Below, one piece after another: positions 1-64,000 of a stretch of DNA of 64,000 bases. The notes under the pieces were generated by a model. It was given only the letters and a program-made list of their open reading frames with translations. It was not told where the DNA came from and did no database searches. The stretch's first letter is position 1; each line of letters starts with the position of its first letter. Made by a program: the position numbers and the translations under genes. Source of the DNA: Sabellastarte sp. h YS-2021 (Eukaryota; Annelida; Polychaeta; Sabellida; Sabellidae); NCBI GenBank assembly GCA_964017235.1, contig OZ024928.1, positions 89,399,566-89,463,565 of the forward strand, written 5' to 3'.

Positions 1-520
1 CGCTATGGAGACTCTTGACCTGGTGTACCAGGAAACAAGTGACTCTAAGCCCGACACATGCCAGGCCGGCTGAACGTGGTAGCGGACAAGCTATCCAGGC
101 TAGGCCAGACCAGCCAAACAGAATGGTTTCTCCTTCCAGAGGTCTTCTACTCAATATGCAGCAGGTGGCACTGGCCCAAAATAGATTTAATTGCCATGAG
201 GTTCAATAACAAATTGCCTATGTTTGTGTCACCAGTACCGGATCCCCTGGCCACAGCAGTGGATGCGCTCAGTCGGCCATGGTAGGATCTGGAAGCATAC
301 ACCTTCCCACCATCAGCCATATTGGGCAAAGTGGTGGAGGAGTTGCAGGACTCCCCATGCAAGAGAATCATTCTGATTGCTTCGGGGTGGCCCAACATGC
401 CTTGCTTTTGGGATCTAGTGGCCATGTCCAGCCAAATCCCACTGAGCCTGCCCAATCTGCCCAACCTGTTGACAGCCATTCAATCAGATCCCTCACAGAA
501 ATCTGACAAATCTTAATCTT
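1..520 (+). pseudogene. DIRS RNase H C-terminus and methyltransferase-like region, broken
   Basis: Translation resembles the end of the RT/RNase H ORF of the larger copy: a PGxLNVVADKLSRLGQT stretch (end of RNase H), then WPKIDLIAMRFNNKLP, VSPVPDP and VDALSRPW. A TAG at about 283 replaces the Asp codon that follows PW in the larger copy; the same frame then continues with AYTFPP, ILGKVVEEL and SGWPNMP. The block after RNase H resembles the adenine-methyltransferase-like domain described in DIRS elements. Non-functional because of the in-frame stop and the missing 5' part. Confidence 0.75.
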
Positions 521-1567
521 CATGCATGGCTCCTAGAGTCTCAGCAATCAAGGAGCAGGGCTTGTCTGAGGCAGTGGCAGCAAGAATTGAGGCTCCTCAA
601 AGGGGATCAATCAGATCAGTCTATGAGGCAAGTGGGCCTTTTTACAAGTGATGTATCACTCCTCAGGTGGACTTTGGGGGCCCCCCCTGTAAAGTCAGTT
701 GTTGACTTCCTTATGTACCTGTTTCAGGACAGGAAGTTGCAACCCAGCACCATTGATGGTTACAGGTCAGCCATTGCTGATAGACTGGGAAATTCGCCCA
801 TCAATATCAGTAAGGATGAAAATCTCACTCGTCTCCTGGATAGTTTCCACTGAGACAGACCCAAAGGCCGGAAGGAAATCTCTCCCTGGTTTTTGCACCA
901 GCTGACAAGGGTCATTTTGAACCAATTAAAGAGGCCTCCTTGAAGCATTTGACCTTCAAGACAGTTTTCCTCTTGGCCCTGGGGTCGGGCAAGCGTAGAA
1001 GTGAGATACATGCTTGGCAAAACAGAAATATTAGACACCAATCCGACTGGTCAAGGTGTCCCTGTACCCGTCACCCAGCTTTCTCTCCAAGAATTAGCTG
1101 GCCAAAGAGGGTCCAGACAGTGTGGCCCCAGGGGTATAACAGCCCTGGCCCCAACTCTGGATAGATCCCTCAAGTCTGACAGGTCCCTCTGTCCAGTCAG
1201 AGCATTGCGCTACTATTTGGACAGGACCTCAGGCAGAATAAGGAGGTGGTTTTTGTCTCCTTTAAGAAAGGTTTTGACAAAGACATCTCACCTGCCACTA
1301 TCTCCTCTTGGATCAAGCAGACTGTGATCCTATGTTATGAGCTCTCTGACCAGGAGGCCCACACTTTACATCAGGTTAAAGCCCATGATGTCAGGGCCTT
1401 TGATGCTTCTAAGGTCTTCCAGTCGGGAGTTTCCTTAGATACAGTCTTGTCAGCCTGCACTGAAGTCACATAATACCTTCACACAGTTCTATCTGAAGGG
1501 CGGGGCTTGGGCTGATTCAGAGCTTTACCAATTGGGCTCGGTAGTGGCTGCTCAGCAGATCCACTAG
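520..1567 (+). pseudogene. DIRS tyrosine recombinase, broken
   Basis: Fragments in several frames match the recombinase of the larger copy: PPVKSVVDFLMYLFQDRKLQP, LALGSGKRRSEIHAW (catalytic Arg region) and KAHDVRAFDASKVF (HxxR box). A TGA near 851 replaces an Arg codon, and shifts occur near 1,060, 1,250 and 1,460. The nucleophile region is decoded as FTQFYLK, so this dead copy still has a Tyr codon at 1,490-1,492, where the longer copy has Ser. The reading ends with TAG at 1,565-1,567. Confidence 0.8.
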
Positions 1568-1924
1568 TGGCCCTTAGATTGAGGACATTTGTATATATGT
1601 ATCAACAGTTCTTCATGTACATAAGAATTGAGTGTGGCGTGCTTCCTTCGGGAAGTTTATTTGCATTCTGGGACTCATCCCTCTCTTCCCCTACCTCAGA
1701 GCAGGTCTAAAAAAGGGGGGGGCGACGGCGGTATAGCCCCGGGTAACCGGCTGCTGGCAACCGACCATGGCCTTACAGGGTTTCCTGACCTTAAGGTCAA
1801 TCCAGGCCTGGGCCTATAGGTCTCCTGACAAAGTCAGCCTAGACCATAGGTTAAAATTTGCTATTACTTGTGAGTTCACCTAAGTCCCTAGTAACTTACC
1901 CGCCAGCCAAGCGGTAGTTATTCA

Positions 1925-2020
1925 GCAATTGTCCATTGGATAGGAAGTATTAACGCAATAAAAGTGCAAATTTAATAAGTAAATTAAATTTTTATAAGTT
2001 AATACCCTATCCAATGGACA
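1925..2020 (+). repeat. Internal complementary region of DIRS copy 1
   Basis: The reverse complement of this block joins the right outer end of the element (TATTAACTTATAAAAATTTA, at 2,253-2,272) to the left outer end seen in the larger copy (TTGCGTTAATAC). It is the internal complementary region that DIRS-1-type elements are thought to use as a splint during circularisation. Confidence 0.75.
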
Positions 2021-2078
2021 CACAAGACCCTCCCACCGACCCCGCTATCAGCTTACTAGGGGTCTAATAGGTTTAGAC

Positions 2079-2251
2079 AACAAAAAAGATGCTATGACGT
2101 CATGTTGTCTAGACAGGAAGTAAATACCATGCGCCACCTAGCAAATGCACAGTACTGGGACCGGCCAGCCGGTGGAAACACAGGACGTCTTTTTCTGGCG
2201 TTTGGCGGGCCGGTCTGCGCCGACCGGATTAGCAATTGTCCATTGGATAGG
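2079..2251 (+). repeat. Right inverted terminal repeat of DIRS copy 1
   Basis: Collinear with the right inverted repeat of the larger copy at 14,657-14,830. Shared landmarks include AAGATGCTATGACGTCA, CTGTC/TGTC-TAGACAGGAAG, ACACAGGACGTCTTTTTCTG and the terminal TTGTCCATTGGATAGG. The partner left repeat lies outside the window. Confidence 0.75.
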
Positions 2252-2539
2252 GTATTAACTTATAAAAATTTAATTTACTTATTAAATTTGCAAGTTTTAA
2301 ATTTAAAGTATTGCAACTAGCTTTGTCAGATTTGCACAAAATATAAATGGCTAGGAAAGCTTGCCTGAGAGTAATTTTGGCCTTGTTTTGAAAACAAATT
2401 GGCCGCCATATCACATCTTAAATGTCAAAGGGGGGACAGAATCCCAGTTTCAAGGTCATGTGGGTTAATCATGCTAACAGGGTCTTGTATCTCCCTTGTA
2501 ATTGCTTCTAGGGCTTGAAAATATGAAAACAACTTGTAA

Positions 2540-3210
2540 ACAAGAGCACTCAGAGAGCGCAGACCTCCTCCAAGGCAGTTCAGTCCCCCATTGCTGTGTC
2601 TACTCCATAAAATAATTCCTGGGCTTTGAAAACCTACCATTAGCATTGGTATTGTATTTTTTACACTTTGTTCCTTGTCCCATTTCAGACATTTGATGAA
2701 AATTTCATCCAAATCCATCCATAACTTTTTGAGTTATCTTCCTTTAAAAAATACCTGGATCCAGAAGATCCAGACAATGATCCGGATCACACCCAAAATC
2801 TAATCACTTCTTCCTTGTCCCATTTTGGACATGTCCTGAAAATTTCATCGGAATCCGTCCATAACTTTTCGAATTATCTTCCTTTAAAGAATTCAGGGAT
2901 CCAGAAGATCCAGACGGTGATCCAGATCACTTCCAAAATCTGATCACTTCTTCCTTTACCAATTTTTCACATATCCTGAAAATTTCATCAAAATCTCTCC
3001 TTAAGTTTTTGAGCTATCTTTCTTTAAAAATTAAATTTCCGAATCACTCCCAAAATCTAATCACTTCTTCCTTTCACCATTTTGGACATATCCTGAAAAT
3101 TTGATCAAAATCTGTCCATAAGTTTTTGAGTTATCTTTTCACAGACAGACAAACAAACAGACGGACAGACAAACCCAGGCGAAAACATAACCTCCTTGGC
3201 GGAGGTAAAA
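2540..3210 (-). mobile_element. Family F minisatellite element (Helentron/HINE-like)
   Basis: Read on the minus strand, it starts with hairpin ACCTCC-GCCAA-GGAGGT (3,191-3,206), then a GTCTGTCYGT simple repeat, then three to four copies of a ~130-140-bp unit (GATAACTCAAAAACTTATGG box, then CATTTTGGTCAAAGGAAGAAG-like linker). The 3' end carries CCTTGGAGGAGGT (2,563-2,575 on plus), complementary at 12 of 13 positions to the 5' left arm, and ends near GCTCTTG followed by T. No ORF. The plan matches families A-E here; assignment to non-autonomous Helentrons is inferred. Confidence 0.65.
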
Positions 3211-3649
3211 ATCATGGCCTGTGAATCTAACATCTGAAAACATCTTGTGGATTCTGTATACTTCTTACAACTGAAGTTGTTCCTAAAATTTTCCCAAATC
3301 TCAATGTTGTTGTCCATTTAGTTGTACCTGTGGGCTGGGGTTCTTGCCTGCTGAGCCTGGCTATATTTATCAAATATATTGTTCATCTACTTACTGTGTT
3401 GCGGCATATTTTCAGAACTAAAGCTCCTTAGCTGACTGATTAATAGCCAGTTGGATAGTTCAGCTTGAAGTAAATCACTTGTAACTGCAAAATTATTGAA
3501 TTTTGAGTGTTTTTGTGTAACAATATATTCGTTAACTTTTTTTATATACTGTGTCATGGCCAATTTTCAGAGCTGTGTAGTGCCAGAGCTAACTGCAACA
3601 TGTACTTTGACAGTTCACCATTGACTGTCACTTATAACTGCAAAATTGT
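3211..3649. other. Intergenic stretch without recognised features
   Basis: AT-rich DNA between family F and the duplicated region. I see no ORF with family resemblance, no RNA gene and no clear repeat. It lies upstream of the first visible exon of the host gene, so an unseen upstream exon or promoter could be here, but nothing supports one. Confidence 0.4.
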
Positions 3650-5440
3650 TCAATTTAAAGTACCAGTATTTGATTCTTATTTCTTGTCATTTCAACCAGT
3701 GACCGTGATTATTTGCCATTAATAAGAGTTTCAGATATTTGCAATATACATTCACATGGAATCTATTTAGGCAATGTGGAGTAAAGGTTATATATCGGTG
3801 TATTGCTCTTATCAGTGATACCTACATAGTACGTACTGATACCTGATGATCTCTAACTTTCTATATCATAATCTTATATAGATATATGTCTGGTTTCCCC
3901 CACATGTGAAACAACCCTTTTCAGTGAGGTGAAGATGATATTGAATGAGTAAACCTGGCAAATAACACTTGTGTAATCCTACACAGCAACAAATCTGATA
4001 AGTGTAATTAAGTTCCATTTTATAACATCATGTATTGTTATATTTCCATGTGCAACTCCATGTTATATTGTACGTATTTGATTCTTATTTCTTGTCATTT
4101 CAACTACAACAGTGACCTTGATTATTTTGTCATTAAAAGAGTTTCAGATATTTGCAACATACATTCACATGGAATCTATTTAGGCAATGTTGAATAAAGG
4201 TTTTATATCAGTGTATTGCTGTTGTCAGTTGTACCTTCATGGTTTATACTGATACTGGATAATTTCTAACTTTCTTTATCATAGTGTTGTACAGATATAT
4301 GTCTGGTTCCCTCCATATATGAAACAACCCTTTTATGATATTAAATGAGTTAACCTGGCAAATAACACTACACAGCAACAAATCTCTTAAGTGTAATTAA
4401 GTTCCATTTTATAACATCATGTATTGTTATATTTCAGTGTGCAACTCCATGTTATATAGTGTGAACTTGAAAATCTCACATGTTGTAAGTGGAGGTTTCA
4501 TTGACCAATTGGTTGTCCAGTTTGGTATTTAATCACGTAGCTCTTATTTGCAGTTGTTGGCTCAAGTTCATTAATTGGGAACATTGTTTGGTTAACATGG
4601 GCCAAGTAATCTAAGCCTGGCAAATAATCCTACACAGCAACAAATCTCTTAAGTGTAATTAAGTTCCATTTTATAACATCATGTATTGTTATATTTCAGT
4701 GTGCAACTCCATGTTATATAGTGTGAACTTGAAAATCTCACATGTTGTAAGTGGAGGTTTCATTGACCAATTGGTTGTCCAGTTTGGTATTTAATCACGT
4801 AGCTCTTATTTGCAGTTGTTGGCTCAAGTTCATTAATTGGGAACATTGTTTGGTTAACATGGGCCAAGTAATCTAAGCCTGGCAAATAATCCTAAACAGC
4901 AACAAATCTCTTAAGTGAAATTAAGTTCCATTTTATAACATCATGTATTGTTATATTTCAGGTGCAACTCCATGTTATATAGTGTGAACTTGAAAATCTC
5001 ACATGTTGTAAGTGGAGGTTTCAGATATAAGTGGAGGTTTCAGATATATATCTGGTTCCCTCCATATATGGAACAACCCTTTTCAGTGAGCTGAAGATGA
5101 TATTAAATGAGTTAACCTGGCAAATAACACTACACAGCAACAAATGTCTTAAGTGTAATTAAGTTCCACTTTATAACATCATGTGTTGTTATATTTCAGT
5201 GTGCAACTCCATGTTATATAGTGTGAACTTGAAAATCTCACATGTTGTAAGTGGAGGTTTCATTGACCAATTGGTTGTCCAGTTTGGTATTTAATCACGT
5301 GGCTCTTATTTGCAGTTGTTGGCTCAAGTTCATTAATTGGGAACATTGTTTGGTTAACATGGGCCAAGTAATCTAAACTGTTAAATGGAACATAAAATAC
5401 AAAGTTTGACCTTGTAGATGAGGTCAATGTACTACTATTC
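3650..5440 (+). repeat. Tandem duplications with ~262-bp period upstream of host gene
   Basis: A block running from GGCAAATAA..CTACACAGCAACAAAT through GTTAACATGGGCCAAGTAATC recurs at about 4,355, 4,617, 4,880 and 5,117, giving periods near 262 bp (238 for the last). An earlier block starting TTTGATTCTTATTTCTTGTC occurs at about 3,669 and 4,075. Copies are nearly identical over long stretches, so the duplications are recent. The block has no minisatellite hallmark and no ORF. It ends about 150 bp before the first visible exon. Confidence 0.8.
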
Positions 5441-5596
5441 ACATGTATATAACCACTCCCTTTTCACATAAGGTGGGACTGATCATTCTTTTGTAAAGCA
5501 CTGATGAAATTGCTTTTCACAAACCTTTAAAACTAAAGACTATATATAATGTGTAGACTCTGTAATGTATTTGAATGTTTTCTTTATGTTAAACAG

Positions 5597-5682
5597 GATA
5601 TTTTTATTACGATGAGTAATAATCATTTGGAAAGGTATGAAAACTATGAGAAAAACATAGGAAAAGATGGCACTTTTGATAG
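5597..5682 (+). CDS. DUF885 gene exon 1 (first visible; ATG at 5,612)
   Basis: Acceptor AAACAG before 5,597 and donor AG|GTGAGT after 5,682. The ATG at 5,612 gives MSNNHLERYENY...GTFD plus two bases that join the T of exon 2 to make Ser24. The exon appears to have an acceptor, so an upstream non-coding or coding exon must exist. This N-terminus is not conserved in the family, so the start is the least certain part. Confidence 0.6.
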
Positions 5683-8600
5683 GTGAGTTGAAACATATCT
5701 AGTCTTGTGTAAATGTTACTGGGAGTGGCAAATCTTACAGTTGATTCAATCTGTTTAAACTTTAGAGACGTTACATTTCTTAAAATAATAGAAGTGATTT
5801 GATCCTTTTATTTAATTGAATACATATACATACTATTTATGGGGGTTGGGGGCTTGCCCCCAATTATAACTTCATTTAATTTTAAATTTCCTTAACATTT
5901 TCCTGTAATTATCCAATATGGTGGATCTCGTACTGGTAAAGTAAAATTGCGCCTATTCTATTAAATTTAGATACATGTAGTTTTATTCAAATACCTGCAT
6001 ATTTTGGTTACAGTGTAGAGTCCAATTGGGGATAATAATAATGAAAATATTTTCAGGAAATATTTGTTTTTAAAGTAAGAGAGTATATAATACTGTTGAA
6101 TTATGTCCACCCACTGGGGGGTGGACATATTATTTTTGCTTTTTCCGGCGTCCGGCGTCCCACTTGGTTTCCAGACATTTTAGGCAACAGTTCTTATCCT
6201 ATCTTTACCAAATTTTTCATGCAGGTTTATTGGGTTAATAGCTTGTATGGGATTGCTTTTGGTGATGATAGCTCTATAGCTAACTGAGTAATAGCTACTT
6301 TGCTACTTTTGAGTATCTCTTTGGTTTCCAGACATTTTAAGGAATGCTATTAAGCCTATCTTTCTGAAATTTGGTATGGAGGTTCATTGGGTTAATAGCT
6401 TGTATGGGATTGCTTTTGGGGGTAATTGCTTCATAGATGAGTGAGTAATTAATTAAATAAATGAGTAATTGGCTATTTTTAGTACTGAAAAAGGCAAATG
6501 TGCTCATATCTCCTAAACCATGCGAGATAGAGCGATTTCGTCAAAATTTTCGACCCACAGGGTATCTAAGGAATGTACTCTTTGCAATTATCAAAAGGTT
6601 TTCCCCTCCCCATAAATGGCGGCCATTTTGAATTTTCGAATTTTTGCCAAAATTGGCAAAACACAAATTTGCTTCTATCTCCTTAACCGTGCAAGATAGA
6701 GCGATTTCGTCGAAATTTTCGACCCACAGGGTATCTAAGGAATATAATCTTTGCAATTTTCAAAAAAATTTCCCCTCCCTAGAGCGATTTCGTCGAAATT
6801 TTCGCCCACAGGGTATCTAAGGAATGTAATCTTTGCAGTTTTCAAAAAATTTTCCCCTCCCCAAAAATGGCGGCCATTTTGAATTTTCGAATATTTGCCA
6901 AAAATGGCAAAACACAAATTTGCTTCTATCTCCTTAACCATAGGAGATAGAGCGATTTCGTCAAAATTTTCAACCCACAGGGTATCTGAGCATTGTACTC
7001 TTGGCAATTTTAAAAAAATTTTCCCCTCCCCAAAAATGGCGGCCATTTTGAATTTTCGAATTTTTGCCCAAAATGGCACAACGCAAATTTGCTTCTATCT
7101 CCTTAACCGTGCGAGATAGAGCGATTTCGTCGAAATTTTCGACCCACAGGGTATCTAAGAAATGTAATCTTTGCAATTTTCAAAAAAAATTTTCCCTCCG
7201 CAAAAATGGCAGCCATTTTGAATTTTCGAATTTTTGCCAAAAATGGCAAAACACGATTTTATTGCGTTAATACATCCTATCCAATGGACAATAGCTTATC
7301 CGGTCGGCGCGGACCGGCCCGCCAAATGTCGGAAAAAGGCGTCCTGTGTCTCCACCGGCCAGGCCAGCCCAGTACTGTGCACTCGCCAGATGGCGTGTCG
7401 TACTTCCTTCCTGTCTAGACAGAGTGACGTCATAGCATCTTTTTCGTTTGGCGCATGTACTTGTGACATGGTTTTTTCTGAGAATATATATTTTCAAGTT
7501 TTATGTGAGAACTATTACGTTTTTTGCTTTTAATTTTGTACTAACTATTTCTAGAAGACTTATAGCTCACTATGTCTTCCCAGTCAGCGACAGGGTAGTT
7601 GTCGCCACATGATGGCTGGTTATGATTCTCATACATTTTGTGCACGCTGTCGTGACAAGAAAAAGGGGAAGGACCCTTGTGTAGAGAAGGAAGGGGCGGA
7701 TTGCCTTCATTGTAATGCCCTTACACCAGAACAGTTAGTTCATTTATCTACCCCGTCTTATCAAATCAAGAAGGAGAAGAGGGAATCCAAGTCTTCTACC
7801 CCAGCTAAGAAATCGTCTACAGACTCCACTCTCAGTCCCACCCTTGTAGACCCGTCCTTAGTGACGGTAATGGGGGTTGTGGATGGCCAGAGCACCTCTA
7901 GGTCGCCTGGTTTGAGTGATCAGCCGGTGGAAAAGAAAAAGAAGAAGGAGGACAAGAAGGCTTCCAGTGAAAAGTCGGTTAAAGCTGACAAGTCGGTCAA
8001 ATCTTCATCTCACCGAACCTCATCTACCTCTAGTACCGACCAGAAGTTAGAAGTGATGGAGCAGAAGTGGTCGGACCGTTTAAACCGGTTGGAGGCTCTC
8101 CTCCTCTCCAAATCTTTAGACCGACCTCAAGAGCCTGTGTTTACTACGGTCAAGGTTGCACCTACTCATGCTCCCCCTGCTAGTGTCAGCACTGAACCTT
8201 TTCTGAAACCAACCGACCAGCCTGTTCACCGACCTCCCACCTCTACTCTACCGGCTACCGACCCTGCTAGCTCAGCTACTGCTTCACAGGCCGGATCAGA
8301 TGTATCCCCGCCTTTTCAACCACCAGGAATTTCTAGTGTGTCCGACCGACCTACTGTTAAGAAGCATGTGCCCGGTACCTTGGATGTTACCAGGAAGGAC
8401 ACTTCTTCAAGTGACTCGGATGTGGATAGCATCACCTCCGACCGTCCTCCAGTAGATCTTTTCCCAGAAGAGGGCGAGCTCTCTGATGAACAAGATGTTT
8501 CCCTCACCGACCCGGATCAATCCCTCTCAGAGGAGCAATCCTACAGGGAGACCATGAGGGGCATCCGATCCTATATGGGATGGAGTCACATCCCTGACAT

Positions 8601-10625
8601 GGACTCAGGCACTAAATCATCAGACGACAACCCCTTTGCTGGGCCAAAAATGCAGACACCAGGGAAAGTTTCTGTCGCCTTACCCACGGACGAGTGGTTG
8701 TGTAGCAAACTGAGCAAGCTTAATCTCACCTTAACACAAGGTTATCCCTCACGTACCACTGAGGCAGGCACTCTACAAAGGGACCAGTTTGTCCGGACGG
8801 CCAAGTCGCAGTCAAAATGGTACAGCTTACATTCAGAAGTTAAAACAGACAGTTCTGACTCTCAAGTCCTGGAATACGGGTTCCTCCAGGCTGAACAGTA
8901 CCTACCTGAGAATAGCCCGACAAGCCGGCATCGCCTCTAACCCACCCTTGTCTAGGCCCATATCTCAAGAGAACCTCAGGAAATGGGAAAGGTCGGCCAG
9001 AGAGTCCTCTGTAATATGTAATCAGGCGGCCGGATTTAATCGCTGCCTTCTCAAGGTCCAGCAAAGTATGCAATCCCATCTCAAGACCATCCGGACAGAG
9101 TCAAAGGGCAAGTCGGCCAGTAAAGTTTCAACAGCCACTGACGAGCTGCAGTTTCTACTAGATTTCAACGCTAGTGTGTGCCATGCAATGGCTCGGGCCA
9201 TGGAACACTTGACCAACTTTGTTTTTGTTAATGTAGCAAACACGACCTTAATGAGAAGAGACTCCTACCTGTCTTACCTGAAAGCCGGAGTTAAAGCTGA
9301 CACTTTAAATGCGCTCAGGGCAGCCCCTCTGGATCTGGACACCCTCTTCCCTGATAAGATTGTCAAACAGGCGGAAGAGGATATAGCAGCCCTAGACAGA
9401 AATCGTTCCGGTGTAACGCGAGATAATGACTCCCCTCTATTTCTGACTCCCCTCCTTTGATCTTTTGGGGGAGTCATTATTTGGCAAACAACATTTATCC
9501 CCCCAAACAATAGGATTTAGGGGGGTTAGAATATTGTTTGCAAGATACCCACCCCCCTATTCAGAAACTGACTCCCCTCTATTGTTTCTGCACCTATTCA
9601 GTTGGGGGCAAGTGGGGAGGGGGTGGTCTTTATTGTCTCTTAACTTGTATAGGCTCAAGTACACTTTGAGCTAATCAGTGAGATCTTCATTTCTCTAGCT
9701 CATTTACTTACTGAGGGCAATTGGGGAGGGGTGGTCCATGTTGGTGTTTATCAGGTCAATTGCACTTAGAACAAGGCAGAAATGGAGTCATTTCCAGCTT
9801 TTTTAGTTTAGGTTGATCAAAGGCACACATTCTTTTCTTTGAAATTTTATTTACAAGCAAAAAACATAAACAATATGCTCAGTAATAATTTGATACATAA
9901 ACATAAACAATATGCACAGTAATAATTTGATACATAAAGATAAACAATAAGCACATTAATAATTTGATACATAAAGATAAACAATAAGCACATTAATAAT
10001 TTGATACATTTATGGAAAACACAAATATACACCAGTGCACATTAAATATGAATGGACATTTAGCACTTTAAATACTATTTTAATTAATTCCATATTTAGC
10101 TTACAATTGTGGCATTGACCACCTTTTTAATGGTTTTCTCTGTCTCTTTTTTGTGGCTGGGAAGGGTTTTATGTCTCTGGCTTCAATGTAGGCAATAAAA
10201 TGATTTCTCATTTCTTTTTGGTGAATCCTAAAGTCCTCAGGTTGCTGACCATGACACAAAGCAGTAATAAAAGCTATTGCAAATAGCCCACATTCTTTTA
10301 CACCTAACTGTTGTGTTACATCTGTGGTTATATACTGTCCAAAACTCCCGTAGATATTTTCCAGTACACTAACCGTTTCCTTGATTAGCCCATTTGTGGA
10401 TAGGAAACTATCAAAAATAAACAGTTCACTGTCCATCACAGCACTGGCAATCCAATGGTGCCTGGTCTCCTGGTGGATAAACTGTACACTTGCCACATCT
10501 GTTGATATCTTTTGGCAATGATGTGGGCTTTTGACAAATAGTGTCGACTGTAAGCCATTCATTTTAGGAAATTTCACACAACCCCACCAATATGTTGTTC
10601 AATGACACTCAATTAAGTGGGAAGT

Positions 10626-10660
<35 letters not shown>

Positions 10661-13600
10661 AAAGGGGGAGTCATAATCTTGCAGGGGGGGTCAGAATATT
10701 TCACCCCCCCTTGCAAGATACTGACCCCCCAGTCAGTAATCTAGGGGAGTCATTATCTCGCGCTACACCGGCTCAGTTTACAAGAAGGGTCGATACCACC
10801 CTTATGAGAAACATGACAAGAAGCCGGATAGTTCAAGACAGGATAGGCCGGCTTGGAAGAATATCTCTTCTCATGGCCAACACCGTAGAGGGAAAGGAAA
10901 GTACCAGTACTCCACCCGACCAGCCAAGGGCCAGCAGTCTTATAAATAACAGTCATTGTATAACACTTGTACAGGCAAGGCTGCTGGCCGGAAGCTCCTC
11001 ACAGACAATAGACAATTCTTTAAATGTAAAACCTCTTGTTGTTACAAATGTTCATACTGCGCCCGGGCTTTCACAAAGGAAAGAAATAAGTCTGTTATCA
11101 GAAAGAAAGTACATTAAAATCTGTGAAAAGTGCTTCTTGTGTCATTCCATTGTCTTATGTTCAACCTGTAACAAGTGTCAAAAATGTTGCCTCAAATCTG
11201 CCTGTAGGGGCCAGACTTCAAAACTTTTGGCAAACTTGGCTGGATCTAGGGGCCGGTCCGAAAATAGTTCAAATCCTGAGAGAAGGTTACACCCTTCCCT
11301 TTCGGACCCGGCCAAATCTTACAAGGTCTCCCACTGTCGTAAGCCGTTATGTCAATCCCCACAGGAACAGCTACCTGTTGGAGGCATTACATCAGCTTAT
11401 GGACAAAAATGCAGTAGAACTGGTCCACAATCAAACATCTCTGGGGTTTTTCAATCGACTCTTTCTAGTTCCAAAACCCAACAACAAATGGAGGCCAATA
11501 CTGGATCTAAGCAAACTAAACCTTTTCCTCAAGGTGGAGAAATTCAAAATGGAGACACCGGAAACCATCAGAACATCCCTCCAACAAGGGGAGTGGGTCA
11601 CCTCAGTAGACTTCAAGGATACCTACTTCCACATTCCAATACAGGAACAATCCAGGAAATACCTAAGATTTCATGTCCAGGGCCGGACTTACCAATTCAA
11701 GGCGTTGCCCATTGGTCTGTCCACAGCGCCCATGGAGTTCACTGTTTTAGCAAAAGAGGTGAAACTCATGGCCATACACAAGGGTATAAGAATCCACCAG
11801 TACCTAGACGACTGGTTGGTGAGAGCCAGATCCCAAGAAACTTGTCTCCATCACACCCAAATCCTGGTCAAAATGTGCCAGGACCTCGGTTGGTTGGTGA
11901 ATTTAGAAAAATCAGAGCTGGAACCCAAGCAGGTCTTCGACTTTGTAGGTTACCAGTTCGATCTCAGGTCCGGCCGGGTCAGACCGACCCCGAACCGGTG
12001 GCAAAGCCTTCAGGACAAGATACAAGTACTTCTGTTATTATCGGCCTGTCCGGTCCGACAATTCATGTCCCTGATAGGCCTCCTAACAGCCACAGAGAAA
12101 CAAGTTCACCTCGGCCGACTGCACATGAGACCCCTACAGTGGCATCTCAAAAACAATTGGAGGGTACCAGAATCTCTAGGGAAGATTATCCCTCTCCCAA
12201 GAACCCTGCACCCTCACTTACAATGGTGGCTAGACGAAGACAATGTGCTTCAAGGTCAACCATTACACCCAGTAAGGCATGCTCTGCAGATATTTACAGA
12301 CGCATCAAAAGAAGGGTGGGGCGCTCACTTAAACGAGTCCACTGCAAGAGGATCCTGGTCAGTGCCGGAAAGCAAGCTGCACATAAACTATCTGGAACTC
12401 AAAGCAGTGTTTCTAGCCCTCAAAGAGTTCCAAGACCTCTGTGTAGACAAAATAGTTCTAGTGGCAACCGACAATACTACAGTGGTAGCTTACATAAACA
12501 AGGAAGGAGGCATGAGGTCGGGCCCACTGTGTGCCCTACTGTGGAGAATCTTGACCTGGTGTTCCCAGCGACAAGTGACTCTAAAAGCCCGGCACATCCC
12601 AGGCCATCTAAATGTGATAGCAGACAAGCTATCCAGGCTGGGTCAGACCATGCAAACAGAGTGGTCCCTCCTTCCGGAAGTTTTTCAACAAATATGCAAC
12701 CAATGGCACTGGCCTCAAATAGATCTATTTGCCACGAGGTTCAACCACAAGTTACCTCAGTTTGTCTCTCCAGTACCGGACTCCCTGGCTGTAGCAGTGG
12801 ATGCACTTACTCTGCCATGGGACGATCTGGATGCATACGCCTTCCCACCGACCGCCATATTGGGCAAAGTGGTGGAGAAGCTACTGGACTCCCCGTGCAA
12901 GAGACTTATTCTGATTGCCCCGGGGTGGCCCAACATGCCTTGGTTTTGGGACCTAGTGACCATGTCCAGTCAGGACCCTCTCAGCCTGCCCAACCTGCCC
13001 AGTCTGCTAACACAGCCCTTCAATCAGATCCCTCACAGAAATCTGACAAATCTAAATCTCCATGCCTGGCTCCTAGAGCCACAACAATCAAAGAACAGGG
13101 CTTCTCTGAGGCAGTGGCAGCAAGAATTGAGGCCCCTCAAAGAAGATCTACCAGATCAGTCTATGAGGCAAAGTGGGCCATTTTTACAAAGTGGTGCGTC
13201 ACTAATCAGGTGGACTTCAGGGCACCACCTGTAAAGTCGGTGGCTGACTTCCTAATGTACCTCTTTGAGGACAAGAAGTTACAGCCCAGCACCATTGATG
13301 GATACAGATCTGCCATTGCTGATAAACTAGGTCCTACAAAAGTCAATATCAGCAAAGATGATAATCTCACTCGTCTCCTGGAAAGTTTCCACAGAGATAG
13401 ACCCAAAGGGCGGAGGGGGATTCCCTCCTGGAACCTTTCCCTGGTGCTACACCAGTTGACAAAGGCTCCTTTTGAACCTCTTAGGGAGGCATCTCTGAAG
13501 CACCTGACCTTCAAAACTGTCTTCCTTTTAGCCCTAGGCTCTGGCGAAAGAAGGAGTGAGATCCATGCTTGGCAGCACAAGAACATCAGACACCAATCCG

Positions 13601-16600
13601 ATTGGTCTAAGGTGTCCCTGTTTCCATCTCCCAGCTTTCTTTCCAAGAATCAGCTGGCCAAAGAGGGTCCAGAGAGTGTAGCCCCAGTGGTCATACCAGC
13701 CCTGGCTCCTACTCTAGATAAATCCCTCAAGTCTGACAGATCCTTGTGTCCAGTCAGAGCTTTGCGCTACTATTTGGACAGGACTTCAGACCTCAGACAG
13801 CGCAAGGAGTTAGTTTTTGTCTCCTTCAAGAAAGGCTTCGACAAAGACATCTCCCCTGCCACTATCTCCTCATGGATCAAACAAACTGTGATCCTATGCT
13901 ATGAGCTCTCTGATCAGCAGGCCCACACCCTACATCAAATTAAAGCTCATGATGTCAGGGCCTTTGCGGCTTCTAAGGCCTTCCAGTCTGGAGTCTCCTT
14001 AGAGCAGATCTTAGCAGCCTGCCACTGGAAATCTCATAATACCTTCACCCAATTCTCTCTGAAGGATGTGGCTTGGGCTGACTCAGAGCTCTACCATCTC
14101 GGACCAGTTGTGGCTGCTCAGCAGATCCACCAACAGACTGGTACCTAGAGGAGAGATGTACATATGTAAATACTTGTACATATTTGTATATATTGCACGT
14201 ATAGTTAAGGAATATAAAAAAAAAAAAATCTCACGTACTTCCTCTGGGAGGCTTAATTTATGGGACTGAACTCATCCCTCTCTTCCCCTACCTCCGAGCA
14301 GGTCTGTAAAAAAAGGGGGGGGGGGTAAGGTCGACTCTGACGGTTCCATTCCGGATAACCGGATGATGATATTCGACCATAGCCCTAAGGGTTTAGACTT
14401 CAAGGTCTACCCAGGCTTTAGAAGGCATTGTCGTTATTCCAACATGAGTTCAAGTTTTTTAGTCCCTAGTAACTTACCTGCCTACCAAGCGGTAGTTATT
14501 CAGCTATTGTCCATTGGATAGGATGTATTAACGCAATAAAATTGCAAATTTAATAAGTAAATTAAATTTTTATAAGTTAATACCTTATCCAATGGACACA
14601 CAAGACCCTCCCACCGACCCCGCTATCAGCCTACTAGGGGTCTAATAGGTTTAGACAACGAAAAAGATGCTATGACGTCACTCTGTCTAGACAGGAAGGA
14701 AGTACAACACGCCATCTGGCGAGTGCACAGTACTGGGCCGGCCTGGCCGGTGGAGACACAGGACGTCTTTTTCTGATGTTTGGCGGGCCGGTCCGCGCCG
14801 ACCGGATAAGCTATTGTCCATTGGATAGGGTATTAACTTATAAAAATTTAATTTACTTTTTAAATTTGCAAATTTGCTTCTATCTCCTTAACCGTGCGAG
14901 ATAGAGCGATTTCGTCGAAATTTTCGACCCACAGGGTATCTAAGGAATGTAATCTTTGCTGTTTTCAAAAAAAATTCCCCTCCCCAAAAATGGCGGCCAT
15001 TTTGAATTTTCGAATTTTTGCCAAAAATGGCAAAACGCAAATTTGTTTCTATCTCCTTAACCGTGCGAGATAGAGCGATTTCGTCAAAATTTTCGACCCA
15101 CCGGGTATCTGACCATTGTACTCTTGGCAATTTTTAAAAAATTTTCCCCTCCCCCAAAATGGCTGCCATTTTGAATTTTCGAATTTTTGCCAAAAATGGC
15201 AAAACACGAATTTGCTTCTATCTCCTTAACCATGCGAGATAGAGCGATTTCGTCGAAATTTTCGACCCACAGGGTATCTAAGAAATGTACTCTTGGCAAT
15301 TTTCAAAAAATTTTCCCCTCCCCACATATGGCTGCCATTTTGAATTTTCGAATTTTGGCCAAAAATGGAAAAACACAAATTTGCCTTAACTGTGCAAAAT
15401 AGAGTTATTTCGGTGAAATTTTCGACCCACAGGGTATCTAAGAAATGTACTCTTGGCAATTTTCAAAAAATTTTCCTCTTCCCAAAAATGGCAGCCATTT
15501 TGAATTTTCAAATTTTTGCCAAAAATACAAAAACAGAAATTTGCTTCTATCTTCTTAACAGTGCAAGATAGAGTGATTTCGTCAAAATTTTCGACCCAAC
15601 CAATGCAAAAAGGCATGAAGCTGAAATAATTTACATGTACACTAATAAATATTTAACCATCATTGATATATTTCACAAATGAAACAGGGTCTTGTAAGAC
15701 TACTGTACAATTTTGGCAAAAGGTTCATGGGGTGGACATTACACATGATAATGTGTGTTCTTCTATGCTATCCTGTTTCTATTCATATGTCGCAGCTACT
15801 ATCAACAGGGCATCCTATTTCTAGTTTTGTTTTAGACATTTAGTTATATCATTGGATTATTGATAATACTGCTTGGTATGTTAACAGTGCTCAAGAATTA
15901 TTTGAGACCTTTTGGTCATGGAGAATGAAGGAGTGGCCAGAGTTTGCCACATTTGTTGGCTGCAATGAATTCAACCATCTGCTGAATGACACCTCTTTGG
16001 ATGGATTCAGGAATAGACATGTGAGACAATGATATAGTTAATATATAGACATTTGCTTCTTGTATTGTTTCAGTTTTACAGACATATGATAAAGTACCAA
16101 CTGACAGTTCTAGCATTTGATAACCTGGCTGTACCCATGCAGTTATATGGGTTTAAAGCTTGGTGATGACAATATGTGGGATGCACAGGGCCTGTGTTAA
16201 TATAACCCTATCTGTTTAAAGAAATGTTAAACCCTTATTTTTGACCTTGGCCAGTATTTTATAAAACTGGCTATTGTGAGAAAAAAATTCATTTAAAGTT
16301 GTATTTCCTGCAAATATTTATTGGCCACATATTAAAACAAAAACAGTGAAATCATTACACTTCTCAAACAATTTGGTAATTCACTAGTACATGTATTAGT
16401 TATTTATTGATTATCAAATGAGACTTAAAAATAAATATGCTGTAGTGAAAATGGGAAAAAAGCTGATGTAATGAAATATGAACTTCATAAAAATAAGTAC
16501 ATCATATGTACTTCCTCTACGTGTTGAAATTACAGGAGAAAGGTCTGGAGTTTCTGGCTCATTGTGAGAGGTTGCTACAAAAAGGAGGGTTGGGAGAACA

Positions 16601-19600
16601 GAACACATTGAATGTTCAGCTTTTGCGAGAAGACCTCCGAGTTTTCACAGATGGCTACAAATTCCAGGGGCAAGTTTGCTTTTAAAAGTAATATTCTCTG
16701 TAAACCTTTCCAGGTTAAATGGTCCGAACTGTTGGTAAACAGATAAAAGAAAAAAGGTTTTTAGGCGGGTTGCGTGTAACCAACCAGCCTATTAGATTGA
16801 TGTGTCCGACGTCCGTCTGTCCGTCTGTCTGTCTGTCCGTCTGTCCGTCCACATTTTTCGTTTCCGGACTCTAACTTTAAAACGGTTTGACCAATCAAAT
16901 TCAAACTTCACAGGGAGATAGATCACCATCATAGCTAGGTTCCTTTCGAAATTGGTGAAATTCCGTGTGTTCGTTTGTCCGTTTTTCGTCCGTTTGTCTG
17001 TCCATCCATCTGTTTGTCCACATTTTCGTTTCCGGACTCTAACTTTAAAACGGTTTGACCAATCAAATTCAAACTTCACAGGGAGATAGATCACCATCAT
17101 AGCTAGGTTCCTTTCGAAATTGGTGAAATTCCGTGTGTTCGTTTGTCCGTTTTTCGTCCGTTTGTCTGTCCATCCATCTGTTTGTCCACATTTTCGTTTC
17201 CGGACTCTAACTTTAAAACGGTTTGACCAATCAAATTCAAACTTCACAGGGAGATAGATCACCATCATAGCTAGGTTCCTTTCGAAATTGGTGAAATTCC
17301 GTATGTTTGTTTGTCCATTTTTCCGTCCGTTTCTTCGATTTTGTCCGTTTTTCTGTCCATCCATCTGTCCGTCCACATTTTTGTTTCCGGACTCTAACTC
17401 GAAAACGGTTACTCCAATCTAATTCAAACTTCACAGGGACATACATCACCATCATAGCTAGGTTCCTTTCGAAATTGGTGTAAATCCGTCCGTTCATTTG
17501 TCTTGTTTTTCTGTCCATTTGTTCGTTTTTAGGCGGGTTGCGTGTAACCAACCCGCCTATTAGATTGATGTGTCCGACGTCCGTCTGTCCGTCCACATTT
17601 TCCATTTCCGGACTCTAACTTGAAAACGGTTTGACCAATCAAATTCAAACTTGACAGGGACATAGATCAACATGATAGCTAGGTTCCTTTCGATATTGGA
17701 GAAATTCTGTCCGTTTGTTTGTCCGTTTTTCGTCCGTATGTCTGTCCATCCGTCTGTTTGTCCACATTTTCGTTTCCGGACTCTAACTCGAACACATTTA
17801 CCTTAAGTGGGTAACCTAACATTTCTTTCCTTGTTCCTAAATTTAATGAGAGCAGTTGCTAACCTTGTTTCCTGCGTGCGCAACCCGCCTTTTGGGGCAC
17901 CTCTGACCCTCTTGTTTAAAATTTTTGTAATAAAACATTTATAATGATTAAAATTAACAATATTTTATTTTGATTTAATTAAAATTAATAGTTTTTTCAT
18001 CTTGGCATTAAAACTTTTGTTCATTTTTTGTCTAGTTTCTTTTGATTCAGTTTCTTTGTAGAAAATCTTGTTTTAATTTATATCACCATTAATATATATC
18101 TGAGTTTAATACCTGACAGATTACCAAAATTTCCTAAAAATCTATTATCTTCTATATCTCAGAAACCATAAGGTGTAGTAAGTTGATACATGGTAGGAAC
18201 ATTGGTTGGGTTTGTAGGTATCCCCTTTGTGTGACCCTGGATTGCTGCAACTGATTATTGTGTGTACTTCTACCTATTTTTTCTAAATCCGTTGACAGCA
18301 ATATTTGAATTAAGAAATAGATCACTTAATAAATTTTGCAGCTTTATAACTTTAGTTATAGGGGCATCTCTGATGGTATGTCTTTTTACTTCAACCATGA
18401 AACAAAAGAATTTACCAGTATCAGGAAAATAACTCCATGACCAGGTGGTTAAAAATAGTGTTATTTGACCACTCAACCTCTGGTCATTGGTTTGAAACCA
18501 GCTGAGGATAACACATGGGACGCGCTGGGGATCTTCTCTTATTATGACCTTAAGCTCTTGAAAAGAAAGTAGAAGTCCAACCTTGACATTTGTGCATTTC
18601 CAGAGTTCTTACATTTACAGGTATTTGTACCCAGTGACATATCAAGAAGGAATACAGATTGACTTTGAACAGTTGTCATCTTGGGTTACCTTCAAGACAG
18701 TGAAAGACTATGAAAACTATCTCACCAGAATGAAGGCAATTCCTAACAGGGTATGTATTGTAAGATGATAAAATAATTAATCAAATGCACCATTCCACCA
18801 AAATGAAAGTGACGAATATCGGGGACTAAGGACGTGGGAGCATGCGCAGAACATAGCTGTGTAGTATAGACTGGTTCCCGAGGAAAATATTTCGTTTGAA
18901 ATATTCGGGTTGGTCATTGATGTTTGCTCATGCCAACATACAGCAATAGTGAGGATAAGGTGAGGATAAGGTAAGTATTTAACTTAGAAAAAGTTAAATT
19001 ACAATAAAATTTTTACAATTTGTGTACTTCTACAAAAAAAAATTAAAATGCCTGATTATTTCAAGGAAGTTATTAAAAGCATCAAAGCTATTTACATAAT
19101 ACATTAAACATTAAAAACAGAAGTCCATTTATATATATTCCCAATGAACCCCCATGCAAGTTAGCTATCAGACATAATATTTGTGTACGTTTATAAAAAC
19201 AATTAAAATTCCTGACTGGTGGAGAAAAATTTTACATTAAAAACAAAAGCCCATTTTCCCCTTCCCCTCCACTCTACCTGTGGAGCTTGTGTTGGGGGCT
19301 GTTTATGTCTATTCACCAGGTCAATTCACTTGCAGATTGCCTCTGACATAGTGGTAATGAAGGAAGGTGTAAAGCTGGGCAAAATGCCTCACATGCATTC
19401 TCTGGTAAGCTAACAAATATTTGTTCTTCTACTCATTGTTGTGCTAAGCTACTAAAACATGTTTATAGTAACATTTAGAACTGGAGTCTTTTTGGTTGGA
19501 TATATAAAACTAATGCCAAATTAAAAAGTATACGAGTAGTTAAGTTTACCAAATGGTTTATTGCCAATTTATTTGTTGTTTGTCTTTTTACAAATTGTCG

Positions 19601-22600
19601 CCCACTTCCACTTGAGCAGAAAAGAGACCTTTTTCACATTCGTTGGCCTGTCCATCACAAAAACTAAAACGACCATTAACCTTCAAACACCATACTAAAT
19701 TAGGTTGAAAGGTGTATCCCAAAATGATCTACAATTGAAAATGTTTTGGGGATGATCCAACGAAAACTGTTGCCATGGCAACCATTTCTATTTTTTATTT
19801 TTTTTTTGGTGGTGGTGGTGGTGGTGGGGGGGGTTGGTTATACTTTTATTTCAGACTTAACCCTTTGACAGACTTTCACCATATTTGGTGGAAACACGAA
19901 CCCATAACATGAACCCAAAACCATGTACAATATACCAAGGAAGATCCCCTTTTAAGGATTTTCATTATTTAGAGTAACACTTTGCTGAAATAGTGAAAGA
20001 TACGTAAACAACATATTGATAAATAAACATACAGAACAAGTTAAAATTTATGGTTGTGGAACCATCCTTCCCAGCATGCTGAGATTTCTTATTTATTTGT
20101 TCAGATTTGACCCCCCCCCCCGTCAAGTTCAGATGAGTGCAGCAAAAGTTAAAAGGGCTTATAATTCACTTCTTATTGATCCTGAAGGTTTAGGATGTGA
20201 AACCAACTCATTGAAAATCATGGGCTGGGTATCATTTTGATGTCAGATTTGACTTTGGGTTCTTATTTAAAGGCCACAAGTTCCTCTAGGGTTATTATTT
20301 CTCCTAGCATGTGCGCTATGTAAATTACTAGCCTAAGGATTCCTGGTGGATACAAATATGCATTGGTTCTCTAAAGGACTAGGTCTAGTTCACTATGAAT
20401 TTTCCCACAGAAAGGAGTGTTTGAGCAGTGTGACAAGCTGGTGAATGTGAGCCACCCTGAGCACACCACGCTGTGGGATCCTTTCAGGGTATTTCCGGAT
20501 GCAGTGGAGGAAGAAGACAGGGAGGCCTTCAAAGAACAGGCCCTGGAAATAATTGAAAAGGAGATCATGCCAGCCTTTACAAAGCTCAGGATTTTCATTG
20601 AAAATGTAAGGAAAGACTAGATTTGTGAATGTGTAATTCAGCCTAAATATAAATAGCATTTTAGTTGACAGTTGAGAATGAAAATGTACAGCAATTGTAT
20701 TTTCTTCTTATTTGACAAACAATACAAAGCATCTTTCTCCCTCCTGAAACATGATCTAACTCAACAGTGCCATAGAAATGGCTAACAGTTGCTTTATTAT
20801 TATGTCCACCCCCCTGGGGGGTGGATATATTATTTTTGCTTTTTTCGCCGTCCGATGTCCGATGTCCGTTGTCCGATGTCCGATGTCCGGCGTCCGGCGT
20901 CCGATGTCCGGCGTCACGCATGGTTTCCGCTCATTTAAAGGAAAAGTATTAGAGCTATTGTCACCAAATTTGGTATGCAGGCTTATTGGGTCAGTAGCTT
21001 GCTTGGGATTGCTTTTGGCTGTTGTACCTCTTTTGCTTACTGAGTAATACTTAAGTACAGCTATTTTCAGTACCCATTGGTTTCCGTGCATTTAAGCCAA
21101 AATAATTAAAGATATTTTACTACAATTTTGAATACAAGATTGTTATGTCCATAGCTCGCTTGGTATTGCATTTGGGACTGATAGCTTTGTCAGTACATGA
21201 GTAATAGCCATTTAGGTACTTCATTGTGTATTTTCAGTACTACTTTTGAGTAATTTGCTTCTATCGTCGACCCACAGGGTATCTAAGGAATGTAATATTT
21301 GCAATTTTCAAAAAATTTTCCCCTCCCCAAAAATGGCGGCCATTTTGAATTTTCGAATTTTTGCCAAAAATGGCAAAACACAAATTTGCTTCTATCTCCT
21401 TAACCGTGCGAGATAGAGCGATTTCGGCAAAATTTTCGACCCGCAGGGTATCTGACGAGTGTACTCTTTGCAATTTTCAAAAAATTTTCCCCTCCCCAAA
21501 AATGGCGGCCATTTTGAATTTTCGAATTTTTGCCAAAAATGGCAAAACACAAATTTGCTTCTATCTCCTTAACCGTGCGAGATAGAGCGATTTCGTCGAA
21601 ATTTTCGACCCACAGGGTATCTAAGGAATGTAATATTTGCAATTTTCCAAAAATTTTCCCCTCCCCAAAAATGGCGGCCATTTTGAATTTTCGAATTTTT
21701 GCCAAAAATGGCAAAACACAAATTTGCTTCTATCTCCTTAACCGTGCGAGATAGAGCGATTTCGGCAAAATTTTCGACCCACAGGGGATCTAAGGAATGC
21801 AATCTTTGCAATTTTCCAAAAATTTTCCCCTCCCCAAAAATGGCGGCCATTTTGAATTTTCGAATTTTTGCCAAAAATGGCAAAACACTAATTTGCTTCT
21901 ATCTCCTTAACCGTGCGAGATAGAGCGATTTCGGCAAAATTTTCGACACACAGGGTATCTAAGCAATGCAATCTTTGCAATTTTCAAAATATTTTCCCCT
22001 CCCCAAAAATGGCGGCCATTTTGAATTTTTGCCAAAAATGGCAAAACACAAATTTGCTTCTATCTCCTTAACCGTGCGAGATAGAGCGATTTCGTCGAAA
22101 TTTTCGACCCACAGGGTATCTAAGGAATGTAATATTTGCAATTTTCAAAAAATTTTCCCCTCCCCAAAAATGGCGGCCATTTTGAATTTTCGAATTTTTG
22201 CCAAAAATGGCAAAACACAAATTTGCTTCTATCTCCTTAACCGTGCGAGATAGAGCGATTTCGTCGAAATTTTCGACCCACAGGGTATCTAAGGAATGCA
22301 ATCTTTGCAATTTTCCAAAAATTTTTCCCTCCCCAAAAATGGCGGCCATTTTGAATTTTCGAATTTTTGCCAAAAATGGCAAAACACAAATTTGCTTCTA
22401 TCTCCTTAACCGTGCGAGATAGAGCGATTTCGTCGAAATTTTCGACCCACAGGGTATCTAAGGAATGTAATATTTGCAATTTTCAAAAAAATTTCCCCTC
22501 CCCAAAAATGGCGGCCATTTTGAATTTTCGAATTTTTGCCAAAAATGGCAAAACACAAATTTGCTTCTATCTCCTTAACCGTGCGAGATAGAGCGATTTC

Positions 22601-25600
22601 GGCAAAATTTTCGACCCACAGGGGATCTAAGGAATGTAATATTTGCAATTTTCAAAAAAATTTCCCCTCCCCAAAAATGGCGGCCATTTTGAATTTTCGA
22701 ATTTTTGCCAAAAATGGCAAAACACAAATTTGCTTCTATCTCCTTAACCGTGCGAGATAGAGCGATTTCGGCAAAATTTTCGACCCACAGGGGATCTAAG
22801 GAATGCAATCTTTGCAATTTTCCAAAAATTTTCCCCTCCCCAAAAATGGCGGCCATTTTGAATTTTCGAATTTTTGCCAAAAATGGCAAAACACTAATTT
22901 GCTTCTATCTCCTTAACCGTGCGAGATAGAGCGATTTCGGCAAAATTTTCGACACACAGGGTATCTAAGCAATGCAATCTTTGCAATTTTCAAAATATTT
23001 TCCCCTCCCCAAAAATGGCGGCCATTTTGAATTTTTGCCAAAAATGGCAAAACACAAATTTGCTTCTATCTCCTTAACCGTGCGAGATAGAGCGATTTCG
23101 TCGAAATTTTCGACCCACAGGGTATCTAAGGAATGTAATATTTGCAATTTTCAAAAAATTTTCCCCTCCCCAAAAATGGCGGCCATTTTGAATTTTCGAA
23201 TTTTTGCCAAAAATGGCAAAACACAAATTTGCTTCTATCTCCTTAACCGTGCGAGATAGAGCGATTTCGTCGAAATTTTCGACCCACAGGGTATCTAAGG
23301 AATGCAATCTTTGCAATTTTCCAAAAATTTTCCCCTCCCCAAAAATGGCGGCCATTTTGAATTTTCGAATTTTTGCCAAAAATGGCAAAACACAAATTTG
23401 CTTCTATCTCCTTAACCGTGCGAGATAGAGCGATTTCGTCGAAATTTTCGACCCACAGGGTATCTAAGGAATGTAATATTTGCAATTTTCAAAAAAATTT
23501 CCCCTCCCCAAAAATGGCGGCCATTTTGAATTTTCGAATTTTTGCCAAAAATGGCAAAACACAAATTTGCTTCTATCTCCTTAACCGTGCGAGATAGAGC
23601 GATTTCGGCAAAATTTTCGACCCACAGGGGATCTAAGGAATGCAATCTTTGCAATTTTCCAAAAATTTTCCCCTCCCCAAAAATGGCGGCCATTTTGAAT
23701 TTTCGAATTTTTGCCAAAAATGGCAAAACACTAATTTGCTTCTATCTCCTTAACCGTGCGAGATAGAGCGATTTCGGCAAAATTTTAGACGCACAGGGTA
23801 TCTAAGCAATGCAATCTGCAATTTTCAAAATATTTTCCCCTCCCCAAAAATGGCGGCCATTTTGAATTTTCGAATTTTTGCCAAAAATGGCAAAACACAA
23901 ATTTGCTTCTATCTCCTTAACCGTGCGAGATAGAGCGATTTCGTCGAAATTTTCGACCCACAGGGTATCTAAGGAATGCAATCTTTGCAATTTTCAAAAA
24001 ATTTTCCCCTCCCCAAAAATGGCGGCCATTTTGAATTTTCGAATTTTTGCCAAAAATGGGAAAACACAAATTTGCTTCTATCTCCTTAACCGTGCGAGAT
24101 AGAGCGATTTCGTCGAAATTTTCGACCCACAGGGTATCTAAGGAATGCAATCTTTGCAATTTTCCAAAAATTTTCCCCTCCCCAAAAATGGCGGCCATTT
24201 TGAATTTTCTAATTTTTGCCAAAAATGGCAAAACACAAATTTGCTTCTATCTCCTTAACCGTGCGAGATAGAGCGATTTCGGCAAAATTTTCGACACACA
24301 GGGTATCTAACCAATGCAATCTTTGCAATTTTCAAAATATTTTCCCCTCCCCAAAAATGGCGGCCATTTTGAATTTTTGCCAAAAATGGCAAAACACAAA
24401 TTTGCTTCTATCTCCTTAACCGTGCGAGATAGAGCGATTTCGTCGAAATTTTCGACCCACAGGGTATCTAAGGAATGTAATATTTGCAATTTTCAAAAAA
24501 TTTTCCCCTCCCCAAAAATGGCGGCCATTTTGAATTTTCGAATTTTTGCCAAAAATGGCAAAACACAAATTTGCTTCTATCTCCTTAACCGTGCGAGATA
24601 GAGCGATTTCGTCGAAATTTTCGACCCACAGGGTATCTAAGGAATGCAATCTTTGCAATTTTCCAAAAATTTTCCCCTCCCCAAAAATGGCGGCCATTTT
24701 GAATTTTCGAATTTTTGCCAAAAATGGCAAAACACAAATTTGCTTCTATCTCCTTAACCGTGCGAGATAGAGCGATTTCGTCGAAATTTTCGACCCACAG
24801 GGTATCTAAGCAATGCAATATTTGCAATTTTCAAAAAAATTTCCCCTCCCCAAAAATGGCGGCCATTTTGAATTTTCGAATTTTTGCCAAAAATGGCAAA
24901 ACACAAATTTGCTTCTATCTCCTTAACCGTGCGAGATAGAGCGATTTCGGCAAAATTTTCGACGCACAGGGTATCTAAGCAATGCAATCTTTGCAATTTT
25001 CAAAATATTTTCCCCTCCCCAAAAATGGCGGCCATTTTGAATTTTTGCCAAAAATGGCAAAACACAAATTTGCTTCTATCTCCTTAACCGTGCGAGATAG
25101 AGCGATTTCGTCGAAATTTTCGACCCACAGGGTATCTAAGGAATGTACTCTTTGCAATTTTCCAAAAATTTTCCCCTCCCCAAAAATGGCGGCCATTTTG
25201 AATTTTCGAATTTTTGCCAAAAATGGCAAAACACAAATTTGCTTCTATCTCCTTAACCGTGCGAGATAGAGCGATTTCGTCGAAATTTTCGACCCACAGG
25301 GTATCTAAGCAATGCAATATTTGCAATTTTCAAAAAAATTTCCCCTCCCCAAAAATGGCGGCCATTTTGAATTTTCGAATTTTTGCCAAAAATGGCAAAA
25401 CACAAATTTGCTTCTATCTCCTTAACCGTGCGAGATAGAGCGATTTCGGCAAAATTTTCGACGCACAGGGTATCTAAGCAATGCAATCTTTGCAATTTTC
25501 AAAATATTTTCCCCTCCCCAAAAATGGCGGCCATTTTGAATTTTTGAATTTTTGCCAAAAATGGCAAAACACAAATTTGCTTCTATCTCCTTAACCGTGC

Positions 25601-28600
25601 GAGATAGAGCGATTTCGTCGAAATTTTCGACCCACAGGGTATCTAAGGAATGTACTCTTTGCAATTTTCCAAAAATTTTCCCCTCCCCAAAAATGGCGGC
25701 CATTTTGAATTTTCGAATTTTTGCCAAAAATGGCAAAACGCAAATTTGCTTCTATCTCCTTAACCGTGCCAGATAGAGTGATTTCGTCAAAATTTTCGAC
25801 CCACAGGGTATCTGAGCATTGTACTCTTGGTAATTTCTAAAAAATTTTCCCCTCCCCTAAAATGGCGGCCATTTTGAATTTTCAAATTTTTGCCAAAAAT
25901 GGCAAAACACAAATTTGCTTCTATCTCCTTAACCATGCGAGATAGAGCGATTTCGTCGAAATTTTCAACCCACAGGGTATCTAAGGAATGTAATCTTTGC
26001 AATTTTCAAAAAATTTTCCCCTCCCCAAAAATGGCAGCCATTTTGAATTTTCGAATTTTTGCCCAAAATGGAAAAACACAAACTGGCCTTAACCGTGCAA
26101 AATAGAGTTATTTTGTTGAAATTTTCGACCCATAGGGTATCTAAGAAATGTACTCTTGGCAATTTTCAAAAAAATTTCCTTTTCCCAATAATGGCGGCCA
26201 TTTTGAATTTTCAAATTTTTGCCAAAAATAGAAAAACAGGAATTGGCTTCTATCTTCTTAACCGTGCAAGATAGAGTGATTTCGTCAAAATTTTCAACCC
26301 AACCAATGCAAAAAGGCATGAAGCTGAAATAAATTACATCTACACTATCAAATATTTAAGCATCATTGATATATTTTACAAATGAAACAGGGTCTTGTAA
26401 GACTACTGTACAATTTGGGCAAAAGGTTCATGGGTGGACATTACACATGATAATGTGTGTTCTTCTATGCTATCCTGTTTCTATTCGCATCTACTATCAA
26501 CAGGGCGGCCTATTTCTAGTTATATTTATGTCCACCCACTGAGGGGTGGACATATTATTTTTGCTTTTTCCACCGTCCGGCCGTCCCACTTGGTTTCCAG
26601 ACATTTTAGGCAACAGTTCTTATCCTATGTTTACCAAATTTGGCATGCAGGTTTATTGGGTTAATAGCTTGTATGGGATTGCTTTTGGTGATGATAGCTC
26701 TATAGCTAACTGAGTAATAGCTACTTTGCTACTTTTGAGTATCTCTTTGGTTTCCAGACATTTTAAGGAATGCTATTAAACCTATCTTTCTGAAATTTGG
26801 TATGGAGGTTCATTGGGTTAATAGCTTGTATGGGATTGCTTTTGGGGGTAATTGCTTCATAGATGAGTGAGTAATTATATCCCCAGACGAAAGTCGGGGA
26901 TATATTGGATTCAGGTCCGTCGCGCCGCCGCCGCCGCCACCGCCGCCGTAGAAATTTCCTTGTGGACGCGATAACTCAAAAACAAATTAATATTTTTTTT
27001 TCAAACTTGGTACACATGTTAAGGGTGCCCAAAGGAAGATCCCTATTTTAAGGTGACCTTAAACTCCCAGTAAAAAAGAACTTATGGCCACCTTAAGGTC
27101 AGAAATTGCACTTTTGGCCACTTAGAGCCCTGTAGGTCACAAACTATGATGCTCAGCTGGGTGAAATTTTACCTGACAACACATTAATATGTTCTTAGTA
27201 CATGTGCCAAAAATCATGACTTTAAGTTGAGGAGAAAATTGTGTTTGAGGCCCATAAATACCCCCACTTAGGGATTTTTTGCTATACTTTTCACATATTT
27301 TGCCCTATAATTTGGAAGTGATAATTCTGATGAGTCTCAAACTGCGCTAGGTATAACTTTGATATGTAATCCTTGTCTGTAGAAAATTTTAGGGCTGTAG
27401 GTTTACCCAAAGGGGTCGACTTAAGGTCTCAAAAGTGCCCACAGAGACCCAATTTATGCACTTTTTGCCACTTTCAAGCACTGTAGCTTTCAAACTATGT
27501 CTCTCATCTAAGTTAAATATCATCTGGGAATATATCTATGTGTTTTCTTATATGTGCCCCAACATTTAGGCCTTTAATAGACAGTTAACGTGTGTATCAG
27601 GACCATAAACACCCACCCGAGTGACCCTTATAAGACATTTTTCACATCTTTTTCCCTGTAACTTGGAAATGGTAAGTCTGAGAAGTTTCAAACTGTATTA
27701 GATATATATTCTGTGTGTAATCTTAGTATGTAACAGATTTTAAGTCTGAAGCTTTAATTTTGAAGGTCAAATTGAGGTCTCTAAAAGGCTCCCAAAGACC
27801 CAATATTTGGACTTTTTGCTACTTTTAAGCCCTGTGACTGTCAAACTATGTGACTGATAGAGCTCAAATCCTATCTGAGAAGATATTAGTATGTTATTTT
27901 TATATGTGCCAAAAATTAAGGCTTTAAGAAGACATTTAACCTGTGTATGAGGACCATAAATCCCCACCCGAGTGACCATTTTTAGACATTTTTCACATAT
28001 TTTTCCCTGTAACTTGGAAATGGTAAGTCTAAGAAGTTTCAAACTGTATTAGATGCATATTCTATGTGTAATCTTAGTATGTGACAAATTTTAAGTCTGA
28101 AGCTTTAATTTGAAGGCCACATTTAGGTCTCTAGAAGGCCCCATAAAGACCCAGTATTTGGACTTTTTGCCAATTTTAAGGCCTGTGACTGTTAAACTAT
28201 GTGACTGATAGAGCTGAAATCTCATCTGGGAATACATTATTATGTTCTTTTTACATGTGCCAAAAATCAAGGCTTCAAGTAGACATTTAACCTGTGTATG
28301 AGGACCTTAAACACCCACCTGAGTGACCCTTTTAAGACATTTTTCACATATTTTGCTCTGTAACTTGGAAATGGTAAGTCTGAGAAGTTTCAAACTTTAT
28401 TAGATACATATTCTATGTGTAATCTTAGTATGTAACAAATTTTAAGTCTGAAGCTTTAATTTGAAAGCCACATCGAGATCTCTAAAAGGCCCACAATGAC
28501 CCAATATTTGGACTTTTTACCACCTTTAAGCCCTGTAACTGTTAAACTATGTGATTGATGGAGCTGAAATCCCATCTGGGAATGCATTATTATGTCCTTT

Positions 28601-31600
28601 TTACATATGCCGAAAATCAAGGTTTTTAGTAGACATTTAACCTGTGTATGAGGGCCATAGACACTCGCCCAAGTGCCTTTTTTGACATTTTTTCCGTATT
28701 TTGCCCTGTTATTTGGAAATGCTTAGTGTGACAAGTCTTAAACTGTATTATATATAATTTTGGTTTGTTATGTATGTCCCCCAAAAAGTTTCAGATCTGT
28801 AGTTTAATTGCTAAGGTCTCTTTAACAATTGTAAAATGCCCACAGAAACCCAATTTATGGATATTATGCCACTTTAAAGCCCAGTAACTGTCAAACTATG
28901 TGGGTTATAGAGCTGAAATCTTTGAATTTTTAAAAGGAAATGCCTGTCTATTTAAATTTTGAATATTAATAATGTTATGGCTATCTTAGTCTTTTAGGAA
29001 CTTATTTTTGTGTGTTATACCTCTGCTTGCTGAGTTTTTCACTTTTTAAAATGAAACTGGTTAAACATATTCAAGTAGACAAAATGGACACTTTAAGTGA
29101 GCTTTAAGTCCCAATATTAATGAAATTATATCCTTATGTAGTAAAACTAGGGGATTTTTAACCCTCAACTAGCCCAGTTTTATTCAACTTGCCTCAGTTA
29201 ATTTTGGCACAGCTCCTACAGTTATGAACTCATTTCAGTTGATAATCACATACTTAAAATTCTCAATTCTTTTTGTATTTGAGTACCCCTTTTATATAGA
29301 TTGTTTGTTTACCATTTATGCTCAACCCACATCCCCCACCCGGATTCCCCCCACCCACCTCTGGGACCTCCAGCTATATTGAGTGACACTAAATAAACAA
29401 AGGTATTTAATGATATCAGATGAGAAACAAAGAACTCAATGGGGTTGCAGATCTTGTGTAATAGTGAGAGAGGTGTGGAGAAGGGAAGAGGGGTGGGGGT
29501 GGGAGGTGGTGGGCTTCATTACATATAACACAAAGGGGAGTCAGAACTGAGATTGTGTCACATATTTAGGTTGCATATATATGGACCACATATATAGGTA
29601 TAGAGGAAATGAATAACTGAAAACAATTTGCAAATTCTAAAAATAATGTAATAAAATAATAATATAAATAATTTTTTTTTAAGTAATATTTTATTTGTGA
29701 ACAAATATAGAAACAGATATGCGCTTTTGGGATTATGAATTTTAGAATGGACATTGAATCATCAATCATTTAATACTTTGAAGGAAGATTGAAAAATATG
29801 ATGAGTTGAGTTAAAAATAATATTTTATTTGTCAACAAATATAGAAACAGATATGCTCTTTTGGGATTATTATTTTAGAATGGACATTCAATCATCAATC
29901 ATTTAAATACTTTGAAAATAGGTTTAGAGTTATCATTGCAGGAAGATTGAAAATATAATTTGAGTTATGTATTCGGTGTCTGGGGATACACCATCTTCCT
30001 TGGGGAGATATAAACAGAGTAGATTGATGTGCTGAAGTTCATATAATAATGGGTAATTATGTTTTAAAAAATTCCCGATCAAAACCTGTGGCGTGAGTGA
30101 TGACCTGTCTGGGGATATGTTGGCGCCGAGTTGGCCCAATCTAGTTAATTAAATAAATGAGTAATTGGCTATTTTGAATACTGAAAAAGGCAAATGTGCT
30201 CATATCTCCTAAACCGTGCGAGATAGAGCGATTTCGTCGAAATTTTCGCCCCACAGGGTATCTAAGGAATGTACTCTTTGCAATTTTCAAAAATTTTCCC
30301 CTCCCCAAAAATGGCGGCCGTTTTGAATTTTCGAATTTTCCCAAAAAATGGCAAAACACAAATTTGCTTCTATCTGCTTAACCGTGCGAGATAGAGCGAT
30401 TTCGTCAAAATTTTTGACTCACAGGGTGTCTAAGGAATGTTATCTTTGCAATTTTCAAAAAATTTTCCCCTCCCCAAAAATGGTGGCCATTTTGAATTTT
30501 TGCCAAAAATGGCAAAACACGAATTTCCTTCTATCTCCTTAACCGTGCGAGATAGAGCGATTTCGTCAAATTTTTTTACCCACAGGGTATCTAAGGAATG
30601 TAATCTTTGTAATTTTCAAAAAACTCCCCTCTCCAAAAATGGCGGCCATTTTGAATTTTCGAATTTTTGCCAAAAATGGCAAAACACTAATTTGCTTCTG
30701 TCTCCTTAACCGTGCGAGATATAGCGATTTCGTTGAAATTTTCGACCCACAGGGTATCTAAGGAATGTACTCTTTGCAATTTTCAAAAAATTTTCCCCTT
30801 CTCAAAAATGGCGGCCATTTTGAATTTTTGTCAAAAATGGCAAAACACAAATTTGCTTCTATCTCCTTAACCGTGCGAGATAGAGCGATTTCGTCAAAAT
30901 TTTCGACCCACACGGTATCTGAGCATTGTACTCTTGGCAATTTTTAAAAAATTTTCCCCTCCCCAAAAATGGTGGCCATTTTGAATTTTCGAATTTTGGA
31001 TAGAAAAACAGAAATTTGCTTCTATCTTCTTAACCGTGCAAGATAGAGTGATTTCATCAAAATTTTCGATCCAACCAATGCAAAAAGGCATGAAGCTGAA
31101 ATAATTTACATGTACACTAATAAATATTTAACCATCATTGATATATTTCACAAATGAAACAGGGTCTTGTAAGACTACTGTACAATTTTGGCAAAAGGTT
31201 CATGGGGTGGACATTACACATGATAATGTGTGTTCTTCTATGCTATCCTGTTTCTATTCATATGTCGCAGCTACTATCAACAGGGCGTCCTATTTCTAGT
31301 TTACACTGTCTGTTCTGAAAGTCTTGTGAACTTTATACTGCTTCACCTCTTCTATATCTCATGGTGTTCAATGCCACTTCCTCGGGCTGTGGGTACAGGC
31401 ATGTCGGATGCTATTTTTCTTTCATTGTGAAAGAATAATGAAAACCATCAAGAATTCTTAAGAACCGGTTATTGAAAACTTCAATACTTTTGTTTTTTTA
31501 TGAGCCGATACTTTATCAAAACAGTTATAAGCATGACCAGGTTTAACCATATCACTGATAAGAGTACTGAAAACTGGATTTTTTTTCTTTCCAAGTCTTG

Positions 31601-34600
31601 GAAACAAGTTCTAATTGGAAAAATAACCCAACCAATGCTAGATTCCTTGACTAAATGAGGTTACTGATGCAAGGATGCTGTTTATTGTCCCTTTAGGACT
31701 ATATGCCAAACTGCCGTGCTAAGGAAGGTGTGTCTAGCCTGGAAGGTGGTACAGAATTCTACCAGCAGTGCCTAAAGTTCCACCTGTCCTTGAACCTCAG
31801 TGCTGAGGAGGTGCATAAGATTGGTAGACAGGAGGTCTACAGGATAAGACAAGCCATGGAAGAGGTGAGCATTGAACCTCTTTGACCTTCAAAAAAGGTT
31901 CAGACAAGGTCATATTCTCAAATCTTATCATATTTAATTTTGGTTAATGGTCCGTGGAAGAGGTAAACAGAGTCAGTATAATCATTTTAAACTGGTGTGT
32001 ACATGATGTCTATGATTCAAATACTTGGACAAATCTGTATTGTTTATAAAACTTTCCAAATGTGAGAGAAACTATGTTGGTGACGAATGTACAAAATTTA
32101 GGAAAAAAAGGATATATAAACATAGGCAATCAGTTATGTCCCATACCAGCTCTGGAATCAGTCCAGTCTCTACACCCTTTTGTATTGATGGTCACAAATA
32201 TACTTGTATGAAATTTTCAGTACCAGAGTAGTGTACACTAAAGTTTGAACCCAATGATACGAAAACTTAGGAGACTGGGACCTCCTGTATCTGTGAACTT
32301 TTTAAAAGCATGTACATGCAGGTGGTTTCTGTGCTAAGTCCAAGAACCTTGCCTTCATTTATTAAATTTGCATTGTTACCGAGTTTTGTGATTAATTTCC
32401 ATACAATGGGAAATTTCACTTAGACGTAGATGCAATCATGACGTTGTTTGAAGAAGTTATATCCAGGTTTGAATGTGATTTTCATTTGATATTTAGAACA
32501 ATATATTAAATGCTTGTTGTGTTAACAGGTGATGAAAAAGATAGGATATCAAGGTGAATTTCGGGAATTCCTTCATCATTTAAGGACAAGCCAGGAATTT
32601 TACTACGATTCAAAGGTATATTCTTTGTAAAATAAGGTTTTCAAATATTAAGAATTTAACCATCCTAAATTAATATTCCAGTATTTTAATAAATTATACA
32701 AAATCTATTGTTCTTAAACTCAAGAAAGTATATGTAGAAACTGGTAGCTGGGATGCAGTCATATGGATATAGTCATTTGGTCAAGTGGGACAGAACAACT
32801 TTGAAATTTGCTTATCCGTTTTTGGATGACAGATGTCTATTTGTACTCCCCAATCAAATATCTCTGCAAACTCGATATCTCCGGCAAAGAGTCATAAACT
32901 ATGGAAAACTATGACCTGAAAGATAACATTTTCTTGGTGAATTTTCTCCGACTTAATCAGGTTTTGTTGTCCAACCCTTTTATTAACCCATAATTGAGGT
33001 GTCAGTTTTATCATTACTTTTTTTGGATGTTAAAATAATTCAAGAAATAGTACCTTTGTTAAAGGTTTTCAGTTTGAGGTCCACTATATTCTATCATATG
33101 GTAATGAAGTAAATGTGCACTACATTCACCTAAAATCATGGAGTATATAAGTAACATTTTCATTTTTCAGGAAGAACTTCTTGAGGGATTCAGAGACATC
33201 TGTTACAATAAAATTAGGCCAAAGCTGAGTGATCTGTTCCATAAAATACCAGAATCCAAGCTTGTGTATGTATATTTGTCATTAAACGTTTCTGTAAATT
33301 TGAAAAGGGGCATTCAGTCATTCTACAAATATTGGTGGATGTGACTTCATAATGTGTATTTGGGTCATCTTTCAAGTATGAAATCTGTTAAGTATGTCAT
33401 TCCAGATATTTGCTTATAGAAAGTCTATTAAAATTGTATTTTTTCTCCTTTTTTTTTCTCATTTGTTGTAACAATAATCTTTTCACCCCAGCATTGATGA
33501 AGTCCCCGAGTCCAGACCGAATGCACCCTTGGCTTACTACATGGCAGGAACACTGGATGGGTCAAGGCCTGGTGTGTACTTTGTCAACGCAAGCCGTCTG
33601 GACATGTGGTAAGGTTATAGTTATGTTGGTTTGTATTTTTAAATCTAGGGTTGGCACATCAGGGTTTCAGATTCGCGTCGGCCATCGGTCATTGACCGAA
33701 TTTTGCAACAAAACCCCGAATTTTAAGTAGAATATTAGGACATATTGTCCAAGTCGTATCCGTGGGCGATAATAGAAGATATAGACGTCTTTTTATTTAC
33801 AAAATATGAAGTCACGTTACAACCCTAAAATCTCGTGAGATCTACGTGATTTTAAATTTTTTTATTGTAGCAAGGTCTAGACGTATTTTATGAAATCTCG
33901 TGACAAGCCACGTGATCTGCAAGGATATCCCAGGGGAAATCCGTGTCCTCATATCTTCTCATGAATATTAATGACTTGGGTGCTATGGCCGTGAGTTCTC
34001 GAGTTTAAATTATTTGCTTTTCATCTATGCTTCCATTTTAAAAAATATTGCAAGGAAATCAAATGGAAAATCTGTGTCCTCATATCTTCTCATGAATATT
34101 AATGACTTGGGTGCTATGGCCGTGAGTTCTCGAGTTTAAATTATTTGATTTTCGTCTATGCTTCCATTTTAAAAAATATTGCAAGGAAATCAAATGGAAA
34201 ATCTGTGTCCTCATATCTTCTCATGAATATTAATGACTTGGGTGCTATGGCCGTGAGTTCTCGAGTTTAAATTATTTGATTTTCGTCTATGCTTCCATTT
34301 TAAAAAATATTGCAAGGAAATCAAATGGAAAATCTGTGTCCTCATATCTTCTCATGAATATTAATGACTTGGGTGCTATGGCCGTGAGTTCTCGAGTTTA
34401 AATTATTTGATTTTCGTCTATGCTTCCATTTTATAAAATATTGCAAGGAAATCCAAGGGAAAATCTGTGTCCTCATATCTTCTCATGAATATTAATTATG
34501 GTCGTCTGGTATTTTCGTGTAATTGTAGATTTTGTTTTCTGTAGGGTTCCACATAAATTTTACTGTAACATTCTGAATTTTTGCTTTGATTAATATTTCT

Positions 34601-37600
34601 TTTTATTAATAATTGCACTGGAAAAAAAATCAGATTGAAAGTTTATTTGCTAGCTGTAATGTTTACTGCCAGTGGACATTTTAATAGCATGAAAATCTCA
34701 TGGATCACCGATTCACCATACTTAGGTTCTGTGGCCGTGAGTTCTCGTTTTAGTAATACATGATCATTGAACATCATAAAGACTTTTTGACATTTTAACT
34801 AAAATGAGATTTTTATTATGATTCAGTAAATTTTATTTTATATGCCATTCATAAAGGGTCATTGACTTTAATGACTTAATTTTAGCAACCTGTAGAATGA
34901 AAATTTAATTGACAAGAATTCTGTCCTAAATTCTCCGAAAATGTCCTAAACGTTTTCCTAGTCTTAGGACAGAATGTCCGGCCGGACTTTTCATGTAGCA
35001 GAATCACTGCACATGCACAGCAACCCTAGGTACTGTTAAGGAAAATATGATCCCCAAACTAGTATGTTTGACAGCTTCGAGTGGTCATTAATGCACATTT
35101 TAATAAGCATTTGCAATAGCTAAAACTTACTAACCTTGTGTGTGCCTTCCACATTCTCCTGTCTGTAAACAATTGTAGAAAAATTACTTTCACTGACATA
35201 GGTAAAAGAAACAGGGTACAACTTTCTTGATTTTTATCTGGGTAAAGCAGAATGACTAGAATCACATGGACAAATTTTTAGATTTTGATCGAAGAAATCA
35301 CAAGTTCTGACAAGCCTAAAGAAATTCACCTTTTTCAAATGTTTTAAAAAACTACTGTTACAATAGATATAGGCAGTATATCTTTGGAAAAATATTTAAA
35401 TAGAAAATTAATGAAAGTCTGTATATTTTCAAAATTTCTGGTGCAGTGTTCGCTCTCGTCAAAAATGAATGCGAGACAGACTGTCTCCCTTCACTTGAAA
35501 AGGCGAGACAACTGTGAAAAAATGTGAGACATGTTTTGCGTCAAGATATTTTGAAATATTTAGTTCCAATTTGGGACTGCGTAAAATCTTCTTTATTTAA
35601 ATAATAAGAAATAGATGCTAAACTAAAAGTTCAAACAAATAAAATATTTAATTCTGTTTTTATTTGTCTCTTATTTTTTTTTTCAAATTTCACTTCTAAA
35701 CCACATCTTAATGGCCTAATGGCTGGGTGCTACTGGTTATTTAAAAAAAATTTTTTTATATTACTGTTATCTGGATTCATAAAATAAATAAATAAATTGC
35801 ATTTCTTCTCTTTTATTTGAAGAAAAATAGACATAAAGCACGGAAATCTCGTGAGAATACCCAAAATCTCGCGTGAATTACTGTTAGCTGGATGTATCAA
35901 ATAAAATAAACTCACTTTCATGTCTTTCTCACCTATTTCTATGAGGAAATATGTACGTCGTCACTTCCGATAATAGACGAATTTCTTTGGTCAGTAGTTG
36001 TTTCGACTGTTTCGCCTGTGACACAATAAGCAGAAGACGAGTTTAAAAATCAACAAAAAGCACGGAAATCTCGCAAGAATACCCAAATTCTCACGTGAAT
36101 TACTGTTAGCTAGATATATAAAATAAAATAAACTGCTTTTCATGCTTTTCTCAAACATTTCTATGAGGAAATATGTACGTCGTCGCTTCCGATAATAGAC
36201 GAATGTCTTCCGTCAGTTTTGAGTGTTTCGCCTGGTAGCGACAGCACAGACGCGTTGGTGAGTTGGTTTTGCGACAACTAGCCCCAGAGTGTGTACAAAC
36301 TGGCGAAATCGTGCTCGAGAGCGAACACTGCTGGTGTATGTGTATTTGTTTCGGTGCTTTTTCAATTTTGTCATTATGTGGTGCCATTCTCACATCACTT
36401 TGAAGGTATCAAAAATTTTCATCCAGTTAAAATTGCTCAGCAAAAATTTTTTGTGATAATATGGTGACCACTGAAAAGACCAGATGAAAAAAAATATATT
36501 AACTGTATTGCTGTATACCAATATTTTTAACAAATAATAGCTTCCAAGATGTTGTCAATACTGGGGATTGCTGTGACTAAAATATAATCATCTGCCTTTG
36601 AACTTAGCCACAAATTATGGTTGACATTTGGGCATTGTCGTGTCAAACACAAATCATATTAACAGTCATATTATTCACTTTTGCAGTTTAAAAGTACTTT
36701 TAATTTGTTAGAAGGAACACCTCTGCATTCAAGTGGACAATTCTCTCAATAACAACCATTGAAATGAGCACTTCAAACACAGGCTACATTCCCAGATATC
36801 TTTGCTCCAGTAGTTTATTAGTGGGAAATACTTTATTGTATGGAACTCAAGCCCTTTCTTCCTATACACAAATGACATTTGAAGAAAGGGGCTTGAGTTC
36901 CACATTTGTCAAATGTGAAACTCAAGCCCCTTTCTTCTTGTACACAATTTTCATCATCTGTCTTCTGCATTCAGTAAAATACACAAGTCGCTTGTTTAGA
37001 CACACAACAACCATCAACCAGCACCATTTCTATGCCATTTGTTCAGCCACAGCATGATTACTTGTTATATTAGTAATTTAGTGACTGATGTACAGTTTTA
37101 GTATCAATATCACTGTGATGTGGCTTATATCTGATGTGTATTGGAATATCTTTTCACACCATAAAATGCATCAATGGGCAGTGACTAATTCCACAGTTAC
37201 CCAAAAACATATATTTAGGTAAAGCATATTTTGATTGGTCCTACATTTCGAACAAGATTGGTCTAAAATCGTTTAAATTTATATAAACCATCTCATAATA
37301 CATCTTCTAATGAAGTTGCCTAAAACTACAGGTCTTTTTTTCAACTAAAAAGTTCATAAATCCAATGTAATTATGAACCAAGTCTTTTGGCCATTATGCA
37401 CCTATATTCTGAAGTCCCCTCCCTTTTTATACAAGAACCAACCAACCACATAATCTGTAAGATCTTTCAGGAAGCATCCCCTTTTGAAATCAAGTTTCTT
37501 TGTTTAGTGATTGGCTCTTTCACATCCAAAACCTGGATTAAATAACCAGTATGTCCCTTGAGTATGAGTTTTGGCCATTCTTTTGTTAGTGTAGAGCCTT

Positions 37601-40600
37601 CAGTTCTTGTGGGGAAGCTATTGGGCCAACAAAACAAAAGATGTAATTCTAAAAATAGGCACTAAATAACAAAACATTTTCAACACACAATTCCAGTGCA
37701 TTAATTTAAAGGTCTTTTTTTCAGCCCAAAGTATGACATGATGACATTGTCTCTTCATGAGGGGGAACCAGGTCACCATTTTCAGGTAAGTTCTTTCATG
37801 TTTAAAAGATTGAGAAATAAGAAAACATCATCTTTATTTTCCCTATTTGCATGATCTGTGTGTCACAGTGGAGACTCTGATTCAGGGGAATCGGCTGTTC
37901 CACTAGTGGAGATCCCGAGCCGAGTTTCCTCCAGTAGAGAGAGTACTATCCATCATTTAAGGGCTGTAATCATAGTTTCCACTGGGGGAAACTCTGATTG
38001 ACATCTCCACTGTTGGGATCGCTGATTCCCCTGGCCTAGGCTTTGTAATGTTCAATACTATATTTGGGGACTCGGATGATCACTTAAATGGCAGTCCTGA
38101 CGCAATATAATTGAAACAATATATTAGGTATAACAATAAACAAATCAACTAAGTCAACTTACAATATGAATGAAGAATTTTCCAAAATGCTGAATTGTTT
38201 GTTTTAAAATTTCAACTATTAATTTGTCAAACAACTATTAACAAATTAATTATTATAGACACTTCAGTAATCTTTGTTCCTGGAATGGGATTAAGTAGAG
38301 TAAGAGAGAGGGTCAAAAAGGAATGCAATAAAGTTTAAATCAACAAGGCTCAACTTAGAAATGATTTTCTCTTGGAAGTTGGGATAAAGTGAATGATATC
38401 AGGGTCAATGAAAAGCAATTAACTGTTGATCTACTACACTTCACTCAGAAATGACTAACAATGTTGAATTAATTTGTCTCGGAACAAGATTTAATAATGG
38501 ATTTTCTTAAGGCTAGGGGAATAGAGAATTCCACAAGTGGAGACTCCTATCAGAATTTCCCCCAGTGGAAACTGTCATAACAGACCTTAAATTATGGATC
38601 GTAGTCTCCACTAGTGGAAACTCTGATCAGAATCTCCACTAGTGGAATCGCTGATTCCCCTGAATTGAAGTCTCCACTGTGACATAAATATTACAGTGAG
38701 TATGTGTAATCAGAGAATATTGGTATTTTCTGAAAATATGAGGGAATAAGATATTCCCTGGTTTCATCAAGCATTTCTTTCACCTATATAATATATACAC
38801 ACACCTAAAATTAGTGAATATATGTGATGTGCCATCATTAAAGTATTATACTTTACTGAAGCTAGAAACTTCACACACAAAACTGACTTATGAGGGTTGT
38901 CACACGTTCGTCCAAGTATTCCCTTATCATCTTCCAATTAAAAAAAAACTTGATTGGCTTCCAGTACCATTTAAGATAGGCCTTTATCATATACAAAATT
39001 CTAAAACACCGCCAACCAGCATACCTTAGTGGAGTAATTGATCCATACACATTTTTTTCATGAATAATAGAAAAAGATAATTTGGGACAACCATGACTCT
39101 TTGGGACTATTGGCAAAATTTCAGTGAATTTTGTTCCTTGTTGCAAAATTTTATGGTATATTCCCAACTTAACCCTGATTACAAACTTAACTTACATAAT
39201 ACATTTTACAGGGAATGTATGCAGTAGAAATGAAAGGAGAGCCAAGCTTTCGACAGTTTCTAGAAGACATGCACTATGTGCAAGCACCAGGGCGCTTCCC
39301 AATTCATACAGCTTATGTGGAGGTAAATGTTGTAGCTGTGTCTTTTTTTGTATTGATGCTCTTTTTAGTATTGGTACTAGTCACTACAAAAACACAGAGA
39401 ATATCACCCGTGTTTACATGTTTAGAATGTACCATAATATTGTTTTTGTTATGCCCCTTTCACACTACAAGCCGTATACCACATGGTTAGAGGTTTTACT
39501 TGGAGGCGGAACTGCCTCCCAGGTAGGGCCATCACGACTCACCGACTAATCAACAACGGTAAGAATAATGCTATTTACCGGTTTCATATTTAAAGTATGA
39601 ATAATCGCTGAATGCAGTAAAACAGGGCAGAAGGTCTTAATATGTAAAATATGTCCATATTGTCACATAAAATAAGTTAAAATCCAAGAACACCGACGTT
39701 TTCTGTACTGTTTATACATTCACGTAAAACCGAATGTATCATATAGCTCTTATATTTTCCACTTCCTATGTGAGAAAAATGCATCAGGAAAATGGCAAAT
39801 GTAATGAATTTTACAGGTTATGGACATATATTTTTAATTTATTTCACATATTTATCGTTTTCATACCCTTTTAGAATATTAAGCTTGAGATTTTTGGTAG
39901 TTTTATAAATCCCACTGTTATTTGGTGTCGACAGAAATAGTACTTAGCGATTATCCAACATGAAATATTTGGAGTCATCACGTCCCTATTTCCAGGATGC
40001 CTCATATCTTCTGAGATTTGGTGCATCCATAAGGTATGACAAGCAGGGCCACTGATGGGCCATGGTGTGTAACTGCCAGTAACAGTATAACGACAGTAGT
40101 ACAAACGTTGGTCACCAAGAGGCAGCCTCCAATAACCTCAACTCACCTTCGGTGCAACCAGAACGTGAACAAGTCACAACCTTGTAAAAACTACGGACCA
40201 CGCCTTGAGTTACCATATGAAAAATTTATCTGTGGAAGGTCACTGAAATGGATGGACGGAAACATACATATTAAGGGTAGTGATAGGGCAGAAAAGAGAC
40301 GGTGACTGAGGGTGAGTGATAGACAAGGCAGAAATTTTAAACATTTCAATACTTCCATGGGATGCTCAAGTAATTGGACAGGTGGCCAGTGTGTCACAAG
40401 TTCGCATAAGGACGTCAGACAGTAGTTGAAGGAATTGGGCGTTTTGCCTAATGCCTATAACTGTGGGTTATACCGCCTGTAACATGAAAGAGGTTTTACC
40501 TGTACATGCTGTTGATGGTTTACAATATGTCCTTTATCTCAGTTGTTCATGCATTTGTGACCTAATGAGAGGTGATAATTTATTCAACTAGGATGGAGCC

Positions 40601-43600
40601 ACAACTAGTAGCAAAGAGATTTAAATGTTTTGACCAGATTTGTCACTAAGTACACCAGACTTGAGTGTTTCGGGCTAAAAAGCTAGCAAGATTGTTGTGA
40701 AAAGGTAGACACCTGATAGAGTGTATTATAGGATACTTTGAGATTGTACAAATATTGTGCTTGAAAGCTTCAAAATCTTTCTCAATGTTGTATGTTGTTT
40801 TAAATTATCAGTCATGTATTTTGCAGTATTTGCATCACCAGCAATATTGTATACCAACTACAACACAGTATTGTGTGTGTTTTCGCAAATGGATTTGTCA
40901 AAATGATTAAGCCACAAAAAGATATGGTTATCCGTTGTAGACATTGACTGAGTGTAGTTATATATTTTTTCACAACAAATGATGACACAAACAATTGTAG
41001 TCATTGACATTATCTGAATTTTAGGGATGGGGTTTATACTGTGAATACCTTGGCAATGAAATGGGACTCTACAAGGATGACTTGTATTCATTGTAAGTAT
41101 CACCGTTTCAAGTTTAAAATGTCAATTTATTACAAGTAGTCAAGCTTACAAAGAGAAAGTAACAGGGAAACCTGAAAGGGGAAAATTTGAAACAGGAGAA
41201 ATTATAAGTTTTATTACATGGTATTTTTGTGAAAGATTGACTGCCTAAAGATACAAAATTACATGTATCACTGAGGCTTCTTGTGTTTTTCATTATGTCT
41301 GTTTAGACATCATGGTTTCTTTGAATTATCAAATACAATTGTAGAAATGCTTCATCAGTGATTAAAAAAATAGCATCCAATAAAGGGTGGAAACTGATGA
41401 AGTCCAAGCAAAAGTGGTTTATTTCTGTTATCGAATGTCAGTGTTTTATACTTTTATTAAATATTTTGAATTTATTGCTTATTTCATTTTTTTTTTTTTC
41501 GAAAATATGTCAGAAACATGTTCATAGAATGTAATAACCTACAAAGCACTCCCACGAAATGCAGAGAAACTCTTTTTTGCCAAGTGTACAGCTCTTCATT
41601 TTGTAATGGGAAATAGTAATACGCCTACAAAATATTTATATGGACGCGTCTATTTGGGTACTTCTATAATGTCTTGGTTTAGAGTGTTAAACCTCTCCAT
41701 AAAAGATGATATAGTCTTGTTTTTTTGAGTGTGTTGAATACTGTTGATTAAGCAGACTCAACTAGGTTCAAACTAGGAAATGCACATTGCATCAAACTAG
41801 CATTTACTCACTTGTGAAAACAATGAAAGCATGTATATTTCAACAAAAGCAGTTGGATACATATTAGAGAGATTGATACATTTCCGAGCACATTTTAGCC
41901 GTGCAGTTTTATTTACAAGGTTTGGACATCTGTCATTTGAAATGCACCGTGCATGCAGATTAGTTGCTGATACAGGAATTCACTGCTTTGGGTAAGTTAA
42001 ACCTTGATTAATTCTCAAGCATATACACATGAATATAGCAAGATTGGTTTAACCAGAACCACCATAAGTTGAATATTAATAATTATGTTACCATAAGTAG
42101 AAATCATTTCCCCAAGTCCCAACAATTTGTAGTGTAAAATATAAGGATATTCAGATAGCAGTCATAACTAGAGAATTTATTTTGATAGAAAGATATAACT
42201 TCTCAATAGCAGTACTAAAATGCAAGTAGGACCTTAAACTTCTTGTATTTACAAAACTGTAAGTAACACCATTGAATTACTCTGCACATGATTGCTTATT
42301 TAACAAAATCCTGTTAAACACTTAGTCTGCTGTCTTATTAAACCATAATACTTGTATGATTGTTGTCCAGTTGTCAATGAAATATGTGTAAATAAATAAA
42401 CTATAACACCAAACCAATAGATTACCCTGACAAGATATTACACAAAGGAATTAGGATTAAGTACTCTAACATAATCCAGTAAATCCTCAAAACTTAATAC
42501 TTCTCAAAATGTGTATTGCAAGAAGTAACCATTAGTAGAAGTGAATGGCTTACCGTTTGCAACCTCAATCCAAATTTATTTAAAATCAACAAAGAAATGC
42601 ACACTATGCATCCCTGCTTTCCTGAAAGTCTGTGGGGTTATAACAATACAGTGTTGCTCTTTTAAGTGGGTTTCTGATAAGTAGAAATACCTTTTACTGT
42701 AGAAGTAAATATGAAGTCCCTTGAGGGCTTTTTCTATTAATATTCCTCTGTTATCTGGAAATCCAAGTTAAAAAGAAGTTTTTGATTTTTCCTTGAGCTG
42801 AACAGGATTGTGTTTTAACATTTATCAGTTCTGTAGTAAAATGTGTAATCATACAAAAGTAAGAACAATGAAAAGTAAGAAAGTACGAAGTTAGTCCAAA
42901 CATCTTTTAAGATGTCAGTATCCAAAAAGGGACAGTGCAATAGATTACTTCTAAAGTCAAATGCATGTGCTTTATAAATCTGTGTAGCCTTTTCCATTAA
43001 ACAGGGGGTTCTAGTATTAAAGCTGAGAAAGGTATCGTGGAAAATTTTTGTTTTAATTCCCAAGCCAGTCATTTCAGGTTTTAGAGGGAGTGAAATATTT
43101 AAACCAAACAAATATAATCAAACTTTTAAGTTATTTCCGAGAAAGTTCTTTCTTTTGAGACAAATAAGTGACGTAGGTTGGATGGAAAATATGTATAAAA
43201 TGCAGAAGACTTATGTGTGTTCAAGAGTAATTTGCGTTTCAGTTGGAGTTTTGAGAAAGCCAGACTTCTGTTCCTTGAAAACACATCTCTAAGTGAACCT
43301 TTTGTGAACAATGAAGTGAAGCGGTACATAACTATGCCAGGACAGGTAAGAGATAGTTTTAACTATTCTTACAACAAACAAAATTTTTATTTTTTTTCAT
43401 TCCAGTACATCTAATATTTGTGGTATAATTGTTTGCAAAAATCAATACAGGAAAACTGGAAATGTCTTTCTATGATAAAATAAAGTCTAAATTTTTATAA
43501 GCTGTCTTTTTAACCCATTTTAAGTCAAAATGTAGATTATTTAACCCAAAAATAGAAGTTTTTACACATTGAATGAAATATCAGCATTGTGATCAAACAA

Positions 43601-46600
43601 AGGGGCAATACTGGTATCCCATCAGCAGTAGTAACTAGTATGCACTGTTTTCTTACAACTCCCCCATCTGTCTGTCACAATGAGACCAGCTCGAAACCCA
43701 TATAACTCAGAATAATCAAACCTTGCCAACCTTTTGACTTCACCTTATCTTTTGCTGTCTGAACCATATTCTGATCACAGGTCATACATTGGGGAGACAG
43801 TTGTTGAAGAAAGTGAGGTCCATTGCATGATTAAGGTTAATTGACTTTGCATCTGAGTATTAGTTATGCTCAATCTCTTCCTTATTTTTATATCCTCCCT
43901 GCTGCGGAATGGACATACTATATTTGGTGGAAATCTGGTAGTTGCTTGCTGTTGGTGGGCAGTTTACAGAACCTTGACCAACTGTATATACTGTTTTCCT
44001 CTGCCCTTAAAACTACTCCTCAAAATACGACCAATACAAAGTCACTAGGCATAATGTGAAACAATAAATAAAGAAATAAAGAAACAGAGTGATGGCTAAT
44101 TCACTATTTTGAGAAGTTTGGTTTCCATGCATTTAAATGATAAGGATTTATGATATTTTAACAAAATTTGGTATGGAAGCTTATTGCGGTAATACCTTGC
44201 TTGGTATTGCTTTTGGAGCTATAGCTGTACAGATAAGTGATTAATAGCTGCTATTTGATTACCTATTTTTGGGTAACAATAATTTTACCACTCAATTAAG
44301 GAGATATCTTGTAATGGAGGATTATAGGGTCCATAGCTTGCTTGGTATTGCTTTGGGGTGTTATAGTTTCATAGCTATGCTAGTAATACCGAATTAGTTA
44401 TGTTCAGTAAATATCTTATCACTTTTAAACTATTCAGTCTATTTCAAAGTATTGGTCACAGACTCACCTACTTGCTCAATAGCAAAAGTGTAGTCACTGT
44501 GTTAGAAATATATCAGTTTAAGTTATGATAGTAGTAAGGCTGCGACCGGGTGGTCGGTATTCGTGAATGGAGTCGATTTGGGAAGATCTCGAGTGCTTTC
44601 TTGTCCACCCGATCGTCGTTAACTATTATGTATTATATTGTCGCCCACTTTATCACGTTTTTTAGGACGACAAAGAATGACAACACTGCAAAATGGCGGA
44701 ATTATTTGTATATTGGGAAATTTTATATAATGTTGCTTATTTTATAACCATATGATAAGTTTTGATTACCTTTCACCACTATTTTAATGCTAAGACATCG
44801 TTTCCGGAAACCACCGTTTTGTTTATGGAAAGGAAAAAACGTGCATACTAAAACACGCGAATACCAAACTGCGAGACGAATTTGCGTAGCTCGGGTACCG
44901 GGATGGATTTTAACCACCCGTCACAGCCTTAGATAGTAGTAACCATTTGTACACTAATTAGCTATCAACTTGAGTAATATGAAAAAGAAAGGGAAAAGGA
45001 TTCAAAAGATTAGATAGAACCTTTTGGACCCATGGGAAAACTTTAAAATTCAATTTTATCAAGTGTTGGTGGCCATCTTGGATTTTCGAGGAAAATGTTA
45101 ATTCACATTTACATGTACAGTAGAACCTCGAATATCCGAACCCTATGGGAGACATACAATCTGGCCGGATAATCGAGGGGTTCGGATGGATGAAGGAAGC
45201 CTAAATTCACGGTCTATGGGTTACAGAGTGGGCGATAATTGAAGATTTGTCGTTTTTATGCAATAAATATAGACGTTGGGGGTTATCGATAAAATAATTT
45301 AATATATTTGTGTCATATAATATAAGTGACCCTTCAATTGTCGTTTATTTGCTCCATATATATGGATATTACATGTATTATTATTTAAATATTACGCGGA
45401 TTTGAAATGATTGTGTTCGGTTGGTACATGAATGTGGACGTTTTAATTTTAGATAAACATCGTCATGCATTTTGTCATTTGGAAAACTCCGGGAGATTTA
45501 TTTATTGTAAAACCAAAAGCGAACACGCCTTCAGTGATAGGTGTGTTTGGTTGGTAATGCATTGAGGACGTCTTTTCTTTTGATACACGTTGTCAGTCTG
45601 TGAACCTACTCCGGGAGATTATAAATTGCGAAACCCAATTGAACATGCTTTCATTGATTGGCGTATTATCAAAGAAGTTGTGTAGCAGGGTCGTGTAATT
45701 GAATTAATCCCTCCCCTATTGTAACAATGGTGATAAAGATCAAAGAAGTTAGGCATTTCTGTGAATGGTACATTTTATAAAGCACTAGAATTAACACTTT
45801 CCGAGACTGTGTAAAATCCTGTATTATCGCTCACGGTAGACGGTGCATTATACATGTACATGTGTAGGGAGACATGATTTTGGTTCGGTTAATCCGGAGA
45901 TTCGGATAATAGAAGGCCGGATAATCGAGGTTCTACTGTATCTTGTAAATGGTGCAAGATAGAACAATTTCAAGTGAATTTTGGTTCATCGGGAATTTCT
46001 ACTTCAGTACATGGAAACTTAAAAAAAAGTGATTTTCTCAAGTGTTGGAATCCATTGGAGTTGTGTTTAACTTGTAAACATTGTGAGATAGAGCGATTTT
46101 GAGTGAATTCTGGATCTGTAGGGCATTTCTGCTTTAGTTAATGGATAACTAAAAAATGATGTTCTCATGTTTTGGCAGTCATCTTAGATTTTTTGCAGAA
46201 AATGTAAAATTGCATTCATCTCCAAGCATAGTAAACCTTTAAGCATCATTCCTGGCATGGAAATTACACATGATAATGTGTGGTCTTTTATATCATCCCC
46301 TTACTTCAAATATTTTACTCCTGTCCATTTAGGGCCTAATTCTAGATATTTACAATATATACATGAAGTATACATATACAAGTGTCAATTTATAAATACA
46401 AAATGAAAAGTATAATAATATCTTAACTTCACATCAAATTCAGGTGAAGTACCATGGAAAGAATGCATGTTTATATAATAAAATTGCTTTTATTTATAAG
46501 CTTCCTTTACTGTTACCTACTAGGGAAAAAACTTTATGTATTTCGTAAGTTTCTCTTTTACAAATCATTCAGTTGTATTAATCATTAAATGATTTGTTGA

Positions 46601-48363
46601 CCTGAATTAAACCGTATTTTATCTTTCGTAATATAAAATATAGTTACATAATGTGTTTGTTCAAGTATTTGTATATTTTCAGGCATGTGCTTACAAAATT
46701 GGGCAAATGAAATTAAAACAGCTGAGACGAAAAGCTTCAGATGCCTTAGGTACTTATGACTAAAATACTTCTTGGCCCAAGTCACAAAGATGGGGTTGTT
46801 ATCATACCCTGTACAATCAAGGTAGTGCTACCTGCAGGCATGAAATTCTATTGGTCTTACAGGCCAAACACCTTGAATTTTTATCAAATTTCTAGAAAAT
46901 CTGTACAACCATTAGTTCTGGAGCTGATTAGATTTGAACAATTTCCAGCAAAATCTGTTGCCGTGGTAACTTCAAATTTTTGTGTATCTTCAGACTTAAA
47001 CACAAAGGTTAACTTTCCTATTTGAAGTGCCTGTGCTACAGACAAAATGCTTTGCAAGATTTCCATCTTAGTTTCTGGAAATGTATGCAACCTTCAGCTG
47101 TAGACTTGAATTTGTTTTGGCCATCATGATGGTGAATTCTTATCAGAATTGACTTTAGTGCCAAAAATCAATCTACTGTCTTTATCTCCATGTATCTTTA
47201 TCTCCATCATATCATATAGCTGTGAATAAAGAACTGCTATCTCCAGGACTAGCCATCTTTAGAAAATTCATTGCATATACTGGCATTCATGAATAACTAG
47301 CCATTTTCAAGGGCATTTAGTGAATATACCTTGTCTAAAGTAAGTTGTAATGGTCTTATGAATTGTATACTTGTATTCTGTTTAAACTATAAAATTAATA
47401 TAAACTTTTATAATGGTTAAAATATTCTTGAATATCATTTACTGTTAATTTGTTAACTTTTTCCATGATTTTATTGGCTTAATGAATAATTTTAGTTTTG
47501 TGTGCCCATGAACATTTTTGTATGTAACTTAGTTCTCCTCATTGCAGAGTGTAGCATAACTGTCACGCATTTATGACCTTTTAAATGATATAAATAAATG
47601 CATTATGATCAGTGTTGGGACGATTAGACATGTGCTCGCTTAATTGGTGATAGTGTACAATTGCAGTCAGTCATTGTCTTTTTCCAATAATAAAATTTTC
47701 AGCTTCAAACTTACCTTTTTAATGTACCTCAATATCCACATATTTTTAAAATATTTTTGGCATTATTATGTGATAAATGGACCCATTTGTCAAGAAATTG
47801 AAGTTTGCTTATATCTACTTCAATATTTACAGCAAGTGGGTATTTTTGGTAGATACTAAATGTCAGAACACTGTTATTCTTATTGGATTGATGTATACTT
47901 CATCCCAGAAAGTGTTTCTTAAATAATGAGCAATAATGGAGGAAAATAATCGATTAAGGGTTGATCATCGGTCGAAAAAATGGACAAATAAATGACCATA
48001 AAAGTTGGGAGGCAGGTCCCATTATTAATTGTGATGATATACATGTAATGGATAAAGAAAATGTTGTGCCGTATTAATAACATTGAAATCATTTGAATTA
48101 CAGTCAGTAGAGATAAGCAGGGCAGCAAGAAATGAGTGTTAGCACTTTTACTACATAACTTGGTTCTGGAAATATTTATTGAAAATTTTTTAAAAAAATT
48201 TTAAACTACTGTAATATTCAAATTTTAAATGAGTGTGTTTTGACATTTTCCAGGAGATAAGTTCAATGTCAAGGATTTCCATGAAGTTTGCTTGAAGTGC
48301 CTTCACTGTCCCATCAACATATTAGAGCTACTGGTGGATCGGTACATCAAAAGCAATAAATAA
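5612..48363 (+). CDS. DUF885-family protein gene, 17 exons (spliced, 596 aa)
   Basis: Joined exons: 5612-5682, 15888-16020, 16536-16669, 18621-18750, 19336-19404, 20411-20605, 31697-31864, 32529-32615, 33171-33265, 33492-33608, 37725-37785, 39212-39322, 41025-41092, 41920-41991, 43243-43345, 46683-46749, 48254-48363. Phases agree at every junction and give 596 codons plus TAA. The product matches DUF885 over its whole length: an N-terminal helical part (ELFETFWSWRMKEWPEFAT), FQGYLYP, GSRPGVYFVN, the signature HEGEPGHH (411-418), TAYVEGWGLYCEYLG with Glu457, RACRLVADTGIH and RYITMPGQACAYKIG. The family is common in bacteria and occurs in some invertebrates; its His/Glu motif looks like a zinc-metalloprotease site, but no reaction is assigned here. 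No signal peptide or membrane segment is visible. The start is the first ATG of exon 1; the frame stays open upstream of it (5,597-5,611), so an earlier coding exon is possible. Confidence 0.85.
6520..7256 (+). repeat. 169-bp-type monomers, left part of A1 array
   Basis: Four to five monomers, each with TATCTCCTTAACCGTGCGAG, TTTCGTCGAAATTTTCGACC, ACAGGGTATCTAAGGAATG, CCCTCCCCAAAAATGGCGGC and GCCAAAAATGGC. They are more diverged, with one unit truncated near 6,780, than those of the 21.2-26.3 kb array. The array is cut at 7,256 by the DIRS element and resumes at 14,872. Confidence 0.9.
7276..7448 (+). repeat. Left inverted terminal repeat of DIRS copy 2
   Basis: Reverse complement of 14,657-14,830 with few mismatches. 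Landmarks are CCTATCCAATGGACAATAGC, CCGGTCGGCGCGGACCGGCC, TACTTCCTTCCTGTCTAGAC and GACGTCATAGCATCTTTTTC. The GTCTAGAC and TGACGTCA palindromes lie here; the latter is a CRE-type octamer that could act in the promoter (inference). Confidence 0.9.
7609..8940 (+). CDS. DIRS gag-like protein, N-terminal part (frame 1)
   Basis: This is ORF1 of the element, 443 codons starting MMAGYDSHTF. The N-terminus has clustered cysteines at residues 11, 14, 24, 32 and 35 (CARC, DCLHC), suggesting a zinc-binding motif. A long low-complexity Lys/Ser/Asp/Pro region follows. Gag-like ORF1 proteins of DIRS elements have this make-up and are presumed to bind RNA or package it. Toward the end, the phrase RTAKSQSKWYSLHSEV still looks native, but the last ~25 codons look out of frame. 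The natural reading continues in the next frame from about 8,850-8,900, so a frameshift mutation breaks the gene there. Confidence 0.7.
   Translation: MMAGYDSHTFCARCRDKKKGKDPCVEKEGADCLHCNALTPEQLVHLSTPSYQIKKEKRESKSSTPAKKSSTDSTLSPTLVDPSLVTVMGVVDGQSTSRSPGLSDQPVEKKKKKEDKKASSEKSVKADKSVKSSSHRTSSTSSTDQKLEVMEQKWSDRLNRLEALLLSKSLDRPQEPVFTTVKVAPTHAPPASVSTEPFLKPTDQPVHRPPTSTLPATDPASSATASQAGSDVSPPFQPPGISSVSDRPTVKKHVPGTLDVTRKDTSSSDSDVDSITSDRPPVDLFPEEGELSDEQDVSLTDPDQSLSEEQSYRETMRGIRSYMGWSHIPDMDSGTKSSDDNPFAGPKMQTPGKVSVALPTDEWLCSKLSKLNLTLTQGYPSRTTEAGTLQRDQFVRTAKSQSKWYSLHSEVKTDSSDSQVLEYGFLQAEQYLPENSPTSRHRL
8789..9411 (+). pseudogene. DIRS gag-like protein, middle part (frame 2)
   Basis: Continuation of gag in the next frame, with native-looking sequence from about LNSTYLRIARQAGIAS through NQAAGFNRCLLKVQQ to EEDIAALDRNRS. 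The 5' start of this frame overlaps ORF1 and is not a real start. The frame is cut at 9,411 by the Ginger1-like insertion; its last native codons are CGT TCC G. The rest of gag lies at 10,770-10,949. Confidence 0.65.
10101..10577 (-). CDS. Ulp1-like (C48) cysteine protease domain of the Ginger1-like element
   Basis: 158-codon ORF. Visible motifs: ETRHHWIASAV with the catalytic His of Ulp1-type proteases, LFIFDSF with the acidic residue, and a Gln-Cys pair in TQQLGVKECGLFAIAFI, followed by FRIHQKEMRNHFIAYIEARD and a basic C-terminus. The His-Asp-Gln-Cys order fits clan CE. In Ginger1 transposases this domain lies C-terminal to the integrase; here only that end remains. Upstream sequence (10,578-10,700) is a poly-G tract and subterminal repeats, with no integrase. 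The ATG at 10,577 may be an internal Met of the former larger protein. Whether it is expressed is unknown. Confidence 0.72.
   Translation of the reverse strand: MKFPKMNGLQSTLFVKSPHHCQKISTDVASVQFIHQETRHHWIASAVMDSELFIFDSFLSTNGLIKETVSVLENIYGSFGQYITTDVTQQLGVKECGLFAIAFITALCHGQQPEDFRIHQKEMRNHFIAYIEARDIKPFPATKKRQRKPLKRWSMPQL
10626..10659 (+). repeat. Poly-G tract (34 G)
   Basis: An uninterrupted run of 34 G between GAAGT and TAAAG, inside the Ginger1-like element. Its exact length may be affected by sequencing. Long G runs can form quadruplexes and are unstable. Confidence 0.9.
10770..10949 (+). pseudogene. DIRS gag-like protein, C-terminal part after the insertion
   Basis: Reading from the restored codon GGC gives a basic tail: SVYKKGRYHPYEKHDKKPD, RPAWKNISS, RRGKGKYQY and RPAKGQQSYK, followed by TAA at 10,947-10,949. 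It is frame-compatible with 8,789-9,411 once the insert and one CCGG are removed, so it is the true gag C-terminus. Confidence 0.75.
10873..14148 (+). CDS. DIRS tyrosine recombinase ORF (long, overlaps RT ORF)
   Basis: The frame is open for 1,091 codons from an ATG at 10,873. An upstream ATG at 10,711 lies in the inserted transposon and is rejected. A Cys-rich stretch (KICEKCFLCHS, LCSTCNKCQKCC, about 11,119-11,200) is followed by about 1.7 kb overlapping the RT/RNase H frame. The recombinase domain lies from about 13,000: SVYEAKWAIFTKWC, LALGSGERRSEIHAW with the catalytic Arg codon at 13,549, AHDVRAFAAS with His 13,948 and Arg 13,957, and CHWKSHNTFTQF with Trp 14,026. The expected nucleophile Tyr in FYLKDV is Ser (TCT, 14,056-14,058). 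Overlapping RT and recombinase frames are typical of DIRS-1. The enzyme would integrate a circular intermediate; this copy should be inactive. Confidence 0.8.
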   Translation: MANTVEGKESTSTPPDQPRASSLINNSHCITLVQARLLAGSSSQTIDNSLNVKPLVVTNVHTAPGLSQRKEISLLSERKYIKICEKCFLCHSIVLCSTCNKCQKCCLKSACRGQTSKLLANLAGSRGRSENSSNPERRLHPSLSDPAKSYKVSHCRKPLCQSPQEQLPVGGITSAYGQKCSRTGPQSNISGVFQSTLSSSKTQQQMEANTGSKQTKPFPQGGEIQNGDTGNHQNIPPTRGVGHLSRLQGYLLPHSNTGTIQEIPKISCPGPDLPIQGVAHWSVHSAHGVHCFSKRGETHGHTQGYKNPPVPRRLVGESQIPRNLSPSHPNPGQNVPGPRLVGEFRKIRAGTQAGLRLCRLPVRSQVRPGQTDPEPVAKPSGQDTSTSVIIGLSGPTIHVPDRPPNSHRETSSPRPTAHETPTVASQKQLEGTRISREDYPSPKNPAPSLTMVARRRQCASRSTITPSKACSADIYRRIKRRVGRSLKRVHCKRILVSAGKQAAHKLSGTQSSVSSPQRVPRPLCRQNSSSGNRQYYSGSLHKQGRRHEVGPTVCPTVENLDLVFPATSDSKSPAHPRPSKCDSRQAIQAGSDHANRVVPPSGSFSTNMQPMALASNRSICHEVQPQVTSVCLSSTGLPGCSSGCTYSAMGRSGCIRLPTDRHIGQSGGEATGLPVQETYSDCPGVAQHALVLGPSDHVQSGPSQPAQPAQSANTALQSDPSQKSDKSKSPCLAPRATTIKEQGFSEAVAARIEAPQRRSTRSVYEAKWAIFTKWCVTNQVDFRAPPVKSVADFLMYLFEDKKLQPSTIDGYRSAIADKLGPTKVNISKDDNLTRLLESFHRDRPKGRRGIPSWNLSLVLHQLTKAPFEPLREASLKHLTFKTVFLLALGSGERRSEIHAWQHKNIRHQSDWSKVSLFPSPSFLSKNQLAKEGPESVAPVVIPALAPTLDKSLKSDRSLCPVRALRYYLDRTSDLRQRKELVFVSFKKGFDKDISPATISSWIKQTVILCYELSDQQAHTLHQIKAHDVRAFAASKAFQSGVSLEQILAACHWKSHNTFTQFSLKDVAWADSELYHLGPVVAAQQIHQQTGT
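11123..13234 (+). CDS. DIRS reverse transcriptase / RNase H with methyltransferase-like region
   Basis: 703-codon ORF in frame 2. The RT region runs from about GARLQNFWQTW (11,210): LFLVPKPNNKWRPILDLS, SVDFKDTYFHIP (first catalytic Asp codon 11,609) and QYLDDWL (Asp pair 11,807-11,812). RNase H follows: QIFTDASKEGWGAHL (Asp 12,299), NYLELKAVFLAL, ATDNTTVVAYIN (Asp 12,470) and HIPGHLNVIADKLS. Then comes WPQIDLFATRFNHKLPQF, VDALTLPW, DAYAFPP and APGWPNMPWFWDL, resembling the Dam-like methyltransferase domain reported in DIRS elements. All key RT and RNase H acidic residues are present, so this ORF looks intact although its element is broken. The N-terminal ~30 codons overlap the Cys-rich stretch of the other frame, and the true start is unsure. 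Confidence 0.88.
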   Translation: MKSASCVIPLSYVQPVTSVKNVASNLPVGARLQNFWQTWLDLGAGPKIVQILREGYTLPFRTRPNLTRSPTVVSRYVNPHRNSYLLEALHQLMDKNAVELVHNQTSLGFFNRLFLVPKPNNKWRPILDLSKLNLFLKVEKFKMETPETIRTSLQQGEWVTSVDFKDTYFHIPIQEQSRKYLRFHVQGRTYQFKALPIGLSTAPMEFTVLAKEVKLMAIHKGIRIHQYLDDWLVRARSQETCLHHTQILVKMCQDLGWLVNLEKSELEPKQVFDFVGYQFDLRSGRVRPTPNRWQSLQDKIQVLLLLSACPVRQFMSLIGLLTATEKQVHLGRLHMRPLQWHLKNNWRVPESLGKIIPLPRTLHPHLQWWLDEDNVLQGQPLHPVRHALQIFTDASKEGWGAHLNESTARGSWSVPESKLHINYLELKAVFLALKEFQDLCVDKIVLVATDNTTVVAYINKEGGMRSGPLCALLWRILTWCSQRQVTLKARHIPGHLNVIADKLSRLGQTMQTEWSLLPEVFQQICNQWHWPQIDLFATRFNHKLPQFVSPVPDSLAVAVDALTLPWDDLDAYAFPPTAILGKVVEKLLDSPCKRLILIAPGWPNMPWFWDLVTMSSQDPLSLPNLPSLLTQPFNQIPHRNLTNLNLHAWLLEPQQSKNRASLRQWQQELRPLKEDLPDQSMRQSGPFLQSGASLIRWTSGHHL
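14502..14598 (+). repeat. Internal complementary region of DIRS copy 2
   Basis: Left half (14,502-14,541) is the reverse complement of the outer left end 7,257-7,296; right half (about 14,538-14,598) is the reverse complement of the outer right end 14,816-14,871. Together they read as the joined ends of the element, as in DIRS-1. This is strong support for the class and for both element borders. Confidence 0.9.
14657..14830 (+). repeat. Right inverted terminal repeat of DIRS copy 2
   Basis: Reverse complement of the left repeat at 7,276-7,448. The right side has an extra outer segment (14,831-14,871, AT-rich) absent from the left, as is usual in DIRS elements, which have non-identical ends. 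Confidence 0.9.
14872..15600 (+). repeat. 169-bp-type monomers, right part of A1 array
   Basis: Four to five diverged monomers continuing the array interrupted at 7,256. The last units are shortened (TTTGCCTTAACTGTGCAAAATAG), as at the ends of the A2 and A3 arrays, and pass into the shared 3' unique part starting CCAACCAATGCAAAAAGGCA. Confidence 0.88.
15888..16020 (+). CDS. DUF885 gene exon 2
   Basis: Acceptor GTTAACAG|T, donor CAT|GTGAGA. Encodes residues 24-68, including AQELFETFWSWRMKEWPEF, which matches the conserved start of the DUF885 domain. Phase 2 start, phase 0 end. Confidence 0.88.
16536..16669 (+). CDS. DUF885 gene exon 3 (GC donor)
   Basis: Acceptor AAATTACAG|G; the donor is GG|GCAAGT, a GC-AG intron. 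Encodes residues 69-112 plus two bases of Gly113. Only the GC donor joins in frame to give FQGYLYP across the junction; the nearby GT alternative shifts the frame. Confidence 0.85.
16761..17915 (+). mobile_element. Family D minisatellite element, with a nested second 5' end
   Basis: Starts with left arm AGGCGGGTTGCG and a partner arm CCAACC.GCCT, then GTCTGTCCGT simple repeats. About six 168-bp units follow (CGTTTCCGGACTCTAACTTT, CAAATTCAAACTTCACAGGG, ATAGCTAGGTTCCTTTCG). A second complete 5' hairpin occurs at 17,530-17,558, so two copies are stacked or one was internally duplicated. The 3' arm CGCAACCCGCCT (17,879-17,890) is a perfect complement of the 5' left arm; the end is CTCTTG before TTT. 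Minus-strand ORFs across it are repeat translations, not genes. Confidence 0.7.
18160..18390 (+). mobile_element. Family B fragment, degraded
   Basis: CTATATCTCAGAAACCATAAGG, GTAAGTTGATACATGGTAGG and ACATTGGTTGGG match the family B unit at 51.5-52.7 kb, followed by GGATTGCTGCAACTGATTAT and GGGGCATCTCTGATG from its 3' part. Old, internally deleted copy. Confidence 0.55.
18621..18750 (+). CDS. DUF885 gene exon 4
   Basis: Acceptor TTTACAG|G, donor AACAGG|GTATGT. Encodes residues 113-156: YLYPVTYQEGIQIDFEQLSS through KDYENYLTRMKAIPNR, a well-conserved DUF885 segment. Confidence 0.9.
19336..19404 (+). CDS. DUF885 gene exon 5
   Basis: Acceptor CACTTGCAG|A, donor TCTG|GTAAGC; 23 codons (residues 157-179), IASDIVVMKEGVKLGKMPHM. 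In phase 0 at both ends. Confidence 0.87.
20411..20605 (+). CDS. DUF885 gene exon 6
   Basis: Acceptor TTTCCCACAG|A, donor GAAAAT|GTAAGG; 65 codons (residues 180-244), KGVFEQCDKL, TTLWDPFRVFPDAV and IEKEIMPAFTKLRIFIEN. Confidence 0.9.
20801..26520 (+). mobile_element. Family A element A2 with a 5 kb minisatellite core
   Basis: 5' hairpin TATGTCCACCCCCC / GGGGGGTGGATATA, then about ten GTCCGATGTCC/GTCCGGCGTCC units, a unique 5' part to about 21,250, and about 30 monomers. The 3' part (26,294-26,519) holds the ACACATGATAATGTGT hairpin and CTATTTCTAG end. It lies in the 11.1 kb intron 20,606-31,696. No protein gene. Confidence 0.75.
21260..26300 (+). repeat. Array of about 30 monomers of 169 bp (some 161 bp)
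   Basis: GCCAAAAATGGC recurs at 21,363, 21,532, 21,701, 21,870, 22,031, 22,200 and so on to about 26,220. Spacing is 169 bp, with recurring 161-bp units that lack TTCGAATT. Variants recur in blocks: 21,966-22,971 is nearly identical to 22,972-23,977 at a 1,006-bp offset for several units. Outer units are diverged, inner units nearly identical, as expected from unequal exchange. Open frames on both strands shift every unit because 169 is not a multiple of three. Confidence 0.95.
26876..30145 (+). mobile_element. Family E element E1 (3.27 kb, Helentron-like)
   Basis: 5' left arm TATCCCCAGAC (26,878-26,888) and imperfect partner GTCGGGGATA (26,893-26,902), then a CGCCGCCGCC simple repeat. About five units of ~350 bp follow (landmark ACTTGGAAATGGTAAGTCT at 27,661, 28,012 and 28,362), then a unique 3' part to GTCTGGGGATA (30,107-30,117) and a CTAGT end. 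The empty site in A1 (GAGTAATTAATTAAAT) shows insertion between two T bases with no duplication. Its internal landmarks recur at 55.7 and 60.6 kb. No transposase ORF. Confidence 0.78.
30190..31070 (+). repeat. 169-bp-type monomers of A3
   Basis: Five to six diverged monomers, some lacking the TTCGAATT segment, matching the A1 and A2 units. Truncation of the last unit is the same as in A1 and A2. Confidence 0.88.
31301..31430 (+). mobile_element. Family B 3' end fragment
   Basis: GTTCTGAAAGTCTTGTGAAC, TATATCTCATGGTGTTCA and CGGGCTGTGGGTACAGGCAT match the 3' ends of the family B copies at 53.1 and 62.6 kb. A3 appears to have inserted into it; the matching 5' part is not evident. Confidence 0.55.
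31697..31864 (+). CDS. DUF885 gene exon 7
   Basis: Acceptor GTCCCTTTAG|G, donor GAAGAG|GTGAGC; 56 codons (residues 245-300), DYMPNCRAKEGVSSLEGGTE and LNLSAEEVHKIGRQEVYRIR, matching the family's LPGG..YY and T.EEIHELG..EV.RI pattern. Confidence 0.92.
32529..32615 (+). CDS. DUF885 gene exon 8
   Basis: Acceptor GTTAACAG|G, donor TCAAAG|GTATAT; 29 codons (residues 301-329), VMKKIGYQGEFREFLHHLRT through FYYDSK. Phase 0 at both ends. Confidence 0.9.
33171..33265 (+). CDS. DUF885 gene exon 9
   Basis: Acceptor ATTTTTCAG|G, donor CTTGT|GTATGT (phase 2). Residues 330-360 and part of Val361: EELLEGFRDICYNKIRPKLS through FHKIPESKLV. Confidence 0.9.
33492..33608 (+). CDS. DUF885 gene exon 10
   Basis: Acceptor TTCACCCCAG|C, donor ATGTG|GTAAGG. 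Residues 361-399 and part of Cys400: IDEVPESRPNAPLAYYMAGT and DGSRPGVYFVNASRLDM, the conserved segment just before the HEGxPGHH motif. Confidence 0.92.
33645..35029. mobile_element. Possible DNA element with short CTAGGGTTG termini
   Basis: CTAGGGTTGGCACATCAG on the left and its near-inverse ACATGCACAGCAACCCTAG on the right enclose the 131-bp tandem repeats. The inverted match is only about ten bases and no target duplication is seen, so the borders are tentative. No ORF. Confidence 0.3.
33930..34498 (+). repeat. 131-bp tandem repeat, about four copies
   Basis: CAAGGAAATC recurs at 34,051, 34,182, 34,313 and 34,444. Each unit holds CTGTGTCCTCATATCTTCTC, GAATATTAATGACTTGGGTG and GTGAGTTCTCGAGTTTAAAT. 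Units are almost identical. It lies in the intron 33,609-37,724. Confidence 0.92.
35444..36330. mobile_element. MITE with CAGTGTTCGCTCTCG inverted ends
   Basis: Left end CAGTGTTCGCTCTCG and right end CGAGAGCGAACACTG are perfect inverted repeats of 15 bp. CTGGTG flanks both sides (35,438-35,443 and 36,331-36,336), a probable 6-bp target duplication. Internally, a ~220-bp segment (CACGGAAATCTCG.GAGAATACC to the GTACGTCGTC and CCGATAATAGACGAAT landmarks) is tandemly duplicated. CAGTG termini recall hAT elements, but these usually make 8-bp duplications. No ORF. Confidence 0.65.
36841..36942. repeat. Three-arm hairpin repeat
   Basis: GGAACTCAAGCCCTTTCTTC (36,841-36,860) is followed by GAAGAAAGGGGCTTGAGTTC (about 36,881-36,900), its near-perfect inverse, and then by GAAACTCAAGCCCCTTTCTT (36,918 on), a third arm in the first orientation. 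A small ACATTTG-T-CAAATGT hairpin lies between arms two and three. The middle arm could pair with either neighbour. Confidence 0.75.
37725..37785 (+). CDS. DUF885 gene exon 11 (HEGEPGHH motif)
   Basis: Acceptor TTTTTTTCAG|C, donor TTTCAG|GTAAGT. Residues 400-420: CPKYDMMTLSLHEGEPGHHF. It carries the family's His/Glu signature, His411-Glu412 and His417-His418, likely metal ligands and a general base by analogy with zinc peptidases. Confidence 0.93.
37861..38684. mobile_element. Foldback-type element with long inverted ends
   Basis: The left end, TGTCACAGTGGAGACTCTGA and TTCAGGGGAATCGGCTGTTC, is inverted at the right as TGATTCCCCTGAATT and GTCTCCACTGTGACA. The arms run about 170 bp, and each contains further inverted CCACTAGTGG and TCCCC/GGGGAA motifs. 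The middle is AT-rich and unique. No ORF; target duplication not clear. Confidence 0.65.
39212..39322 (+). CDS. DUF885 gene exon 12
   Basis: Acceptor CATTTTACAG|G, donor GTGGAG|GTAAAT; 37 codons (residues 421-457), GMYAVEMKGEPSFRQFLED and GRFPIHTAYVE. It ends on Glu457 of the conserved EGW motif. Confidence 0.92.
39454..40493. mobile_element. Possible DNA element with diverged inverted ends
   Basis: CCCCTTTCACACTACAAGCC and TATACCACATGG at the left roughly match the inverse of the right end (CCTCTTTCATGTTACAGGCG, then TATAACCCACAG). The inverted similarity is about 70% over 40 bp. No duplication or ORF is clear. Confidence 0.35.
41025..41092 (+). CDS. DUF885 gene exon 13
   Basis: Acceptor GAATTTTAG|G, donor TCATT|GTAAGT. 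Residues 458-479 and part of Leu480: GWGLYCEYLGNEMGLYKDDL, the strongly conserved EGWxLYxExLGxExGxY block. Confidence 0.93.
41920..41991 (+). CDS. DUF885 gene exon 14
   Basis: Acceptor ATTTACAAG|G, donor TTTGG|GTAAGT. Residues 480-503 and part of Gly504: FGHLSFEMHRACRLVADTGI followed by HCF. Matches the family's L..E..RA.RLVVDTGIH segment. Confidence 0.92.
43243..43345 (+). CDS. DUF885 gene exon 15
   Basis: Acceptor GCGTTTCAG|T, donor GGACAG|GTAAGA. Residues 504-538: WSFEKARLLFLENTSLSEPF and NNEVKRYITMPGQ, the conserved EVxRYxxxPGQ block. Confidence 0.93.
44535..44931. mobile_element. hAT-like MITE, 397 bp, 8-bp target duplication
   Basis: The ends TAAGGCTGCGACCGGGTGG and CCACCCGTCACAGCCTTA are imperfect inverted repeats. 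GATAGTAG flanks both sides (44,527-44,534 and 44,932-44,939). An exact 8-bp duplication is typical of hAT elements. No transposase. Confidence 0.78.
45118..45938. mobile_element. Tigger/pogo-like MITE copy 1
   Basis: Ends CAGTAGAACCTCGAATATCC and its inverse GGATAATCGAGGTTCTACTG, flanked by TA on both sides (45,116-45,117 and 45,939-45,940). These termini are typical of pogo/Tigger elements of the Tc1-mariner group. No transposase ORF. A related copy in the opposite orientation lies at 56,177-56,987. Confidence 0.85.
46683..46749 (+). CDS. DUF885 gene exon 16
   Basis: Acceptor TATTTTCAG|G, donor CTTAG|GTACTT. Residues 539-560 and part of Gly561: ACAYKIGQMKLKQLRRKASD, the family's QALAYKIGxxxIxxLRxxA block. 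Confidence 0.92.
48254..48363 (+). CDS. DUF885 gene exon 17 (last coding exon)
   Basis: Acceptor ATTTTCCAG|G. Residues 561-596: DKFNVKDFHEVCLKCLHCPI through ELLVDRYIKSNK, then TAA at 48,361-48,363. FDxxxFHxxxLxxGxxPxxxLExxV is the usual DUF885 end, so the C-terminus is complete. Confidence 0.92.
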
Positions 48364-49620
48364 GTAAACCTTCTGTCCACAGTTTTCATTGGATAGTCAG
48401 CATGTTTGAACACATCAGATTGGTTAAAAGTTTGAAGATTCTGGTTGTATTCTGGTCTCATGTTGCCATTAACATAGAGAGTGATGTGATGGTACATGTT
48501 AAGCATAGGTTACTGAAATATTTGGGAAAAATAATGGACTTTTCATGATTAATTGAGTTCAGTTCTGTGAATTATGAGCAAAACTGGGAAAAATTGTGTT
48601 GACCAAAAATCTATCCAATATTGTAACAGGTGGCAGTTGAGATGTAAATGGTGCTTATGATCTTATACGTGAAATAATGGACTTATTTGATTGTGGGTTA
48701 TATGTCTACTGTACTAACCTGAAATTGGCAAAGCTTAAAAACTATATATAGTTGAATGTTGTGATATATTCACATGCTTCTTGTATTATGTGCCCAAACA
48801 GCAGGACCATAAATTTTTTCTTAGTATATATTTACAGACAAGACCCTTCAGTCAGAAAGTCGAAGAGATTTTGTAAAACTTCTCTGCTATAAATTTAGTG
48901 TTCAGTCAATTATTGAAGATGTTAGTTATCTCATTTGGCTTAACTTACATAAAATGCATTAATATGTGTGTCCCCAAAAAGATAAACACCGTAATTGTCT
49001 TAAAACACCTCAGCAGGCAGGGCTTCAGTTGGTGCCAGGCATGTATTAGTAATATGTATGTTGTTTTGAATGTGGATAACCATTGAATGTATACATTAAA
49101 CAATTGAATGTATAGATTCAATAGACAAATCATTCAATGTGTATATTTAGTGGCTAAGCTGTCAAATGTATAGACTCAATGGCTACAATGGCAAGAAAAA
49201 TACATGTGTTTACTTTCTGGACGAAAAACCATTTGGATTTTTTTTAACCAATTTCATATGAGCAATGAAATGTGAATGTTAAATTCTATTGTATAATGAA
49301 TAAAGATACTTTGTTGAATCTGTATTTTCAATTATGGAACTTTGTGAAAGGAAATCTGAAATGAATATATTACAGTTCATGATTTTTTACTTGTATTGTT
49401 TTAACAGTTTTATAGCCTCTTCAAAGAAAATACGATATACTAATGTACACGAGAATCCATATTTTTGTTTATAGTTTTATTCTGAAATGGAATGGCAAGA
49501 GATTGTATTTCATGAAAATATTGTGTGAAAATATTCTGGGAATATGGGCAACACATGAACAGAGAAACTCATGATAACCAACTGAAACCACAAATAAAAA
49601 TTGCTAAAGTATACAGATAA
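48364..49620 (+). other. Probable 3' UTR and downstream DNA of the DUF885 gene
   Basis: AT-rich, no repeats recognised and no other gene. Candidate poly(A) signals AATAAA occur overlapping the stop (48,353) and at 49,299-49,304. The second would give a 3' UTR of about 0.95 kb. Which is used cannot be told from sequence. Confidence 0.4.
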
Positions 49621-51463
49621 TTAAGCGTCCCTGAAAGGGCGCTTATTTGTTTTCGCCTCAGTTTCCTCGCCGCCGCCGCCGCATTATGGTCTCCCTTGAA
49701 TATCTCCCTTATTATTAGAAGGTTTCAAACCATATTTGGCAGTTATATACCTTAGGCGTGGGAAAATTTTTCTGCATGCTTAAATTTGACCTTTGACCTT
49801 TATGAAGGTCACATGATCAAAAACTATTTTTTGAAGTACACCCCCCGTCATCACAGTTCAGGAAAAACTACTTGCTACAGAGCCTTATAATTTGACACAC
49901 CTGTTCATACTAATGAAAATGCGAGCTGATTAGATTTTGGGAGCAATCCCTTGAAAAATGTCTCATTTATGAGTGATTTTGTGACACCTTCCAATCTGAA
50001 AGCCTTAAATTTAGGCCAACCCCCCTATTATCTTCTTAAGTATTGCATTTGGAGCTATAAAATGTACTGGGAGGTAATAGGAAACCATATGTGGAGAGTC
50101 TAAATAGCCGGTCAGTTTTACCCCACGGCCCCCCCTTATGGGTCAAACTGGGGTCATAAAATAGCTGATTTTGAGTTTTTGCCTTATATCTCCTTTATTG
50201 TTGCTTTTATAGCTTCAGAATGTATTAAGAGGTATTGGGAAAGCATATATGGAGAGTCTAAATAGCCGGTCAGTTTTACCCCCCGACCACCCCTTATGGG
50301 TCAAACTGGGGTCATAAAATAGCCGATTTTGAGTTTTTGCCTTTATCTCCTTGATTGTTGCTTTTATAGCTTCAGAATATATTAAGAGATATTAGGAAAG
50401 CGTATGTGGAGAGTCTAAATAGCCGGTCAGTTTTACCCCCCGACCCCCCCTTATGGGCCAAACTGGGGCCATAAATAGCTGCTTTGGAGTTTTTGCCTAT
50501 ATCTCCTTTATTGTTGCTTTTATAGCTTCAGAATGTATTAAGAGGTAGTGGGAAAGCATATGTGGAGAATCTAAATAGCCGGTCAGTTTATCCCCCAACC
50601 CCCCCCTTATGGGTCAAACTGGGGTCATAAAATAGTTGCTTTGGAGTTTTGCCTTATATCTTCTTTATTGTTGCTTTTATACCTTCAAAATGTATTAAGA
50701 GGTATTGGGAAAGCATATGTGGAGAGTCTAAATAGCCGGTCAGTTTTAACACCCCCCCCCCCCCCCCCTTATGGGTCAAACTGGGGTCATAAAATAGCTG
50801 ATTTTGAGTTTTTGCCTTATATCTCCTTTATTGTTGCTTTTATAGCTTCAGAATGTATTAAGAGGTATGGAGAAAGAATATGAGGAGAGTCGTAATAGCC
50901 GGTCAGTTTTACCCCCCGACCCCCCTCCCCTTATGGGCCAAACTGGGGTCATAAATAGCTGCTTTGGAGTTTTTGCCTTATATCTCCTTTATCGTTGCTT
51001 TTATAGCTTCAGAATGTATTAAGAGGTATTGGGAAAGCATATGTGGAGAATCTAAATAGCCGGTCAGTTTTATCCCCCGACCCCCCTTTATGGGTCAAAC
51101 TGGGGTCATAAAATAGTTGCTTTGGAGTTTTGCCTTATATCTCCTTTATTGTTGCTTTTAGACCTTCAGAATGTATTAAGAGGTATTGGGAAAGCATATG
51201 TGGAGAGTCTAAATAGCCGGTCAGTTTTACCCCCCGACCCTCCCTTATGGGCCAAACTGGGGTCATAAATAGCTGCATTGGAGTTTTTACCTTATATCTC
51301 CTTTATTGTTGCTTTTATAGCTTCAGAATGTATTAAGAGGTATTGGGAAAGCATACGGTGCAGCTTTGTGCATTCTTAGCTTTACAGCATGCTTATTAAA
51401 ACCACAAAGCATTTTAAACTTTAAGGGACGCTTCGCTTTTGTTAGCAAAAGCATTCCTCTAGT
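49621..51463 (+). mobile_element. Family C minisatellite element
   Basis: Left arm AAGCGTCCCT (49,623-49,632) and imperfect inverse AGGGCGCTT (49,636-49,644), then CGCCGCCGCCGC. About eight units of ~157 bp follow (AATAGCCGGTCAGTTTTACC, TATGGGTCAAACTGGGGTCA, TATATCTCCTTTATTGTTGC). The 3' arm AGGGACGCTT (51,424-51,433) is a perfect inverse of the left arm. A hairpin GCTTTTG-TTAG-CAAAAGC (51,435-51,452) stands six bases before CTAG (51,459-51,462) and T. Hairpin plus CTAG is the classic Helitron 3' end. No ORF. Confidence 0.82.
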
Positions 51464-51472
51464 TTACAGTTG

Positions 51473-53180
51473 GTTTTTACCCCACAGCCCTTAAGGGCTG
51501 TCGGGGTATTGTTTTCACCCATGGTGTCCGGATGGGCGGGCGGGCGTCCTGTCGGGTGGGCGGGAAAAAGTTTGTCCGGGCTGTATCTCAGAAACCGTAA
51601 GGTGTAGGAAGTTGATACTTGGTAGGGACATTGGTTAGGGGGTGTAGGTGTGCAACGTCATGGTCTGACCTTGATTTGACCTTTGACCTTTCCGTAGTGA
51701 CCCTTACCTATAAAATCTTGTCCGGGCTATATCTCGGAAAGTGTAAGGTGTAGGAAGTTGATACTTGGTAGGGACATTGGTTAGGTGGTGTAGTTGTGCA
51801 ACGTCATGGTCTGACCTTGATTTGACCTTTGACCTTGCCGTAGTGACCTTGACCTATAAAATCTTGTCCGGGCTATATCTCGGAAACTGTAAGGTGTAGG
51901 AAGTTGATACTTGGTAGGGTTATTGGTTAGGGGGTGTAGTTGTGCAACGTCATGGTGTGACCTTGATTTGACCTTTGACCTTGCCGTAGTGAACTTGACC
52001 TATAAAATCTTGTCCGGGCTATATCTCAGAAACCGTAAGGTGTAGGAAGTTGATATTTGGCAGGGACATTGGTTAGGGGGTATAGGTGTGCAACGTCATG
52101 GTCTGATCAGGATTTGACCTTTGACCTTGCCGTAGTGACCTTGACCTATAAAATCTTGTCCGGGCTATATCTCGGAAACTGTAAGGTGTAGGAAGTTGAT
52201 ACTTGGTAGGGTTATTGGTTAGGGGGTGTAGTTGTGCAATGTCATGGTGTGACCTTGATTTGACCTTTGACCTTGCCATAGTGAACTTGACCTATATAAT
52301 CTTGTCCAGGCTATATCTCAGAAACCGTAAGGTGTAGGAAGTTGATATTTGGCAGGGACATTGGTTAGGGGGTATAGGTGTGCAACGTCATGGTCTGATC
52401 AGGATTTGACCTTGCTGTAGTGACCTTGACCTATAAAATCTTGTCCAGGCTATATCTCGGAAACCGTAAGGTGTAGGAAGTTGATACTTAGTAGAGACAT
52501 TGGTTAGGGGGTGTAGTTGTGCAACGTCATGATCTGACCTTGATTTGACCTTTGACCTTGCCGTAGTGACTTTGACCTATAAAATCTTGTCCGGGCTAGA
52601 TCTCGGAAACCGTAAGGTGTAGGAAGTTGATACTTGGTAGGGACATTGGTCAGGGGCCATAGGTGTGTATTATCATGGTGTGACCTTAATTTGACCTTTG
52701 ACCTTGTCGTAGTGACCTTGACCTTTAAAATGTTGTTGCACCTTTGGGTCTGTCTTTTGATGCAGATTAAGCACTGTTAATTCATATTGGAATTTATTAA
52801 GAATTTTACTTTCATAACTTCCCATTGTAAGAGATAGAATTTCATCAAGTGAGCCACAGATTTTGCTCTCCAACACCACACATAAGCGTTCATTAAATGT
52901 ATTACCACTTCTGTATGAAGAATGTTATAAAGAATGTTGAATTTTAGTTTACTGATTAATGCTGTCATCTTGTTATTGAATTGACTTGTTTTAATACTTC
53001 ATCTTTACATGTATTATCTTTCTTTTAAACATTATTTTCTGCATTTAAACATTTTTTGGAACTTTATATAACTGACAGTGCTCTGAAAGTATCCTGAACT
53101 TTGTACTGGTACAGTGCTTCTGTATCTCATGGTGTTGGGGCTGTGGGGTACGGGCATCTCTGATGCTATTTTCTTTTAGC
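51473..53180 (+). mobile_element. Family B minisatellite element B1
   Basis: Left arm TACCCCACAGCCC within palindrome ACAGCCCTTAAGGGCTGT, then GC-rich GGGCGGGCGGGCG. About eight units of 146 bp follow (CTTGTCCGGGCTATATCTCG, AAACCGTAAGGTGTAGGAAG, TTGACCTTTGACCTTGCCG). A unique 3' part contains GGGCTGTGGGGTA (53,138-53,150), a perfect inverse of the left arm. It starts ten bases after family C ends. No ORF. Confidence 0.78.
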
Positions 53181-54213
53181 TGAGGCACAAAATATTTTAG
53201 TTTTATGACAAAATATGTCAAATTGCACTATCCTGTTAGCCAGAACATATATGGAATTTTCAAAATGTGTGCAGATGTTAGATATATTACATGTTTACCA
53301 TAAATGTGCACTTTATCTAACAAAGAAAAAAACTTAAGGGAATTTCTGTACACAATTATTACAATTCGGTTCTTTTAAATTGTAGATTGTGAACTACAAA
53401 ACTGAATTAACATTATTTTGTATCATACTTCTACCCTAAAATTTTATGCAGAATATTATTGTTTATTTGATGTATTCATCATACATAGAATAAAATTTAC
53501 ATTGAATCGCTAAAGCAATTTGTCATGGGTTTACTGTCATGTGTTTCCTCATTTTCATTCACTGTGATGTGTCTCTTTTGTCAGTAGCACAAAGGATTTG
53601 CTCAAACTATCATCAGGTTAATCATTTTAAAGCTGTTAAATCTGGTTAGATTTTATACTGTGGTAAAATGACTTCTGTGACTTAAATTCCAAGGGATTGT
53701 AGTATCTCAATGTTCTGGTGTTAAATATGCCAACCTAAAAATGTTTTGGTTTGCTTTCTTAATAGCTGAAGTATCGTATAAGTTTTTGCACAAATTCTAG
53801 TATAACTGTTTCAGACAGTAACTGGTATTAATAATAATGTGCACATGGTCAGTTAGTTGAACACTTAAATGTATCTATGAATCAAAACTGTACGTGAATT
53901 GCAGGCTTACCAGCCAATGTATTAAAATACTTCCATTATGCAGGAATTCTACATTACAGTGGAAATTTCAAATAAAAAGAGTCTTTGGTACCATCATATA
54001 TTCTATATTAAAGAGCAAATTCTACACCGACTTCACTTTAAGGTGCTTTGCTGTATTTCAAATTTGTAGTGCTATTGTAAAGAGTGCAATTTGAATCCTT
54101 TGTGCATTACATACTTTGCTCTGTTGCTTCTTGCCATATCATCAATTATTTTAACAAGAACAATGGAAATATGTACAAAGCATTCACTGTTTGCTGTTAA
54201 TATCTATGCCATT
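53181..54213. other. Intergenic AT-rich DNA
   Basis: No gene, RNA or clear repeat recognised. Short open frames here have no family resemblance. Confidence 0.4.
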
Positions 54214-54370
54214 TTTACCCCACCGCCTAAGGTCTGTGTGAGTATTGTTCCTACCCATGATGTCAAAATGGTTGGGCAGGTGGCAGGAAAAAGCTTGTCC
54301 AGGCTGTATCTTAGAAACCCTGAGGTGTAAGATGTTGATACGTGGCTAAGTGTTCAATGACATCAGTTCA
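54214..54370 (+). mobile_element. Family B 5' fragment, degraded
   Basis: TTTTTACCCCACCGCCTAAG, GTATTGTTCCTACCCATGAT and GGAAAAAGCTTGTCCAGGCT follow the family B 5' end and first unit, diverged. No 3' part identified. Confidence 0.6.
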
Positions 54371-55560
54371 ACTTGACACATTGATTAAGCTTAAGGATGA
54401 CTTTTAATGATCTTTTTACTTAAAATTCCTGTATTTAAGAGACTTTGACCAACTTAACATAATATATAGCTTTTGCTATCACCACATTTATTTTACCGTA
54501 AGGCTTTTTAAAACCACACATGTATACTTAATTTCTGTTATCTGGCAAAGCTAACCTACTAGTGTTTTTAAGTTATGACATCTTCAAAGACAAAATGAGG
54601 TATTTAGCATGCAGTGATGTGGTTATTAATATATTGCAGCTGATCAGTGTTCATATAATATAAATTCCCAATTTTAGGCACATTAAAACATCCCACATTC
54701 TCCTGATTCCATTGTTGTGGAATTGTGTGGATAGTCTTGACTTTTCCTTTTTTGGGGAAAAAAGCTTTAATTCAGATTTTGTTTAGCAGCAGGAGTTGTT
54801 GATCTAGCTACTTCACATACACTATGTAAATTGGTCAAATGTATAGACTTGACTTCTTTCAAAAGAAAAAAAAACACTTTCCTCCAACCCTGTATTTGCT
54901 TTTGTGTGATATCTATCTGGAGGCAGATTCATGGCAAGTCCCGAGCTTTGTCTGTTGACATCTGTGTGATTACATAATATGTCTGCACACTGATTGAAAA
55001 GGTTGATAACAGATATCAAGATGTATTCATTTCTTTTCATTAAGGGATATGCTTACAGTAAATCTTTTTGGGGGTAAACAATTCAAACAAGGACATTTAT
55101 CTTTAGGTTCATGGAAGTAGAGCCTTGTGGAAAGAATGACTTGTCTGTTTTGAGAGAATGGAAAAAGCCTTAATAATATGTAAAACCCTTGGGCTTTCAT
55201 GATATTCAGATATAGAGTCATCTGTGAATTAAAAATGTTAACAATAACATCTGACAACATGAGTTTGTGTATTTTTTTTACAATGGAACAATAAAGGATT
55301 TCACAAATATGATTATCTTGAGCATATTTATCTTATAAAAATATTAAATAGCAATGAATTTTCATAGGCATAAAATGCCTCAAAGATATACAACATATAA
55401 ATGTCCCTATCTATAACCAATTATAGTTTACTAGAGTGTATCTTTATCATTTTAAATCAAGGGTTAAATATCTCCTGGAAAAAATGTATGATCCCAAATT
55501 TACAGCAAAAATGATGTATTCTTTTCATAAAATATACCACTCTACGAAAAACAATAAAGC
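54371..55560. other. Intergenic AT-rich DNA
   Basis: Nothing recognised: no long ORF with family resemblance, no tRNA-like fold, no clear tandem repeat. Confidence 0.4.
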
Positions 55561-55689
55561 TCACATTCTGCTTACAGTCTAACACTGTAGCTGATACAGT
55601 TTTTAGATAATCCACTTTTCCTTCAGATACAAAACACAGTAAAGCTTACCTTCTGCTTACAGTCTCATACCACAACTACTATAGCTTTA

Positions 55690-55736
55690 TTAACTCAAGA
55701 CTCCCTCCGGGCCACTCGTTTTTGTTAGCAAAAGCC
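55690..55736 (+). mobile_element. Family C-like 3' end fragment
   Basis: GACTCCCTCCGGGCCACTCG followed by TTTTTGTTAGCAAAAGCC repeats the hairpin GCTTTTG-TTAG-CAAAAGC of family C with a short tail ending GTAG before T. The 5' part is not identifiable. Confidence 0.5.
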
Positions 55737-55739
55737 TTT

Positions 55740-57612
55740 TTGTAGTTTGGAAATGGTAAGTCTGAATAGACTCAAACTGCACTAGATATAGCATCTGTGT
55801 GATGTTTGTGAAAATTTGAACTTTAGCTTGTATTTAAAGGCCACCTTAAGGTCTCTCAAAATGTCCATGTCGAGTCATTGTATGCATTTTTTGCCACTTG
55901 AAGCCTGAAAGCTTCATTCAGCTCAAATTTCACCTGAAAACATATTGATATTGTTTGATGCATGCTTAAACTCAAGGCTTTATGTTTAAACTGTGTATGA
56001 GGACCTAAAGCCCCTACCCCATGACTTTTTTTTTCAACATTTTGTCCACATGTTACCTTGTTAATTGGAAATGACAAGCTTCAATCTGTACGAGATATAA
56101 ATTTAAGGTCATTTTTAAAATACCCACAGGGATTCATTTCTGGTACTTTTCTCTATTTCAGACTTTTTTGTATGTACAGTAGAACCTCAATTATCCGGCC
56201 CTCTATAATCCGAATCTCTGGGTTGACCGAACCAAAATCTTGTCTCCCTACTGGCAGTACATATAATGAATGGTCTAGCGTGAGCGATATTTCAGGATTT
56301 TACACATTCTCGGAAACCATCAATTCTATTGCTTTATAAAACATACCATCCACAAAAACACCTAACTTCTTTATCGCATTGTATCAATAGGGGAGGGATT
56401 AATTTATTTACACGACCCCACTACACAACTTCTTTGATAATGCGCCGATCACTGATTGCGTGTTCGATTGGATTTTGCAATTTATAATCTCCCGGAGTAG
56501 GTCCATTCACAGACTGACATGTATTAAAAGAAAAATGTCAACAATGCATTGCCAACCGAACATACATCCACTGAAGACGCGTTCGATTAGGTTTTTGCAA
56601 TAATAATCTCCCGGAGTTTTTCAATTAACAAAATGCATTGTGACGTTCATCTAAAAATGAATCATCAACACTGCATGTACAAAACGAACTCACCCAGTTC
56701 AAGTCTGTGTAATATTTAAAATGAAAATGTGTTATAATATCCACAGATACAGAGCAAATAAGTCAAAATTAGAGTGTCATATATATCATATCACACAAAT
56801 TTAATAAACTACTTTATCAATGACCACCCTCGTCTGTCTATAGTACATAAAACGATTTTTCTTCAATTATTGCTCACTTGGTAACACATGGACAGTGAAT
56901 TTCGGTTTCCTTCATCCATCTGAACCCCTCGATTATCCAACCCGATTGTATGTCTCCCATTGGGTTCGGATAATTGAGGTTTTACTGTACATGTATTTTG
57001 TATTGTTATTTGGAATTGGTTAGTCTGACTGTACTTGAATAAACTCTACCTGATACAACATATATTTGAGTTTCTTGAAATATTTGAACTGTAGTTTTAG
57101 GTCTCTGGATAATGAGACAAATTTTGAGATACCTTGCTTATAGCTTTCAAAAAAAGTAAAGTTTAAAAAAAATAAGTTATTCATCAACATGTACTTTTTC
57201 AAGTAGATTATGTCATTCAAATCTCAGTTATGTGGCTGTAATACTGTTACTTGATCCCTGTACTGCAAGAAAAAATAAGCTTTTCCCATTTCCCAGAAGA
57301 AAGAAAATCTATATTCTTCAAAGTATAAGTCAGTCTGTTAACATTTCAAATTTTATCATCTTTCATCTCTCCACTGACTTGTTAAAGGCAAATGAAACAA
57401 AAATATTTTGTTCTTACTCTTTTAGAATATACATTTAAATATTTTGATATGGGATCAGATCTGTCATTGCAGTTAGAAAATGCAAAATGTTCCATAATAA
57501 TTTAATTCTGGCATACAGGAAATGGTTCCCACCAAAAATACCTAATTAACGATCGTGGAGTGGGAGATGATCTGTCCATGGACATATTGGCATCGAGTTA
57601 GCGCAGTCTAGT
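55740..57612 (+). mobile_element. Family E fragment E2, 5'-truncated, with nested Tigger-like element
   Basis: TTGGAAATGGTAAGTCTGAA, AAAGGCCACCTTAAGGTCTC and CTGTGTATGAGGACC match the E1 units. The 3' end GATCTGTCCATGGACATATTGG-like region and CTAGT (57,608-57,612) match E1's 3' end. It is split by the Tigger-like element at 56,177-56,987. Confidence 0.65.
56177..56987. mobile_element. Tigger/pogo-like MITE copy 2
   Basis: Ends CAGTAGAACCTCAATTATCC and GGATAATTGAGGTTTTACTG with flanking TA (56,175-56,176 and 56,988-56,989). Its left part is the reverse complement of the right part of the copy at 45,118-45,938, so the two are inverted relative to each other. No transposase. Confidence 0.85.
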
Positions 57613-59740
57613 TTCATAACAGATTACTGGATATTAATAAATGTAATTTTCTTTTTGTGATTTCACATATTTTTCTAGTCAAAGTGATTGTTAAATTGTA
57701 TTTAATTATTAAATATATTTTTACCTTATTGGGATGATAATTTATGTACTATTATAGTGTTGATGTGATCTCTGTATTGTTATATTTTAACATACTAGGT
57801 ATTTATGGTTTTGTGAGTAAGCATTGGAGATTAAAGGTTTCTAGTATGGTGTCACATATTTATTCGAATAAAGTAGAATGGTTCTTTGTTGGAAAGTCAG
57901 AATGCTTGAAAATCTTTATAATAGTAAAAGTTTTGTGTGCTTGAAAACATCACAATATAATGATTAAAAAATGTTTTCATTTGTTAAAGTATACAATATA
58001 TGTTTGATATAAAGTGGATTCTCATTTATCTGAACTCTTATGGTTAGAAATCAAGCTTTACTAAACGTCTCCTATGTCTAGTGTTAAGACCATTGCCTGC
58101 AGATTCCATTGGGAGATAATAGGTGATTTTATTCATATTGTCTTAACCACACAGCTAGATATCAAGATTACATATGCTTACTTATCCTTTGACATTGATG
58201 TGCCACCTTTTGTATTAAATCACATTTATCATTTCAAGTTTAGCATCTTCTTACCGTGAATGAAAACTCCCATTCTTTCAATTGTAATTTTGACATCTTC
58301 CTAACAAAGTAGGACCCAGGATTTGGGATGAGGAGTTATAAATCATTTATAAAAGACATAAAAAACAGTTATTTTCATATACCGGTAATATTTTATTTTT
58401 ATATAATTGGCAACACCATTTACCAAACTATGGTATTATCCATTTGCTGATAGTTACAAGGCATCATCATAACCCCATGCCTGACTGTCTGAACCTTATT
58501 ATTACTTGAACGTAGTTATGTCTGCAAAGTGGTTTGGATAAGCGAGAGTCCACAGTATTTATGAAGTCTTACACATAGTTCCACACTTGATTCTGTACAT
58601 TATGCTTGCAAATGTTATAAAAAGTGCATTACATGTTGTGGTGTAAACAGTGCCTTGTTTGCTGAAGTTTAAAGCTATGTTGTTGTTTTTTAACTCTTAC
58701 TGTCAATGTATTTATTGGATGTAATTTATTTTTAGTATTGTTATTATTATTCTAGCCTTTCCACAAAATTCTGTTTCATTGGCTATAATCTATTGAATGG
58801 ACAATATATATTTGCTACATGATACAGAAGAAGAAACACATTATACTGATTTTGTCCTTAATTCAATATGTGAACAGATCTTGCAATTTATTAAAATCAT
58901 TGAATTTGTTCTGATATTTCTTTTGTTGGATATGACAAATATGCATTTCTGTGTATTTGTGTTTCTAGTCTTCATTATGTACCTGGCAACACAAATGAGA
59001 CAGATTAATATTTCATGGGTTCAGCACATTACTATGCAAAAATGGGGCATCCAGATACTTACATAGGCGTAGAACTGGGGGGGCAACCATACACTTGGGG
59101 GGGTGCAGGGATATCTTTTCGCCCCCCAACATTTGCAATGGAACTAATCTCTAATTTTGAAGTTTATGCAAATGTTTTCAGGTAACTCAATAATATGTGG
59201 TCAAATTACAATTTGACCCTGTTCACTGTTCACATCTATCATTGTGTATGCTACCATTTGAGCTATAAAATATTTTTTTTATGATTTGTAAAAGGAACAT
59301 TTTCAGTTAGCCCGCCATGGGATTTGTAAAATTTGGTGAAACGTTTTGTGCAGACCAAAATCCCACATATACTAATCTTCTGCATTTAATTTTAATTACC
59401 TTGTTGCTAATTATTTCGAACTTAGCTACATAGTTTAAAATTCACATAGAGCAATGGTTTAGCAATTTCTCAGCTGATGAGATATTTCCCAGAAAGCTCT
59501 TCTTTCTTTACTGTGTGTTTATTTGACCTAGCTTGTCCAATGATTATACACCCACCCACCCCAATTTGGGGGTTAACCTTGCCAAGATTTTTGCATCATC
59601 CTGGCATTTGGAGGAATGGTCCGAAGTTTCTGGAAACATCTGGTAAAATTATGTGATTTTCATCATCGTGTCCTACAGGAAAAGAATGTCACTTGGTCAT
59701 GATATTAGAAATATCTTTCAAACGCAGAGGTTACTGTATG
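57613..59740. other. Intergenic AT-rich DNA
   Basis: No gene or clear mobile element recognised. A GC-rich pair, GGGGGGGCAACC and TTCGCCCCCCAAC, near 59,075-59,125 may belong to an unrecognised repeat. Confidence 0.35.
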
Positions 59741-59751
59741 TGTATCTATAC

Positions 59752-59900
59752 CCAGACAAGATCGGGGATACTTAGGATTATTCTCAATCACACCGCCGTC
59801 ACAGAGATTTCCTTTGGTATATGATAACTTAAAAGCATTTTAATTAGACCTTTTGAATTTGTGTATTGACTACATGCAATACATTCTGTAAAATTAACCA
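59752..59900 (+). mobile_element. Family E 5' fragment E3, diverged
   Basis: ATACCCAGACAAGATCGGGGATA is a mutated E 5' hairpin, followed by CACACCGCCGTCACAGAGAT, GATAACTTAAAAGCATTTTA and further weak similarity. Short and old. Confidence 0.5.
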
Positions 59901-60355
59901 AAATTGTTGGACATATATTGCCGAGTGCCAACCTTTTGATATTCCAAGATATAATTATATATTGTGAGAAAAACTTCAAAAGTCCATTGACCAATTGTAC
60001 TCCTTTTAGATTAACCATTGGCTAATTATTGAATAATCTTTTTTATTTGGACCTTAGAAGTCCCAGGTAAAGACATGAAACAAGAATGATAAATCTGGAA
60101 CCACATTAAACTTTGGCGTTTTATCATGTTTTATTTTCATTGAAGGACAAAGAAGATTCAATAAATGAATCAGTTCTGTATCATATACATATAAAATATA
60201 AAGTGAGATTCACAGCAAAATCTCAAAAAATAAATGAAAACCTTGAGAAACTTCTACTAATTCCCAAAGACGTCCATACTGATGATGGCCAACAAAAATA
60301 ATGAAGTAAACAATGTGGTCATGTGACCTAATTGGCGGGAGGACGGACTACTGTA

Positions 60356-60424
60356 ACCCAATGGCTTGGTTAAGGTTGTTACATAACCTTAAAATCGCAT
60401 CTCTGCGTTGGCCATTGGGTTGGA
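60356..60424. repeat. Nested inverted repeats
   Basis: AACCCAATGGC and GCCATTGGGTT form the outer arms, and AAGGTTGT.ACATAACCTT is an inner hairpin. May mark a small MITE or structured transcript; nothing more can be said. Confidence 0.5.
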
Positions 60425-60536
60425 TGGCTCCAACAAATAGCTACTGTTAGGAAATGGTAAGGGTATTTCGCTATAAAAAGAGGTTTGTAATATATCTGAG
60501 ACCATAAAAACCCCAAGAGCTCTGTATATATTTCAT

Positions 60537-60905
60537 TACATCCCCAGAGAAAAGTCTGGGATATACTGGTTTCACCATCAACATTTTGACTTGTGTGCGT
60601 GATAACTCACAAATGCTTTCATGGAATTGCATTCAAACTTGGCACACACATGTATTTGAGTTAGGGGAAGAACCCTATTTTAAGGTGACCTTAAACTCCT
60701 AATAATAAAGAATTTATGGCCACCTTAGGGTCAGAAATTTGACTTTTAACCACTTAATGTCCTCTGCATCAAAAACTATGTTGTCATCTGGCTAAAATTT
60801 ACCAGGAAACACATTAAGATATATTCTTTTTATATATGCCAAAAATCAAGACTTCATGTTAAGGTTAAAATTGTGTTTGAGGCGTATAAAGACCCTACTT
60901 ATACA
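60537..60905 (+). mobile_element. Family E 5' fragment E4
   Basis: TACATCCCCAGAGAAAAGTC / TGGGATATACTGG is the E hairpin, followed by GTGATAACTCACAAATGCTT, CAAACTTGGCACACACATG and TAAGGTGACCTTAAACTCC, collinear with 26,950-27,270 of E1. It is cut at 60,905 by family B element B2. Confidence 0.75.
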
Positions 60906-62655
60906 TTTTTACCCCACAGCCCTTAAGGGCTGTCGGGGTATTGTTTTCACCCATGGTGTCCGGATGGGCGGGTGGGCGGGCAGCTGGAAATAGTTTGTCC
61001 GGGCTGTATCTCAGAAACCGTAAGGTGTAGGAAGTTCATACTTGGCAGGGACATTGGTTGGGGGGTGTAGGTGTGCAACGTCATGGTCTGACCTTGATTT
61101 GACCTTGCCGCAGTGACCTTGAGTTTGAAAATCTTGTCCAGGCTATATCTCGGCAACCATAAGGTGTAGGAAGTTGATACTTGGCAGGGACATTAGTTAA
61201 GGGTTGTAGGTGTGCAACGTCATGGTCTGACCTTGATTTGACCTTTGACCTTGCTGTAGTGACCTTGACCTATAAAATCTTGTCCGGGCTATATCTCGGA
61301 AACTGTAAGGTGTAGGAAGTTGATACTTGGTAGGGACATTGGTTAGGGGGTGTAGGTGTGCAACGTCATGGTCTGACCTTGATTTGACCTTGCCGTAGTG
61401 ACCTTGACCTATAAAATCTTGTCCGGGCTATATCTCGGAAACCGTAAGGTGTAGGAAGTTGATACTTGGTAGGGACATTGGTTAGGGGGTGAAGGTGTGC
61501 AACATCATGGTGCGACCTTGATTTAACCTTTGACCTTGCCGTAGTAACATTTACCTATAAAATCTTGTCCGGGCTATATCTCGGCAATTGTAAGGTGTAG
61601 GAAGTTCATACTTGGTAGGGACATTGGTTAGGGGGTGTAGGTGTGCAATGTCATGGTGTGACCTTGATTTGACCTTTGACCTTGCCATACTGACCTTGAT
61701 CTAAAAAATCTTGTCCAGGCTATATCTCGGAAACCGTAAGGTGTAGGAAGTTGATACTTGGTAGGGACATTGGTTAGGGGTGTAGGTATGCAACATCATG
61801 GTGTGACCTTGATTTGACCTTTGACCTTGCTGTTGTGACCTTGATCTATAAAATCTTGTCCGGGCTATATCTCAGACACGGTAAGGTGTAGGAAGTTGAT
61901 ACTTGACAGGGACATTGGTGGGGAATTGTAGGTGTGCAACGTCATGGTGTGACCTTGATTTGACCTTTGACCTCGCCATAGTGACCTTGACCTTTAAAAT
62001 CTTGTCCAGGCTATATCTTGGAAATGGTAAGGTGTAGCAAGTTGATACTTAGTAGGGACATTGGTTCGGGGGTTTAGGTGTGCATCTTGGTGTGACCTTG
62101 ATTTGACCTTTGACCTTGCCGTAGTGACCTTGACTATAAAATCTTGTCTGGGCTATTTCTTGGATTCCATAAGGTGTAGAAGGTTGACACTTGGTAGGGA
62201 CATTGGTTTGGGGGTGTATGAAAATGTATGTGTGCATCATGGTGTGACCTTTTTTGCTCTGCAAAAGTGTGTTCAGCTGCCATATTTGAGACATCTTTCT
62301 CTTATGACAAGGATATATGGATTGCTGCAATTGATTATTATATGCACTTTTACATAATTATGCTATTTGCATTGACAGCTATTCTCCAAGTAATAAATTT
62401 ACAGCTTCATATTTTTAGTTTAATGATTAGTGCTGTCATCTTGCTGTTGAATTGTCTTGTTTTAGTATTTTATCTTTACATATAGTTTCTTTCTCTTCGA
62501 TGTTATTTTCTCTACTTAAACATTATTTGGACCTTTATATAAGTGTCACTGCGCTGAAAGTATTCTGGCCTTTGTACTGTTTCACTACTTCTATATGTCA
62601 TGGTGTTGAAAACTATTTTCCCAGGCTGTGGCGTACGGGCATCATCTTCTTCAAG
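60906..62655 (+). mobile_element. Family B minisatellite element B2
   Basis: Same 5' hairpin as B1 (TACCCCACAGCCC, AAGGGCTGTCGGGGTA), GC-rich GGGCGGGTGGGCGGGC, and about eight units of ~146 bp. The 3' unique part, with GGATTGCTGCAATTGATTAT, matches the 18.2-kb B fragment, and its later section matches B1. The 3' arm GGCTGTGGCGTA (about 62,624) has one mismatch to the left arm. It appears inserted in E4. Confidence 0.78.
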
Positions 62656-63195
62656 TTGGCCACCATATTGCTTGAAGCGTCTGAATATTGCCCTTGAATT
62701 TCTTTTGCCTACACTGAATATGCGTATTGTTGGATATTATAATTCATGCAGTCTCTTTATTTTATAACATAGAATCTTATTTCGTAACAATTCACAGTAC
62801 AGTACATTTAACATATTTTGACAACTTAAATCCACTTTGTGAATTAAGAATAGACCAGAACTCGTACATGTTGCTTATATACAGGATCTACGCCTGTCGA
62901 AATTAAATTAAATATTTTTAGGGTTTAACCCCTATCTGCTACGTTCTTTGACCATTTGGAGGGTTAAAATATGAAATACAGCACGGAAACTGACTCCGAA
63001 GGGAATCCTTGGGGAAACCTCTTCGGTGATGTCATCGTCTAGACCCCAACTGCTGAGAGACCTTGGTGTGGCAATTAAAAGTCATCCCTTTTTTGGTCAT
63101 TTTATGAAAGTTTAAACGTATTTTTATATACACATGAAAATATAAAATATTAAGAATATTTTACTTTCAAGATCTTTGTGAAGTAATATTTAATG
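62656..63195. other. Sequence before the third DIRS fragment
   Basis: GATGTCATCGTCTAGACCCC (about 63,027) faintly recalls the GACGTCAT and GTCTAGAC motifs of the DIRS inverted repeats, so this may include a diverged 5' region of another DIRS family. Otherwise nothing is recognised. Confidence 0.3.
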
Positions 63196-63199
63196 CACA

Positions 63200-64000
63200 C
63201 TTGCAAAGCAGTTGGCAAACATGCCATCTTGTTCTCAAAACATTCACCTTGTCTCCCCAATATTGCTTCACAATACTTGTAGAAAGGTTCAAAATAGAGC
63301 CCATCAGGGCCTCTCTGATTTCAGGGGAATGGGTGTCGTCAAAATACCTGTCAGACGCCTATCTTCACATCCCCATCCACCAAAACTCGAGAAAGTACCT
63401 ACGGCTTTGCCACTATTCACAGGTATTCCAGTTCACCTCCCTCCCTTTCGACCTAGCCATGGCCCCACAGGTATTTACAATGATTGTAAAGGAAGTGAAG
63501 CTGATGGTTCTCACAAGGGGAGTCAGGCTTCACCAATACCTGGATGACTGGCTTATCAGGGCTCAATCGCAGAAGGAAGCACAAGTTTAATAACACTCAG
63601 ACCATGGTAGACCTGACACAGTCCTTAGGAAGATGGCTCAAACTTCTAGATTCGATCCTACGCTTAAAGTCAAAACATGTTTTGACTGCAAGATGTTTGA
63701 TGTTGCTAATTGGGTTGCTCTTTAAAGGAGAAGATGGTCCTGGAGGGACTCCTTCACCTGAAGCCCTTTCAGTTTCATCTTAAGGAGCACTGGAGATATC
63801 CTCAGTCGTTGGACAGCCTCCTTCCTTGGTCAGAGAACATTTCAGCTGGCCTAGAATGGTGCAAAACCCTGCAAACGTGATGAAGAGCACGGACCATCAC
63901 CCCAAGACCACAGTATCCAAATCTTTACAGACGCCTCAAACAAAGGCTGGGGCGCTCACTTATAGCAAGTCTCTGCAAAAGATCTGTGGTCAGACAGGGA
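63200..64000 (+). pseudogene. Diverged DIRS-type RT / RNase H remnant (copy 3, runs off window)
   Basis: RT segments in one frame: EPIRASLISGEWVSS, DAYLHIPIHQNSRKYLRL, TMIVKEVKLMVLTRGVRL and HQYLDDWLIRAQSQ (63,529-63,570). The first catalytic Asp region reads SKYLSDAYLH instead of VDFKDTYFH, so that Asp is lost. After a stop near 63,588, shifted frames give more RT, and about 63,917 reads QIFTDASNKGWGAHL, the start of RNase H, then a stop. It belongs to a different subfamily from copies 1 and 2 and is non-functional. Confidence 0.8.

Follow-up and report, generated by a model that had tools for sequence, protein, structure and literature searches.

The window, the whole 64,000-nucleotide stretch analysed here from the polychaete Sabellastarte sp. 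h YS-2021, carries copies of six families of repetitive elements, designated A to F. Their shared components are a hairpin at the 5' terminus, a microsatellite, a tandem array and, near the 3' end, a distal arm complementary to the left arm of the hairpin; the arrays were found for all six within the window. The internal inverted repeat complementary to the 5' subterminal inverted repeat (subTIR) is likewise present in all six, giving the left arm both a close and a distant partner. In the initial annotation, these families were called unrelated, which is too strong. Their arms differ, but the hairpin regions of all six start with T(T)A and finish with TA, followed by TT in five families and TG in F, and a GTCC-, GTCT- or GCC-rich stretch lies behind each hairpin. 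A 3' palindrome after the 3' subTIR was judged by eye to be present. Across the families, the left and distal arms pair over 11 (A), 12 (B), 10 (C), 12 (D), 12 (E) and 13 bp (F); the C pairing is 1 bp below the 11-15 bp range used as a criterion for subTIRs.

The arms originally quoted for families B, C, D and E were all recovered at their positions. Family B is represented by two plus-strand copies. The first (51474-53170, ends approximate because of T-rich boundaries) has a 13-bp 5' hairpin at 51478-51508, with an extra C in the internal arm, and a distal arm at 53138-53150. Its perfect 13-bp distal pairing was correctly described for this copy and does not extend to the family: the base preceding GGCTGTGGGGTA is A in 11/11 distinct other copies, so pairing over 13 bp is specific to the window copy and the family pairing is 12 bp, otherwise exact in 10 of those 11. 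The second copy (60906-62650) retains a 5' hairpin at 60910-60940 and a decayed distal arm at about 62624-62635. The family C element (49619-51462, plus strand), which ends in CTCTAG before TT, has a 10-bp hairpin (49622-49645), in which a T bulges from the left arm, and the annotated perfect distal arm at 51424-51433, exact over 10 bp. Family E (26875-30144, plus strand) is nested within the third copy of A, and an E-free version of the A stretch exists at 6436. Its 12-bp hairpin (26876-26904; left arm 26876-26888, internal arm 26893-26904) has an A bulging from its left arm, and the distal arm at 30107-30118 is exact over 12 bp, again as annotated. Genome-wide, the numbers of 3' and 5' ends of E agree (at least 8,429 and at least 8,538, respectively); for 39 of the 50 5' ends listed, a 3' end follows on the same strand at a distance of no more than 8 kb.

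Which base is bulged, and on which side, varies among these families: the left arm carries the bulge in E (A) and C (T), the internal arm in B (C or T). In B and E, the bulge is a family-wide feature and not, as the initial annotation had considered, a private peculiarity of the window copies: unbulged hairpins were found in 0/30 sampled copies of each family, and genome-wide searches, whose counts are lower bounds, returned 10 unbulged sites for B and one for E. The C hairpin was bulged in 12/12 sampled copies, a sample that is not independent, as the search anchor covered the bulge site.

Families A, D and F depart from this pattern. Three plus-strand copies of A, each ending in CTAG before TT, lie at 6101-15824 (tandem array interrupted by foreign DNA at about 7256-14868), 20800-26519 (169-bp array at 21267-26301) and 26526-31299 (split by the nested E element). 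The first has an 11-bp hairpin at 6102-6129 (left arm 6102-6112, internal arm 6119-6129) and the distal arm GGGGTGGACAT at 15729-15739. At the family level, the internal arm pairs without a flaw over 12 bp, as seen in 10/20 sampled copies, the left arm being absent in 4/20. Pairing in both directions, as claimed for A, is indeed seen. It opposes the proposed scheme of a flawed internal and a perfect distal arm, since the internal helix is at least as strong (-14.8 over 12 bp) as the distal one (-14.5 for the 11-bp match), effectively a tie. The A distal arm was represented by six matches, namely three in the window copies of A, two elsewhere and one strongly diverged (46259).

The family D element (16758-17914, plus strand) has two tandem 5' ends and a 3' end CTCTTG at 17914. 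The internal arm of its first hairpin (16762-16794) is mutated; the second (17530-17559) is perfect over 11 bp (left arm 17530-17542, internal arm 17549-17559), as it is in 12/20 sampled copies, and the distal arm at 17879-17890 is exact over 12 bp. Five matches to this distal arm were available, one of them decayed. A complete family F element occupies 2541-3208 on the minus strand, with its 5' end at 3208 and its 3' end, CTCTTG, at 2541. In its hairpin (3190-3208), the left arm (3208-3194, with ACCTCC at 3206-3201) overlaps the 6-bp internal GGAGGT (3195-3190), and the distal arm at 2563-2575 matches the left arm at 12 of 13 positions. These figures, given earlier, describe the window copy; the mismatch is private to it, since a 3' end could be recognised in seven of 12 further copies fetched, and all seven carry the pairing base there. 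The full 13-bp match occurs in 3/7 of them. Thus, the internal hairpin is bulged in B, C and E, perfect in A and D and short in F, and the bulged-internal, perfect-distal pattern announced for six families holds for three.

Short inverted repeats are common in repetitive DNA, and under a looser scan the window gave 15 merged plus-strand matches against 6, 3 and 3 in three shuffles. With the stricter three-arm rule, seven plus-strand places matched in the window; simulated sequences scanned with the same rule gave none in 58/60 runs and one in 2/60. The arrangement is therefore beyond chance for families A to E; F lies on the minus strand, outside this plus-strand scan, and chance is set aside for it by its family copies. 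Furthermore, these ends are found in the thousands, with at least about 2,400 to 23,000 5' ends per family genome-wide, and accidental inverted repeats are a negligible explanation. Family samples comprised 12 to 30 copies each, taken as exact anchor matches early on contig C1, with match lists sorted by mismatch and then by place. When the available loci were searched for additional 10-bp hairpin families shared by at least two of them, B, C, D and E were returned along with one other, chance-like hairpin, and no further family.

The plan corresponds to the known and already described end anatomy of Helentrons, their non-autonomous relatives (HINEs) and Helitron2. Published accounts from oyster, Drosophila, mite and alga depict a 5' subTIR with a nested inverted repeat, a microsatellite, a tandem array, a 3' subTIR and a 3' palindrome (PMC4067079; PMC7492417; PMC2374699; PMC3627910). 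Among the closest counterparts is Cg_HINE of the Pacific oyster, with a 5' subTIR, a nearby complementary inverted repeat, a GTCY-type microsatellite, a satellite-like array, a 3' subTIR and a 3' palindrome, in several families of unlike sequence within one bivalve and with T-rich targets. It differs in species and sequence; its account gives subTIRs of 11-12 bp and inverted repeats of 7-12 bp and includes neither a bulge nor a comparison of internal and distal strength (PMC7492417). Drosophila DINE-1 has 13-bp subTIRs, a 'partial and/or interrupted' inverted repeat adjoining the 5' one, a 3' stem-loop, a GTCY microsatellite, TT targets and Helentron partners; unlike the present families, it forms one related group across flies, and the flaw of its internal arm is described without figures (PMC2374699; PMC4067079). 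In Helitron2, the 5' asymmetric terminal inverted repeat (ATIR) doubles as the 5' hairpin and the 3' ATIR lies upstream of a hairpin, in a description that does not include a bulge (PMC3627910). The fungal FoHeli1/2 of Fusarium have an inverted repeat of 12 bp and, at the 5' end, a short hairpin; they use a TNAT target, as A, C, E and F do here, given as TNAT then T in the legend and TNAT then A in the main text (PMC5148889). The Helitron2 combination of ATIRs with 5' and 3' hairpins is found here. A, C and E end in CTAG, and canonical Helitrons (Helitron1; 5' TC, 3' CTRR, insertion at A^T, no 5' hairpin) were ruled out by the T(T)A starts and 5' hairpins of all six families. It is thus very probable that the six families are non-autonomous rolling-circle elements of Helentron/Helitron2 type, that is, HINEs.

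The Helentron-like nature suggested at the outset is borne out by this end anatomy and by coding elements of family D. Rep-helicase genes flanked by D ends occur in this genome, and the last 60 bp are identical across three D coding loci and the D element of the window. In one locus with D ends, Rep, PIF1 helicase and endonuclease lie in a single frame, making it a Helentron. Helitron2 proteins are described without an endonuclease (PMC3627910), and assigning D to Helentrons rather than Helitron2 follows from the Exo_endo_phos match in a D coding locus (L081), which is weak (22.0 bits, Pfam cut-off 24.5). The autonomous Helentron sought by the initial annotation thus exists for D; for the other five families, no coding partner turned up around the 6 of 24 Rep (Helitron_like_N) places examined. 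At two other Rep places, 3' stretches of 2.5 kb (L138 and L141) yielded none of the six ends at the threshold used. A further Rep place, C11:69208214, was rejected as the autonomous partner of E. The E 3' end found there is that of an ordinary E copy which lies inside a D-type coding element: about 3.2 kb upstream of this end, a stretch of 401 bases matches the E tandem array of the window (398/401), the second half of the D-type protein picks up again downstream of the nested E, and the sequence beyond its CTAG continues as at uninterrupted loci.

Target sites fall into two classes. Families A, C, E and F use a T-N-A-T target (T-N-A, then the element's own TT), and B and D have T runs in their 5' flanks (alignable flanks: A 14/20, B 25/30, D 16/20, F 9/12, all of E and C). 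One empty site, that of E in A, indicates insertion before TT without target duplication. Given the two classes, a single Helitron-like protein shared by all six families, as first envisaged, is unlikely.

From one family to the next, the internal and the distal arm both change with the left arm: own-family pairing was the best of 720 permutations for each of them. The covariation that the initial annotation asked to be tested is seen at this level (1/720) and not within families, where no compensatory changes were seen in the sampled copies. Within-family covariation was rejected: the distal changes in C are single-sided and of CpG type, and the sole C copy with an altered left arm keeps an unaltered distal arm. 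For Helitron2, compensatory changes were reported in two related elements (PMC3627910). The distal helix is stronger than the internal one in five of the six families, A being the tie. As a tendency, 'distal stronger' is a better rule than 'recurring bulge', though not universal, and five of six is statistically weak. The weaker close pairing may be the only new element of the plan.

These observations bear on two readings that dispense with alternative folds or give the bulge another role. In the first, a transposase would bind double-stranded DNA at a site present in two inverted copies, the left and distal arms, and the internal arm would be a third copy, relaxed and differently spaced. Distal arms are the better-conserved complements in five families, as expected of inverted binding sites, and pairing in sequence alone cannot separate duplex sites from folds. 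However, the internal arm is nearly fully complementary across families with quite different arms, it adjoins the left arm, and in E one bulged form is fixed (30/30), beyond what a relaxed copy needs, which leaves this reading somewhat unlikely. Alternatively, the Rep protein might read the unpaired base of the 5' hairpin, much as E. coli TnpA-REP, an HUH protein, needs the bulge of the REP hairpin and loses activity when a regular stem is restored (PMC8266576). The family-wide bulges of B and E agree with such a mark, but its base and side differ among B, C and E, and the stems are perfect in A and in D, for which a Helentron is known; we regard it as improbable.

The preferred explanation joins HINE identity with a switch between end pairings, and as a whole it is probably correct; the switch taken by itself is plausible, if somewhat short of an even chance. 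On the single strand displaced as rolling-circle replication proceeds, the left arm would first pair with the close internal arm, marking the 5' end. Once replication arrives at the 3' end, the distal arm, in most cases the stronger partner, would displace the internal arm and open the 5' hairpin. Left-distal pairing would then juxtapose the two ends so that the second cut and the joining can take place, broadly as suggested by Bao and Jurka, who proposed the two-fold switch in 2013, with 5'-3' ATIR pairing destroying the 5' hairpin and setting the endpoint of replication (PMC3627910). The internal hairpin could be kept weaker in different ways, by the bulge in B, C and E and by a shorter stem in D and F. 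The interpretation originally put forward is partly supported: both pairings follow the left arm between families, but the pattern was overstated, with a bulge in 3/6 families and a tie in A. The idea of alternative folds, like the nested internal arm, is already published. A more specific version, in which selection holds the internal hairpin of Helentron-type elements just weaker than the distal pairing through a fixed one-base bulge or shorter stem, so that strand exchange sets in once the 3' end is synthesised, is rather doubtful. The outermost T:A pair is unique to the internal hairpin in A, C, D and E; B pairs this T in both folds and F in neither. If the specific version is true, strand exchange in those four families would in addition release the terminal T where the cut is made, and a single-strand DNA switch would time the end of rolling-circle transposition.

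To our knowledge, end recognition and rejoining of Helentron-type elements have not been settled by experiment. The plan is standard for HINEs, and the families do not constitute a new kind of element; their value lies in testability. Six high-copy families with different arms, one of them with coding loci, provide substrates on which the published switch can be tested.

The window contains six HINE families (A–F, non-autonomous Helentron/Helitron2-type elements), and the arms quoted in the initial annotation lie at the positions given there. A scan required a stem of 10 or more pairs, no more than one defect in it, and an exact GC-rich complement of 10 bases to the left arm lying 150–6500 bases downstream. 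It returned seven plus-strand places (two D, two A, E, C and B) and two on the minus strand, these being the same A and D palindromes in reverse reading. By comparison, 58 of 60 second-order Markov simulations, one strand each, gave no hit and two gave one. Copy 1 of A (distal arm too distant), copy 2 of B (decayed) and F (stem too short) fall outside this rule. The three-arm plan is real and of an ordinary kind, well documented in other systems.

All six families are abundant in the 1.786 Gb assembly. Using anchors directly behind each hairpin with up to three mismatches (all counts being lower bounds), at least 23,378 5' ends were found for B, 9,438 for A, 8,538 for E, 5,502 for D, 5,373 for C and 2,402 for F, against 0 to 4 for reversed-pattern controls. 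The B left arm by itself occurs exactly 13,902 times, compared with 10 for its control. For E, 8,429 3' ends were counted; among 50 5' ends listed, 39 are followed within 8 kb by a 3' end on the same strand, mostly at around 3.2 kb, and three have one on the wrong side. These end counts and spacings indicate that the E family is largely full-length, with copies of fairly even size.

Each family has its own arms, array and 3' hairpin, but every one of the six hairpin regions opens with T(T)A and closes with TA. The hairpin is followed by TT in five families and by TG in F, and then by a GTCC-, GTCT- or GCC-rich stretch. At the 3' terminus, A, C and E carry CTAG followed by TT (19/20 in E), while D and F, in copies with a clear end, carry CTCTTG followed by T (TT in 4/5 D). 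Two classes of 5' flank were distinguished: T runs in B and D, and T-N-A ahead of the TT that belongs to the element, as seen in A (11/14 for the T, 14/14 for the A), C (each 12/12), E (30/30 and 26/30) and F (8/9 and 7/9). The latter corresponds to TNAT, the target reported for Fusarium FoHeli1 and FoHeli2 (PMC5148889).

Several further elements lie in the window. The tandem repeats of the first A copy are split by foreign DNA at 7256–14868, which contains a minus-strand frame at 10101–10598 matching Peptidase_C48 above the cut-off, as well as a stop-to-stop frame of 1161 aa at 10663–14148 with a weak Phage_integrase match below it; this is perhaps a tyrosine-recombinase transposon. Tandem arrays outside the families as assigned occupy 4354–5023 (262 bp units) and 33918–34496 (131 bp units), with units 97–98% alike. 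A lone B-type 3' end (GGGCTGTGGGTACAGGCATG...) at 31384–31410 has no matching 5' end nearby, and a diverged A-type 3' end at 46259 perhaps belongs to an old or related family.

A coding partner was found for D. Of 24 Helitron_like_N places in the assembly, six were looked at further: at two (contig C3, 168.67 Mb; C2, 137.36 Mb) the gene is flanked by D 5' and 3' ends, a third (C4, 41.57 Mb) carries the D 3' end, and a fourth (C11, 69.2 Mb) encodes a D-like protein interrupted by an E element; none of the six families' 3' ends was present in the 2.5 kb fetched at each of the other two. In a single frame, 1719 aa as read (the open frame is 2245 aa), the C3 locus encodes DUF6570, Helitron_like_N, PIF1 and an Exo_endo_phos match, the last slightly below Pfam's cut-off. 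The window D element matches three coding loci at 60/60 positions over the last 60 bp. Under the rule of Thomas et al., 11 identical bp of subterminal inverted repeat (subTIR) define a family and 80% over the last 60 bp a subfamily (PMC4067079), so that the window D is a HINE of this Helentron. Of the 31 D-type protein matches listed, 15 start at residue 937–938 and extend to the protein end, keeping the helicase and the endonuclease but lacking Rep; their identity is about 98%, and 11 of the 15 are stop-free. This shortened form, seen on contigs C1, C2, C3, C4, C5, C6, C11 and C14, appears to be a recurrent derivative whose frame is conserved. Two tandem 5' ends, about 600–800 bp apart, are frequent in D elements (window 16758–17542) and are also present in a Rep-helicase coding locus (L137) and in several neighbouring pairs of 5'-end matches on C1.

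The distal arm is exact in 10 of 11 distinct B copies (12 bp) and in 19 of 20 E copies. For D it is exact in the window copy and at three of the Rep loci, and decayed in one further copy. It is recognisable in 8/12 C loci (three exact, five with one CpG-type change) and 7/12 F copies, three of those seven with the full 13 bp. In A, the 11 bp arm, whose outer end shows a T:T mismatch in the family consensus, is common to three window copies and two elsewhere; a sixth, diverged match differs. When the left arm of each family was paired with partners of every family, the own-family sum ranked best of 720 permutations for distal and internal arms alike; between families, both partners thus vary with the left arm. 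Compensatory changes within families were not seen in the copies compared: in one C locus (L070) the left arm is changed and the distal arm is not, while the converse holds in five C copies. This is expected under neutral decay after insertion and speaks neither for nor against function.

The one-base bulge, initially read as a recurring pattern, proved family-wide in B and E rather than private to the window copies, but is not general across families. Among 30 sampled B copies, the internal arm is intact with one inserted base in 16 (10 C, 6 T) and otherwise changed in 14; none has the arm in unbulged form, and the genome contains 10 sites with the unbulged 28-mer (a palindrome, so each is listed twice). 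All 30 sampled E hairpins are bulged, with both arms and loop identical in 28, and the exact unbulged form occurs at one site genome-wide. The C hairpin is bulged in 12/12, though the search anchor itself covered the bulge site, so that this sample is not independent. The D stem is a perfect 11 bp in 12/20 sampled, most remaining variants looking like CpG decay; the A stem is a perfect 12 bp in 10/20, and 4/20 are without the A left arm. The F stem is 6 bp and overlaps the left arm.

A weaker internal hairpin is a more general regularity than the bulge, and a single rule spans bulged and short stems. By DNA nearest-neighbour energies, distal pairing outweighs internal pairing in five families (B, C, D, E and F), while in A the two are tied, the internal helix having a slight lead; a count of five in six is weak when taken alone. 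The literature drawn on (PMC2374699, PMC4067079, PMC7492417, PMC3627910, PMC5148889, PMC8266576, PMC3630058), offers hints in the same direction: internal repeats of 7–12 bp versus subTIRs of 11–12 bp in oyster elements (PMC7492417), 'partial and/or interrupted' internal repeats in DINE-1 (PMC2374699), and 5' hairpins that are short relative to 12-bp repeats in Fusarium (PMC5148889). No paper measuring internal against distal strength at Helentron ends was found in the open-access literature searched. The odds of a tuned hairpin are slightly lowered because the outermost-pair argument fits four families, not five. It is conceivable, if rather unlikely, that the internal hairpin is tuned below distal pairing and would thereby time strand exchange, as a single-strand DNA switch ending rolling-circle transposition.
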